Shown here: positions 1 through 64,000 of the stretch, one piece after another
Layout: each line of letters begins with the position of its first letter
How positions within the stretch are numbered: position 1 is the stretch's first letter
Assembly (NCBI GenBank): GCA_947561715.1
Contig: OX387200.1
Span: 1,862,501 to 1,926,500 of the forward strand
Reading direction: 5' to 3'
Source of the DNA: Ascidia mentula
Taxonomy: Eukaryota; Chordata; Ascidiacea; Phlebobranchia; Ascidiidae
DNA: 64,000 bases
Notes under the pieces: model-generated
What the model was told of the DNA's origin: nothing
Seen by the model: only the letters and a program-made list of their open reading frames with translations
Database searches by the model: none
Program-made: the position numbers and the translations under genes

Positions 1-3000
1 CTCGGGTGTTCGGCGGTTTTCAGCAAAGTTTCTCTTGTCAACAATAGGTTCGATGGTCTGCTGATAGCAATTAACCCAGATGTGCCAGAGGACCCTTTAA
101 TTATCGAAACTCTTAAGGTGAAAAATGGATAAAGTACATAAGCATGAAATCTATACTATGAATTCTGTATGCTGCATATGTTACTTATAAATGCTTATGT
201 ATATGACATACTGTCGCACAGAGTCTGGCGGCACTTTTGATTTCGCTTTTGCTTGGCCGTAGTGTTTCTACCTTGTTTTATCTGTACGGTTACATCTAGT
301 TTGGTGCCCAACGGATGACTGCGATTGTATAGTCACCACAAAGTTAAAGGGCATTGCCTGGCATGCAGCTTACTCTCTTTTAATTTAATTCTTTCTGTAC
401 TGGTACTGGTGTATTATTTGTGGCAGTCATCAAAACTCAAAGTTCTCAACTCACATAAACTGAGAGAAGAAAAGGCAAATTTTGCATTGCAGAAATTGAA
501 TTATGTAAATCTGTTTCCCTTTATCCAGGAAATGATCACGGAGGCTTCCAGCGTCTTATTCACTGCGACCAAGAAGCGAGCTTACTTCGGTGACGTCACT
601 ATTCTAGTTCCGAAAACATGGAACGGAAGTTACGACTCGGCGCACGGTCAAAGTTACGATCTGGTATTGGCATTGTTACCTTCCACATCAAACAGGGGAA
701 AATTTTTAGAAGGTTTTGTTGTAACTGATATCACGTGATTTCAGGCTGACGTCGTGGTCGTCGATTCCAACCCTGTGTACGGTGATTCCCCGTACACGCT
801 ACAGTATGGTCAGTGTGGAGAACCTGGAACCTACATTCACTTGACTCCTGAATATTTGAGGAACGAATCGTTTGTAACTGACTTCGGTCCTCGAGGTACA
901 AATTGTTCCATCGATGATTTTGGCAAGGCTCATCTTTCTGTGCTGCTACTTTTAGCCAAAGTTCAAAACAATCCTATCGAAATTTGGCGTTGTAATATAT
1001 GCTTCTATTAATGTTAAACCACCTCCAAATAAGTTTGCCGAGAGAACTTAAATTTCTATGCAATAGTACGCTGTCACAAGATAACCAATGCAACAATTAC
1101 AATAATTTTCTTGACAGGCAAAGCATTTGTGCATGAATGGGCGCATTTACGTTGGGGAGTTTATGACGAAGCATCGACTGAAAACTACGCAGATTTTTAC
1201 TTTGACAGCAAGCAAGATGTTCAGGCTACCAGGTAGTTACCTAATAAATCTTGAGCATACAACAGCGGATTTACAATCTTTAAACCGTTTTATGACCGTT
1301 CAGTATGGTTGATCACGGGCATTCAGAAGCGTCACGTTCATTGCATTTACGTTACCCAACGAACTTTGTCATGACACATTTAGTTCAATTCAACACAGAG
1401 GGTAATACACAGCTTGTTGCCTTAAAAGCTAATTGCCAGATCGTTTTATACATCGCTTGAGAAGGAAGTGAGAGGTGGGGGGTAAGCCATTATAGCGGAT
1501 CCCCCACCTTCAAAGCAACATTGATATTCATGGCCGCACGATACAGGCCCTAGTTCACCGCCACCCATTTTGGTGTAGCGTAATATTGCAACATTCGCCA
1601 AGTGAGGTACTTTCCAATCAGTTTACAATTACCGCTGAGTGACGCGAGTAGCGGTTCCTGGCTACTCTTATCTAGAATACAAATATCCCCAGCGGTTTTG
1701 CAAACAATAATGTTGGTTTGTATATATTCTGTTGCCTGGTGACAATCTGCTTGCTTTGTGTCGCAACTCTTTGCTCTTCGTCGGGCTGCAAATTGATTGT
1801 TTGTCAAGATATGTTGAAACATTTTGCCGCCGCAATGCAATGTTTCTCGGCGATATTTCTGCTCACAACACGCCAAGTAAAGTTTTGCATCCGAATGACC
1901 TTTGTCAACTTTCTGCAGTAGACAGCATCAGTATCTGGTTTCTTAACTGCTATTGTTTCCAGTGCACTCCTTGTTGTCAACTTAGGTGCACTCCTTGTTG
2001 TCAACTTACGTGCACTTATTGTTGTCAACTTAGGTGCACTTCTTGTTGTCAAAAACAATTAAGATTAAACATTTTTTGCTCCCAAAAACATTATGTTGGC
2101 CTGAAAGCATTGATACTATAATTGTTGTCTATCCAAATATTTGCTCTTTTCACCCGCCTCACACATTTGCAAAGCTGTTCACAAAGCAAGGGCACAACAT
2201 CATGACTGAATACTTTACAGGTGTCCCTTGGGGCTGAAGGGTCAGAACTTTTACTTTCCACCGGATGATCCAAATAATTACAGAGTTTGCAGAGTTAATC
2301 CAAATACTGGTTTACCTGAAGCTGGTTGTGTGTTTGTTCCTTACTCTGACACACCGGTCAACGCTTCTTTAATGTCCCACCAGTATAAAGAAGAGGTTTG
2401 GAATTAATAATGATACTTCTAGATGTAGGTTCGAACTTTAATCAACATCCTTGCTTGGTTTTTCTGTGTGTTACGTCGTTGGTCGTTTATTTATTTTACC
2501 AAGTCCAGTTTAATTTTACAACCCTGTGTTCAATGCTGCCACGGTTTACAGGTCATTGCAAATGTTGTTTGGTTTACTAGTAATATCCCATTCATAAAAT
2601 TATTGCTATGCTTAAGTATTGGGTTGAACGAAGATAAGAAGTAGGGCTTTAGTAAACTGTATCACAGAATCAACAGATTCACAACGAGGACGATGTTTAG
2701 TCATGCTCACCGACAATAATAGTGACAAGCTAACACCTTACAGATCGTAGAGTTTTGTGACGACCAAGTTGAAGCCAACCCGCAAGTAATCAACCATCAC
2801 AACACTGAAGCTCCGAACGAGCAGAACAGATTATGTGACTTGAGAAGTGTTTGGAGTGTCATCAGATCGTCAGTTGATTTCAGCAACAACAACTTTCCTA
2901 ATAGCAACATTGTTGATGTTACGCCAAAGTTTTCCGTGGCACAAGCAAAACCTTTTGAGAAGTTTGTCCTCGTCCTGGATGTTTCCGGGAGCATGGGAGG

Positions 3001-6000
3001 GGTAGGTTAAACATTTCGGGAAATTTGTTTTTCACTTACCAAATAAACCTGAAGCGTGTTAGTACACGGGAGCTCCTTTCAGATGTATGAAATGAATAAT
3101 AGCAATTTACAAACTTAGCATTATGCGCCAGTGTTCACATGCACTGTCTTAAAAATGGTTGCTGTCTTTCGTAAATCAATTTCGCTTTGGTTTACTGTTT
3201 TAGTATAAGATTGAAGACATGAAAACAGCGGCAAGTTTGTTTATAAGCCAATTTCTTCCTGATGGCACAAAAGTTGGAATTGTGGCGTTTGAATCCAAAG
3301 CGAACATTTTAACGTACCTTGTTACCATTGACAACAACAGAGAGTACCTTGTGGACTTGATTGGTACGCTCGTAAGCGGAGGAGGAACTTGCATTGGCTG
3401 CGGAATTGAACATGGAATTGAGGTGACAACAAACAATGTCATGAAATATCGTTAACACATTTTTCATTAGGTGCTTGAAAGTGATGGTTCATCAGCGGGA
3501 GGCGGGCATTTACTTGTACTTACCGATGGTGAGGAGAACGGATCTCCAATGGTTATAGACACAAGATATGAAGTATTAAAAAAGGTAAACGCCACGATAA
3601 AAAACAAACATCAGTATAAAATTTTTTGTGCAACAAAACCAACTAATTTGCAACTACGATACTCTTTTCTTATATAAGGCAACCACATGCTCCCAAACAG
3701 TTTAGCAAAACAACATTTTGTCCCTTTGTTATCAGGAAGTGGTGGTGGATTCAATATTTTTTGGCGTCACTGTCGCCAACCAAGATCTTCAAGATCTATC
3801 TGAAGACACACACGGACTTTGGTTCTTTAATGATGCAACAGATAGCGGAGCTTTGCTCGAATCTTTCAAACAACTTGCAAACAATGACGATGGCGATGTT
3901 TACAACGAAAACTTTCAGGTACTACTCATAAAAATATACGAAATTTAAAGATTGCTACAGCATACATTGCTGCAAATTTGTTCTTCTAAATTAAAAAATC
4001 AAGATAAATCCACTTACTTGCCTATATAGAATTTCTTTTTGGCCTGTCTGTTCTCACGCAAAAATACAAAGTCAAGTCACACTTTTGTTTACAGCGGGTA
4101 TTTTAACCTATTTTATTTAATTTTATTTAGATTTACGGAAATACATTCACAATAACCTATTACAGCCAACAAAATGGGACAGTGTTCATCGACTCAACAA
4201 TTGGAAACCAAACAGTGTTTACGTTTTCCTACTCCAACAACATTGATGTTATTCTATATTCACCCGATGGGACACATTTATGCACTGCAGGTGTCTCCAG
4301 TTGTGACGGATACGCAACTGAGGACAGTTCTTTCAAAACAATCATGTTTTCGATTTCTGGAACTGCCACGGTATGAACACTCAACGCTCTACAAAATCAA
4401 ACAAAATTCAGGTGTTTTCTTTGCTATAGGTCGGAAGTTGGCTATTTCAAATTATTACCGGTACTTCCTCCGACAGCGTTGACGTCATAGTGACGTCCAT
4501 GGCAGCGGACAGAGAAGTCGAACCGATGGTTGTAGAATCAGGGATGTCAGATATTGATCCAACCGACCAGGAACCGATCGTTGTTTATGCTAAGGTTTTT
4601 AATTCAAAATATTTTTTCCTTACATCGCAACAATACCAGTAATGGTACAATTACTCATTTTTACGGATTACCTGGGGTATATTCGTTATTTGAAATCTAA
4701 ATATATAAGACGGTATTCATTGCAGATGCTAGAGATTTTTATTACTATAAAAACGGCTCTTCTGAAACCTGGCATTATTTACGAAATTAAGTTGTTACTT
4801 GCAGGTAACCGTTGGTTACACCCCCGTACTTGGGGCTGAGGTTATTGCAACAGTTTCATCTCCATCTGGAACAACCTATACACTCACACTGTTGGACAGT
4901 GGATCAGGTAATATGGGAAACTGTTTCCTTGACATCTTTAAACTTGGTATTTTTACCTATCAACTATCTATAAAATAACACCCTGGAGGTTTTTTTGCAA
5001 ATGTTTGTTAAATTGTTTCAGCTCCTGACGTTCGTAAGTTCGATGGAGTTTATTCACGATATTTCACCCAATTCGCAGAGGAAGGAAGATATTCTGTTTC
5101 GGTAAAAAAAAGTATGTTAGGCAAATTCCCAATGTACACAGATGTGTTTAGGTGATAGTAACGGGGATGGGGAACCAGACAACTTCCACCTACGGTAAAT
5201 CCCTGTCATCTTCAGCCCTCTACAACCCAGGGTCTGTTGAAAACGACGGTAAGCTGGAGTTGAAAAGTAAAAACAACCAAATTCAATATATGTGCAAAAA
5301 AGCCATATTAAATGAGAGCTGCAGACAGGGTGTACATGCACTGTTTCGACCTATAAGTTATCATCAGTGCAGCTGTTGACTGTGTCACTCTGCTAGCTTT
5401 TACACTAGCAGGCACACTGATTTCCACTTTGTGGTACCTTTCGGTCAACGTCGATCTGTTGGGTACTCTATACTGAGCACCAAACAAAAGAGACGAACCA
5501 CAACCAAACGATATTTCACGTATATTTTAGGTACTCTAACTCTGAACCCAAAAGGTCCGACAAATAACGCAGAGACAACCTCCGGTGAAACCGGAGTTTC
5601 AACTTCTGAACTTGATCCTTTTACTCGAGTTGTGTCGCCTGGCGGGTTTTCATACACAGGGTATGCTTGGTGTTTTATTTTTTGCACACAGATACGTGAA
5701 CGTATCTGCAGGTAATTTCAAAATTTACCTTTGGGAAATTTATTACTTTACTCGACTGGACTGCAAGGCACCTGACAACCGAATGCTAAAATGTCGAAAC
5801 TTGATTGTTCCATTACCATTTTTATTATTTTCACATACACTTATCTTGATTGTTGATGAAATGCATCTGCCAACTCTAATGTCCATTTAAGTGGAAAATT
5901 AGATTTCTACATAAATTTTTTTGTAATTATTATTTACTTTTAGAGCTGTTGTTGACCCTGCAGTAGATATCCTTCCGCCGAGCAAGGTCATTGACCTCCA

Positions 6001-8718
6001 AGCCAGTCAAGTTGACGTCACTGACTTGGAACGTGGAGTCAGACTGACGTTCTCCGCTCCTGGTTCCGATTACGATTCAGGAACAGGTTTGTTTGGTGTT
6101 AAGCATACAAGATGAGCTTCGTGTACTGCATTTACACACAAAATAACTGGTGATTTGTGGCCAAATTAATAAAACATTTTTCTGGACTTTGTAACTTTTT
6201 GAACAGAGTCACAGTATCTTGTATTTTGCTTGGCGGGAATAATTTCCGTTTAAGTGATTTAAAAAAAATGACAGAGCAATTTTGGTTTTCAAGCTGCTCA
6301 CTATGAAATACGTTATTCCTACAACGGCACAAGCGGATTGGTCAGCAATTTCGAAAACAACACCCTTGTGGAACAAGACATGGTTATTAACGGAAATATC
6401 TCAGCACCCCAGGAAGCGGGGAACGAGGAAACAATAGTTATAGAACTTATTAACATTCCAGAAGATCACGATGCCTTGAGGTATGTGAGAAAATTGTGTG
6501 ACTGAAAATCATCTTGCTTGTTTTGCTTGTTTTGCTTGTTGTGTCTAGCCCTTCTTACACTGTTGAAGCAACTACTTTCAACATATATTCTTGTAAAACT
6601 GTATCAAACGTTACTTAAAATGAAACTTATGGCTCAAAAAGCTTGTGTTATGCCGTCTATGCCAAAGGCATCCATAACGTATGTCTAGCGCTTTTTACAA
6701 TGTTTAAAGGAACTACTTTCAGCATAGATTGTGGTAAAACTCTATCATATGTTTAAGAGGCCGTGGAGGTTAATTTAGAATGAATTTTGGCTCAAACAAA
6801 TATGTATTTTGTTGTTGTAAGTATTTGGTTTGCAATGCGAGCAAGTGACCATGCATCTTTGTTGAGTCCAACATCTAACGTTGCCATGATGAACGTCTTC
6901 GTCGTCCCGTATGTTCCTCCAACCTACCCAACAAACGATACAACGACAACAACAACAACAACAACAACAACAACTACAAGTGCAACCACTGTATCAACAC
7001 CACAAAAATCCGGTCAGGATTATGTTTTATTATGAAGAAGAGATTATTATTGCAGCAAAAAAAAGTTAATTTAAACTACATTAACTATGAGACTAGTTTT
7101 TTCCAACCACATTGTACTTGTCTATTGCTTTTCAAAATATTATTTTTAATCAAGTTGCAACTATCAGTTTGGAACCGTTTTCGCTTTACTTGTCATCTTG
7201 TTGGCGTCGTTTGGGCTATATTTTAATTAGAAGATTAATATGACTTCAAACGTTTTTAGATTGCCAAAAGAAGTTGGAGATTTATCAGTTGACCACCGTG
7301 ATACTTGCACCGGTTTGTCTTGTGCTTGGTGAGCCGATATAATATTACCAACGGGGGTAACTTATCTACTGTGGTTTTAATGTTGTCCATCTTGCCGAGC
7401 GACAGTTGCATAAGTTACTAATGTGCTTCAACCTTTATATTGCGGCCGTAGATTGCTGCCCACCATTTTCGAACACTCGCAGTAAGGAATTTGTAATACA
7501 ACGAGTGCAAAGTTGGGTTTATTTATGCAGGGTTCCATTTTTGGGTCTGTGGGCCACCCGTTCGATCCAATATATTGGAACCCTAACTCGTTTTTGGGTG
7601 AAATGATACAAAATAACTTCAGCACTCCGTATTGTTTATGAAAAAGTACTGAGATGAGTCTCGACAGGACAATGCGGGGTCGCTCAAAGTTTAACTGACT
7701 CGCAGTTCAGCAATCCATGTTGAATGGGTTAATCGAACATTCAAAATGTGAACTCTTATTAATTATTTTGCATTGATGTTGGGTTTTAAAATACAATATA
7801 TCCTGCCAGTAATTTACTCACTAGTGCTTATGTCAAGGAAAAATCATATTTTAAATATCAGGTACTTTCCTTTGCGTTTATCACATTCATTGATAACTGA
7901 GTTTCAACATGGGAAGTAAGTATGATTTTGCTTGAGGTTTATAAAGGTTTAAATGGAATGCCATTTGTCTTTGCACGTTAGCTCCAGAACTGAATTTTGC
8001 CTGTATTTATCAAACACCATCGGTAAACAAATAAAGATTTCAGCACTCATTTTCAATTCAACCCATAATTTAAAAAACGTCGCTACAAATTTGATAAATA
8101 ATATTGTCATTTTTCAACCCATGCATTTGTCGTTTTTAAATGCATGCACAGTGCACTGTTTGCAAAACAACTTAATAAACAACTCGTGATGGACAATTGG
8201 AAAAGTAGTTTCGTTTAAAAGAGTATTTTTACTGTGTTTACCCATATCCCTGATGACAGAGTAAAGGAAATTATCTAAAATTTAGGAACACAACTCACGG
8301 ATTTACTCATAATTCTGAGAATAAAAAGACTGGCCCATACTGTTATTAACATTGTCATGTTCGGCAGGAACTTATGTCATCATCAGTTTGACATGACAAT
8401 GTTAAAAACAGTTTGGGCCAGTCGTTTTATTCTTTTCTAAAATGTTACAATACAATTTGCCATTATCAGAATTAGGATTTTATGTCACCTAACATTTCAG
8501 TTTGCTCCTTGATTGCCACCATAGTGATGCACAGTCGTTTAAGCAAGCAACGCAAGAAGTTCATGCGAGAGTTGGAGGAAATGAGGAATTCACACGAGAT
8601 GCGTTCACAGCCATCGCGTGTGAGGAGTGCTTGGACCGAAGAGGAACCGAGACTTTTTCCCAAGCCAGAAGTTCGTCCTTCCAGCCACGCGCGCACCAAT
8701 AATGCATATATGATGTAA
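1..8718 (+). CDS. CLCA-like: Gene 1: CLCA-like metalloprotease/VWA membrane protein (5' tip missing)
   Basis: Twenty exons read in frame: 1-117, 529-663, 745-895, 1118-1232, 2221-2395, 2744-3001, 3204-3422, 3471-3584, 3736-3918, 4131-4370, 4430-4594, 4805-4907, 5022-5101, 5152-5248, 5531-5660, 5944-6086, 6294-6480, 6822-7012, 7260-7328, 8501-8718. They give about 1029 residues. Only the signal-peptide start lies outside the window. Exon 4 carries the zinc motif [13 protein letters not shown] (HEXXHxxxGxxDE), exon 6 ends in the MIDAS motif DVSGSMGG, exon 7 has TCIGCG, and exon 8 has LTDGEE. The FN3-like region (exons 16-18) is followed by a poly-Thr stalk, a membrane helix (exons 19-20) and a basic tail. 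CLCA proteins are known as self-cleaving metalloproteases that modulate TMEM16A chloride channels; a role here is inferred from homology. A possible AATAAA lies at 8929-8934. The tail most resembles those of genes 2 and 3. Confidence 0.88.
1961..2052. repeat. 24-bp minisatellite in intron 4 of gene 1
   Basis: About four copies of a 24-base unit containing TGCACTCCTTGTTGTCAACT stand in tandem with few differences. The block lies in the long intron between exons 4 and 5 and has no coding role. Confidence 0.85.
5296..5525. mobile_element. Inverted-end repeat insertion in gene 1, intron 14
   Basis: The left part contains GAGAGCTGCAGACAGGGTGT and then CACTGTTTCGACCT, the end motif of a family seen elsewhere in the window (42355-42698, 62727-62818, 26595-26690). 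The inner part, with the segment around GGTCAACGTCGATCTGTTGG, matches the body of the copy at 42355-42698 in the opposite orientation. No coding capacity is visible. It fills most of the intron just before exon 15. Confidence 0.65.
6940..6977 (+). repeat. ACA microsatellite coding the poly-Thr stalk
   Basis: A run of ACA triplets inside exon 18 of gene 1 codes a threonine tract just outside the membrane helix. It is in frame and so expands the O-glycosylatable stalk. Confidence 0.85.
8319..8432. repeat. 114-bp inverted repeat (hairpin) in last intron of gene 1
   Basis: Arms of 41 bases at 8319-8359 and 8392-8432 are complementary with three mismatches, around a 32-base loop. The arms include GACTGGCCCA and AACATTGTCATG. 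It lies 68 bases before the final exon. It could be a small foldback or MITE-type element, or a structured intronic RNA; no target-site repeat is clear. Confidence 0.8.
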
Positions 8719-10149
8719 CTTATTACACCTTTACGATTACTGCTCTATTTACTAACGTACTGTGACAATTTTCTATTAGTGTTCACAATTCCCGCTTTAT
8801 TGCTTACAGTAAATCTGTACAAAAACAAATTAACAAATGACTCGTCGCAATACAATATAACAAAAAACCTAAATTTATTCCTTTTTATAAATTCATGGAA
8901 TGCAAAGAAATATTCTGATGCAGTGGTCAATAAACCGTAGAAATCGGACTTTCCGTGTATGTGGAATCCTTATGATATGAGGCGTTAGTTAATAATTAAG
9001 GTAACAACCAGAAAAAATACTCACGTTGTTCAAAGATGCTGAAACGTACATGCTGCACATTGAATACATACAAAGATGTACATACTGCACATTGAATACA
9101 TATAAAGATGTACATACTGCGCATTGAATACATATAAAGATGTGCATACTGCACATTGAATACATATAACGATGTACATACTGCGCATTGAATACATATA
9201 AAGATGTGCATACGCATACTTATTGATCGAAAAATGTTTGCAGCAAAAGTTTGCTGGTAAAATACAAGAGCTGACGGTGATATTATCGTCTTCCTTCACA
9301 CAATATCAACAACTAGGACAGCCTTCATGTTATGAAACTTCCCAAAATTCTTCTGTTTGAAGTTTACATGGAAATGGAGCTTAACCTTCATTAACTCCCC
9401 CCAAAAAATATCCAAATCGGCCCCCTATGATCAGGGCCAAATGTTTGTTACAAGGCAATTGTTTTCAATTGCGTCATTGCGAATAAACTCAATGTAAGTT
9501 AGTTGGTTAAGGTTCAAATGCGATATTCGATACGATGCTTTGGTTTGATGTTCTGTGGGGGAAAAGTTGTAATGTTGGTGTCCGGCAAAGTGACCTGCGT
9601 AACTCCATCCTATGTTTAAACAACCTTTAACAACCATGCCAGAGTTTGATATCTCTTTTATTGAGGCAAAATTTCATAACAGGTGAGTTGCTTTTCTTGT
9701 ACATTGGACCCTGTTAAGTTGACTCTGATGGGAGCAGTCAGTGTGCGAACAGTTAAGTTTACGATCTGACGTCTGGGATGATAAACAACAACATTAAATA
9801 CTTTGTTTGCTATTTCTGCAGAACTGCTCCAGACTAATCAAACTGTACTGATAATATTTAACTGCATGCCTGGTTCCATCACGACACACTCCCAAGTCAC
9901 GCGTTCTTATTTCAAATGTGGAATTCGAGACAGGTTAGGTTTCTGTGGGATGAGACAGACTAATACATTTAATGGTTTGGGGACATGGGTGGTTCCATAA
10001 CGTAAGCATTTTTGTAGGGCAGCGTTGCGTCTAATTACTTCGTCAAACTCTTACTTTATTGCTTTATTCTATGTGCACTTTTTTGAACTAAATCTCCACA
10101 GAGAAACGATCTTGTTTGTTAGTGTTACTGCGATTACCGATTCACTATA
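8719..10149. other. Intergenic region between genes 1 and 2
   Basis: It contains the likely 3' end of gene 1 (AATAAA at 8929) and a 32-bp minisatellite (9054-9213). I see no convincing gene. A segment at 9824-9936 has splice-like borders (CTGCAG before, GACAG/GTTAGG after) and an open frame, but I cannot align it to any CLCA exon. Confidence 0.6.
9054..9213. repeat. 32-bp minisatellite, five copies
   Basis: Five tandem copies of a 32-base unit containing TGCACATTGAATACATA then AAGATGTACATAC, with only a few substitutions. Open frames across it on the minus strand are low-complexity by-products. Confidence 0.9.
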
Positions 10150-11595
10150 ATGCAGTGGATTTTGTGTCTGTGCTTTGCTTTCTTTGGAATAATGCAGGGG
10201 AGTGCCGTGGAATTTAATCCTGCCTTTCTTCAAGGCAATGCCGACAATGAAGAAATGGATTCCATTATGTCAAGACTAAAGCACCAAGTGAACGTCAACA
10301 ATTTGCAAGTAAACTTTGCGATGCAATAACATTGAAGTATTTATTGATTTATTTTGCTTTGAAAACCAACTGGTCAATTTTGTAATCTTGTCTGCTGTAA
10401 GTTGATAACAATATTTCCTTAGGAAAACCGGGAAAACCCAACAAACGATGTTTTTGACCTTCACGCGAAACTGATTGACGTCACCGACTTGTCCCGTGGC
10501 CTGAAGTTAATCTTCACTTCCCCTGAATCTTACAGCGGTTGGTAGCAAATATATTTCCGCAAATTCTGTGTAAGAGTATATTTTTTCACACACTTTTTTT
10601 ATGCGTGTTGCGTAGACACCAACTACGACATCCGGTATTCCTCAACAAGTAAAAGCGAGCTCATCAACGACTTCCAGAGTTGTCATCCTGCACAAAAAAT
10701 TGAAAAAAACTTTCTTAGGAGCCAAACAGAATTTATCGTAAAGCTTGGAGATTTTTTCCAAAAGCAAGAAGACACCAGGTAGGTGAAAAAGATCTTCACT
10801 AGCGAAAAATCTACGTTGTCAGATACAGCAGTAGTAAGGAGTTTTACTTTGATCTACCTTCAAGCATCACTTCTTCGTTATCTTCAAAATATACTGTGAT
10901 TTCAAATGGAAGTAGTATGACTTTACTACTTGTTTGTTTTAGCACCATCTGGATAGCCGTTCGTTTTGGCGACAATACCGGAGACCATTTATCCAACGTT
11001 GTAAAAATCAACTTGTACAATACACCAGTAAATTTTGAGGGAACAACAGCTGAACCAGAAACAACAACAGCTGCTGCACCAGTTACCACAACAACAACAT
11101 CAGCTGTGGTAGTAACAACAACAACAAAACCGGGCAAGGCGTCACTACATAATCCACTTAAACTAATCGATTTTTTTTATTTATTTAGAAAAAAATTAGT
11201 TATAATGAAAACTAATAATTGAAAATTAAATCATTGTCAATCGCCGTAAATGTATTTTTTAACTCTTTTTGTCTCTTCAGAAATCGAGAAGAAATTGGAA
11301 ATTTTTCAGTTGACGACAATAATTCTCGCTCCAGTATGTATCATAATGGGTAAGTAATCCATGCTTATTGCATGATCACGTATTAACAATTTGTTTGTGG
11401 TTTTCAGCTTGTGCTCTGCTAGCGTCGTGCATTATGACTAGTCGCCATAACAACCAGCGCAAGAAGTACGAACGGGAGTTGCTTGAGATGAGGGTGGAGT
11501 TGCAACGATCCACATCCTGGAAGAATTATCAAAACATAAAGCGGCCGGATCTCAGAGGAACCTCGGATCACGACAACTTTAGTTTCGGTCCTTGA
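10150..11595 (+). CDS. Gene 2: mini-CLCA, signal peptide plus FN3-like region, stalk and TM only
   Basis: Six exons in frame: 10150-10308, 10423-10537, 10616-10778, 10943-11133, 11281-11349, 11408-11595, giving 294 residues. Exon 1 codes a signal peptide (start MQWILCLCFAFFGIMQ) and a short acidic linker. Exons 2-6 match CLCA exons 16-20: the VTDLSRGLKL strand, the DIRYSS segment, IWIAVRFGD, a Thr-rich stalk, the [14 protein letters not shown] membrane helix and a tail with NIKRPD. Phases match the full-length genes from the exon 2/3 junction on, and exon 5 is the same 69 bases. The metalloprotease, cysteine-rich and VWA exons are absent, so this cannot be a protease or bind ligand through a MIDAS. 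Intron 4 starts with GC instead of GT. It may be a decoy or partner of the full-length proteins; that is inference. Confidence 0.82.
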
Positions 11596-12297
11596 ACGTG
11601 TATAGTGTATATCTGAATAATTAGAATCTAGCTTGTATAAAGGTATAAGATTTAGTGACCAGTAACAAGATTATTGAAATTCATGAAATTCTTCTTTTAT
11701 TAAGATTGGTAAAACATTTGAACGAAAACCTTAAAAAATAAAAATCCGAATATATGGTTTTGCTGAAAACTTTAACGTCTGTAAAAAGTTCTGTGGCATT
11801 CAGTTCTTGTTGCCTGTTAATTTCTTTGGGCTTTGTTCTGTCTATATTGGCATTGACTCAAACAACCCCATACACACATGGCGTCCATAATGTTTTACAG
11901 TGAATACAATTTTGGGAGTGAAAAACTCACTTGGAGAAAAATTTTGGAGAAAACAAAAATGTGTTGATGAAAAAAACAGGAAGAAACAGAAAATGAATTA
12001 ACGACAATTTATCTTTTGGCAAATTTGTGATATTGCAGCAATTTGTGAACCTAAATGCAGCTGGAATGCTCATGTGTACGTAGGACCCGCCATCAAGGCA
12101 CGGTTTGTACACAGTTAAGTTTACGATGTTTGGGCGACGGAACCGCATAACTGCAGTGTTAATATTGCGCCATGCGTCGTACGATGACAAACTTATACAC
12201 CGACATCGTATTACCTGAACATACCTGGGTCTGTTTAACGTTGAGAAGGCCGCTATGTAGTTAAAATGTAACAAAACTGGAAATTCATTCGTCTTGC

Positions 12298-12845
12298 ACT
12301 GACCTTCCCGGAAACGTAATACTAAATATAACACTCTCGTATATCTGACTCCTGTGTTACTATTTAAACAAAGTATGTTGACCTTTAAGATTTACCTTCC
12401 AATTAAATTCATTAAAACACCAGCAAAAACACTCCGACAACTTGCAAACAACGCATCGAATCGGTTCCAAACAATAACTCTTATAGACTGGCGAAAATCA
12501 ATCAATTTTGCCTTGTCTCTCTCTTGGTCTTTTACTTGTCTCTTGTTACTTGATAAATTTTAATGGAATATATAGCCAATGAGAGTGCAGTTAATTGGGT
12601 CCGAGGAAAAGAAAGACTACTTAAAAATGACGTTAGTGTTAAAGGTTATGAAAAGATTGGTGTAGAACGTTTTAATGAGGTGGACGGTGCGCAACTTATG
12701 TCATTTAGTATGAATGATGAATGTTCGCTCGTTCTAAACGAGTTGACGTGAGTTTGGGAAGTGACCGTGGTTAATTGCAACAGCTTGATGTCGGGACAAA
12801 GCAATTTCATGTTAAACAATAGCATCACGATACTTAGAACTGTGC
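12298..12845. repeat. Direct duplication, copy 1
   Basis: It matches 14288-14857 over about 550 bases, including the TTTAATGAGGTGGACGG and ATTTAG-ATGAATGATGAATG segments. A 40-codon frame is open in both copies. The changes between copies are mostly amino-acid changing and the frame upstream differs by indels, so I do not call it coding. Confidence 0.8.
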
Positions 12846-14287
12846 AGAATATGGAATATACGTGACAACAATATACTTCGTTCACCGAGTTGTTTGATGG
12901 ACATGTTTACATATTCGCGCTGGAGACAATATGTAAAGCTGCTACGTGAGGACACCATAGCTCTTACCTCCAACTGCGATAAAAAAAATCCAACGCGATT
13001 ATCATACCTTGTGAGCAACTATTTCGTGTGTTAAAGAGGAGTATACCAATACAAATAGGTTCGACATTTGACATGTGTTCAGCAATTCCAATGGTATACA
13101 AGTAAACGAGCCTTTGTACTTGGTAGCAGCGATACAGTTGAAACAGTCCACTAGGTGCGGGCTAATGACAAAAATTTTCAAATGTGAAATGTAATCCACG
13201 ACTTGGATTTATCATGAATCTCCCACAATGCAATTTATAGACTTGCAGTGTGTTATACTGAGTGGCGTTTTTCTGCGGTCTGAAAAATAAGTCGCCTTTT
13301 AAAATTTACCATTGCGATTAAACATCGTAGGCAAATCACTGCGGACTTTTACAACTTGCCCAAGGCCCAACGCATAATATTTCAGCTTTATGTCCATGTT
13401 TTTGTTGACGACTGGACACATGCGAAATAAGGGAATAGTTACATGCACCTGATGGCGACTAAGCAGTCACATGCTGCTTCTTCGGACTATGTTCGGTAAA
13501 AGAGAGCTATGTGTATGAAAATGGATAAAAAAATTAATGCGTAGAGAGTACGCGGTCGCGTCATTGCGCGATTGCCCGATGCATTTGCATTGAAAACACC
13601 ATTACTGTTAATTTGTGCATTTCCTCTACCATTTTCCTTCGGCAAGTTTAAAAATTAAATAAACTTTTATCGTTTTGGGAACACGTAGTCTTATCAAATC
13701 TAAGATAACTTTTATACTGGTCCTTAATCAGTCCGATAGTTACTCACAAAAGAGGATGTCGAGTTTAAGGTCAAGCGATTCGTTGCAAATCAATATTAAT
13801 CGTTAAAGTTACCTCACGTACAAGAAGTGTTTGTGTTTACGGACATAAAACAAATTCGCGCGTGACGTAACCCTTATTAAGATGCATGCGTTATTGTAAA
13901 CATTACAACTTCAAATGAAAAGATAGATTGACATAACCACTACGGTCTGCGTTTGCTTAAACTATAGAAACGGTTTCGCAGTTGACAAAACATGCTTAAA
14001 AGCAGTTTGGCATTTTCTTAAACAATCGGGCGCAGAAAAACAAACATCATACCTTACAATTGTTCGAAATGCCTGATCCGGTCTCTCTCCTCAAAGGAGA
14101 ACGACGATAAATTTTAAAAAACTTGTTTGAAATGGGTAAATATTTTTTGTTCGTACAATCGAAAATTTGTAGACACAAAAAATTACCCATACTTACGGTT
14201 AGTTTATTAACATTGCGCAGATTATCAATCAGAAGGTTGATTTGGGTGTTCAAGTTCAAGTATCACGTCGGGGTCACCAAATTTGCA

Positions 14288-14857
14288 TTGACCGTTCCTT
14301 GAACGTATAGTACAAAATATAACACTGCCGTATATCCGACTCCTGCTCTACTGTTTAAACATAGACTGCAGACCTTTAAGAATTACCCTCCAATTTAATT
14401 CATTAAAACACCAACAAAAACACATCGACAACTTACAAGCAACGCATAGAATCGGGTCCTATTCAAAAATTCGTATAGCTAGGCGACAATCAACCCCTTT
14501 TGCCTTGTCTCTCTCCTTGTCTTTTATTTGTCTCTCCTTTCACTTGTCTCTTGTTACTTGATAAATTTGAACATAATATATAGCCCAGAGAGAGTGCAGT
14601 TAATTAGGTTCAAGAAAAAGAAAGACTACTTAAAAACTGACGTTAGTGTTAAAGGTTATGACATGATTGGTGTAGAACGTTTTAATGAGGTGGACGGAGC
14701 GCTACTTGTGTCATTTAGCATGAATGATGAATGTTCGTTCGTTCTAAGCGAGTTGACGTCAGTTTAGGAAATGCCCGTGGCTAATTGTAACAGGTTGATA
14801 ACGGGACAAAGCAATTGCGTGTTAAACAATAGCATCACGATACTGGGATCTGTTCTC
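14288..14857. repeat. Direct duplication, copy 2
   Basis: Second copy of the segment at 12298-12845, in the same orientation about 2 kb downstream and 640 bases upstream of gene 3. A splice-donor-like GTGAGT in copy 1 reads GTCAGT here. Confidence 0.8.
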
Positions 14858-15497
14858 CAATATGACGTGATAGATGCACTCTCAAAGTATATTCAAGACA
14901 ATTTGTTGTAAATTTTCCTCAAAGCTTTTTTTGAGCGCCAAAAGGCGATGAGGGAAAATTTTCTCAAAGCAATGGAGTTCATAAACTGGAGGATTCTTTT
15001 GGATAAAGGCTGACAACCCACGGATAAAACGAGAATAGCCTGAATGAGCATTAAACACACCCTCAACCTTCGTGTAGAACGTGTTGTAAGGAAAATAACA
15101 AAAACGTTAGGAAGTAGTTTTCACTGTGAAGTAGATTCGTTTTTAATAAGGTAATGCTAAATATATACATAAAAATATACTGACAAAAAGAAAACTATAA
15201 TGTAACCATTCCAATTTCAAGTACATGTCAAATATTAACTTGAATAATTCCGGTTGTCACACTAAACAATAAAATTGCAACGATAATAATTAACTAGAGG
15301 TCTGGTTTCATCATTGCACAACATTAACGCAGGTTCAGTAAAGCTTTTATGATGACAGTCAAAGTATGATGTTTTGCAAAGTACTATTCCTGTTTGTTAG
15401 ACAGAATATTATTTGTTAGACTGAATAATATACTTATTTATGTGTAATTGACAATGTGTTTTTTTAAATGTTGTAAAGGTACAAAAAAAAATTTAAA

Positions 15498-16851
15498 ATG
15501 CGGTTGACATTTGTTCTGAGTTTTATTTTTGTTGGGGTTTTTATTGGAAATGATCCAACAGCAGCAACAACTGTAGCCACGATGACAGCAACAACAGTTG
15601 AAGGTGCGATAACAACAAGTGAAGACACGATAACAGCAACAACAGTTGAAGGTGCGATAACAACAAGTGAAGACACGATAACAGCAACAACAGTTGAAGG
15701 TGCGATAACAACAAGTGAAGACACGATAACAGCAACAACAGTTGAAGGTGCGATAACAACAAGTGAAGACACGATAACAGCAACAACAGTTGAAGGTGCG
15801 ATAACAACAAGTGAAGACACGATAACAGCAACAACAGTTGAAGGTGCGATAACAACAAGTGAAGACACGATAACAGCAACAACAGTTGAAGGTGCGATAA
15901 CAACAAGTGAAGACACGATAACAGCAACAACAGTTGAAGGTGCGATAACAACAAGTGAAGACACGATAACAGCAACAACAGTTGAAGGTGCGATAACAAC
16001 AAGTGAAGACACGATAACAGCAACAACAGTTGAAGGTGCGATAACAACAAGTGAAGACACGATAACAGCAACAACAGTTGAAGGTACGATAAAATTTTCA
16101 AACCAACTGCACTGATATAGACCTTATAGGTCGAAACAGTGGCTGTCTGTCTGCAGCTCACACAATTCATATTATTAGCTCCAGTTTGCTTATTGTTAGT
16201 TGACGGTACGTCTGCGGCAACCGAATTCACATCTTCAACAACAGCAATAGAAACCACGTCTTTAACAACAACAACAACAGCAGACATGTCTACGACAACA
16301 ACAACAACAGCAACTCCAACATCTACAAGTCCCATTGTTGTCACTCCCGCAACAACGACAGTTGCAGAAAGTACGAAGTCAGGTGGGAAAATATTTGCCA
16401 TAAATTATACCTGCCAGTATATAAAGTAAACTTACGTTTGCAGACACCGAAAAAAAGTTGGAAATTTTCCAGTTGGCAACAATTATTCTTGCACCCGTCA
16501 GCATTATTCTAGGTAAGAGACCACTAAAACTGCAGCCTATGAATATCAAGCAATACAGCGAATATTTTAGGACGACGGTGATACGTTCGTTTATATACTA
16601 TTGCTTATTAAAAGGTAATTTATACATAAGTTATTTGGTACATGAGTAGGCGAATACTAAACATATTTTTTTCAGCTTGCGGTTTGTTGGCATCTGTTAT
16701 TATGAACTACCGGGTCACGAAACTGAGAAAAAAATTCCAGAAGGAATTGATCCAATTAAGAATCGAATTGGAACCATCAAAACAGAACATATGGGCCAGC
16801 AGTGATTTTCCCAAGTTTATAAGGCCTCAAATTAAACCTGCATATCCTTGA
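15498..16851 (+). CDS. Gene 3: mucin-like membrane protein built from a CLCA stalk/TM/tail module
   Basis: Four exons: 15498-16083, 16179-16382 (or from 16200), 16444-16512, 16676-16851, giving 344 (or 337) residues. Exon 1 codes a signal peptide (MRLTFVLSFIFVGVFIG) and ten perfect 16-residue repeats (TTVEGAITTSEDTITA), ending at a GTACGA donor created by one change in the eleventh unit. Exon 2 is a Thr/Ser/Ala stalk. Exon 3 is the conserved 69-base CLCA membrane exon (KKLEIFQLATIILAPV). Exon 4 is the basic tail ending FIRPQIKPAYP. All three junctions are phase 1, as in the CLCA genes. It is predicted to be a short, heavily O-glycosylated surface protein with no enzyme domain. An alternative start at 16139 would give a different signal peptide (MAVCLQLTQFILLAPVCL). 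AATAAA lies at 17021-17026. Confidence 0.75.
15585..16083 (+). repeat. 48-bp coding minisatellite (10.4 copies)
   Basis: Ten identical 48-base units and a partial eleventh encode TTVEGAITTSEDTITA. I see no differences among the full units, so the array is young or homogenised and is probably length-polymorphic. It forms most of exon 1 of gene 3. Long antisense frames over it are artefacts of the period being a multiple of three. Confidence 0.95.
16112..16178. mobile_element. Repeat end abutting the exon 2 acceptor of gene 3
   Basis: GACCTTATAGGTCGAAACAG and CTGTCTGCAGCTCAC match the end motifs of the inverted-end family (compare 42660-42698 and 62781-62818). The fragment reaches into the candidate splice acceptor at 16177-16178 and covers the alternative start codon at 16139, so the boundary of exon 2 may be element-derived. 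Confidence 0.5.
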
Positions 16852-18116
16852 CAGGAGTTTTATTTGAAAAACGACCAAGTTTAATATATGTGTAATATTG
16901 TAAGCATGTTTGAAATATTCGCCCTGCTTGATTTCATTGTCATTATTGTTCATTTTGTGCTGTGATCAGTGTTGCATACCCGCAAAGTTCCATTTCATTT
17001 AAACATCATGCGAACGTGACAATAAAGCCATTACCAATCGTTTTCCAGCCTTGCAAAGTTTGTTAACTCGTAAAGGTGGTCTTAGTAAACAATGCAACGC
17101 GGATTATTACTTGCTGGATTTATCGTGCAAGTTGTTGTCGCTGTTTGGTGCATGAAGCATGTGCCCCCCGAAATAATGCCCGATACGTTTCTATACAGAC
17201 CGGTAACTTATGTCTTATTGGATATTACTGGTCCGTTAAACTGTGGTTAAAAACCCCTGTTTAAACACCAGTTAGTTTTTTTGCTTACTCAGACATTTTA
17301 TAAAACAATTTAAACCATTTACCTCAAACTTATTCCGTGTTAAAATAACGGAATATGTGTTTTTTTCAACAAGCAACTTCAACCTCAATGATGCAAAATT
17401 GGCATGATTTTTTCCGAAAGATCTATGAGATACACACGTGAGAAGTGTTTACAATTAAATTGAGAAGAGGGTTTTACTTAGAATTGTTTGAAGACCGGGA
17501 CTTTTTGCTCTTGCAAAAATGTTAAATCCCCGATCACATACGTCACTCGACCTACAGGTTACGCCTTCGCAATGTTGGCGCAATGACGTCAAAATAAACC
17601 CGGGAAAGCCAAAGTTTCAGATTTACGACTTCGCAATTATTAGAAGAAGGAAGGAGATCAAACAAAGCTCCTTGAAAGCTATTAATTGATTGGGGTATTT
17701 TACAATGCGGTACGAGCGACTCCGTTGTAGTTAAACATCTTTTAAGACTTTGACGATCGGTAAAAATAGTCAGACATGTTCTTGCCGTAGAAAGGCACAA
17801 CGGTTGCTATTCTGAAAGTAGTTGCAATGAAACCAATCTTGTGACGTTGATTCTCTATCAAACGGTCAACTTATGAAGAATTCGAGCTTACGTGGACAGA
17901 TTGCCACATTGCTACATTATATAGCACACAGCAACGGATGTGTCATTTTAGTTGTGAGATCGAACTGAAAATGAAACATTACCTTCTCAATTCATGTATT
18001 AGACAAAATTTATTTTTTAAACGTATCTATAAGTGTTGTCTGAAGGAGATGAACTAAGCTGATTATAACTTTATTGGACACAGATTTCTACCAGATTGTA
18101 GTAGTGTTACAAAACG
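16852..18116. other. Intergenic region between genes 3 and 4
   Basis: It holds the presumed poly(A) signal of gene 3 at 17021 and, from about 17560 to the gene 4 start, a promoter block also found upstream of gene 5 (about 28870-29267). I see no further gene. Confidence 0.6.
17560..18116 (+). promoter_or_regulatory. Putative promoter of gene 4
   Basis: This block is largely shared with 28870-29267 upstream of gene 5. Kept in both are a TGACGTCA palindrome (17584-17591, CRE-like), a TATATA (17918-17923) about 200 bases before the ATG, and the last 45 bases before the start. Conservation may only reflect the recent duplication, so activity is inferred. Confidence 0.45.
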
Positions 18117-21100
18117 ATGAGACATTTTGTTGGAGTTGCAAGCGTTTTGTTTTGTTTCTTTTTCTTGGAATGCTCAGCCGTGTTTGATCAAGTTTCACTT
18201 GTGGATAATGCTTATGGCGGGGTATTAGTTGCAATCAACCCTAATGTACCTGAGGACCCAGATATTATTGAAGCCGTAAAGGTAAATTTTAGAATATTCT
18301 GAATTAGTGTAAAAGCTATATATTGTATGCAACACAGGGCATGATTACAAATGCTTCAAGCGTTTTGTTTGCCGCCACCCACAAGAGGGCGTACTTCGGA
18401 AACGTCACAATTCTTGTTCCCAAAACTTGGAGTGGAAGTTACGAGACAGCCTATGGACAAAACTACAACTTGGTAGGAATTGCGTTGAATAGTAGCAGAT
18501 GCTCAAACAATTACGTCCAATGTTGATTACGATCATTGCATGTTAAAAATTCAACCTCAAATGTTTGATCAAAACAAGAGGCATTTAATCCATAAGCACT
18601 AATTTCGACTGACGTTCTTTTCAGGCTGATGTTCTTGTAGCCGATGCCAACCCTGTGTACGGTGATTCCCCTTACACGCTACAGTATGGTCAGTGTGGAG
18701 AACCTGGATCCTACATCCACGTGACTCCTGATTATTTGAGGGAAGATTCGTTTGTCAATGACTTCGGTCCTCGAGGTAACTTGATTATTTCAGGTCAACT
18801 CCAAACTGTTGGACGATTTACCAAATTTACTTTTCACAAATTTTAGGAAAAGTTTTTGTCCACGAGTGGGCGCACTTGCGGTGGGGCGTTTTCGACGAAA
18901 TTTCTACAGACGGATACGGAGGATTTTACTACGACAACCAACAAAAGATCCAAGCCACAAGGTTGAAATTCTCCAAAATATTTAGCACGCAAAACTGTGC
19001 CGTTTTTCCTCATTTAAACAAAAAAATGCATGGTTAGAGCATTGATTTTTGCACTGTAAAATAATTGGATTCAGTTGAGTAAAAATGGCGAGTGTTAAAG
19101 GAAATATTCTACTTAGTTTAAAAGAATAGAAATCTCACGTAATCTAATTGGTAGGAAATACTCACAAAGTCGTATAGGTAGTGGTATATGCTGGCAAACC
19201 TGAATGGTCGTTAATATTTGTTTACTGACCGGGAATTTCCTGCAACGTCTGTTTGCGTTGCGACCTCCTATCTAGGGTCGTAATATGACGAAACAAACGC
19301 GATACTTAACTTTCGAATTCCTGAGGTTATGATGTCGCAACAATCTGCGGATTGGCAATAACGTTATAGCATACCTGCTGGTGTACTTTACAAAGAAACT
19401 TTTGGGCTTATATTTGTCAACAACCACAATCAACGTAATTTCATCCAAATAATCCACATGGCCCCTATTTTTCTGCAGGAAACAGAATTTATGTAATTTT
19501 TTTTCATTCATTTTTTCATATTGGTACTATAAGACCAAGAAATAAACGCAAAGGCTGAAACAGACCTGTCGGAAGCTGAATTTTACTGTTAGCAATCCTA
19601 TTTTTGCAAGCCATTGCGTACAATTTGAAACTTAATTTGGACAGGTGCCCGGTGGGTCTTGAGGGAAGCAACATTTACTTTTCACCCAACGGCATGTTTT
19701 CGAATTCTTGTCCAAACGACTCTTACACTGGACTTCCAGAGACCGGATGTGTATTCGTTCCCAACTCAAACCAGAACGTCAACACTTCACTGATGTCTTA
19801 CCAATTCATAGATGAGGTAACCGCCATAAATATTCTTGTGTTGTAGCTTCTAGTCACGTCACTCTACTTTATCTGGGGTAGTTGGTGATCATCCCTATTT
19901 CTTCTAAAAAATCATTGCCTAATCGAATAATTCAATGCCCGAAAATAAAACTTATACATTTAAAGATTGTAGAGTTTTGTGACGACGAAACGGACGAAAA
20001 TCGGAAAGATAAAAGCTACCACAACACAGAAGCTACGAACGATCAGAACAGACTTTGTGAGCTTAGAAGTGTTTGGAGCGTCATCAGATCGTCTGTGGAT
20101 TTCGACAACACAAACTTTCCCAATAATTTCATCCATGACGTCACACCAACGTTTCATATCGTGCAAGCTAAAAGTTTCGATCAATTGGTTTTAGTCCTTG
20201 ATGTTTCTGGAAGCATGGGAGGCGCCGTAAGTTCTTTGTACATAATCTTAACTTGATTTTATAATTTTTGTCAATATTTTCCACTGACAACACAATAGTT
20301 AGCTATACACACCATGTCTAGTACATTTTCTGCAACCGTAATAAGGAAATATGATGTTTTTTTAGGGCAAAGTAGATTCCATGAAAACTGCAGCAAGTTT
20401 GTTTATCAATCAGTTTTTACCCAATGGTACAAAAGTCGGAATTGTCAAATTTGAATCATCCGCAACAATTTTATCCAACTTGACGTTGGTCGACGATAGC
20501 AAAGACCTACTAACGAGCTATATTACTGGACTGTATGCAAATGGAAGAACCTGCATTGGTTGTGGAATTGAATCTGGTATTGATGTAAGTAGTGCTTCTA
20601 CACTATACGTGAAATCACTGCCTTCGCGCGGCGATATTATGTTTGCATAAATCCGCGTGAAACGACATGCCTGATGTTTGGGTTTTAATGCAACACATTT
20701 TGATTGTTAACAACAGTAAAGAAATCCCGCTGACATCACACATACGAGACAGGTCATTTTCATGACGTATTGGATAAGTTTGTTGGCATCAAACACTTTC
20801 TTCTCCTTTGGTAACATTGTTTCTCACATTCAGGAGGCGTTTTTGGTATGCTTTGGCGCTCCAGATTAGTATAGTGTTTTGTCCGCATTAATTATTACGA
20901 GCAAAGATATATATGCAAACAATTTTTATTCTTTGATGGCTTTTTAACTTGGGGTGTCTGTGTTTCTATTAGCATAAAACTTTTAGGTACTTGAAAGCGA
21001 TGGTACATCGGCGGCCGGAGGGCACCTATTGGTGTTAACTGACGGTCAAGAGACTACAGCCCCCTTTGTAAGAGACACCAAGGACGAAGTCCTGTCCAAG

Positions 21101-24100
21101 GTTAGTTTTTCAGCCTTGCCCGAAATATCATAGTTTACATCTAATTTTTACTTTTGTAGAATGCTGTGGTGGACACCATATTCTTTGGTGTCACTACCGC
21201 AAACCCAGATCTTCAAGATTTGAGCGAAAAAACAAATGGAGTTTGGTTTTTCAATGATGCTGCGGACAGTGGTGCTTTGCTTGAATCTTTTAAAGAACTG
21301 GCTGATGTATCGGATGGCGACGTGTACAATGATGTCTTCCAGGTATTAATTGTGCTATGCTTCGTTCCCTATTAATAAAATAATAATAAAGCAGAACATT
21401 AGCGTAAATTGGGTTTATTGTATACGTAGCAGACTTCTGTCTCCTGTTCGACTAGGCATGGTGAACATCCCGACGAATATTTTTTTGTGTTAAAATAATT
21501 TTCCATTATATGTTTGTAGGTAATTTGTAACTTACAATTTTTGTTAGGTTTATGGACAAACATTTGAATTGAGTTCAAGAGACGAACAAAATGGAACAGT
21601 TTTCGTCGATTCAACTATCGGCAATGAGACAGTGTTCACCTTCTCATATTCTTCACAATATCCAATAGATGTTGTTGTTAATTCCCCTGGTGGAATGCGA
21701 TACTGTTCAGCAAGTAATATGGGAAATTGTGACGGTCTTTCAACAAATGACTACACCCTTAAAACTGTTATGTTCGCAATACCAGGTACCGCTGAGGTAG
21801 GAGATATTCGAAATAAACCTCGGCCCACCCCTTCAAGTTTTCTTCAATTTAGGTAGGAAGCTGGGTATTTCAAATATATACGGAAAACGCAGATAGCGTT
21901 GACGTCATTGTAACCTCAATGGCGGCGAACAGAGATGTGCAACCAATGTTGGTAGAGTCGGGGATGTCAAATAATGATCCAACCAACCAGGAACCTATCG
22001 TTGTTTACGCGAAGGTATTTTAACCCAATGTTTGCATGACGTCAACGTTCTTGTATAATTTATTATAAAGGTTATAAGCCATTGCATACATAAGGTTGTA
22101 AGCCATTGCATAAATAAATATGTCTTGTTGATATGAATAGGTTGCCATCGGTTACACACCGGTACTTGGGGCTACTGTCATTGCAACTGTCTCATCTCCC
22201 TCTGGAGCAACGTACACCCTCACACTATTGGACACAGGTTCAGGTAAATGTTTTTTGAAAAACCTGCAATCCTGTGTTAACTTTTGCTATAGTTTGCAAT
22301 TCTGTTAATTTTGTTTTTTATTTTTTAGCTCCTGACATCCGGAAGTTTGACGGAGTTTATTCCAGATATTTCACGCAATTCATTGAAGAAGGACGTTACT
22401 CTGTTAAGGTTTCAATATTTAAATTAAATTATTTTGTTAACAGAGCAGGTCAAATAATTAATGTAACCTTCGATGAATCATAATTGCACATCCTCTGTTA
22501 TGCCTAATTGTTACCGCTAAATTTTCGGGCATTTGAGTGGTAAATTTCGCCAAGTCACAGGGGTTTTTGTTTTCTTTTGGGAAACACCGATGTAATTCCT
22601 CCAGGTGAAAGTTACTGGAAAAGAAACATCCACAGGTAGTTCAAAGTCGTCACCAGCTGCCTACAACCCCGGTTCTATTCAAAGTGACGGTAGGAAAAAA
22701 ACTTCTTACAGAAGAATTTCAAAAGGTTTTTGATTCCCCATATTTTGCCCGGTGTGTTTTGAAGGCACTCTTGTACCCAACCCGAACGGACCAATCTACA
22801 ACACAGGGAGCAACAGCGCCGATAGTGGTGTATCCACTTCACAAATCGATCCTTTCACAAGAGTTGTTTCTCCAGGAGGATTTTCGTACTCTGGGTAATT
22901 CAATGACAAGTTCAAATGACAAGTGATTGCCTAATTGGAACAATTTACTACATGCCATGCAATATCTGGGTGTATAAACCACGCCCACGTAGAGAATCAA
23001 ACCTCTCAACAGTTTTGGTGTTGGCTGCTTTTAACTTTTTGCGACTTGATTTAGATTCACAAATTCTAAACTGAGATCGCCGTTTGTTGAAATACAATGA
23101 ACAATGCCAAACGGTTACAAACTCTTTTTAAACACTATTTGCAATTGTCAACCTCACTTGGATGTGACCAAGCAACCGTCCAATATTTTTTCTAGAGTCG
23201 TTGTTAACCCAGCGGTTGACACGCTTCCTCCGAGCAAAGTCATTGACCTTAATGCAGCGCAACTTGACGTCACAGATCTTTCGAGTGGTGCAAGATTGAC
23301 CTTCTCCGCTCCTGGGTCAGATTACGATTCCGGGAAAGGTGGGCACAAAGTTTGAATCCTTCTGTAAACGTCTATATTTATCCAGTCACAATAAAACTTT
23401 CTCGATTCATGGCAGCATTACAGCCCAGTTGGTAAATGCTGCTTGGTTTCAAACGATCCTCCTCAATGTTTAATACAACTCCACACAATGCGGGGTAGTT
23501 TCCATTGACGTCAATGATTGCTAAATCGAGCGTCGAACAATTATTTAAAGAACGACTTTAACCAGGCTAATACAACATTGAGATCACTTGTTTTTTTATG
23601 GCAAAATTAGGTTTAATTGATTTTTTTTTGCCTGAATAGTAAACTTTAATGAGGAAATAAAAGCTGTAAAACCAAGTCTGTCAATTAAAATTCGACAAAT
23701 TCGACAAATTCCTGATTACAGCTTCCACTTACGAAATCCGCTACACTTACAACGGCACTGACGACCTCATGAACAGTTTTAACAGTTGTATTATTGTGGA
23801 TCAAAATATGCTGCTGGAAGGCAATGTATCAGCACCTAAAGTGGCGGGAAGTCCGGAAACTATGGTCACAAGTCTAACTGATTTGCCACAAAACCGTGAT
23901 GCTGTGAGGTATGTTCATTACCTCTAAATAACAAGTCTGGAAATATCATGTGTAATATCAAGTCCTTTGCGTCTTGGAAATATCCAATTTTTTGCAATGC
24001 CTTCCAGCGTATGGTTTGCAATGCGTTCGTACGATGAAGCTGGGAACGTGAGTCCACTGTCCAATATTAGAATGATGAATGTGTTCATTGTTCCGTTCGT

Positions 24101-25121
24101 GGTCCCAACCACTACTGTCATTGACACCACCCCTGATGAGACTGCTGCAAACACACCTGACACAAACGCACCTAGCACTGAAATGACAACAACTACTTCC
24201 ACTACAAGTTTAACAACAACCGGCAAATCGGGTTAGACTTACGTTTATAAACTCAAGGGCTTAATATTAGCCAGACCATTTTGATTTTACTATTAAACGA
24301 TTACTCACGTCTGGTGCCTGTGGTAATATTTCAAGAACGTTATTGACGTTTCTACTTACTGTTTGCAGAGATTCAGAGGAAGCTGGAAATTTTTCAGTTG
24401 ACGACAATAATTCTGGCGGCTGTTTGCGTTCTTCTGAGTAAGTATAATACGATTATGAGTTTTGCGTATAAACTTACCCCAAGCAGCAATAACTTAACGA
24501 CTTATGCTTGATTAACGTGAGGTAAGCTATGTGCCAAAAGTAAATCCAAATCACATTTTTTGTTGTAGTGTGGGTAAAGGGTAAGGCAAATAATTTTTGT
24601 AAGAACAACAAAATGTTTCAACAATCAAGTTTAACATCATATTCGTTGCACCAACAGTTTTCTATTTCACAACGTGCATCAGTTGGTCATGTGTCGAAAT
24701 GTAAAATTCGGATATCACATACGAGTCACTTGAATCGATGACCCGTTGATTAACGTCTTATCAAACAAAGTTCTGCACACGTGACGTTTTACGAGTTGGA
24801 ATTTTGTCACTCTTCGTAGTTCGTAAATTAACTCATGAGCTTCGGCGTAAATATGTCAAGATATGTGAAGGAATAAATGCTGATGTTTATGAGATTTTCA
24901 ACCAAGATTTTTTATGTTTTACAGTTTGTGTTCTGGTCACAGTCAGCGTTGTGCATTGTCTCCTAAGGAAGCAACGCAGAAAATACAACGTGTTGTTGGC
25001 CGAAAGCATGAAGTATCGCAACACTTATGGCAAATATGGATCGAAGGAGAATGATGTTAAAAGATTCAAAAGACCAGAGACTGTATCGTCTGGTCGAACC
25101 AACCTAGGATACGAAATTTAG
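18117..25121 (+). CDS. CLCA-like: Gene 4: full-length CLCA-like protein, A type
   Basis: Twenty exons: 18117-18281, 18338-18472, 18625-18775, 18847-18961, 19645-19816, 19966-20226, 20366-20584, 20987-21100, 21160-21342, 21548-21796, 21853-22014, 22141-22243, 22329-22408, 22605-22689, 22765-22894, 23196-23338, 23722-23908, 24008-24231, 24369-24437, 24925-25121. They encode 1047 residues. Signal peptide [21 protein letters not shown] at 156-160 with G164, D167 and E168; cysteine-rich exon 5; MIDAS DVSGS at 325-329, with TCIGCG in exon 7 and D425 (LTDGQ) completing the metal site; FN3-like region from about 775; Thr-rich stalk about 920-958; one membrane helix about 968-998; tail with RFKRPE and ending GYEI. 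Predicted type I surface or shed protease. AATAAA at 25417-25422. Nearly identical to gene 5. Confidence 0.92.
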
Positions 25122-26208
25122 AGGTTCAGCTCTACGTGAATCCCCATAACGTTTCCATTCACATTATAATGTCTTATACACAGACAACTGACCAACCTTG
25201 TGTAGCGAATTATATTTGTCTCATACCAAATCCAACATATTTTCATGGGAAATGCATGCTTTCATAAATGTGTTCACAATTTAATTTTACTGCTATAGCA
25301 AATCCAATTACAATGTGCGAGGTCATGTGATGGTTGGTGTTTTCAAACTTATGACTGCATTGCTCGCAAAACTTCGCAGTGTGATATTTTTCAACAACCA
25401 TATGTTCATGATTAACAATAAACGTCATTGCTCGTTAATATAGCAACAATAAAACATATTGCAAGCTTACCGCATTGTAAGCATTTGAAAGTACCTCGAT
25501 AACTTTCATGGCTCGGGTTGGATTTTTGGGTGATCGAGGTGTTACACGTGAAGGTTCAAACATGCAATTCCACCTACTTGCTCGTAAAACTGTTAATTGT
25601 GTACTGGGTAATTAATGGTCCTGCAGGTGACAACTTGTTTTCGAAAAATGGATCAGATGCATACAATAGCGATTCATTTCAGTTTCAGTTTTGCTGGGAA
25701 GCAGTGGGCAGAACAACAGGAACACGAGATATTCTGCTATTTTTGCTGCCAGGCATAATTGAACACCTGGTTCACGTGACGATGCAAGCGGTGCCAATGT
25801 TATCTATTCCTTTTTCCTTGTGTTTTTCTTGCGTTTTTCCTGCGTTTTTAGTGTTTTATGCGCGTGATGCTTCACTGTTGACATACCCTGAAGAAGTCTC
25901 GCCGGATGGCAGACGAAACGTTGGTTTCGAATAAAACTTTAGAAACTTAAATGCCAGAAGAACTATTTTTGTCAACACGAGATATTGTTTAAATGGTCAA
26001 TGCGAAAAATGATCTACTCGCAATCAAAATCTCTAGTTCCAGTAACAATATGTATACAAGGAAGTATTGTGAGCACCATCACCAGAATCAAATGTATATT
26101 TATGTACTTTTTGCTATTATATATATATACAATGACAACATTTACGTTTTTTTTTATGTTGGGAATGTTCTTTTCTTTTTTTTAGGCGTGTTTTAGATTA
26201 AAAAAACA
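25122..26208. other. 3' flank of gene 4 / 5' flank of pseudogene
   Basis: It contains a block (about 25300-25450) also present at 36520-36675 and 45005-45150, carrying TCCAATTACAAT and the AATAAA used here as the presumed gene 4 poly(A) signal. A pyrimidine-rich acceptor-like tract ends at about 26185, just before the pseudogene start. I see no gene. Confidence 0.55.
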
Positions 26209-28620
26209 ATGCAAGGTTTTCAAAATATTTTATATGTAACGTTGGGATTCGTGGTTGCGTGCTCGGCACTTCGACACACTTCGACACTAAAATAATTTAT
26301 GAAGACCCAAAACACACAGGTCACAAAACGTTACGCGTGAATAAGCTCAGAATTTTGAACAACATAAAACGTAACTGGTCATAAATTTGGCTCGCATATA
26401 TTAACAATTTCACACGCATACAAAAGGATAGTGGTGGCAACTATCCCACGCGTGCCAGAAGATCCAGCAATTGTCGACACTGTAAAGGTTAAGAATGATC
26501 ATTGTGAAGGTGAAGAAGTTTATCGTTGGTGACTTGGGCCTCGCGGTCAGATTTATTCGGAAACAAATTTTAACAAAGCTGATTTTTTGAAAAACTTTTT
26601 TGTTTATATATGTGCAAAAAAGCCATTATAATATTGGTAAGCTGCAGACAGGGTGTGTACACGCACTGTTTCGACCTTTTTGTTTCGTGTACGTTTTAGG
26701 GCAAACCACTATCTCTTAACTTATCTTTTGCAGGAAAAGTTTTTTGTCCACGAGTGGACGCATTCACGAGGGGATGTTTATGATGAAACTCCGACCGACC
26801 GATTATTTTGTGCAGTTTGTCAGCTGAATTCCCAAACCATGCTCTTTGCGGGACTATTTATTGCGTTTCTGAGTCAAATATCGTGACAGGTGTTTTTATG
26901 CAGCATTTCTTACCTCGAAAATTAATATAATATTTTGCATCGTAGGATCAGATTTTTTAATAAACGTTTTGCATGAAAGTCGTGTCTAAATTTTTCGTTA
27001 TATATCACAAGCTTTTGGAAATATAAAAATTTACGCACATAGTATATAAAAAGATCCGTAACGTCCCTTAAAGCACTCGAGTACGAAACAAGCTGATTTT
27101 TTTGGCTAATATATGCGAGTCGAATTAATGTCCCGTTTCGCTTTATGTTTTTCAAAAATTCGGTTGGTGGTAATGTTGTATCATGAAAACTATTCATAGT
27201 GCAAAAATTTAGTGAACGCCCTTTTTTCTTTTCTGTTCGAGCTTGTTAATTGATGTAAATCGAATATTGTGCAAACACAGTTTGTCCTCGTATTACTATC
27301 CCAACTGTTCAGTTTGCGCACACCCGTTTTGTAGCGTTTGTTCACGGCGCCAGTACACAAAGTAACACATCGCACTAATGCTTTTCCTCATGCTTTCTTC
27401 TTCATCTTTGTTGTCTATTCAAAGCACGATTTATCACATACACATCCAATACACTGCACTGTATCTCTTTGCCTTTCAGCGATTTTCATCAATTTCGTTT
27501 TACCTCGTTTTCATTTGTTTTCCGTATTTTATTTCAAAGTTTGCCACTTCCCGTAACGCGCCAATGACTTGCGTGTGATCTTCCTTGATTGGTTGATTGG
27601 CCGGTGCAAACAGCGCTCCGAGAATTACCGAGCTAGTCTTGAGATTGGCGTTGCGTTGTACGGTGATTTTTAGTGTTGCCAAACTAGTGCTTTGTATCAA
27701 AGGGTTTATTGGCGTTTTGTGGTATTTTGTGTACGTTTTACTGTAATTTTTAACATTAGTTCGTTTATTAAAGTCAGATGTCCATTTAGTAAAACCAGTG
27801 TAAGGTACCTTGGTTTTGGAGGTAACCCGTTATTGCACGGTCCGGGCCTTTTCCGAATTAGGAAGGCAGCGTTTAAGTAAAATATCTTATTTGAGGCAGT
27901 AGGATTGTGTTTGATGGTCAGGGGTCGCAGCCCAAAGACTCAATTCCCACTTGTTTGGGAATTAACTGAAACTTGCATCGTTTGCATGAGTCAGATAAAT
28001 CGATGTGATCGTGCTGAATTTTCTTGCAATGAATTTAGCCTCTAATTTGGAACAAACCCATGTATTTGTTGCACTCAGATTATAGAGTTCTGTGATAATC
28101 ACGACAAAAACAACACAGAAGCCCCGAATGAACATGAAAGATTGTGCGACTTAAGAAGTGTTTGGAGTGCCATCAGATCGTCAATTGATATTAAGAACAA
28201 CAACAACAACTTTCCAAATAGCAACATTATGGATGTTACACCGTCATTTGAAGTGTTGGTTGGGACGTTTCTGGAAGCATGGGAGAGGTACGATTATTTT
28301 TTATGAAATAAAATTGCAAATATTTTGGCTTTGGGCAGTTGTAACTGGCTGTATTTTAATAGTGATTATATATTCTGTTTTATTTGATTGATTTTTGGTA
28401 TTGTGAACAAAAGCCCATTAAATGAGATATGTTTTGCAAAATAAGCAGACTTATTTCCGAGTGCTTGTTTTGTGACGAAAACATTTCCCGAATAAATTAG
28501 CAAGTTTGTTTGTTGATCAATTTTTTCCCAATGGACCATTTTTTCCCTTCAAATTGGTGTTGGTCGACGGAAACAGAAAAAACCTTGTTGATATCATCAC
28601 AAACCTTGTAGCTAGAGGAA
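26209..28620 (+). pseudogene. Decayed B-type CLCA gene
   Basis: Fragments in the right order match gene 6. They are an exon 1 start (26209-26275, MQGFQNILYVTLGFVV-like), the end of exon 1 (26431-26487), exon 4 with a degraded zinc motif (26734-26806, HEWTHSRG), exon 6 (28079-28287, lacking the bases for the first VWA strand but keeping SGSM-like coding), and part of exon 7 (28501-28620). Exons 2, 3, 5 and everything after exon 7 are absent. Frames are broken in several places, exon 1 is interrupted, and a repeat fragment of the inverted-end family sits at 26595-26690. Its position between two A-type genes matches that of gene 6 after gene 5, so it is the dead B partner of gene 4. Confidence 0.82.
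26595..26690. mobile_element. Inverted-end element fragment inside the pseudogene
   Basis: It contains AAAAAAGCCATTATAATATT, then GCTGCAGACAGGGTGTGTAC and CGCACTGTTTCGACC, the left-end signature of the copy at 42355-42698. The remainder of the element is missing or unrecognisable. Confidence 0.6.
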
Positions 28621-28869
28621 AACAAGTGTCTCATTGATCATTATTGATCCGTTACACTGTGGTTTGAACTCATCTTTACCCCACAGTTGTAGGTTTCGCT
28701 CTTAATTCAACATTTCATGAAATGGATACAATATAAACCATTTCCTTAAAGTTAATGACTTAATTACGTGAGCAGTGATTTTTTTTGAGAAATTATGATA
28801 AAGAACCGGTAATTTGTCAGTCTAACTATTGTTAATTGCCGCCTTAATCGCGCCACTCTTACTTCGTGC

Positions 28870-29267
28870 AGCACCAGACGAATATTTGCACAATGACGTC
28901 AAAATAAACCCGGGAAAACCAAAGTTTCATATTTACGACTTCGCAATTATTAGAAGAGGAAAGAAAATCAAACAAAGCTCCTTGAAAGATATTAATTAAG
29001 TGGGGTATTTTATTGTGCGGTAGAAACAACGTAGACAGATTGCGCAATTGCGACATTATATAGCAAACAGCAGCGGATGTCTCACATCAGTTGTGAGATC
29101 GAACTGAAAATGAAACATTACCTTCCAAATTAATGCAATTAGTGGAAGCAATATATATTTTTGAAGAGGTCTACAAGCGTTGTCTTAAGGTGATGAACTC
29201 AGCTAATTATAACATTTTTAATAATTGGACACAGATTTCTACCAGATTGTAGTAGTGTTACAAAACG
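28870..29267 (+). promoter_or_regulatory. Putative promoter of gene 5
   Basis: Duplicate of the gene 4 upstream block, with TGACGTCA at 28894-28901 and TATATA at 29057-29062, and a closely similar 45-base leader before the ATG. About 180 bases present upstream of gene 4 are missing here. Confidence 0.45.
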
Positions 29268-32200
29268 ATGAGACATTTTTTTGGAGTTGCAAGCGTTTTG
29301 TTTTGTTTCTTTTTCTTGGAATGCTCAGCCGTGTTTGATCAAGTTTCTCTTGTGGATAATGCCTACGGCGGGATATTGGTTGCAATCAACCCTGATGTAC
29401 CTGAGGATCTGGCTATTATTGAAGCCGTTAAGGTAAATTATGCAATCTTCTGAATTGGTGTAGATCAAAAAAGGTCTATATTGTATGCAACACAGGACAT
29501 GATTACAAATGCTTCAAGTGTTTTGTTTGCCGCCACCCACAAGAGGGCGTACTTTGGAAACGTCACAATTCTTGTTCCCAAAACTTGGAGTGGAAATTAT
29601 GAGACAGCCTATGGACAAAGCTATAACTTGGTAGGAATTGCGTTGAATAGTAGCAGATGCTCAAACAATTACGTCCAATGTTGATTACGATCATTGCATG
29701 TTAAAAATTTAACCTCAAATGTTTGATCAAAACCAGAGGCATTTGATCCATAAGCACTAGTTTCGACTGACGTTCTTTTCAGGCTGACGTTCTTGTAGCC
29801 GATGCCAACCCTGTGTACGGTGATTCCCCTTACACGCTACAGTATGGTCAGTGTGGAGAACCTGGATCCTACATCCACGTGACTCCTGATTATTTAAGGG
29901 ATGATTCGTTTGTCAATGACTTCGGTCCTCGAGGTAACTTGATTAGATCAACTCCAAACTGATGGACGATTTAACAAATTTACTTGTCACAATTTTTAGG
30001 AAAAGTTTTTGTCCACGAGTGGGCGCACTTGCGGTGGGGCGTTTTCGACGAAATTTCTACGGACGGATACGGAGCGTTTTACTATGACAACCAACAAAAG
30101 ATCCAAGCCACAAGGTTAAAATTCATTGATATTTAAGAACCCCAAACTGTGCCGTTTGTCCACTTTTTAATGGAAGAAAACATTGCCAGAGCATGTATTT
30201 TTGAACTGTAAAATAATTGAATTCAGTTGAGTAAACATTTTTAATTGTTGAAGAAAAATTCTACTTCGTTTGAAAGACTGGAAATCTTATTGGTAGGATA
30301 TACTTGTAAAGTTGTATCCTGGTAGCGGCGTATGCTTTGGCAAACATGAATGGTCGTTAATCTATATTTACTGACGGGGAATTTCCGGCAACGTCTGTTT
30401 GCTTTGCGACCTCCTATCTAAGGTCGTAATATGACGAAATAAACGCGATACTTAACTTTCGAATTCCTGAGGTTATGATGTCGCAACAACTGCGGATTGG
30501 CAATAACGTTATAGCATACCTGCTGGACTAATACTTTACAAGAAAAGCTTCTAACCCTTTCTTTAGCAGTACAACAACACTAAACCCAATTTTCTATTAA
30601 TACACGAAACTCTTTATGGGCCCATGCAGCTGCAGCTCACAGAACTCATATTATTGTCTCTATTTTGACATTTTTTCATATTGCTACCAGAAGCGAAAAG
30701 GATCAAATCGACCTGGCATAAACATTAGTTTATTGTTAGCAATCCTATTTTTGCAAGTCGTACATTGTCGCGAAACTGAGTTTTAAAAGGTGCCCGGTGG
30801 GTCTTGAGGGAAGCAACATTTATTTTTCATCCAACGATGCGCTTTCGCGTTCTTGTCAAAACGACCCTTACACTGGACTTCCAGAGACCGGATGTGTATT
30901 CGTTCCCAACTCAGACCAGAACGTCGACACTTCGCTGATGTCTTACCAATTCGTGGATCAGGTAACCCCCATAAATATATTTGTGTTGTAGTTTCTAATC
31001 ATGTCACTCTATTTTATCTGGGTTAGTTGGTGATATGTCATCCCTAATTCGTCTCAAAATTATTGTTTTAAACCGAATAATTCAATGCCTAAAATCAAAA
31101 TTTGTGCATTTAAAGATTGTAGAGTTTTGTGATGACGAAACGGAAGAAAATCGGAAAGACAAAAGCTATCACAACACAGAAGCTACGAACGATCAGAACC
31201 GACTTTGTGAACTTAGAAGTGTTTGGAGCGTCATTGGATCGTCTGTGGATTTCGACAACGCAAACTTTCCCGATAATTCTATCCATGACGTCACACCAAC
31301 GTTTCATATCGTGCAAGCCAGAAGTTACGACAAATTCGTTTTGGTCCTCGATGTTTCTGGAAGCATGGGAGGCGTAAGTTGGGTCCTTGCATAGTCATTG
31401 CACTTTGGTTTAAGCATAGTTGTCAATCTTTTCTACTAACAATGTAATTGTCATTTATGCAAACCATGTCTATTCATCCGTCAACTTTCAGCAACTATCT
31501 CAGAGACTAATTTGTGTTTTTAGGATAAAATTTGTAGAGTAAAAAAGGCAGCAAGTTTGTTTGTCAAGCAGTTTTTACCTAATGGTACAAAAGTCGGAAT
31601 TGTTAAATTTGAAACTTCCGCAACGATTGTATCCAAGTTGGTTTTGGTCGATGATAACAAAGACTTACTAACAAGCTACATTACTGGGCTTACTACAGGC
31701 GGAAATACCTGCATTGGGTGTGGAATTAAATATGGCATTGCTGTAAGTCATGTAACTACTATGACAGAATAATGTTCTGTTAAAAATCCACGTAAAACAA
31801 CTTTGAATATGACTTTTAAGAACAACAATCATTGTAAAAAATAAACGCTGACATACCAGAAAACATAATTTTTATCACATATTGGATTACTTTGTTAACG
31901 TTGCGTTATACTACATTTGCTAAATTTATATTTACGTGGTGTACAAGATTGCCCATATATGTAAACATTTTTTATTATCTGCTGGCTGTTTAACTTGGGG
32001 TGGTTGTGATTTGGATTGACTTCACATCGTATGAAACTTTAGGTACTTGAAAGCGATGGCACATCGGCTGCGGGAGGGCACTTACTGGTGTTAACTGACG
32101 GGGAAGAGAATGAACCACCCTATGTAAAAGACACCAAAAAAGAAGTCATGTCAAAGGTTAGTTTTTTCAGCTGAAATATTGGACTTTATACTTTTACCTA

Positions 32201-35200
32201 TTTATTCCCTTGATAGAATGTTGTGGTGGACACCATATTTGTTGGTGTCACCACCGCAAATTCAGATCTTCAACATTTAAGTGAAGAAACACATGGAGTT
32301 TGGTTTTTCAATGATGCTACCGACAGCGGTGCTTTGCTTGAATCTTTTAAAGAACTGGCTGATGTATCGGATGGCGACGTGTACAACGATGTCTTCCAGG
32401 TAATAATTGTGCTATGCTTCGTTCCATATCAATAATAATTTTTTTTAAATGTTTAATGCTCGTTGGGTTCGATGTTTAAATAGCATACTTCTGTCTCCTG
32501 TTCGACGAGGCATGGCGAACATCCTGACGAATATGTTTGTGTTAAAATTTTTTATTATATGTTTGTGGGTAAGTTGTAACTTAAATTTTTTTTTAGGTTT
32601 ATGGACAAACATTTGAATTGAGTTCAAAAGACGAACAAAATGGAACAGTTTTCATCGATTCAACTATCGGCAATCAGACAGTGTTCACCTTCTCATATTC
32701 TGCACAATATCCAATAAATGTTGTTGTTAATTCCCCTGGTGGTGCGCGATATTGTTCAGCAAGTAATATGGGAAATTGTAACGGTCTTTCAACAAATGAC
32801 AACACCCTTAAAACTATTATGTTTTCGATTCCCGGTACTGCTGCGGTAGGAAGTTATGGAGGATAAACTCGGCCCACATAATCATGTTTCATTCAATTTA
32901 GGTGGGAAGCTGGGTATTTCTAATCTATACGGAAGACCCAGATAGCGTTGACGTCATTGTAACGTCAATGGCGGCAAACAGAGATGTGGAGCCAATGTTG
33001 GTAGAGTCAGGGATGTCAAATATTGACCCAACCAACCAGGAACCTATCGTTGTTTACGCGAAGGTATTTTAACCTAATGTTTGCGTGACGTCAACGTTTC
33101 TTGTATAATTTAATTTTTGTTATTTAAAGACACGGGTATTTACTTCAAAACGCCTTTAGTGAGATATTATAAAGAGCACTACAATGTTGTTTTGAGGACG
33201 TGGTCAGTACTTAAAGAGCACAGCTTCCGTTGATGAAATGTGTACATATGCCTATTAAATATCTAAGCCTTGGGTTTTCAAAAATCCTAATTGGTCTATA
33301 ACTATCAATGCCATTGCATACATAAATATGTCTTGTTGATGAGAATAGGTTGCTATCGGTTACACACCGGTACTTGGGGCTACTGTCATTGCAACTGTAT
33401 CATCTCCTTCTGGGACTACGTACACCCTCACACTTTTGGACACAGGCTCAGGTAAAATTTATAGAAGAATATAAAAACCTGCGTTGCCGCATTGTTTTAT
33501 GCAATCGCATAATAGCCAGGATCATCTCGCTTCCTGGATGTTCACTTGGCGATCACAGCTACAGCGCATTGTTCTGAATTGTGGCAGATTCTGCTGAACC
33601 CACATTGTATTCACTTTTAGTATCGTTTGCAATTGTCAAATTTATTTTTTATTTTAAAGCTCCTGATACCAGGAAGTTTGACGGAGTTTATTCAAGATAT
33701 TTCGTGGAGTTCGTTGAAGAAGGACGATACTCTGTTCAGGTTTCAACTTTCAATTAAATTATTGTTTGTAATCTTTAGCAAACAAATAGTCAGTTTGTTA
33801 ACGTAATCTTCGTTAAATCACACGATTGTGCATCCGCTATTATGTTAAATTGTCACCGTTTAATTTAACACAATTGTTTGGATTATACGCGTTTTTGCGT
33901 TCTTTTGAAAACATTGATGTAATTCTCTCAGGTAAAAGTTACTGGACTTGGAAACCAAACAACGTACGGAAGTACAAAGTCATCACCAGCCGCTTATAAT
34001 CCCGGTTCTATTCAGAGCGACGGTAAAGCGAAAAACTTCTTTTAGAAAAGTTTTGAGGAATATAGTAGAAAATTTTTAAACTTCTTTAAAAATCACCGGT
34101 GTGTTTTGAAGGCACTCTTGTCACCAACCCGAACGGACCGATCTACAATACAGGGAGCAACAGCGCCGATAGTGGTGTCTCCACTTCACAAATTGATCCT
34201 TTCACAAGAGTTGTTTCTCCAGGAGGATTTTCGTACTCTGGGTAATTTAATGACAAGTTCAAAATGATTGCCTAACTGGAACAACTTACTACATGCCATA
34301 CAACATATGGGTTTTATGATTGTATAAACCACACTTTAGTCGAGATCCAACCTTTTACCTGTTTTGGTGTACCTTTACACAGTAAATTTTTTACAAATTT
34401 TCACCTAAGATCGCCGTTTGTAGACATGCAGTAAACAATGCCAAGTGGTTTAGCACCAATGTTTTAAACCCAACTGAAAATTGTCAAACCTCACTTAGAT
34501 GGACTATGCAACCGCCCATTTTTATCCAGAGTCGTTGTTAACCCTGCGGTTGACACGCTTCCTCCGAGCAAGGTCATTGACCTCAATGCAGCTCAACTTG
34601 ACGTCACAGATCTTTCAAATGGTGCAAGATTGACCTTCTCCGCTCCTGGGTCAGATTATGATTCCGGGAAAGGTTGGGCACAAAGTTTGAATCCTTCTGT
34701 AAACGTATATTTTTATCCAGTCACAATAAAACTTTCACGATTTATTGCAGCATTACAGCCCAATTGGTAAATATTGCTTGGGTCAAACGATCCTTCTCAA
34801 TGTTCAATACAACTCCACACAATACGTGGTAGTTTCCATTGACGTCAATGATTGCTAAATCGAGTGGCGAACAATTATTTAAAGAACGACTTTAACTAGA
34901 CAAATACAACATTGAGTTCACATGGGCTTTTCCAGCAAAATTAGGATTGCTTGGTTTTGTTTGACTGAACAATAAACTTTAATGAGGAAATCCCAGCTGT
35001 AAAACCAAGTCTGTCAATTTTAATTCGACAAATTCCTATGACTGCAGCTTCCACTTATGAAATCCGGTACACTTACAACGGCACTAACGACCTCATGAAC
35101 AGTTTCAACAGTTGTATTATTGTGGAACAAAATATGCTGCTAGAAGGCAATATATCTGCACCTAAAGTGGCGGGAAGTCCTGAAACTATGGTTACAAACT

Positions 35201-36357
35201 TAACTGACTTGCCACAAAACCGTGATGCTGTGAGGTATGTTCATTACCTGTAAATCCTTAAGTCCTTAGGCGTCTGAAAAAAATATCCAATTTTTTGCAA
35301 TGCTTTCCAGCATATGGTTTGCAATGCGTTCGTACGATGAAGCTGGGAATGTGAGTCCAATGTCCAATATTGGAATGATGAATGTGTTCATTGTTCCGTT
35401 TGTGGTCCCAACCACTGCTGTCATTGACACCAGCCCCGATGTAACTGCTACAAGCACACCTGACACAAACGCACCAACCACTGCAATGACAACAACTACT
35501 TCCACTTCCACTGCAAGTTCCACAACCACCGGAAAATCGGGTTAGATTTACGTTCATAAACTCACGATATTTGAAGAACTTTATTGACGTTTTTTTTTGT
35601 CGGTTGCAGAGATTCAGAGGAAACTGGAAATTTTTCAGTTGACGACAATAATTCTGGCGGCTGTTTGTGTTGTTCTGAGTAAGTATAATAAGACTATGAG
35701 TTTAATGTATAAACCTAGCCCCAGCAGGAATAGCTTAACGACTTGTGCCTGACTTTGATTGACATGAGGTATATGCCACAATCATGTCCAACAGCACATT
35801 TATTGTTGCTGTGTGGATAGGGTATGTTAAATAATTTTCGTGAAAATAAACATAATCTTCATACAAACAATCAAGTTTAAACAACATATTTGTTGCAACC
35901 AATATCTATTTCACAACATGCATCTGTTGGTCATGTGTAGAGATTTTGCTAAAAAATACAATTCGGACATACAAGTCACTTGAATCGATGACCCGTTGAT
36001 TAACGTCTTATCAAACAAAGTTCTGCACTCGTGACATTTTACGAGTTGGAATTTTGTCACTCTTCGTAGATCGTAAATTAACTCATGACATTCGGCGTAA
36101 ATATGTCAAGATATGTGAAGGAATAAATGCTGATGTTTCTACGATTTACAACCGAGATATGTTTTATAGTTTGTGTCCTGGTCGCAGTTAGTGTTGTGCA
36201 TTGTGTTCTGAGGAAGCAACGCAAAAAGTACAATGCGTTGTTGGCCGAAAGCATGAAGGAGCACAACAAATATGGATTGAAAGACAATGGTGTTGAAAGA
36301 TTCAAAAGACCAGAGATTGTATCGTCTGGTCAAACCAACATAGGATACGAAATTTAG
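29268..36357 (+). CDS. CLCA-like: Gene 5: full-length CLCA-like protein, A type
   Basis: Twenty exons: 29268-29432, 29496-29630, 29783-29933, 30000-30114, 30790-30961, 31116-31373, 31524-31742, 32043-32156, 32217-32399, 32597-32845, 32902-33063, 33349-33451, 33660-33739, 33932-34022, 34112-34241, 34530-34672, 35048-35234, 35311-35540, 35610-35678, 36170-36357. They encode 1047 residues. Zinc motif [32 protein letters not shown] and LTDGEE are all intact. Thr/Ser stalk, membrane helix ([14 protein letters not shown]) and tail ending RFKRPEIV...GYEI. Exons and many introns align base by base with gene 4, so this is a recent duplicate. Exon 14 is 91 bases against 85 in gene 4, and the tail is three residues shorter. 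AATAAA at 36654-36659. Confidence 0.92.
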
Positions 36358-37076
36358 AGTTTCAGCTCTACGTGATTCCCCACAACGTTTTCATTTACAT
36401 AGTAATGTCTTATACACAGACTACACTGACAACGTTGTCTAGCGAATTTTCTTCGTGTTATAACAAATCCAACATATTTTAACATGGGAAATATATGTTT
36501 CCATAAATGTGCTCACCATTTAATTTTACTGAAAAAAAATCCAATTACAATATGCGAGTTCATGTGCTGATTGGTGTTTTCAAACTTATGACTGCATTGC
36601 TCGCAAAACTTCGCAATGTGATTGTCTTCAACAACCATATGTTCATGATTAACAATAAACGTCATTGCTTGTCAATAGCATCAGGAAAACATGGTGCAAG
36701 CTAACCGCATTGCAAACATTGGAATGTACCTTCCACATGTTTGCTGGTTGATTAAGGTTCAAACATGTAATTCCACCTACTTGCTCGTAAATCTGTGTAC
36801 AGGGTAATTAATGGTCCTGCTGGTGAAATAAATTGTTTTCGAAACCCGGACAGAAATCGGAACAGGTGTATATATAATGACTGTTCACGGCAGGCAGTGA
36901 AATACATTTCAGTTTTGTTGGGAAGCAGTGGGCAGGACAACAGGGATAATTGTGAGCAACATCACCAGAATCAAATGTGTATTTATATACTTTAGCATAC
37001 TGTCAAGATTTACAATCTAATTTATTTTGGGATATGTACTTTAGGATTTAGTTGTGTGTTATATGTACAAAAAACA
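36358..37076. other. Intergenic region between genes 5 and 6
   Basis: It is the counterpart of 25122-26208, sharing the block at 36520-36675 and the segment with GTAATTAATGGTCCTGC. It presumably holds the 3' end of gene 5 and the promoter of gene 6; no extra gene is seen. Confidence 0.55.
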
Positions 37077-40000
37077 ATGCAAGGTTTCCGAGATGTTTTG
37101 TTCGTTACGTTGGGATTCGTGGTCGGGTGTTCGGCACTTTTTAGCACAGTTTCATTTGATAACAACGCCTACAACGGCATATTGGTGGCAATTAATCCAG
37201 ACGTGCCAGAAGACACAGCTATTGTTGAAACTATAAAGGTAAAGACATGTTTCGTTTCAAATTTGTTTTAATAAAATCGTAAACAATTTTTGTGCAGGGA
37301 ATGATAACAAACGCGTCGAACGTTTTGTTCACGGCTACACACCAGCGGGCGTACTTTGGTAAAGTCACAATTCTTGTTCCAAAAACCTGGAACGGAAATT
37401 ACAAAATGGCCCAAACACAAAGTTACAGTCTGGTAAAATTTTTAATTAATAACGAAGTGGATACACGTGACCTGTTGGTGTTGAGAAAAACTAGAAATAA
37501 TCCAAAACACTTTTAGGCGGATGTGATAGTCGCCGATGCAAACCCTGTGTATGGAGATTCCCCTTACACAGTTCAGTATGGTCAATGTGGAATGCCTGGA
37601 TCGTACATTCACTTTACCCCAGAGTATCTGATGGACGATACGTTCGTTGATGACTTTGGGCCCCGTGGTAAGATATTTTCTGAAATAAATTTTAAAAAAC
37701 ACAGATCTTTTGACAAACTAATTTTTGTTTTTTGTCCGCGTTTGAGGCGTCCACTATCTTAAAAATTTTTACTAGGAAAAGTTTTTGTCCACGAGTGGGC
37801 GCATTTGCGATGGGGAGTTTATGATGAAACTCCAACCGACGATTATAACCATTTCTATTACGACAGTCAACAGAAAGTACAAGCGACAAGGTAAGCGGGT
37901 AATAATATATCGAGTTCAGTTTGTCAGCTGAATTTTCCAACCAAGCTCTTTGCGGGGACTGCTTACTGCGTTTCTGACGTAACGTTTTATGGCTTGTATG
38001 TTTAAGCACTTCGTAAATTATTTGCCTTGTCGCAAATAAGTGACAACTATGGTTCCACGGTAATTGCCCGAATTACAGGCTATTTAAACTTTAATTAGTT
38101 ATATCCCAGCACAAGTTGTGAGTTGAATTAAAATTTTGAACAATTATATTTTACAGGTGCCCTGTTGAAATTCAGGGTAAAAATGTATTGTTTTCTCCGA
38201 AGAATCGCGCGAATGCGATCCAATGTAAAGACGATCCACTGACTGGACTTCCTCAATCTGGTTGTGTTTTCATTCCTAACTCGGTGCAAAATACCAGCAC
38301 ATCTTTGATGTCTTATCAATTTATTGACGAGGTAACCAATGTAATTCAAGGTGTACAGAGCAGATTGTATAGCAGATTCGGGCCATGTAGGCATAATGGG
38401 CACTTTGTCTGCGAATCTTTGGCCAACCTGTCAACCTTACTACTATTTCTAGTCGCTCGTCGAAATGTTTTCTCACCCCTGCTTTACGGTGTTTATTCTC
38501 GTCGTCTGTACTTGTTGTTTGGCAACTAAAGGTTTCATTGCTTGCATGGGTCCGCTTAATTAATGGGATTATAATGAAATTCATTACATTACATTTAGCT
38601 TTAGTCTACCACAAACCCATGTAATTCTTGCACCCAGATTATAGAGTTCTGTGATGACCACGACCACAATACTGAAGCTCCGAACGAACAGAACAGATTA
38701 TGCAACTTGAGAAGTGTTTGGAGTGTCATCAGATCGTCAGTTGATTTCAGCAACAACAACTTTCCTAATAGCAACGTTGCTGACGTTACACCGTCATTCG
38801 ACGTTTTACAAGCAAGACCTTTTGAGAAGTTTGTGTTGGTCTTGGACGTTTCTGGAAGCATGAGAGGGGTGCGCAAACTTTGCAAATTTTGTTAACGTAA
38901 ATTTTTTTAATTATTTTAGTTTTGGGTAGTAACTTGGTGTGCTTGTATAGTGATTATATTTGTTTTAATAGGTGGATTTTAGATATTGCCAAAAATGGTT
39001 ATTACGCTAATTAAATGAGTTTTTATGCAAAATTAGCTGACATATTTCTGAGCACTGTCGTGCGCAAACTTTTCCTGCAGCAAGAAAAGCAAACAAAATG
39101 TGCTCTGTTACATTGAAATCTGACTTGATCTCTGAACGCCTTTCATTGAATAGGAAAGGCTGGAAGACATGCAGAAAGCCGCAAGTTTGTTCGTTAAACA
39201 ATTTTTGCCAAATGGAACAAAAGTCGGAATTGTTCAGTTCAGTTCGCGTTCTGATATTCTCCATGATTTGGAGGTTGTCGACAATATTAGACAAGACCTT
39301 GATGATATCATCACAAACCTCGTAGCCGACGGATCTACCTGTATTGGTTGCGGGATTTCAGACGGTCTCATCGTAAGAATGTTCTGCTTAAAATTTCCAG
39401 ATATGTTGGTAACATGCTATTTTATCAGGTTCTCGAACAGGATGGTCAATCGGCAGCTGGAGGACATTTATTGGTTTTATCTGACGGGGGTGAAAATGCA
39501 GTACCATTTGTAATCGATATAACAGACGATGTAATAAGCAAGGTAAAAGCCTCCAAAAAATATGTTTAGCCAAATATCTAATTTGAGAGAAGCAGATTAC
39601 CTGCAAATAATACGTAGATTTTATATAGAATGGACAGTTGCCTAAACCTTATCTCTGTTCCTTAAGTTGGCCTAGAAATACATTTTTGATGAATTTTTGA
39701 AACTAACCAAAACATTTCTCACAGGGTGCAATAGTGGATTCAATATTTTTTGGGATTTCGACTGCTAATCAAGCCTTGCAGAACTTAACGGAAGAAACAC
39801 AAGGAGTTTGGTTTTTCAATGATGACTTAGACAGTGGAGCCTTGCTCGAAACATTTAAGGAGCTTGCTTATCTGCAGGATGGAGACGTGTACAAAGAAGT
39901 GTTCCAGGTATGAGTACTTAACTTACTCAAATTCTCCGATTTTAACATTAGAAGCTTGGTAAATGTTAAACTCCGGAGCTCCTCTTGCGCTACTGATAAG

Positions 40001-43000
40001 AAATCTTCGTGCTTTCTGTCGCCGTGAAACACGTGAATTGGTCGGATTATGAAAACGTGACATATTGACTAATTATAAATTAATCAAAACATGTCTTTGT
40101 TGTACTTTATACTTTAGCTTTACGGAGAAACTTTTGAGTTGAATCAACATGACCAACAAAACGGTACAGTGTTCATCGACTCCACCATTGGAAACCAAAC
40201 AGTTTTTACATTCTCATACTCTGCTGTTTACGGCACCAGTGTTTTTCTCCATTCGCCTGATGGTTCCCGTTATTGCACATCACATGATGGAAATTGTGCG
40301 GGTCTTGCTACGGTGGACGCAAACTTAAAAACAATCATGTTTTCAATAGCTGGCACGGCGACGGTAGGACTTAGGACGAAGTTCTATAACTGTGCAAGGA
40401 CCATAAATAGGGAACATCGTTAAAAAGATTAGTAATAAAAACATTAACGCGGGAATGCGATGCTTGTTCTATACTGTAGTAGTATGTTTTTGCTTCGATT
40501 TGCAAAAATACACAAAACTACTAAATGGCTGATCTACGTTATTATTTTGACCACTATGCTGTATAGTTAACCTCAGTTTAACAACCATTTTTGCGTTCAC
40601 ACTATGTCCAACGGGCAACTTTAACACATGTGGCTTACTATATTAACAGGTTGGGAGCTGGTTGTTTGAGATTAAAACCTCAGACTACACCGACAAAGTA
40701 GACGTGATCGTGACGTCAATGGCTGCAAATAGAGACGTCGTACCCATGATTGTGGAGGCGGCGATGTCTGATAACGATCCTTCAAATCAGGAACCGGTTG
40801 TGGTTTATGCGAAGGTATGAAAAATTCAAGGTCTCCTTCGTTTGTTGGTGTTGAAAAAAATAAATAATAACGGTGTTTTTGTACATAGGTTGCAGTAGGC
40901 TACACACCTATTCTTGGAGCTGATGTCATTGCCACAATTACCTCCCCATCAGGAACAATTTATAACCTCACATTATTGGACAGTGGATCAGGTTAAAACA
41001 GAATAAATGGCGCAAAATACAATTTATATTTTAAAAATATATTTTTTTACATTTTTTAACTTGTGATTTTGAAATGCAGTAGCTAAAATAACGTTCTTAT
41101 TTTCAGCCCCTGACGTACGAAGATTTGATGGAGTTTATTCAAGATATTTTACTGAGTTTTATGAAGTTGGACGCTATTCTATCAAGGTATTGATAACCTA
41201 TTACTTCTGAATTTATTCTTTAAAATGGCTGCAAATTAATGTTTAAACGTTACTATTTCTGTTGACAATATAAGCTATTGAGCCAATGGTAGGGAAATAT
41301 TGAAATGCGAAGCTATGTAGTTACATGGAGAGTTTTCGACAGGTGAAGGTTACAGGTCTTGGGAATCAAACGACAACCACCGGTGGAACTTTTAAATATT
41401 CCACAGCTGCCTACAACCCTGGAACTGTTGAAAGCGACGGTTAGATATAAAAATACCACCACATAAGTAGATTAAACCATAAGGTTCACAGGCTTCGCAG
41501 CCAAGGCATTGCAGCCAAGCTGGATCAGGCACTTTTCCCGACAAGTCGGAGCGAGATCTGAAAAATCAAGCTCCCGGTGAGGTTTGAACTCACGACCCTG
41601 GGCTAACCAGGCCCAACGCTCTACCAACTGAGCTACAGGGGCTCAGTGGCTTCACGGGGTATATTGTGGCAAAGGTACACTGGTGCGCTAGCGCACAACT
41701 TGTCAGGCGACCTTCACATGCGTAGAGGATCTCCACCACCGTAATCAGACAACGCAGAAGTAATGCCATGCTTACGCATAGCAAGGCCCACGATCAGAAT
41801 ATTAGAGCTGTTATCGCCAAATATAGATTAAACCAAGCATGACATTTTTGTAGGCACAATCGTCTTCAATCCCAAGGGTCCAGTTTACAACGGAGATACG
41901 AGTGGAATTGAAACTTCTGAAATCGATCCATTTGCAAGAGTTGTATCGCCTGGAGGCATTTCCTATTCCGGGTTTGTTTTCGTCAAACATATTGTAATTA
42001 ATATTTGCATGGACCCAACAATTCTGCAACTCGTTCGACGACCGTTTAATTGTTATATGGAGCAAATGGCCCACGTGGCTTTAGTGATTACATTTGTTTG
42101 TTAGCACTCCCATGAGTCCCTCTGTCGATACCCTGCCGCCAGGAAAGGTTATTGATCTCCAAGCCGAACAAGTTGACGTCACAGACTTGTCACGTGGTGT
42201 AAGATTGACTTTTTCTGCTCCTGGTGATAATTACGATTCTGGAACAGGTAGGATTTGAGTTCTTTAACAATTAAAAATACACTTATTTTCATAAGTTATC
42301 ACGATGTCTTTATTTAATGAAAAGTTTTTGAAAAGACAAGAATTAATTAGAATGCAATACAAAAAAAAGCCATAATATTGGCGAGCTGCAGTCAGGGTGT
42401 GTATACGCACTGTTTCGACAGTGTGTATACGCACTGTTACATTGCATTGTTTTTTGCCTTTGGCACTATCGGTTACCAAGCAGATCCGTTTGGCCATAGT
42501 GCGTCCCACAGTGGTTCGTCTCTGTTGTTTGGTACTCAGTATAGGGTACCCAACAGATCGACGTTGACCGGACAGGTACCACAAAGTGGTGACTAGTGTA
42601 CCTGCTAGTGTAGAAGCTAGCACAGTGCCACTGCAACAGCAGCACTGATGAGACCTTACAGGTCGAAACAGTGCGTGTACACCCTGTCTGCAGTTCTCTA
42701 ATTAGAATGTATTTAGAAAAATTTAAACATTTTTAAAATTTTTAGCTTCAACCTACGAAATTCGATACAGTTACAACAATGCAAAGGAGTTGATTGACGA
42801 TTTTGACAAATGCTTCCTTGTCAATCCAAGCGCTGTACTGGAAGGTACGGTTTCTGCACCAAACGTGGCAGGAAGTCCAGAAACATTTGTTGCAAATCTT
42901 TCAAATGTGCCTGAACAGTTGAATGCTATAAGGTAGCTTGGAACTTTTAATTTCCTTTAAATTGATGCCAACTTATGCTTTGCCCTATGCCGGAGGATGT

Positions 43001-43907
43001 TCTAAAATCCTGAATCCATGTGTTTTGTTGTGGTTATATGTGATAGCCTTACAACAATATGAATTTGTCAAATTTAGTCACTGGTTGACGAGATAGGTTT
43101 TAATTTATCAGCATGTATAAGAAGGCCAACAAGTAGCAAATGTTTATACATTGCTACAAATGATTTTCCAGTGTTTGGTTCGCTATGCGCGCACATGATG
43201 CTGCTTCACACGTAAGCCCAACCTCCAACGTGGCAATGATGAACGTTTTCATTGTTCCGTATATGAGTGGAACAACTGCTGCTACAACAGATGAACCAAG
43301 TACAAGACCTGATGAATCCACTCCTGTTGGTAGCACAGAAAGCATTATTGTTGTCACTCCCGCCACGGAAAAGTCGGGTATTTATAATGGCCTAACTATA
43401 GCATTCTACTGCAGTTAAATGATTTTTGATTTGTGTTGCAGGGACTGAAAAGGAATTGAAAATTTATCAATTAGTTACCATCATATTGGGAGTTATCTGC
43501 ATTATTCAGGGTAAGAATTAAGCCTGGCACATATGTTAATAATTTTACTTTTACAAAACGTAAATAGTTTCCTTATGTTCTCATTAACATGTTCAATCTT
43601 TATGCATTTATTTAAACCTCAAGCTTTTCTGTCCTGATTATTTAGCTGTCATCCTTGATTGGCAATGTTACAAAGTAACTTTTCACCAACTAAACCACCT
43701 TATTGTTCAGCATGTGCGTTGGTAGCTGCTGCTATAATGCGCAAAAGTTTGCACAAACAGCGGAACAAGTTCCGCGAAATGATGTCGGATAAGATGGAGA
43801 TGAACAATACTCCACCCAAATCCTGGTCAGACAACGATTACCAATCGATCAAAAGACCTGAGATTAAACCTCAGACTGCTTACAGCAATGGTGGATACGG
43901 GAATTGA
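37077..43907 (+). CDS. CLCA-like: Gene 6: full-length CLCA-like protein, B type
   Basis: Twenty exons: 37077-37238, 37298-37432, 37517-37667, 37776-37890, 38157-38331, 38638-38868, 39154-39372, 39429-39542, 39725-39907, 40118-40363, 40650-40814, 40889-40991, 41107-41186, 41343-41439, 41854-41971, 42105-42247, 42746-42932, 43172-43377, 43442-43510, 43711-43907. They encode 1031 residues. Signal peptide [17 protein letters not shown], zinc motif [38 protein letters not shown]. Exon 6 is 27 bases shorter than in gene 7. The tail has SIKRPEIKP and ends GGYGN. Two introns carry insertions absent from gene 7 (41480-41823 and 42355-42698). A poly(A) signal is likely at 44188-44193. Expected to be an active surface or shed metalloprotease by homology. 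Confidence 0.91.
41480..41823 (-). mobile_element. tRNA-derived SINE-like insertion with 12-bp target repeat
   Basis: A 344-base insertion in intron 14 of gene 6 is bounded by identical TAGATTAAACCA at 41468-41479 and 41824-41835. The matching intron of gene 7 is only 60 bases and lacks it. The minus strand contains a tRNA-like segment at 41570-41642. There is no coding capacity. The tRNA-like part is internal, so the copy may be composite. Confidence 0.75.
41570..41642 (-). tRNA. tRNA-Thr(GGU)-like sequence inside the SINE
   Basis: Read on the minus strand this 73-mer folds as a tRNA. The D arm is GCTC/GAGC, and the anticodon stem TGGGC/GCCCA surrounds loop CTGGTTA (anticodon GGT). The T stem GTGAG/CTCAC surrounds TTCAAAC, and the acceptor stem has one mismatch and one wobble. 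A-box (TAGCTCAGTTGG) and B-box (GTTCAAACCTC) promoter elements are present. Lying inside a flanked insertion, it is more likely a SINE promoter than a working tRNA gene. Confidence 0.45.
42355..42698. mobile_element. Inverted-end element with 11-bp target repeat (most complete copy)
   Basis: It is bounded by TAATTAGAATG at 42344-42354 and 42699-42709. The ends carry GAGCTGCAGTCAGGGTGT...CGCACTGTTTCGAC on the left and its near reverse complement at 42662-42698. The body matches the gene 1 copy at 5296-5525 in opposite orientation. It is non-coding and sits in intron 16 of gene 6; I see no such insertion in the corresponding gene 7 intron. The family type is unsure: a MITE-like DNA element fits the inverted ends and long target repeat. 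Confidence 0.75.
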
Positions 43908-45619
43908 TAAGAGGTTGGGAAGCGTCAATATCTACACAACCCCATCAATTTGTCAACAAGGAAGTTCACTTAATTACATAATATGTTCATTTGTTATTAG
44001 TCGTGAATACCATGTCCGTGCTTTTGTGGTTGATCAACTGCTTTCATGTTGATTATTTCAGCTTTTTGTAGAAAGTGTATTTGAATTTTTTCTATGGATG
44101 ACGCTTCTGTAACCCGTTCCCATAAGTTTATTGTGGTTGCTGATGATTTTTCGCACTTCTCATTCATTTCTTTTGTCGATGGTTGAGAATAAATGAAAGT
44201 AAATGTGATCTACGTCAAACCGTGTGAAATACGTCACTATGGACATATGTTAGGATTGTGTTACTGTGCTAAGACACTGCTTTTATCTTCGCTTTGTTTT
44301 TGCATTACCGAACATGTCTGTTATTAAAATACATTTATAAAACATAAAAACTAACATCAAAACATCGGGTGGCAGAAATGAAACTTTTTCAGCAGATAAA
44401 AAACACTTTTACAACATCTCCATAATACTTGCGTACTTAAGCATATTTATTACTTTGAAGAAAGGATTTCACCATTCATAAAATGGACCAAATTATACAA
44501 AGCGCAAAGTGGTTTATATTAATAGCACAATGAGAATGCATTAGGTCAGGATTTGCTGATTAGCACTCTCCGTTGCAAACACTTCAGTGGAGTAGTGTAC
44601 ATATACGTTGTACTTATATTTAGCCTGTAGCTGTCCTGAATAAATAACAATACATACCGGAGAGTAAAGTCCATAGCTCGATATAGTAACAAGAAAACAT
44701 TTAGCAAACTTTGCAGCCACTGTGTAACCACACAAAAAGGCCAATTAAAAGATTGCGCAGCGTTCAAACATGTTTTTCCTTTCTTATTCAGTTTTAAAGT
44801 CACGTTTGTCGTCTGTCGGCGCTTTTGTTCATTGAATTTGGAGATTCAACACTATTTGAACACCCGAACGTTGTCAATACAGTGTTTGTGCACGGACCAC
44901 ACCAGTAACGCTTGTCATCGAAGTATATTTGTCTCAAGAAAAAGACAACAGATTTTGACATAGTGCATGTTGCTATAAATAGTCACATTATAATCAGAAT
45001 GGTACTGATATTGCAAACCCAACTACAATATGCTTTTGTGTGAGGGGTCATGCGCTGATTGGAGTTTTTTGAAACTCATGTTAGCGTTGCTCGTAAACAC
45101 ATATATCTTTCGTTCATAATTAACAATTAACGTCATCGCTCGTCAGCAGCAACAAATGCGAGCTTTTGCAACAGCATTGCAAATAATGGAAAGTACCTGG
45201 TTAGCCTTCTACTTGTTCGGCAATGCTTTAAAAGGGAGACCTGGTTTGCAAAGCCTGAAGGTTTTAGCATGCAATCCCAACAACTTGCTCATTAACCTGT
45301 TGAATGGGTGAAAGGCAATTAATAGTCTTGCTGGCAATTTAAGGAAAATATTTTCGTAACTGCAGGAGGTACCGGGATTATATGTGGACGGTTTCACTGC
45401 AGTAAAAATCAGTTCGAGTTTGTGTTGGGAAGGAACAAAAAGGACAACGGGAACACGAGATATTGTTAAATGCTAATTGATAAAATATATATGCATTAGA
45501 TTATTGTGAGTAATATTACCCGCATGTGTACCCATTCAGTAATGATATAAAAACTGACAAAATTTACGGTTCGATATGTTTTGGAATTTGTTAGATTTAT
45601 GGTTAAACGTAAGAGAAAA
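43908..45619. other. Intergenic region between genes 6 and 7
   Basis: It contains AATAAA at 44188 for gene 6 and a diverged copy (45005-45150) of the flank block seen at 25300 and 36520. In this copy the AATAAA reads AATTAA. No gene is recognised. Confidence 0.55.
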
Positions 45620-48600
45620 ATGCAAGGTTTCCGAGATGTTTTGTTCGTTACGATGGGATTCGTGGTCGGGTGTTCGGCACTTTTTAGCACAGTTTCATTT
45701 GATAACAACGCCTACAACGGCATATTGGTGGCAATTAATCCAGGAGTGAAAGAGGAACCAGCAATTATCGAAAGTGTGAAGGTAAAGAATGGTCATTGAA
45801 AGTGTGTAGAAGTTTATCATGGAATAATCTTAAATAATTTAATTGTTGTGCAGGGAATGATAACAAACGCGTCGAACGTTTTGTTCGCGGCTACCCACCA
45901 GCGGGCGTATTTCGGTAAAGTCACAATCCTTGTTCCAAAAACCTGGAACGGAAGTTACGACAAAGCCCAAACACAAAGTTACAGCCTAGTAAAAATTAAA
46001 ATAATAGCAACTAAATTAATATTGTCAACAAGATTTGAGAATGTACTTGGTTTTGTGTTTCGAAAAACTTATAACCCAAAACAAAATAACCCAAAACACC
46101 TTTAGGCGGATGTAATAGTCGCCGATGCAAACCCTGTGTATGGAGATTCCCCTTATACAGTTCAGTATGGCCAATGTGGAATGCCTGGATCTTATATTCA
46201 CTTTACTCCAGATTATCTTACCGACAACACGTTCGTTGATGACTTTGGGCCCCGTGGTAAAAGTTTTTCTGCAAAAACAAATTTAAGCGAAACTGAAAAA
46301 CTACTTTTAGACTGTTTTCTCCGTTGTTGATTAAATAGTGCAAACAATTACATAACTATATTAAAAGGAAAAGCTTTTGTCCACGAGTGGGCGCACTTGC
46401 GATGGGGAGTTTATGATGAAACACCAACCTATGATTATAACCATTTCTATCACGACCGCCAAAGTAACCAACAAGCGACAAGGCAAGTTATTGTTATATC
46501 TAGTACAGTTTGTACACCAAACCAAGTAACTTGCGTGATAAATTGCTGCGTTTCTCAGGCCGATTAGATTCGAAAAATTATGAAAATCACTTTGGCACGA
46601 TACAAGCAGAAAATGTTATTAAAACATTAAATTCAGCTGTTTTATCGCTATATTTTCTAGTGCACGTCTTGGTGTCAACTTATAACAAAAGGGAAATACA
46701 TTTAAAAACGTTTTTCCTTAAAATTACAATCGTGTAAGCCCAAGTCAAAGCATTGATACATTATTGTTATCTATCCAAATATTAGTCCTTTTTGGAAAGC
46801 TGTTCGCGAAGCAAAAGTACAACATCATGGCTGATAACTTTTTGCAGATGTCCCTTGGGGCTGAAGGGTCAGAACTTTTACTTTCCAACGGATGATCCGA
46901 ATAATCACAGACTTTGCAGAGATGATCCAAATACTGGTTTACCTGAAGATGGTTGCGTATTTGTTCCATACTCTGAAACACCCGTCAACGCTTCTCTAAT
47001 GTCACACCAGTTTATAGAAGAGGTTTGAAACTAATAATGAGACGAAACTTCTCACTTCTAAACAGATGGTGTTTGGTTTACTGCTAATGCCCTATTTATA
47101 AACTACGTTTTGCCATGTTCAAGTATTGGGGTGAACGAAGGTATTGGGTTGAACGAAGGCAGATCTTCAGCGACGAAATGTTAGCTGAAACTTACTGAGA
47201 ATAATACAATATCCACTCATAGACAATTGTACTGTCTTGGCTTACCGCAAGTTTTATTTGGTTCACTAGTAATGCTTGTGGTGATCATATTCGTAGAATC
47301 GTGTTGCAGGAATCCTAGTAAGCTTAATCATAGTAAAGACGCTGTTAGTTGGTGTACGCTATATTCAGACTAAATATCGTAAGTAAATGCCTTACAGATC
47401 GTAGAGTTTTGTGACGACCAAGTTGAAGCCAACCCGCAAGTAATTAACCATCACAACACTGAAGCTCCGAACGAACAGAACAGATTATGCGACTTGAGAA
47501 GTGTTTGGAGTGTAATCAGATCGTCAGTTGATTTCAACAACAACAACTTTCCAAATAGCAACATTGTTGATGTTACACCGTCATTTCAAGTGCTAAAAGC
47601 AAAAACTTTCGAGAAGTTTGTGTTGGTCTTGGACGTTTCTGGAAGCATGAACGGGGTACGAAAACTTTGCAGAATTTAAAAGAAAATAACATTTTCTGTA
47701 AAAAGAATAAAAAATCATAATTTTACTATGTTGCATTAAAATAGGACTTGATCTCAATGTGTAGGAAAGACTGGAAGACATGCAGAAAGCCGCAAGTTTG
47801 TTTGTTGATAAATTTTTACCGAATGGAACCAAAGTCGGAATTGTTCAGTTTAATACTTATTCCAATATTCTCCATGATTTGGATTTTGTCGACGAAATTA
47901 GACAATACCTTGTTGATATTATTACAAACCTTGTAGCTGGCGGATCTACCTGCATTGGTTGCGGGATTTCAGACGGTCTCATCGTAAGAATGTTCTGCTT
48001 TCAATTTCCAGATATATTGGTAACATTTTATTTTATCAGGTTCTCGAACAGGATAGCCAATCCGCAGCTGGAGGACATTTATTGGTTTTATCTGACGGGG
48101 GTGAAAATGCACCACCATTTGTAACCGATATAACGGACGATGTACTCAGTAAGGTATAATAATAATATGTTAAATCATAAAGCTTTTAGTAGAAATAGAT
48201 AACAAACTTGCCCATGCTACGCCAGGCTTAGTGATTTATTTTTTGAAGGATGGACAATTATAAAAAAATACCGCGGATAAAATAGTACATAATCACTTAG
48301 TTGGCTTAAAATTATGTTTGCATATATGTTCTAAAACAAAACAAACTCACAGGGAGCAATAGTGGATTCGATATTTTTTGGAATTTCGACTGCAAATCAA
48401 GCCTTGCAGAAGTTAACGGAAGAATCGCAAGGAGTTTGGTTTTTCAATGATGACTTAGACAGTGGAGCCTTGCTGGAAACTTTTAAGGAGCTTGCTTATC
48501 TACAGGATGGTGACGTGTACAAAGAAGTGTTCCAGGTATCACTACTTAACTTACTCAACCTCCGCATTTTAAGCGTATAAAGCATGTGGTAAATGTTGAA

Positions 48601-51600
48601 CTCCTCTTGTGCAACTAGTAGGAGATGCCGTTATCATGAAATATTGGCACGATACAATGTAATCAAAACATGTCTTTGTTTGTACTTTATTCTAGCTTTA
48701 CGGAGAAACTTTTGAGTTGAATCAATATGACCAAAAAAACGGAACAGTGTTCATCGACTCAACCATTGGAAACCAAACAGTTTTTACTTTCTCATACTCT
48801 GCTGTTAAAGGCACCAGTGTTGTTCTCCATTCGCCTGATGGTTCCCGTTATTGCACATCAGATGATGGAAATTGTGCGGGTCTTGCTACGGTGGACACAA
48901 ACCTAAAAACATTCATGTTTTCAATAGCTGGCACAGCGACGGTAGGACTACTTACACTTTGTGAGATTTGAATTATACATGTACCTAATCTGTTGGTTTC
49001 AAGTTATACAACCATACAAGAGATACTAGTACGGAAGAAAGAAAAATTAACGAATGAATACAATTCGTAGTTTTTTTTCTTTGATTTGCAAATAAATAAG
49101 CAATGATGCAAAATGAGTAATAACCTGATAATTTTTTCACTACGCTGTATATGTCGTCTACTTGATCAACAGGTTGGGAGCTGGTTGTTTGAGATTCAAA
49201 CCTCAGACTACACCGACAAAGTAGACGTGATCGTGACGTCAATGGCAGCAAATAGAGACATCGTACCCATGATTGTGGAGGCGGCGATGTCTGATAACGA
49301 TCTTTCAAATCAGGAACCGGTTGTGGTTTATGCAAAGGTATAAAAACGCCCGAATTTCTTTCGTTTGTTAGTGTTGAGCAAATGGAAATATTCAATATGT
49401 TTTTGTACATAGGTTGCAGTAGGCTATACACCCATTCTTGGAGCTGATGTCATTGCGACAATTACCTCCCCATCATCTACATCTTATACCCTCACACTAT
49501 TGGACAGTGGATCAGGTAACAACACAATAAATGAAGATTGGCGCAAACTATAATTTATATTTTGCTTGTTATTTTTTTATAACCTGTGGTATTGAGTAAC
49601 AATTGCTAGAATAACATTCTTGTTATCAGCCCCTGACGTACGAAGATTTGATGGAGTTTATTCAAGATATTTTACTGAGTTTTATGAAGTTGGACGCTAT
49701 TCTATTAAGGTATTGATAACTTTATCACAAATCATCCTTAAATAATAAAATTTATAAAGGCAATGATAAGGAATGTTTGAAATGTTAAGCTTCGTAGTTA
49801 CATAGAGATTATTGCGACAGGTGAAGGTTACAGGTCTTGGAAATCAAACGTCAACCACCGGTGGAACTTTTAAATTTTCCTCAGCTGCCTACAACCCTGG
49901 AACTGTTGAAAGCAACGGTTAGATTTGAAAATTTTACCACAAAACTAGGCACACCTATAAACTTGACATTCTTGCAGGCACAATCGTCTTAAATCCCAAG
50001 GGTCCAGTTTACAACGGAGATACGAGTGGAATTGAAACTTCCGAACTCGATCCATTTGCAAGAGTTGTATCGCCTGGAGGCATTTCCTATTCCGGGTTTG
50101 TTTTCGCCAAGCATGTCAAAATTGACATTTATATGAACTAAATGACTCGAAATTCTGTAAATCAAAATATTATTTAATTGCTATATGCTACCAATGGCCC
50201 ACGTGGCTTTAGTGATTACATTTGTTTGTTAGCACTCCCATGAGTCCCTCTGTCGATACCATGCCGCCGGGAAAAGTTATTGATCTTCAAGCCGAACAAG
50301 TTGACGTCACAGACTTGTCACGTGGTGTAAGATTGACTTTTTCTGCCCCTGGTGATAATTACGATTCTGGAACAGGTGGGATTTGAGTTTGCGTTTGTTT
50401 TTAATTACCCTTCACGTCAATTAAATATGCAATGAAATAAAATGCCTTCTTCATTTGTACATTCTTTCAAAATTTATTGATGGTTTTTACAATGTTACAA
50501 AGTGGACCTTTTTTGAATTGATAGAAAAAACAAAGCAACTGACATCACACCCATGCTGCCTATTTTATTTTCCTTTTTTTCGTTTTTTAGCTTCAACCTA
50601 CGAAATTCGATACACTTACAACAATTCAAAGGAGTTAATAGACAACTTTGTCATATGTTTGCTTGTCAATGAAAGTGCTGTATTAGAAGGAACTGTTTCC
50701 GCACCAAAAGTGGCAGGAAGTCAAGAAACAGTTGTTGCAAATCTTTCGAATGTACCCGAAGAGTTGGATGCTATAAGGTAGCTTGGACCTATTAATTCCA
50801 ACTTATGCTCTATTGTTTGGCGGAGCATACACTAGTAGTTAAATTAGACTGCCTTGCAACATTATGAGTTTAATTTTTTTGCATTTTAATGTATGCAGAA
50901 ACTATGTTTAGTCACTGGTTAATAGGTTGAACTGTTTTATGTAACATACGCGGTTGCAGTACACAAAGGGAAGAGGCCGACAAGTAGCAAATGTTTATAC
51001 ATTGCTACAATTGATTTTCCAGTGTTTGGTTCGCCATGCGCGCACATGATGCTGCTTCACACGTAAGCCCAACCTCTAACGTGGCAATGATGAACGTTTT
51101 CATTGTTCCGTACATAAGTGAAACAACTGCTGCCACAACCGATGAACCAAGTTCAACCGCTGATGTTTCTACAAACGGTGATACAAGTACTACAACTACC
51201 GAATGCAAACCTGATGTTAGCACAGCAAATAATGTTGTTGTCACACCCGCGTCATACTCGGGTATGTATTGGCTTAACTAAAGCGTCCTACTGCAGTGCA
51301 ATTGTTCTCAACTAATTTCATTTCTGTTGAAGAGGTTGAAAAGCAATTGCAGACTTTCCAACTGGTCACAATCGTTTTGGTAGTTATCTGTTCCGTGCAA
51401 GGTAAGTTCCATAAAACTAGATTTGACGATTTCTTATTGGTAACTACAGCAAACTATAACTTGTTAGTGCTAAAACATATTTTTTTCCAGCTTGTGCTTT
51501 GGTAGCAGCTGTCATAATGCGACGAAAATTGCAAACGCAATACAAGGTTTACAAGAAATCGAACGATATGGAGATGAATAGCTCGCCTAAAACATCTGTG

Positions 51601-51675
51601 GTTGAGAACCATTATCGCATATCTTCTATATCAGGGGATAAATCTGCACACAGCAATGGTGGCTACGAAAATTAA
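45620..51675 (+). CDS. CLCA-like: Gene 7: full-length CLCA-like protein, B type with gene-1-like exons 5-6
   Basis: Twenty exons: 45620-45781, 45854-45988, 46106-46256, 46378-46492, 46848-47022, 47398-47655, 47765-47983, 48040-48153, 48353-48535, 48696-48941, 49173-49337, 49413-49515, 49630-49709, 49821-49917, 49978-50095, 50233-50375, 50591-50777, 51023-51261, 51333-51401, 51491-51675. They encode 1047 residues. The ATG at 45620 is chosen because it matches gene 6; an in-frame ATG at 45581 adds 13 basic residues before the signal peptide. Zinc motif [38 protein letters not shown]. Intron 4 starts GCAAGT (GC-AG). Exon 5 and most of exon 6 follow gene 1, not gene 6. The tail lacks the FKRPE motif (HYRISSISG) but ends GGYEN. 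AATAAA at 51950-51955. Confidence 0.91.
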
Positions 51676-53541
51676 TGTTTTTGTGATATTAGATCATCAA
51701 AAATGCTGTTTTTTTATTGTTTTAATTTTTCTGTATGAGTCTTCAATTACAAAATCCTAGTGGCAATGTGACTGATTATATATATATATATATGCGTGTT
51801 TTTCATGTTGATTGCTTTAACTTTTTGCGCTGCAATTGATGAATGTCTTTATTGTGATGCTCTTAAATGCAATAACTATGTGCTTAATTTCGTCAGTGTT
51901 ATCAATGTTCATATCAGTTTGTTTCTGTGGGTGAACGAATTTTAATTGTAATAAATATAAAATAAAATGAGAAGTTTTTGCCAGTATCCAGTCAAATGCG
52001 ATAACATGCAATTTATGTCAAAAAACTTTAGTTGCTTACATTATTCCACGTAATGGCGCTGCTGTGTGATATGATGTTGTAGTTGATGAACAAAAACCTG
52101 ATCTGGATCGTCGTCTGGATATCCTGGGTTCGAATCCCTGTGTGGTAAAAAAGGGTTGTCTGACTCTCCTAAACGTATTGAGTAATTAAAACCATTAGCG
52201 TTCGTTACTTTTGTTAATGTTCCTTGTAACGTAATTTTACGTTACATAACAATGTGCATTTATGGAAGTAGGTTGCATGGCCAGTATGTCATTGTTCGGA
52301 ATTTCTCATCATTGGGTTGGGTAAAGTCATAAGTAGGGTTGTCTTGCCAGACGTGTTCATTTCAAACTGTAGCGTTAGCAACGGTTGTGTATTCACGTGA
52401 TTTGTGTCCTATGTGTCCTTTCCAACTGTTTCTCAACTGTTTTGGTTTATGAGTGTGCGTGGTTTGCAGTGTGAGTGAGTTAGTGGTTACTATTTTGTGA
52501 TTCGGTTTTGTTCAATTCTGTCTGGACGTTTGGGCGTAAATTCACTCAGTTTGGCGTTGGTATAATTGCGCATGTTAATTTCGTGTCCAAAATTGTTCGT
52601 GGTAAATAAATATTGGTGTAGTGTTTGCATCGAGAGTTAATTAAGTCAGGTTAGGAAAACACAACAATTAGAACTCACGTGCGATCTAATGTCAAATGCG
52701 CTAATCAAATAGGATTTCCATCGATCATAAATAATATTGTTAATAACCGATTCGAGACTCATATTTGACATAATAGGTCGCAACATTCCTGTAAACAAAA
52801 ATGTTTGCCGATGTAAAAAGTATTCCTCTATCCACATTCTGGAGTGGAAAAGTGGACCCAGCAATTTCAAAACACCGCAAATTTGGGCAATGCGATCCCT
52901 TTTAAGTTTATTGAAAACAGTTGCTGAGTGGAAAATTCAGTTGTAAGAGTTTAAACAAATTTACCATACCCTACCAAAAGAGCTGTATTTTGTTTTTACA
53001 CTGCTTACAAACACTACGGCGGTGCAAATTATGCAGCGTACTTCTCCTTGTACTACATGTTTTAAATTACAAGTTGACTTTATGTCTGGTAAAAATACAA
53101 ATGTTTCGACTTTTCAGTGCCATGACTAAAGATAACAAAAACAAGAGTTGACATAACGTCGTTAAATCGTAACTATCTGATGGAATTCGTGACGCCACTC
53201 CGAGTTACTAGAAAATAACGTCATGCCGTTGCGTAAAGTTAATTATTAGCGATACTTCACTGGGGTGTGGCTGGTTGAGCTTTGATTTCATTTCAAGTAC
53301 AATGTTGCATCAGAAGAACAAGGATGGAAGTACAAACTACCGAGCAATTTAATTAAAGCTGGTATATATTACAGCGGTACAGATAAAAAAAAGGTAGACG
53401 TAATTATAAATTAATATATAATTCATCATCACTCTCCAAATGAATTTAGCCATTCGAAAGAGGAAAAGTAATACGAATTCCATTTTATATTTTAAATTCA
53501 AACTTCTTAAAATTTGCAGTACAGTTGGTGAAAGTTTTACA
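51676..53541. other. Intergenic region between genes 7 and 8
   Basis: It contains poly(A) signals near 51950, a lone B-box-like GGTTCGAATCC at 52127-52137 without a matching tRNA fold, and a strong acceptor-like TTTGCAG ending at 53519, 22 bases before the gene 8 ATG. No gene is seen. Confidence 0.55.
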
Positions 53542-56500
53542 ATGCACTGGAAACTTAAGTTTGTGGTTATGCTTGTATGTTCTTTGGGATGTCGGGCTGA
53601 TTTCGACAAGGTTTCGCTTCAAAACAATGCGTACAATGGTGTAGTGGTTGCAATAGGTTCGGAAGTACCCGAAGATACGCAGATAATAGAAGATATAAAG
53701 GTAAAACAACCGTTCCCTTGTTTTGAATGCGTCTGCAATCGAAACAAACGTAAATATAGGCACCATGTATTGTATGTAACGTATTTTCTGAATTTGATCA
53801 GCATATTATTGTTAAACTCATGTATTGCATTAATAATTGTTGTTTGTCTTCCAGGAGACGATCACAGACGCTTCGAAAATTCTATTTTCCCTGACCAAAC
53901 ATAGAGCATATTTCGGTGACGTCACAATCTTGATCCCGAACGCCTGGAATGGGAATTACAAGATCGCAAGCGGACAACTTTATGACATGGTAAGGCAGTA
54001 ATAATGCAGGACCGTCATAGTATCACAATAATGCTAAATGCTATACGTGGGCCCGTGTATTAACTGTGAATATCTCAGGCTGACGTCATTGTAGCCGATG
54101 CCAACCCTGTGTACGGTGATTCCCCTTACACACTACAGTATGGTCAGTGTGGAGAACCTGGAACCTACATTCACGTGACTCCTGAATATTTGAGAGAAGA
54201 TTCGAAGGATCGCGGTAGGTTCGCGTCATTGGGATCGCCTTTTACGTATAGACACGATTCAAACTGATTACAAAACTTCCTAACATTTAAACACACTTTT
54301 ATTATGAAATTGTTTTTCAGGTAAGAAATTTGTTGAGGAATGGTCTCGACTTCGTTGGGGTTTAGACGATAAAAGTCTAACAGATGTTGATGGGGATTGG
54401 CGTTTTTTTGACATTCAAGCTAATGACGTCAACAGGTTGGATATTATTATGTTTGTATTTAATTCACGTACCTTAAACACTTTACAATCTATGTTGTGTT
54501 GTAAAGTCGACCCATTACTTTCGGAAAGCAAAAACAGTCAATTGTACTCTCGTATTTGTCAAATATGAGTGCGAGCCAATGCTTTTTCGTATGCACAATG
54601 CTGTCAAATCAATACCAACAATCAGTACATGTCAATAAGTATTCCAATGTACGCAGTCAGTACATGCAACTGATCACGAACTTTACAAATGCATCATAAA
54701 GCCACAAAACAAACAAATCAATGACGCAAATGTTGCAACTCGACTTGTTACAAAAATCAAGTGCTTCCTGTAGCCATGTTTGTCAACCGTCTGTGTGTTT
54801 GTTGATTGCCCTCTGCCCGAACCTATTGTTAGCACAAAAAGCTGATGGTCGTAATTCAAATGTCAACGCCGTAAGGTGAACTTACAGCGCGAAATACGAC
54901 TTTGCCACGAACTTTACGAGATAACTAACATTCTATGGACAAGGACTTAATGACAGTAAAACACGCTTTTGCTGCGTCAGTAAATTGATAAAATACTCGG
55001 TGAGCTGGGCATATATGTCTGCACTGATGTGGGTACTTTAACATACGCCCCTATTCATACTTACAAATTTCATTCCCAAAAAATGATGTGGTATTATAAC
55101 CTAGACAAGGTCATTTTCACTGCATAGCTATAAGTTACTTACAACGATCGTCCATAGGTACACCAAGCAGCACTTTTGAGACCTTATAAGTCGAAACAAT
55201 TGCCATCTCTGTGAGTAGTTCACTGAAATATTTGCAATGAAATTATTACTAGTCTCACAACATTCTTCAGGGTTTGCGGGTTGCAGAGTTATTGGGACGT
55301 ATTGGAAAGGGCAGTGGACTTTCACAACACAAATCCACCAAACCCAGACATCGAGGACTTGACGCCAAAGTTTACAGTAGTACAGGAAAGACGCCATCAA
55401 AAGATTGTGATTCTTGTTGACGTTTCCATAAACGAGGTGACCCAATTCTATTTGATATTTTTTTAAGTGTCATTTTAACTGATTTTGATTCAATTATGTG
55501 CCTAGGAAAAGTATTTATGAGGTCACGCAAAACTGCCTAAGGGGTAAAGTCACAATTGGGGCGTTTTAATGACGCTTCGTTAACATTTTTAACAGAACCA
55601 GCTGCGAGATGTCAAGAGAGCCACAAGTATTTTACTTAATCGGTTTCTGTCGGACGGCACCAAAGTTGGAATTGTTACTTCAACATCATCAGTTCTTTCT
55701 CAATTGACCTCAATCGACGACAGCAGGCAACACCTCGTTGAAATTGTCAGCAATGCGAAAGTGGAAAGTGGGTCATGTATTGGTTGTGGAATTCTCGATG
55801 GACTTGAGGTTAATATGCATAACAGTATTGCGTGTTTCATTTGAAAATTATTGCAAAGTTTGAAATTAACGCGACAGCATCGCTAATATTATGATCATTC
55901 CACAAAATATTGTTCACTATAGTAAATACGTAGCATGCCTGTGATTTTGTGCTGTTGCGCACTGGCGGGTTTCCCCTGTCTGCAATACGATCTCATGTAG
56001 CTCACCAGGATGCGGCAGCCACTACACTACGAGGGTCATGAGTTTAAACCTCCACAAATCGGGATATTTCTTTATCCTTTTTTGTATATGTCAGCTTATA
56101 AAAGCGATGATTTTTGTTTTGTTAGTTGTTTTGTCAAAGCCGCTTTTTCTACCTTTTCTGTGTAACAATGTAACAACTAATGGATAATGCAAAAATTTGG
56201 TGATGCATCTGTTACTTTAAGGTTTTGAGAGGTGACGGTGAACCGGTGAATGGAGGTCGGCTTATAATTCTCTCCTGTAATAAAGACACAGAAAGTCGTA
56301 TGTTGCCAGAGGTTAAAAACAGGGTGATGCAACTGGTATGAACTAGCATTACATAGTTTGTCTTTGAGCATTTTTTACCCATATTTTGTTTATCTTAGGG
56401 AGTAATCGTCGATTTCATAATGAGTGGGGGTTCCGCAACCACTCAAGAACTTGAAAATTTGTCCGAACAAACAGGGGGTTTCCCGTTTTATAACAATCCT

Positions 56501-59500
56501 GCGGACAGGAGTCAATTTGTTGCGTCTTTGGCTCAGTTGGTTAACTCGTACGACGGTGATGCTTATGACAATGTATTGCAGGTAATTCCATGAGTGCCTG
56601 ACGTCGTTTTCATTGCAACTGAGAGTGAACCTTAATTTTTTAGATATACAGTAAAACGTTCGAAGCAGAATCCACTCAGTTCAACGATGAAGTATTAATT
56701 GATTCGGGAGTAGGAAGAGATACAATTTTTTCATTTACATACTTGAGTAAACCCATGGACGTAATTGTAATTTCTCCTGAGGGTTCGAGGTTTTGCACCA
56801 AAAACATTAGGAATTGTGAGCATTACGCTGTGGAAGATAGCTTGCTTGAAATGATCACGTTCACCATTCCTGGCACAGCGACGGTATAGAAAATTGATTG
56901 GACGGATAACAACTCACATGTTTATCTGCTCAAAACTTTTGTAGGCCGGCACTTGGTTTTATCACCTGAGCATTGATGTAGAAGTCCCCAGCATCGTTGA
57001 CATCATTGTTACGTCAAAGATGGCTGACAGACAAGTCAAAGCAATTACTGCAAACGCCGAAGTCTCAACATACCAACTGGAGACCAAAAACTTAGTTGCA
57101 ATTTACACAAAGGTAAAAATTTACTATTATTGTGGAGTTAGAAGAAATTCATGCAAGGCAATTATGTTCAGGTTGCTAATGGTTACATTCCAGTACTTGG
57201 AGCCAATGTCTTGGCAACTGTTATTTATCCGTCCGGGCAAACAAAGGAAGTCGAGTTACATGACGATGGATCAGGTGAGAATACATTCGTTGCAGATGCT
57301 GTTGCTGACATAAACTTTAGTTAAAACTCAAGGAGGGTGTTCATTACCTACTGTATTAACTAATGTTGAGTAAACGCAATTTAGTGAAATTGTCAAAAAT
57401 ACACATTAAATACGACAACATTGCCATTTCGTCTAAACATTAAAAAAAATAACAAACGGCAGTGCGGCATATTTCCTGGAAAAGCAGAAATGTTGGTTTT
57501 AGCTAAAAACAGACCATGCACAAAGCCCCGTAATAATATTTAAACTGTTAGATTTAAAACAAACCAAAGTTGCTTATGCATTTACGCGGCTGAAGAAATT
57601 AAATGAGGTGATTTGTGTTTAGAATTTGATGTTTCTAAGCACGACGGAATTTATTCACGAGGTTTCTCAGATCTTAAAGAAACTGGAAAGTATTTCGTGC
57701 AGGTAAAATTTTCTCCATACTCAAGACTTGAGGTGGTTGTTTGGATGCTGAAATATTTTAAAAGCAATTTATTTATTTAAGGGCCCTTTAAACAAAGTCC
57801 TCTTTAAGCAATGTTTGTTTTAGGTTAAAGTATTGAGAAATGGACTGAAACACTCCGCGAAGATTGAAGGTGGTAAGAATTGTTCATCCTACTTTAGGAA
57901 TCATAATTGCAAAACTTCGAAAAGTAACCTCCTCTCTTAACAGATGCAAAGACAGAAAATGACAAAATCACTACTTCACAACTTGATCCATTCACGAGAG
58001 TTGCGTGGAGTTCCTTTTTCATAAACTCCAGGTACCAATATATATCGTAAGATTAAATCGTGGAATTTTTCGTCGAAATAGCAGTGATGTGCATTTGTGG
58101 TCGAAACATATTCCAATCGTTTATTTGAAAATGTTTAAATTTAGAAAATCAAGAAACGACTCTTTAGCGCCATCAAGCGATGCTATTGTAAAATTTATCT
58201 TGGAAGTTATTAAACCTGTCAGAAACACTTACCCTATGAAAACTCATTGAATACACGTTGCACTTTTGCATTTATCTGCTTCAGGGATTCGTTGGGGGAG
58301 GCGGCAAGTATTCCTTTAACTGAGGTTGATGACCTTCAAGCGGAACAAGTTGACGTCACAGACTTGTCACGTGGTGTGAGATTGACTTTCTCCATTCCTG
58401 AATCGAAGTTCAATCGAGTGTCAGGTCTGCTTACAATATTTACATAAGCAGCACCAATTAGGTGGATTACTTGGATTTATTACATTTTTTCAATGTTCTT
58501 GCGTAAAATTGTAGCCCTCAATAATAGCAATGCAAACGTGTGAAACGAATGTTCGAAAGCTTCTGTAGTATACTAAATTGGACTATGCGCCTGCTCCCGA
58601 CTTTATGTTTACTTTGCAATAACAGACGGAAACTATGAAGTTCGCTACAGCTACGTCGGCGAAAAACACTTAACCAACAATTTTGATGGTTGTAGTCTTG
58701 TCAAGGATTACAGCTACGAAGACAATTCCATAATAGTAAAATTGGAAAACTTTCCTCAATACCAAGAGGTTGTGAGGTAATATGGTATACAGCATGAATT
58801 AAGTTCTCCGCCTTATCTGCTTATTTGCATTCCGGTTTATTTTCGTCAAGAGTTTGGTTCGCAATTCGGTTGCTCGACAAAACTTCAACAAGAAGCCCGA
58901 CTTCAAACGTTGCATCAATAAGCCTGTTTTCTATGGTTGAAGATATGTCAGGATCTGGTGATGAACCGACCGCCACACCGAAGTCTGGTATGATGGTGCT
59001 TAATTTTGCAGTATGTTTTTTCATCGTTGCAGATACTACGTTATACCAATCCTGTAAAATTAAAACTATGCGTTTCCGTTTTGCAGAGGTCCAAAAGAAA
59101 CTGGAAATTTTTCAGCTTGTTACCATCATCTTAAGTGCTGTCTGCTTGGTGTTGAGTAAGTAAATTTAAAACTTTAGTTTACGAAATTTAAACATTTTAT
59201 TAAATCATGGAACTGTTTGCGTTTTTGCAGTTTAGATATTTAACAGAAAGGCTTAGGAAACTAAGAAATAACGGTTTGAGGTTCGGCATAGATAATAATT
59301 TTGATGTTTTTTTGACAGTTTGTTCATTGGTTGCCACAATTGTGCTTCACAAACGTTTGGACAAACAGAGAGATAAACTTCTCAAAAAACCGAAGGAGGA
59401 AGTTGAGATGGATTCTGTCCTGGATGAAGAAAGTTTGACGAATATTCCTAAACCAGCTCCTGATTATCAGATGTTCAAAAGGCCTGAAATCAAACCTCAA

Positions 59501-59551
59501 AGGGCTTCTTACAACAACTACAGTTATAATTATGCCGGAAATGAAAACTAA
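53542..59551 (+). CDS. Gene 8: divergent CLCA paralogue lacking catalytic and MIDAS residues
   Basis: Nineteen exons: 53542-53700, 53855-53989, 54079-54214, 54321-54435, 55271-55436, 55596-55808, 56222-56335, 56399-56581, 56644-56883, 56945-57112, 57172-57274, 57623-57702, 57824-57872, 57944-58031, 58285-58424, 58626-58776, 58851-58987, 59087-59155, 59319-59551. They encode 892 residues with every junction in frame. The zinc motif position reads EEWSRLRWGLDD (both histidines lost, residues 149-153). The MIDAS reads DVSINE, the threonine of TCIGCG is serine, and LTDG is LSCN. The cysteine-rich exon 5 and the first part of exon 6 are absent; exon 4 splices in phase to 55271. The stalk is short and not Thr-rich. 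Membrane helix and tail (MFKRPEIKP) are kept. The open frame over 19 exons argues for a selected pseudoenzyme, not decay. Confidence 0.85.
54436..55270. other. Enlarged gene 8 intron where the cysteine-rich exon should be
   Basis: Other copies carry a 172-175 base cysteine-rich exon here (CPxGLxG...GLPExGCVF). I find no remnant with those signatures. A short fragment of the inverted-end family lies at 55158-55205 (GAGACCTTATAAGTCGAAAC). Confidence 0.65.
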
Positions 59552-60021
59552 GAATCAACGAATTTCAGATCCGCTTTCATGTTTTTCCATTTTTCGCATT
59601 TTTATCACTAAAACTAATTGAAATGTGTGAAATTTTCGATTGTCAACCGTTGTAGAATATAACAACTGTACATTCAGTAAAAAAAATAGGTTGGAATCAT
59701 TTTGTTTGTGGATAAATACAGCAGCAATTTTCCGAACGTCGCGTGATTTTCTAGGAAAACAATTCCAATATTGACTTTATCATTTGTCAGAAACTTTATG
59801 ACCATCTGAGTTCCTCTTTAACAATGGCGGGTAATGGAAATGCAAACAAAGAAAGCGGGTTCGCATGAAGTTATAGCAAGATGTAAGAGTTAACTAAAGG
59901 TTTTTCAAAAAAGGATCATTTTTTTAAATCTATATCAGGGTTACGAAGGTGTTCAGACAAGCTTTGTTGCGATGTGTGTGCATTAGATTTAGATTGTAAG
60001 AACTAAGGCAGCTGTACAGGC
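59552..60021. other. Intergenic region between genes 8 and 9
   Basis: I see no gene or repeat. An acceptor-like GTACAG ends at 60019, two bases before the gene 9 ATG, suggesting a spliced leader or an upstream non-coding exon. Confidence 0.5.
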
Positions 60022-61083
60022 ATGACGGGTTACAACATTTTTTCGATCCTCTCTGCATTGTTGCTGTTGTCAGTTTCAACCTTTGGTCAGCCAAGTAAGT
60101 TTTGAAGTTTATAATGATGGGTTGTTTATAAAATACTTCATTTGATTTTATTCCATACTGAGCAATTTCATTCTTTTCTGTTATTTCTTTACTCTTGCTT
60201 TGCATCAGATAATGGAAAAAATATTTCCGATTATCCACCGATGCTGGTCAGCGCAAACATCACCTGTTCTTGGAATGACGTAAACAATGACGATTGTTAT
60301 TTCATATTTAAATCAAATCCGCTTGCAAACTTTTTTCTGATGACTGTCGGAGGTACGAGCTTTTAATCGCACACAAATTTCAATCATTTTTTTGTTGGGA
60401 GATTTGTGCTTTTGCAGGGAACATTGTTATTCAACACCAGTCGTATGTAAAGAAGCTTGGTTACGAAATGCAGAAGTTCGTTTTTATGGTCCAGGTAAAC
60501 CATGGTTTTGTGTTTACTTTTCTTCGTCAAACATTTTTTATTGCTACTTGGGTAAAGCACCAGTTAGTCGTACGATGTTTATGTGAGTTTAAATAATAGC
60601 GACAGAAATTCCTCATTCAACCTAACTATGTTTTCAAACAGAAACGAAGTGATCACGAGGATTATTACGTCAGTATTTGGTCACCCAAGTTCTCAGAACC
60701 TTTGAATATTTTCTTTCGAGTCGGCCAGGAGAACAATAACAACGGAATGGGTGCAGCCATCGTTGCGGTGGTTGTGATACTGAATGTTTTTATCATATTT
60801 CTGCCATGTCTATGTGTTTTGTGCATCAAAAAGGGTACGGTTCGTGCTTAGGAAACATCTTTGTGCTTTTTTTGGAAAATCTGAAGTAAAATCAAGTTGT
60901 TAATGCCAAAATTAAAATTTTAGTCAAGATAGGTCAAGACGTAACAGCATTGTCAAAACGATTCACGCTCGTATATTGACAGGTTGGTGTTGCTTCAAGT
61001 ATTGCTCTTACACCGAAGTGGTTGATGGCAGAGTGAAATATGTTTGTAGAAGAAGAAAACTAGGTACATCCATTATGTGGTAA
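60022..61083 (+). CDS. Gene 9: small type I membrane protein with Cys-rich juxtamembrane region, unknown family
   Basis: Five exons assemble in frame: 60022-60094, 60209-60352, 60418-60494, 60642-60834, 60983-61083, giving 195 residues. Signal peptide MTGYNIFSILSALLLLSVST; an extracellular part of about 100 residues with two cysteines and sites such as NISD and NITC for N-glycosylation; a membrane helix (GAAIVAVVVILNVFIIF); then a cytoplasmic cluster LPCLCVLC...GWCCFKYC that could be palmitoylated, and a basic end. A GTACAT donor at 61064 could instead join an exon at 61316-61392 (ending INGPFSIV) for 214 residues. It has no CLCA features and I do not recognise the family. It is the only non-CLCA gene in the window. 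Confidence 0.65.
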
Positions 61084-61392
61084 CAAATGTGCAGAAGGAT
61101 TGAAACGTTTGGTTAAAGTTGGTGCAATACTAAATTTCGACCTAAGTTTTGACAAAATGTTAGCCAGGTTTCCATTTAATTTGTGCTGTTTCATTAAATA
61201 ACTAATAAAAATCGATTTTGCGTTTACCATGAAAAATGTGTTTTTTAAGCATCTACGAGTGAATCACGAAAGAACGGCACATGTAGAAATACGAACCTGC
61301 CCTTTTTCTCCCTAGAAAACAATACGCAGAACAAATATCGTGCGTACGCTTGGAGTGCTGATGCAATTAACGGACCATTTTCAATTGTATAA

Positions 61393-61721
61393 TACTTCCG
61401 CGTATTTTCATGTATTCTTTAGTGGATGTCACTTATTTCATGATTTACACATATTGTGACATTTTCTTCACGTTATACCATCTTACTTGAATTATGCATT
61501 CAATTCTTAGGGCAACATTGATTCTTACGATGTATGCAAGTACATTTGGTACAAAAGGAAAAACAAACTGTACATTTGCGTACTTTGTTTTTGTAACAAA
61601 ACATAGTCATAGCTATATAACAAAAAAAGGAATACAAGCGAATACAACAACATACAGCAATGAAAATAAATCCCATTTGGGGAAATTGGGTTCATATACA
61701 ATCCTGCATGTTATTTCATAT
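61393..61721. other. Region between convergent genes 9 and 10
   Basis: Short convergent intergenic spacer. Nothing recognisable beyond presumed 3' ends of both genes. Confidence 0.5.
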
Positions 61722-63900
61722 TTACGAGGATGATTTCCTCTCGGGATATTTGAATTGTTTGCACTCGTTATATGCCCACGCTTCTTTAACCTGGTAACGA
61801 CCCGCTTCCGTGTCTTGACCGTGTTGGGAAAGGAGTTTCTCACGTTGTTTGTTTAAACGATATTGCATGATTATCGTCGATATCAGAGCACACACTGCAA
61901 CATTGTACATAATTACATCTAACACATGTGACTATAGTTGTATTCGTTAATATATCAAAGAGATTTACCGAGGATTGAACAAGATATGGTCAGTATGAGT
62001 GTCGCCAGCTGGTAAGATTCCAGTTTCTTCTGAATATCTGGAATAAAGGCAAATTGTAAGTGTTACTATAGAAAAAGAATAATATGATTTGTGTTTATTA
62101 AGCTTCGAAGAATATCATTCTCCCTTACAACATTATAAAACTAACCCAATTTTTCTGTTGACGTTTGACTTATTGTCGTTGTTGTAGTGACAATGCCTGT
62201 GGTTTCCGGAACAAGAAACAAATTAGTTTCCGCAATGTTTGACATTTCACTCACTGTCATGTTGAAATATGCTTTCATTGCAAACCAAACACTGAAATAA
62301 ACACAAAAAACGATTCTGAAAAGAAAACTTTTAAAACAAAAACATTATCTTTACAACATGAATGTAAAATATGTTTGTAACAAATTTTACCAGCTTCAAT
62401 TTCACACATGGTACAAAGTCACCTAGCTTTGTCCTGGCCTTGTGGAACACTTATTAAAGTAACAACTATATTATCCGTTTTTCCTGGTTCATTCGGATGA
62501 AATATCGATCCCTCTAAGACGTGGTTTTGTGCGACAAGTGTGCTAGTACCGTAATTATTTGTTAAGTCGTCTTCACTGTTAAAGTTGTACCGAATGTCGT
62601 ATCCATTAGCTGAAAAAATAATAATTACATTTGCAAGTTATCCCACAAAATATACAAAAGAAACAACATATTGGATTGTAAAGATAAAGTCAATATTATA
62701 TGCACAAAAGAGCCATAATAGTCAATGAGAGCTGCAGACAGGTTTACACAGTGTCAAGCCGCACTCATGAGATCTTACAGGTCGAAAAAGTTTACACCTG
62801 TCTGCAGCTCTCAAAGTCAATAATGTTTGAGTGAGCGGCAGGCAGAGCCACTGCTTCGACCTATTAAATCTCGGAAGTGCGGCTTGATGACAAGTGCCGG
62901 TTCGCCAGGTTGCCAGACAATGATTTCCACATTGCATTGTGACATTGCCCCGCGAGACGAATCACAATTCGCACCTGCTTCTCCTGTATCTGACCCAGGG
63001 GCTGTGAAGGTCAATCTAACTCCACGTGACAAATCATTTACGTCGACTTGTTCTGCTTTTAGGTCGGTGATGTTGCTCGTGGAAGTATTTCCACTTGCGC
63101 GCCTAACAAAGTAGTCACGTCTTTGACCAATGTACACAAATGTTACTTTAAACACTGTTACTGAAACTAAATTAAATCAAGTTCACATTTACTCAGTAAT
63201 CTATATATTACCCAGTATAGGAATAGGGCATCGTGTTTCCGGGTTTCCTAATGTTTCCTTTTGAATTTGCAACAACATTACCTGGAAAGAGTAAAACGAA
63301 ATGAGAAATAAGTAAAATATAATCTCCTAGATCCTCACCGTCACTTTTCACCGACTTTGGATTAAATGCAGCTTTTGACACCCCCGCGTGCAAGAACGAA
63401 TATACAAAGTTGTCTTCTAACAAAGGAAGTTTGTCCTACGATAGGAATGCAAAAGCGTTGTGCATTGTATCCCGCTTCTCCGGGTAACTTAAATATTCTT
63501 TACACGTAGGAAGACAAATATGGTACGTGATAAATGCAAGGGAATGCTTACTTGAACATACGACTTTCCACGTTTCGTGCAATCGAACGGAGATTGGAAA
63601 TATGCATGGTTAAGAGCATCTAGTTCACAATACATTTGGCCAGAGTAAAAATCCGGGGTTACCCAAGTTAAAACTTCACAATGCATCAAACGTAAACTTA
63701 CGCACAAACTGGTGGTCATTCAGAGCTTTCAAAACAGTAAACTTTGGAGTCACGTCAATGATTGAATGATTAGGAAAGTTTGTGTTGTTGAAATCAACTG
63801 ACGATCTGATGACACTCCAAACACTTCTGTTACCGCACATGATGTTGTGCTTGTTTGGAGCTTCCGAGTTGTGATTGTGATCGTCACAGAACTCCGTTGA
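61722..63900 (-). CDS. Gene 10: CLCA-like protein without the VWA core (5' part outside window)
   Basis: Minus-strand exons in reading order: 63702-63900, then 63552-63619 (or from 63673), 63339-63435, 63212-63281, 62975-63102, 62423-62609, 62146-62291, 61969-62037, 61722-61894. The first matches CLCA exon 6 ([29 protein letters not shown]) but stops where the first VWA strand begins. The next matches exon 13 (GKSYVQ), so exons 7-12 with the MIDAS are gone and only about 80 bases remain between. Exons 14-20 follow with usual lengths and phases: FN3-like region ([12 protein letters not shown]), short Thr stalk, membrane helix (KKLESYQLATLILT) and tail (QFKYPERKSSS). Whether the metalloprotease part exists upstream cannot be seen here. 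The exact acceptor after the deletion is uncertain. Confidence 0.8.
62727..62818. mobile_element. Short MITE-like copy of the inverted-end family
   Basis: Near-perfect inverted ends (AGAGCTGCAGACAGGTTTACAC and its complement GTTTACACCTGTCTGCAGCT) lie around a 45-base core, with AGTCAAT repeated just outside both ends. It sits in a gene 10 intron. A second half-copy with CACTGCTTCGACCT follows at 62824-62890. Confidence 0.75.
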
Positions 63901-64000
63901 CTGTGTGGTTTAAACGAAAAGAGTTCAAAGTTATGCAGCCCTCAAGCATTGGAAGTAAAGCTTAGAGTTTGTTACAGCCCAATACCATATTGCTACTTAT

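Follow-up and report, generated by a model that had tools for sequence, protein, structure and literature searches.

The CLCA family, exemplified by human CLCA1, CLCA2 and CLCA4, is the closest described relative of the locus analysed here; its proteins likewise carry a CLCA_N domain with the HEWAH protease site, a VWA domain with a MIDAS, a cleavage-like ALY/AAY motif, a transmembrane segment (TM) and a tail, and its genes likewise stand in a tandem cluster with a pseudogene. Mammalian CLCA1 is found in mucus. The canonical CLCA cleavage site is x/ALY (PMC9007345). In human CLCA2, cleavage acts in trans, and association with the wild type persists in a dead mutant (PMC10669480). The potentiation of TMEM16B by CLCA4 requires the VWA MIDAS (PMC11231702), and the C-terminal fragment of CLCA1 forms dimers as well as binding the N-terminal part (PMC6851300). 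Loss of the HExxH site has most likely occurred five times independently among CLCAs (Lenart et al. 2013, PMC3650047); in the main text of that study, the terms Ciona and tunicate are absent. In mammals, the CLCA3 cluster underwent lineage-specific duplication and decay (PMC5773202), much as seen here.

Precedents exist for the expansion of CLCA genes, for members with a dead active site and for pseudogenes. The array described here differs in containing open-frame forms that lack the VWA domain, or both protease and VWA, and such module-stripped CLCA genes appear to be new. A thin literature search returned, among the matches listed, nothing on ascidian or tunicate CLCAs by title or wording; in a similarly thin one on CLCA gene conversion and domain loss, none of the first 10 of 334 matches mentioned CLCA. 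The full-length genes have 20 exons, compared with 14 in mammalian CLCA1, 3 and 4 and in chicken CLCA1 (PMC9007345).

We analysed a window of 64,000 nucleotides from Ascidia mentula. A 20-exon seed gene, H, was read from the sequence, and the census was completed with tblastn and a custom spliced-alignment program. It comprised five full-length CLCA genes (A, D, F, G and H), a disarmed gene (I), a gene without VWA (J), two mini genes (B and C) and a pseudogene (E), bearing out the first-pass annotation, which had listed five full-length genes, one dead-enzyme form, one form without VWA, two minis and one pseudogene. The same annotation had placed the cluster within 64 kb. The genes are indeed there, but the array continues beyond both window ends: J extends past position 64000, and a sixth full-length-type CLCA gene, g0, lies upstream at -17143 to about -9600. 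The g0 model was used only to about exon 20, and its last two modelled exons were discarded because they run into other sequence. Three further CLCA genes were found on a different contig of the genome; the models of the CLCA genes on contig C70 include neither TM nor tail and are uncertain in their first exons.

The CLCA_N profile PF08434 matched exons of A, D, E, F, G, H, I and J and nothing in 14 control genomes. TIGR00868 matched more exons, none of them above the whole-protein cut-off, and also gave matches in 4 of the 14 controls. Eight other open reading frames in the window had no Pfam match over cut-off (one reached E 0.034, below it), and a search with Rfam at gathering scores returned a single tRNA and nothing else. 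Elsewhere in the genome, two GH6 matches (PF01341) scored over cut-off, one at E 9.2e-6 and the other, interrupted by a single stop, at E 1.1e-4; 0 of 14 control genomes gave such a match. GH6 cellulases are not known in animals other than tunicates, and the two matches suggest a tunicate genome.

All five full-length genes lie on the forward strand, are free of internal stops and end in a stop codon; their introns are GT-AG, with a single GC-AG exception in H. Gene A spans -44..8718 (1..8718 within the window, its first 45 nt including the ATG preceding position 1) and encodes HEWAH, a DVSGS MIDAS, a cleavage-like SALYNPG motif, a TM and a tail. The conserved tail sits in exon 20 at 8501-8718, and a candidate last exon at 7810-7919 was dropped on that ground. 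D (18117..25121, 1046 aa) is the sister of F (29268..36357, 1047 aa; dS 0.22), and G (37077..43907, 1031 aa) that of H (45620..51675, 1047 aa; dS 0.28). The exon 6/7 border of the D model is 7 nt off that of the other genes, possibly a choice of the program.

H was the one full-length gene scanned as a whole protein, while A, D, F and G rest on exon-level PF08434 matches. In H, CLCA_N covers profile positions 1-262 of 266 (E 4.1e-85) and the VWA domain matches PF00092 (E 4e-13) and PDB 6PYO (E 1.1e-9); Pfam fn3 gave no match up to E 0.01, and the Fn3 part is named by its position in published CLCAs, as described in PMC10669480. The HExxHxxxGxxDE site, ending in [YF]DE, is present in 5/5 full-length genes and in g0, and the MIDAS residues DVSGS and (S/T)DG in 5/5. 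So is a putative self-cleavage motif, AAYNPG or ALYNPG, at whose position g0 reads AFVYQG. A loosely defined KRPE-like tail motif occurs in 8 of 10 models (G, D, F, A, B, C, I and J; not H or g0). The full-length members are predicted type-I membrane metalloproteases that would cleave themselves or each other near (S)A(A/L)YNPG, and their VWA MIDAS may bind a partner, which in vertebrates is a TMEM16 channel. TMEM16/anoctamin matches were found at four places in the genome.

Gene I (53542..59551, forward strand, 19 exons, 891 aa) has an open frame and an altered protease site, HEWAH having become EEWSR. Its CLCA_N match is confined to profile positions 1-144 of 266, the Cys-rich exon 5 is missing, and a new acceptor inside exon 6 marks the loss junction, modelled at 54435/55271. 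Calling I a dead-enzyme form was correct for the protease but incomplete, as the VWA MIDAS is dead too: DVSGS is replaced by DVSIN and DGGEN by CNKDT, and VWA_3 scores 16.6 bits against a cut-off of 27. The cleavage-like motif of the full-length genes was not found in I. Together with a gene on contig C72 that reads SEFAK, I resembles the CLCAs with a substituted HExxH described by Lenart et al. (2013; PMC3650047); what sets I apart is that its MIDAS, its cleavage motif and its Cys-rich exon are gone as well.

Gene J runs on the reverse strand from 65638 to 61722 (14 exons, 620 aa), with exons 6-14 inside the window (61722..64000) and exons 1-5 at 64067-65638, beyond its end. CLCA_N is nearly complete (profile 1-262 of 266, E 1.7e-84) with HEWAH intact, and Pfam gave no match to a VWA domain up to E 0.01. 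A new donor in exon 6 (63702) is joined to a remnant of exon 13 (63619) across an intron of 82 bp.

The two mini genes lie on the forward strand downstream of A. B (10150..11595, 6 exons, 287 aa) has no protease and no VWA; it consists of a signal-peptide-like exon, a truncated exon 16 and exons 17-20, which supply the Fn3-like part, a Thr-rich stalk, TM and tail, and it resembles the C-terminal self-cleavage fragment of a CLCA. The exon 16 acceptor is shifted, and the loss-junction intron (10287/10423) measures 135 bp. Past the signal peptide, exon 1 of B was closest to exon 1 of J, with a score reached in 9 of 500 shuffles, and to the region of H around the cleavage site, where 11 of 500 reached it; in the other four of six comparisons the score was reached by 73 to 126 of 500 shuffles.

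C (15498..16851, 4 exons, 337 aa) combines a start that is signal-peptide-like by eye with 16-aa Thr-rich repeats, the stalk part of exon 18 and exons 19-20; a new acceptor ahead of the exon 18 stalk part follows an intron of 116 bp (16083/16200). The repeats are encoded by a 48-bp minisatellite in exon 1 (15565..16092, forward strand), with ten identical units and then one diverged unit containing the modelled splice donor. The repeat ectodomain is 47% Thr+Ser over 238 residues, with 4 prolines, ten identical 16-aa units and one TM segment. In its single-exon Thr-rich tandem repeats, TM, short tail and a start that by eye looks like a signal peptide, C is like a membrane mucin. It differs in that stalk and anchor are CLCA-derived, proline is almost absent and Pfam finds no mucin domain. 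CLCA_N gave no match up to E 0.01 in either mini gene; B has no Pfam domain, and C has two sub-cut-off matches only (Bactofilin and VERL). B and C are CLCA-derived through exons 16-20 or 18-20, and are not CLCAs by definition.

B and C come next after A and share its orientation, so their exons could instead be alternative 3' ends of A, reached by read-through splicing. The phases of B exons 17-20 and C exons 19-20 equal those of A, and both tails resemble the A tail by eye. Against this, each mini gene has its own in-frame ATG exon, exon 16 of B, being in phase 0, would be out of frame after exon 15 of A, and A itself has a complete set of exons 16-20 as well as an AATAAA 211 nt past its stop, a string expected 0.9 times per 500 nt by chance. 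We regard read-through as very unlikely, and treat B and C as separate genes.

In all four reduced genes the frames are open, exon phases are conserved except at the loss junctions, the introns are GT-AG or GC-AG, and TM and cytoplasmic tail are retained. Each also has a signal-peptide-like start: the N-terminal hydrophobic stretch exceeds the hydropathy threshold in B and J, while the starts of C and I fall below the threshold used and their putative signal peptides were judged by eye. Since each keeps TM, tail and such a start, we infer that the reduced genes encode membrane proteins. The earlier description of a shared exon scaffold with graded reduction and a mixture of active, inactive and stalk-only members is supported.

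The mechanism proposed for this reduction, that exon phases let modules drop out in frame, fails. The missing modules are not phase-matched, and all four genes have new or shifted splice sites. Among contiguous internal exon-run deletions, 63 of 171 keep the frame. Of seven runs checked singly, 7-9 (the VWA core) keeps it and 2-15, 2-17, 7-15, 7-12, 5 and 5-6, the runs relevant to the losses in this array, break it. Exons 7-9 by themselves could drop out in frame, but this is not the route taken by J. The loss-junction introns of three of the four genes (82-135 bp) are so small that they leave no room for the missing exons.

Assembly error, with collapsed or mis-joined haplotypes producing the reduced copies, could be suspected from the close pairs D/F and G/H. 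Their pS values (0.19 and 0.23) were judged too high for alleles, most pairs among the eight genes are near synonymous saturation, neither the window nor the five flanking loci contain any N, and the introns at the loss junctions have normal lengths and proper splice sites. An artefact is extremely unlikely.

Nor do the genes form a simple series derived from one scaffold, as the first-pass annotation had it. I, J and B group in the Fn3-part tree (87/90) and B and C in the tail tree (90/88), both below the strict support mark. Pseudogene E (26209..28622, forward strand) retains remnants of exons 1, 4, 6 and 7 with a disrupted frame and is collinear with G; a block duplication produced the two, and E is the copy that decayed. 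In addition, a tract of about 100 nt (by eye) in exon 3 of A (745..895, forward strand) recurs almost unchanged in exon 3 of D, F, I and J, and the introns flanking it look unrelated among the genes that share it. A second tract, in exons 5-6 of H (46848..47655, forward strand), is common to A and reaches into intron 4; H/A pS is 0.17 and 0.30 in these exons, as against 0.54-0.93 in the others. In a silent-run test of 21 pairs, five passed 0.05/21, seven fell between 0.05/21 and 0.05, and nine missed 0.05, including D-J (0.71), F-J (0.39) and H-J (0.10). These short homogenised tracts (exons 3, 5 and 6), which link active and reduced genes, look exchanged.

We weighed the possibility that B, C, I and J are decaying duplicates, which lost modules through chance deletions, still have open frames and play no role of their own. 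The same array contains pseudogene E and a block duplication, and decay of CLCA3 is documented in mammals, where stop codons, frameshifts and a cryptic exon inactivated it (PMC5773202); here, by comparison, four of five reduced loci are open-framed. Gene I has evolved faster in the VWA and in the part after it (branches of 3.04 and 2.46 changes per column, from trees of exons 1-17, for which exon 20 of A is irrelevant). On the other side, I, J and B contain no stop and many of their exons have changed in length without loss of frame, synonymous divergence of I and J is near saturation, and TM and tail are kept in all four genes, unlike in random decay. At 0.05 neutral substitutions per site, simulations gave a mean of 5.06 stops in I and 3.59 in J, with 0 observed; for B the mean was 4.64 at 0.2 substitutions per site, again with 0 observed, and the probability of zero stops at 0.05 was 0.23. 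For C that probability was 0.10 at 0.2 substitutions per site, making its open frame weak evidence.

Whole-gene dN/dS (Nei-Gojobori) against the five full-length genes of the window was 0.28-0.34 for I and 0.20-0.28 for J, where pairs involving A were computed with a wrong exon 20 of A, values near 0.3 partly reflect the partner gene, and dS is near saturation. Selection on the reduced genes may mostly predate module loss. AATAAA or ATTAAA within 500 nt past the stop was absent in I and J and present in the other seven models; with about 0.9 expected by chance, the absence says little. Overall, we consider mere decay doubtful, though a serious alternative.

We favour an ascidian tandem CLCA array under birth-and-death evolution whose reduced genes act on the same surface complexes as the full-length proteins, a statement to which, taken whole, we would give even odds. 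Its structural part, comprising gene anatomy, open frames, loss sites, new splice junctions and local homogenisation, is close to certain. The functional part is tentative: B, C, I and J would be expressed membrane proteins acting on the cell-surface complexes of the full-length CLCAs. B would mimic the C-terminal self-cleavage fragment with no need for cleavage, I would be a partner that neither cleaves nor binds and probably cannot be cleaved, J would contribute a protease but no effector domain, and C may be a mucin-like glycocalyx protein built from the CLCA stalk and anchor.

To read the array as a set of receptors, decoys and regulators expressed together would go further. Active-looking, doubly dead and domain-less members are mixed in one array, and trans cleavage and hetero-association in human CLCA2 (PMC10669480) make a receptor/decoy arrangement conceivable by analogy; the proximity of array members is nevertheless expected from tandem duplication alone, and we find such a set improbable. 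Returning to birth-and-death evolution with action on shared complexes, it is a rather speculative extension that a self-cleaving surface protease has been split into separate genes, namely a fragment (B), a protease (J), a disarmed partner (I) and a stalk-born mucin grown from a minisatellite (C), with exchanges linking active and disarmed copies.

The division of labour among CLCA self-cleavage, VWA binding and the anchored remnant is currently being dissected in human cells by means of mutants. Should the reduced genes prove to be expressed, a single ascidian locus would hold natural separation-of-function versions of each CLCA part, and C may exemplify the origin of a mucin-like protein from one that was not a mucin.

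Reading of seed gene H by eye gave 20 exons, whose borders are GT-AG apart from one GC-AG. Its relatives were located by tblastn and each was then modelled by spliced alignment, using a program that reproduced H exactly. The final models comprise the full-length CLCA genes A, D, F, G and H, the reduced genes B, C, I and J, and the pseudogene E, confirming the census of the first-pass annotation. All five full-length genes retain HExxH, the MIDAS and a TM segment, and carry A(A/L)YNPG at the place of x/ALY, the cleavage site of vertebrate CLCAs (PMC9007345). A tRNA-Thr gene (GGT; 41568-41643, minus strand) is intronic to gene G and runs antisense to it.

The reduced genes differ in which modules they lack. 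Gene I (891 aa) carries EEWSR instead of HEWAH, lacks the Cys-rich part encoded by exon 5, and shows DVSIN and CNKDT where DVSGS and DGGEN are expected; no AAYNPG-like motif was found in it. Gene J (620 aa) retains CLCA_N with HEWAH and lacks the VWA domain, continuing through degenerate exons 13-15, which contain an AAFNP motif, into exons 16-20. The mini-gene B (287 aa) begins with a signal-peptide-like exon, followed by a truncated exon 16 and then exons 17-20. Gene C (337 aa) has a signal-peptide-like start, then repeats, the stalk-coding portion of exon 18, and exons 19 and 20. A TM segment was found in all four; an N-terminal hydrophobic stretch scored above threshold in B and J and below it in C and I, where it was read by eye. 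The introns at the loss junctions of J, B and C measure 82, 135 and 116 bp, respectively, leaving no space for the missing exons, and exon 5 was not detected in the 835-bp loss-junction intron of I by tblastn or spliced search.

The repeats of gene C form a minisatellite (15565-16092) in which ten identical 48-bp units are followed by an eleventh that has diverged. Each identical unit contains the donor-like string GAAG/GTGCGA, always at the same phase, and choice among the units as splice donors could therefore generate isoforms of differing length. Between B and C lies a direct repeat of 0.57 kb (12294-12843 and 14283-14853; 83% identity), which is possibly a mobile element, or else belongs to the duplication from which the two genes arose. 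Under a loose pattern, a KRPE-like motif occurs in the exon-20 cytoplasmic tails of A, B, C, D, F, G, I and J and is absent from H and from g0, the CLCA gene upstream of the window; it may be a conserved cytoplasmic contact.

The first-pass annotation had proposed that exon phases let modules drop out in frame. The end phases of H exons 1-19 are 0,0,1,2,0,0,0,0,0,0,0,1,0,1,2,1,2,1,1 (ten phase 0, six phase 1, three phase 2). The frame would survive 63 of 171 contiguous internal exon-run deletions (37%), with about one third expected without design. Deleting the VWA core alone (exons 7-9) would preserve the frame, but every deletion that would yield B (exons 2-15), C (2-17), I (5 or 5-6) or J (7-12 or 7-15) disrupts it; in each of the four genes the frame is instead restored by a splice site that is new or displaced. 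Exon phase thus does not account for the reduced genes.

None of B, C, I and J contains an internal stop. We simulated neutral substitutions, without other mutations, on each gene's own coding sequence (300 runs each). At 0.05 substitutions per site, 5.06 stops are expected in I (P of none 0.010) and 3.59 in J (P = 0.020). Because both genes approach synonymous saturation against the five full-length genes (pS 0.63-0.71), these simulations exclude unconstrained drift over most of their divergence time. For gene B, where P of none is 0.23 at 0.05 and 0.010 at 0.2 substitutions per site (4.64 stops expected), such drift appears unlikely. Outside its repeat array, gene C gives P = 0.10 at 0.2 and 0.017 at 0.4 substitutions per site, a weak sign of constraint. 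Part of the open-frame signal could stem from selection that predates the loss of the modules.

The segments carrying D and E (17571-28612) and F and G (28881-39326) are collinear in pieces, which identifies E as the degenerate counterpart of G in a block duplication. The protease exons place I with J at weak support (81/78), the Fn3 part unites I, J and B (87/90), and the tail joins B to C (90/88); all three forks stay below the tree tool's strict mark of 95 and 80. From these groupings, some reduced genes may have had a common reduced ancestor.

Synonymous differences are mostly 0.5-0.9 per exon, the exceptions being the close pairs D/F and G/H and short tracts. In exon 3, pS is 0.16-0.33 among A, D, F, I and J (leaving out the D/F pair), whereas these genes differ from G or H by 0.53-0.72. 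In exon 5, A and H differ by 0.17 but G and H by 0.73; G and H otherwise differ by 0.03-0.30 in exons up to 18, by 0.69 in exon 19 and by 0.58 in exon 20. A test of identical silent-site runs (3000 permutations, 21 gene pairs) placed five pairs below 0.05/21, namely A-I in exon 3 and A-G in exon 6 (both 0/3000), G-J in exon 6 (0.0003), A-J in exon 3 (0.0013) and A-H in exons 5-6 (0.0017). Seven more fell below 0.05 and nine did not, including D-J and H-J. Among the genes with homogenised tracts are I, which is disarmed, and J, which is inverted. The A-H tract extends into intron 4, as would be the case in ordinary gene conversion. The exon-3 tract, about 100 nt by eye, ends within the exon, and the introns on either side look unrelated; the tracts may have arisen by ancient conversion, with the introns decaying afterwards, or may reflect constraint acting on a portion of the array.

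Between g0 and A, locus L010 (about 1665-8900, contig C67) holds long frames and a frame repeated at 5850 and 8541, which look like a retroelement flanked by repeats. Downstream of J on the same contig, L011 (3200-6100) and L012 (740-3600) are neighbouring stretches that resemble each other and contain exons read by eye as Ig-like and sushi-like; they may be a second tandem surface-protein family adjoining the CLCA array.

The genome holding the window (C67:1862501-1926500) comprises 196 Mb in 79 contigs; a profile search matched PF01341 (GH6) at two places in it. Among animals, GH6 is not known outside tunicates, so the source was taken to be a tunicate, probably an ascidian. Gene g0, in the same array, has protease, VWA, Fn3 part and TM. 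Contig C70 carries three more CLCA genes, with protease, VWA and Fn3 part in models without tails, and C72 a strongly diverged CLCA-like gene (L017, about 4000-8100) with SEFAK instead of HEWAH and a MIDAS-like DVSTS. SEFAK probably means that this genome has lost the protease site a second time, separately. A lone CLCA_N fragment lies at C1:3795995-3796105 (E 5e-6); the surrounding 10 kb gave no gene model that passed the threshold. Expansions of CLCA genes in particular lineages and substitutions in their active sites have been described (Lenart et al., 2013; PMC3650047), as has CLCA cluster decay in mammals (PMC5773202). The open-access literature matches listed contained no account of ascidian or tunicate CLCA genes, or of VWA-less or stalk-only CLCAs.

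Cleavage of human CLCA2 is reported to be zinc-dependent and to occur in trans, with a dead mutant still binding the wild type (PMC10669480); the C-terminal fragment of CLCA1 dimerises and remains bound to the N-terminal part (PMC6851300), and the VWA MIDAS of CLCA4 is required for TMEM16B potentiation (PMC11231702). TMEM16 matches occur at four places in the window's own genome. By analogy, gene J would supply a protease without an effector and gene I a non-cleaving, probably uncleavable partner, while B would resemble the C-terminal cleavage product and C may act as a mucin-like anchor.
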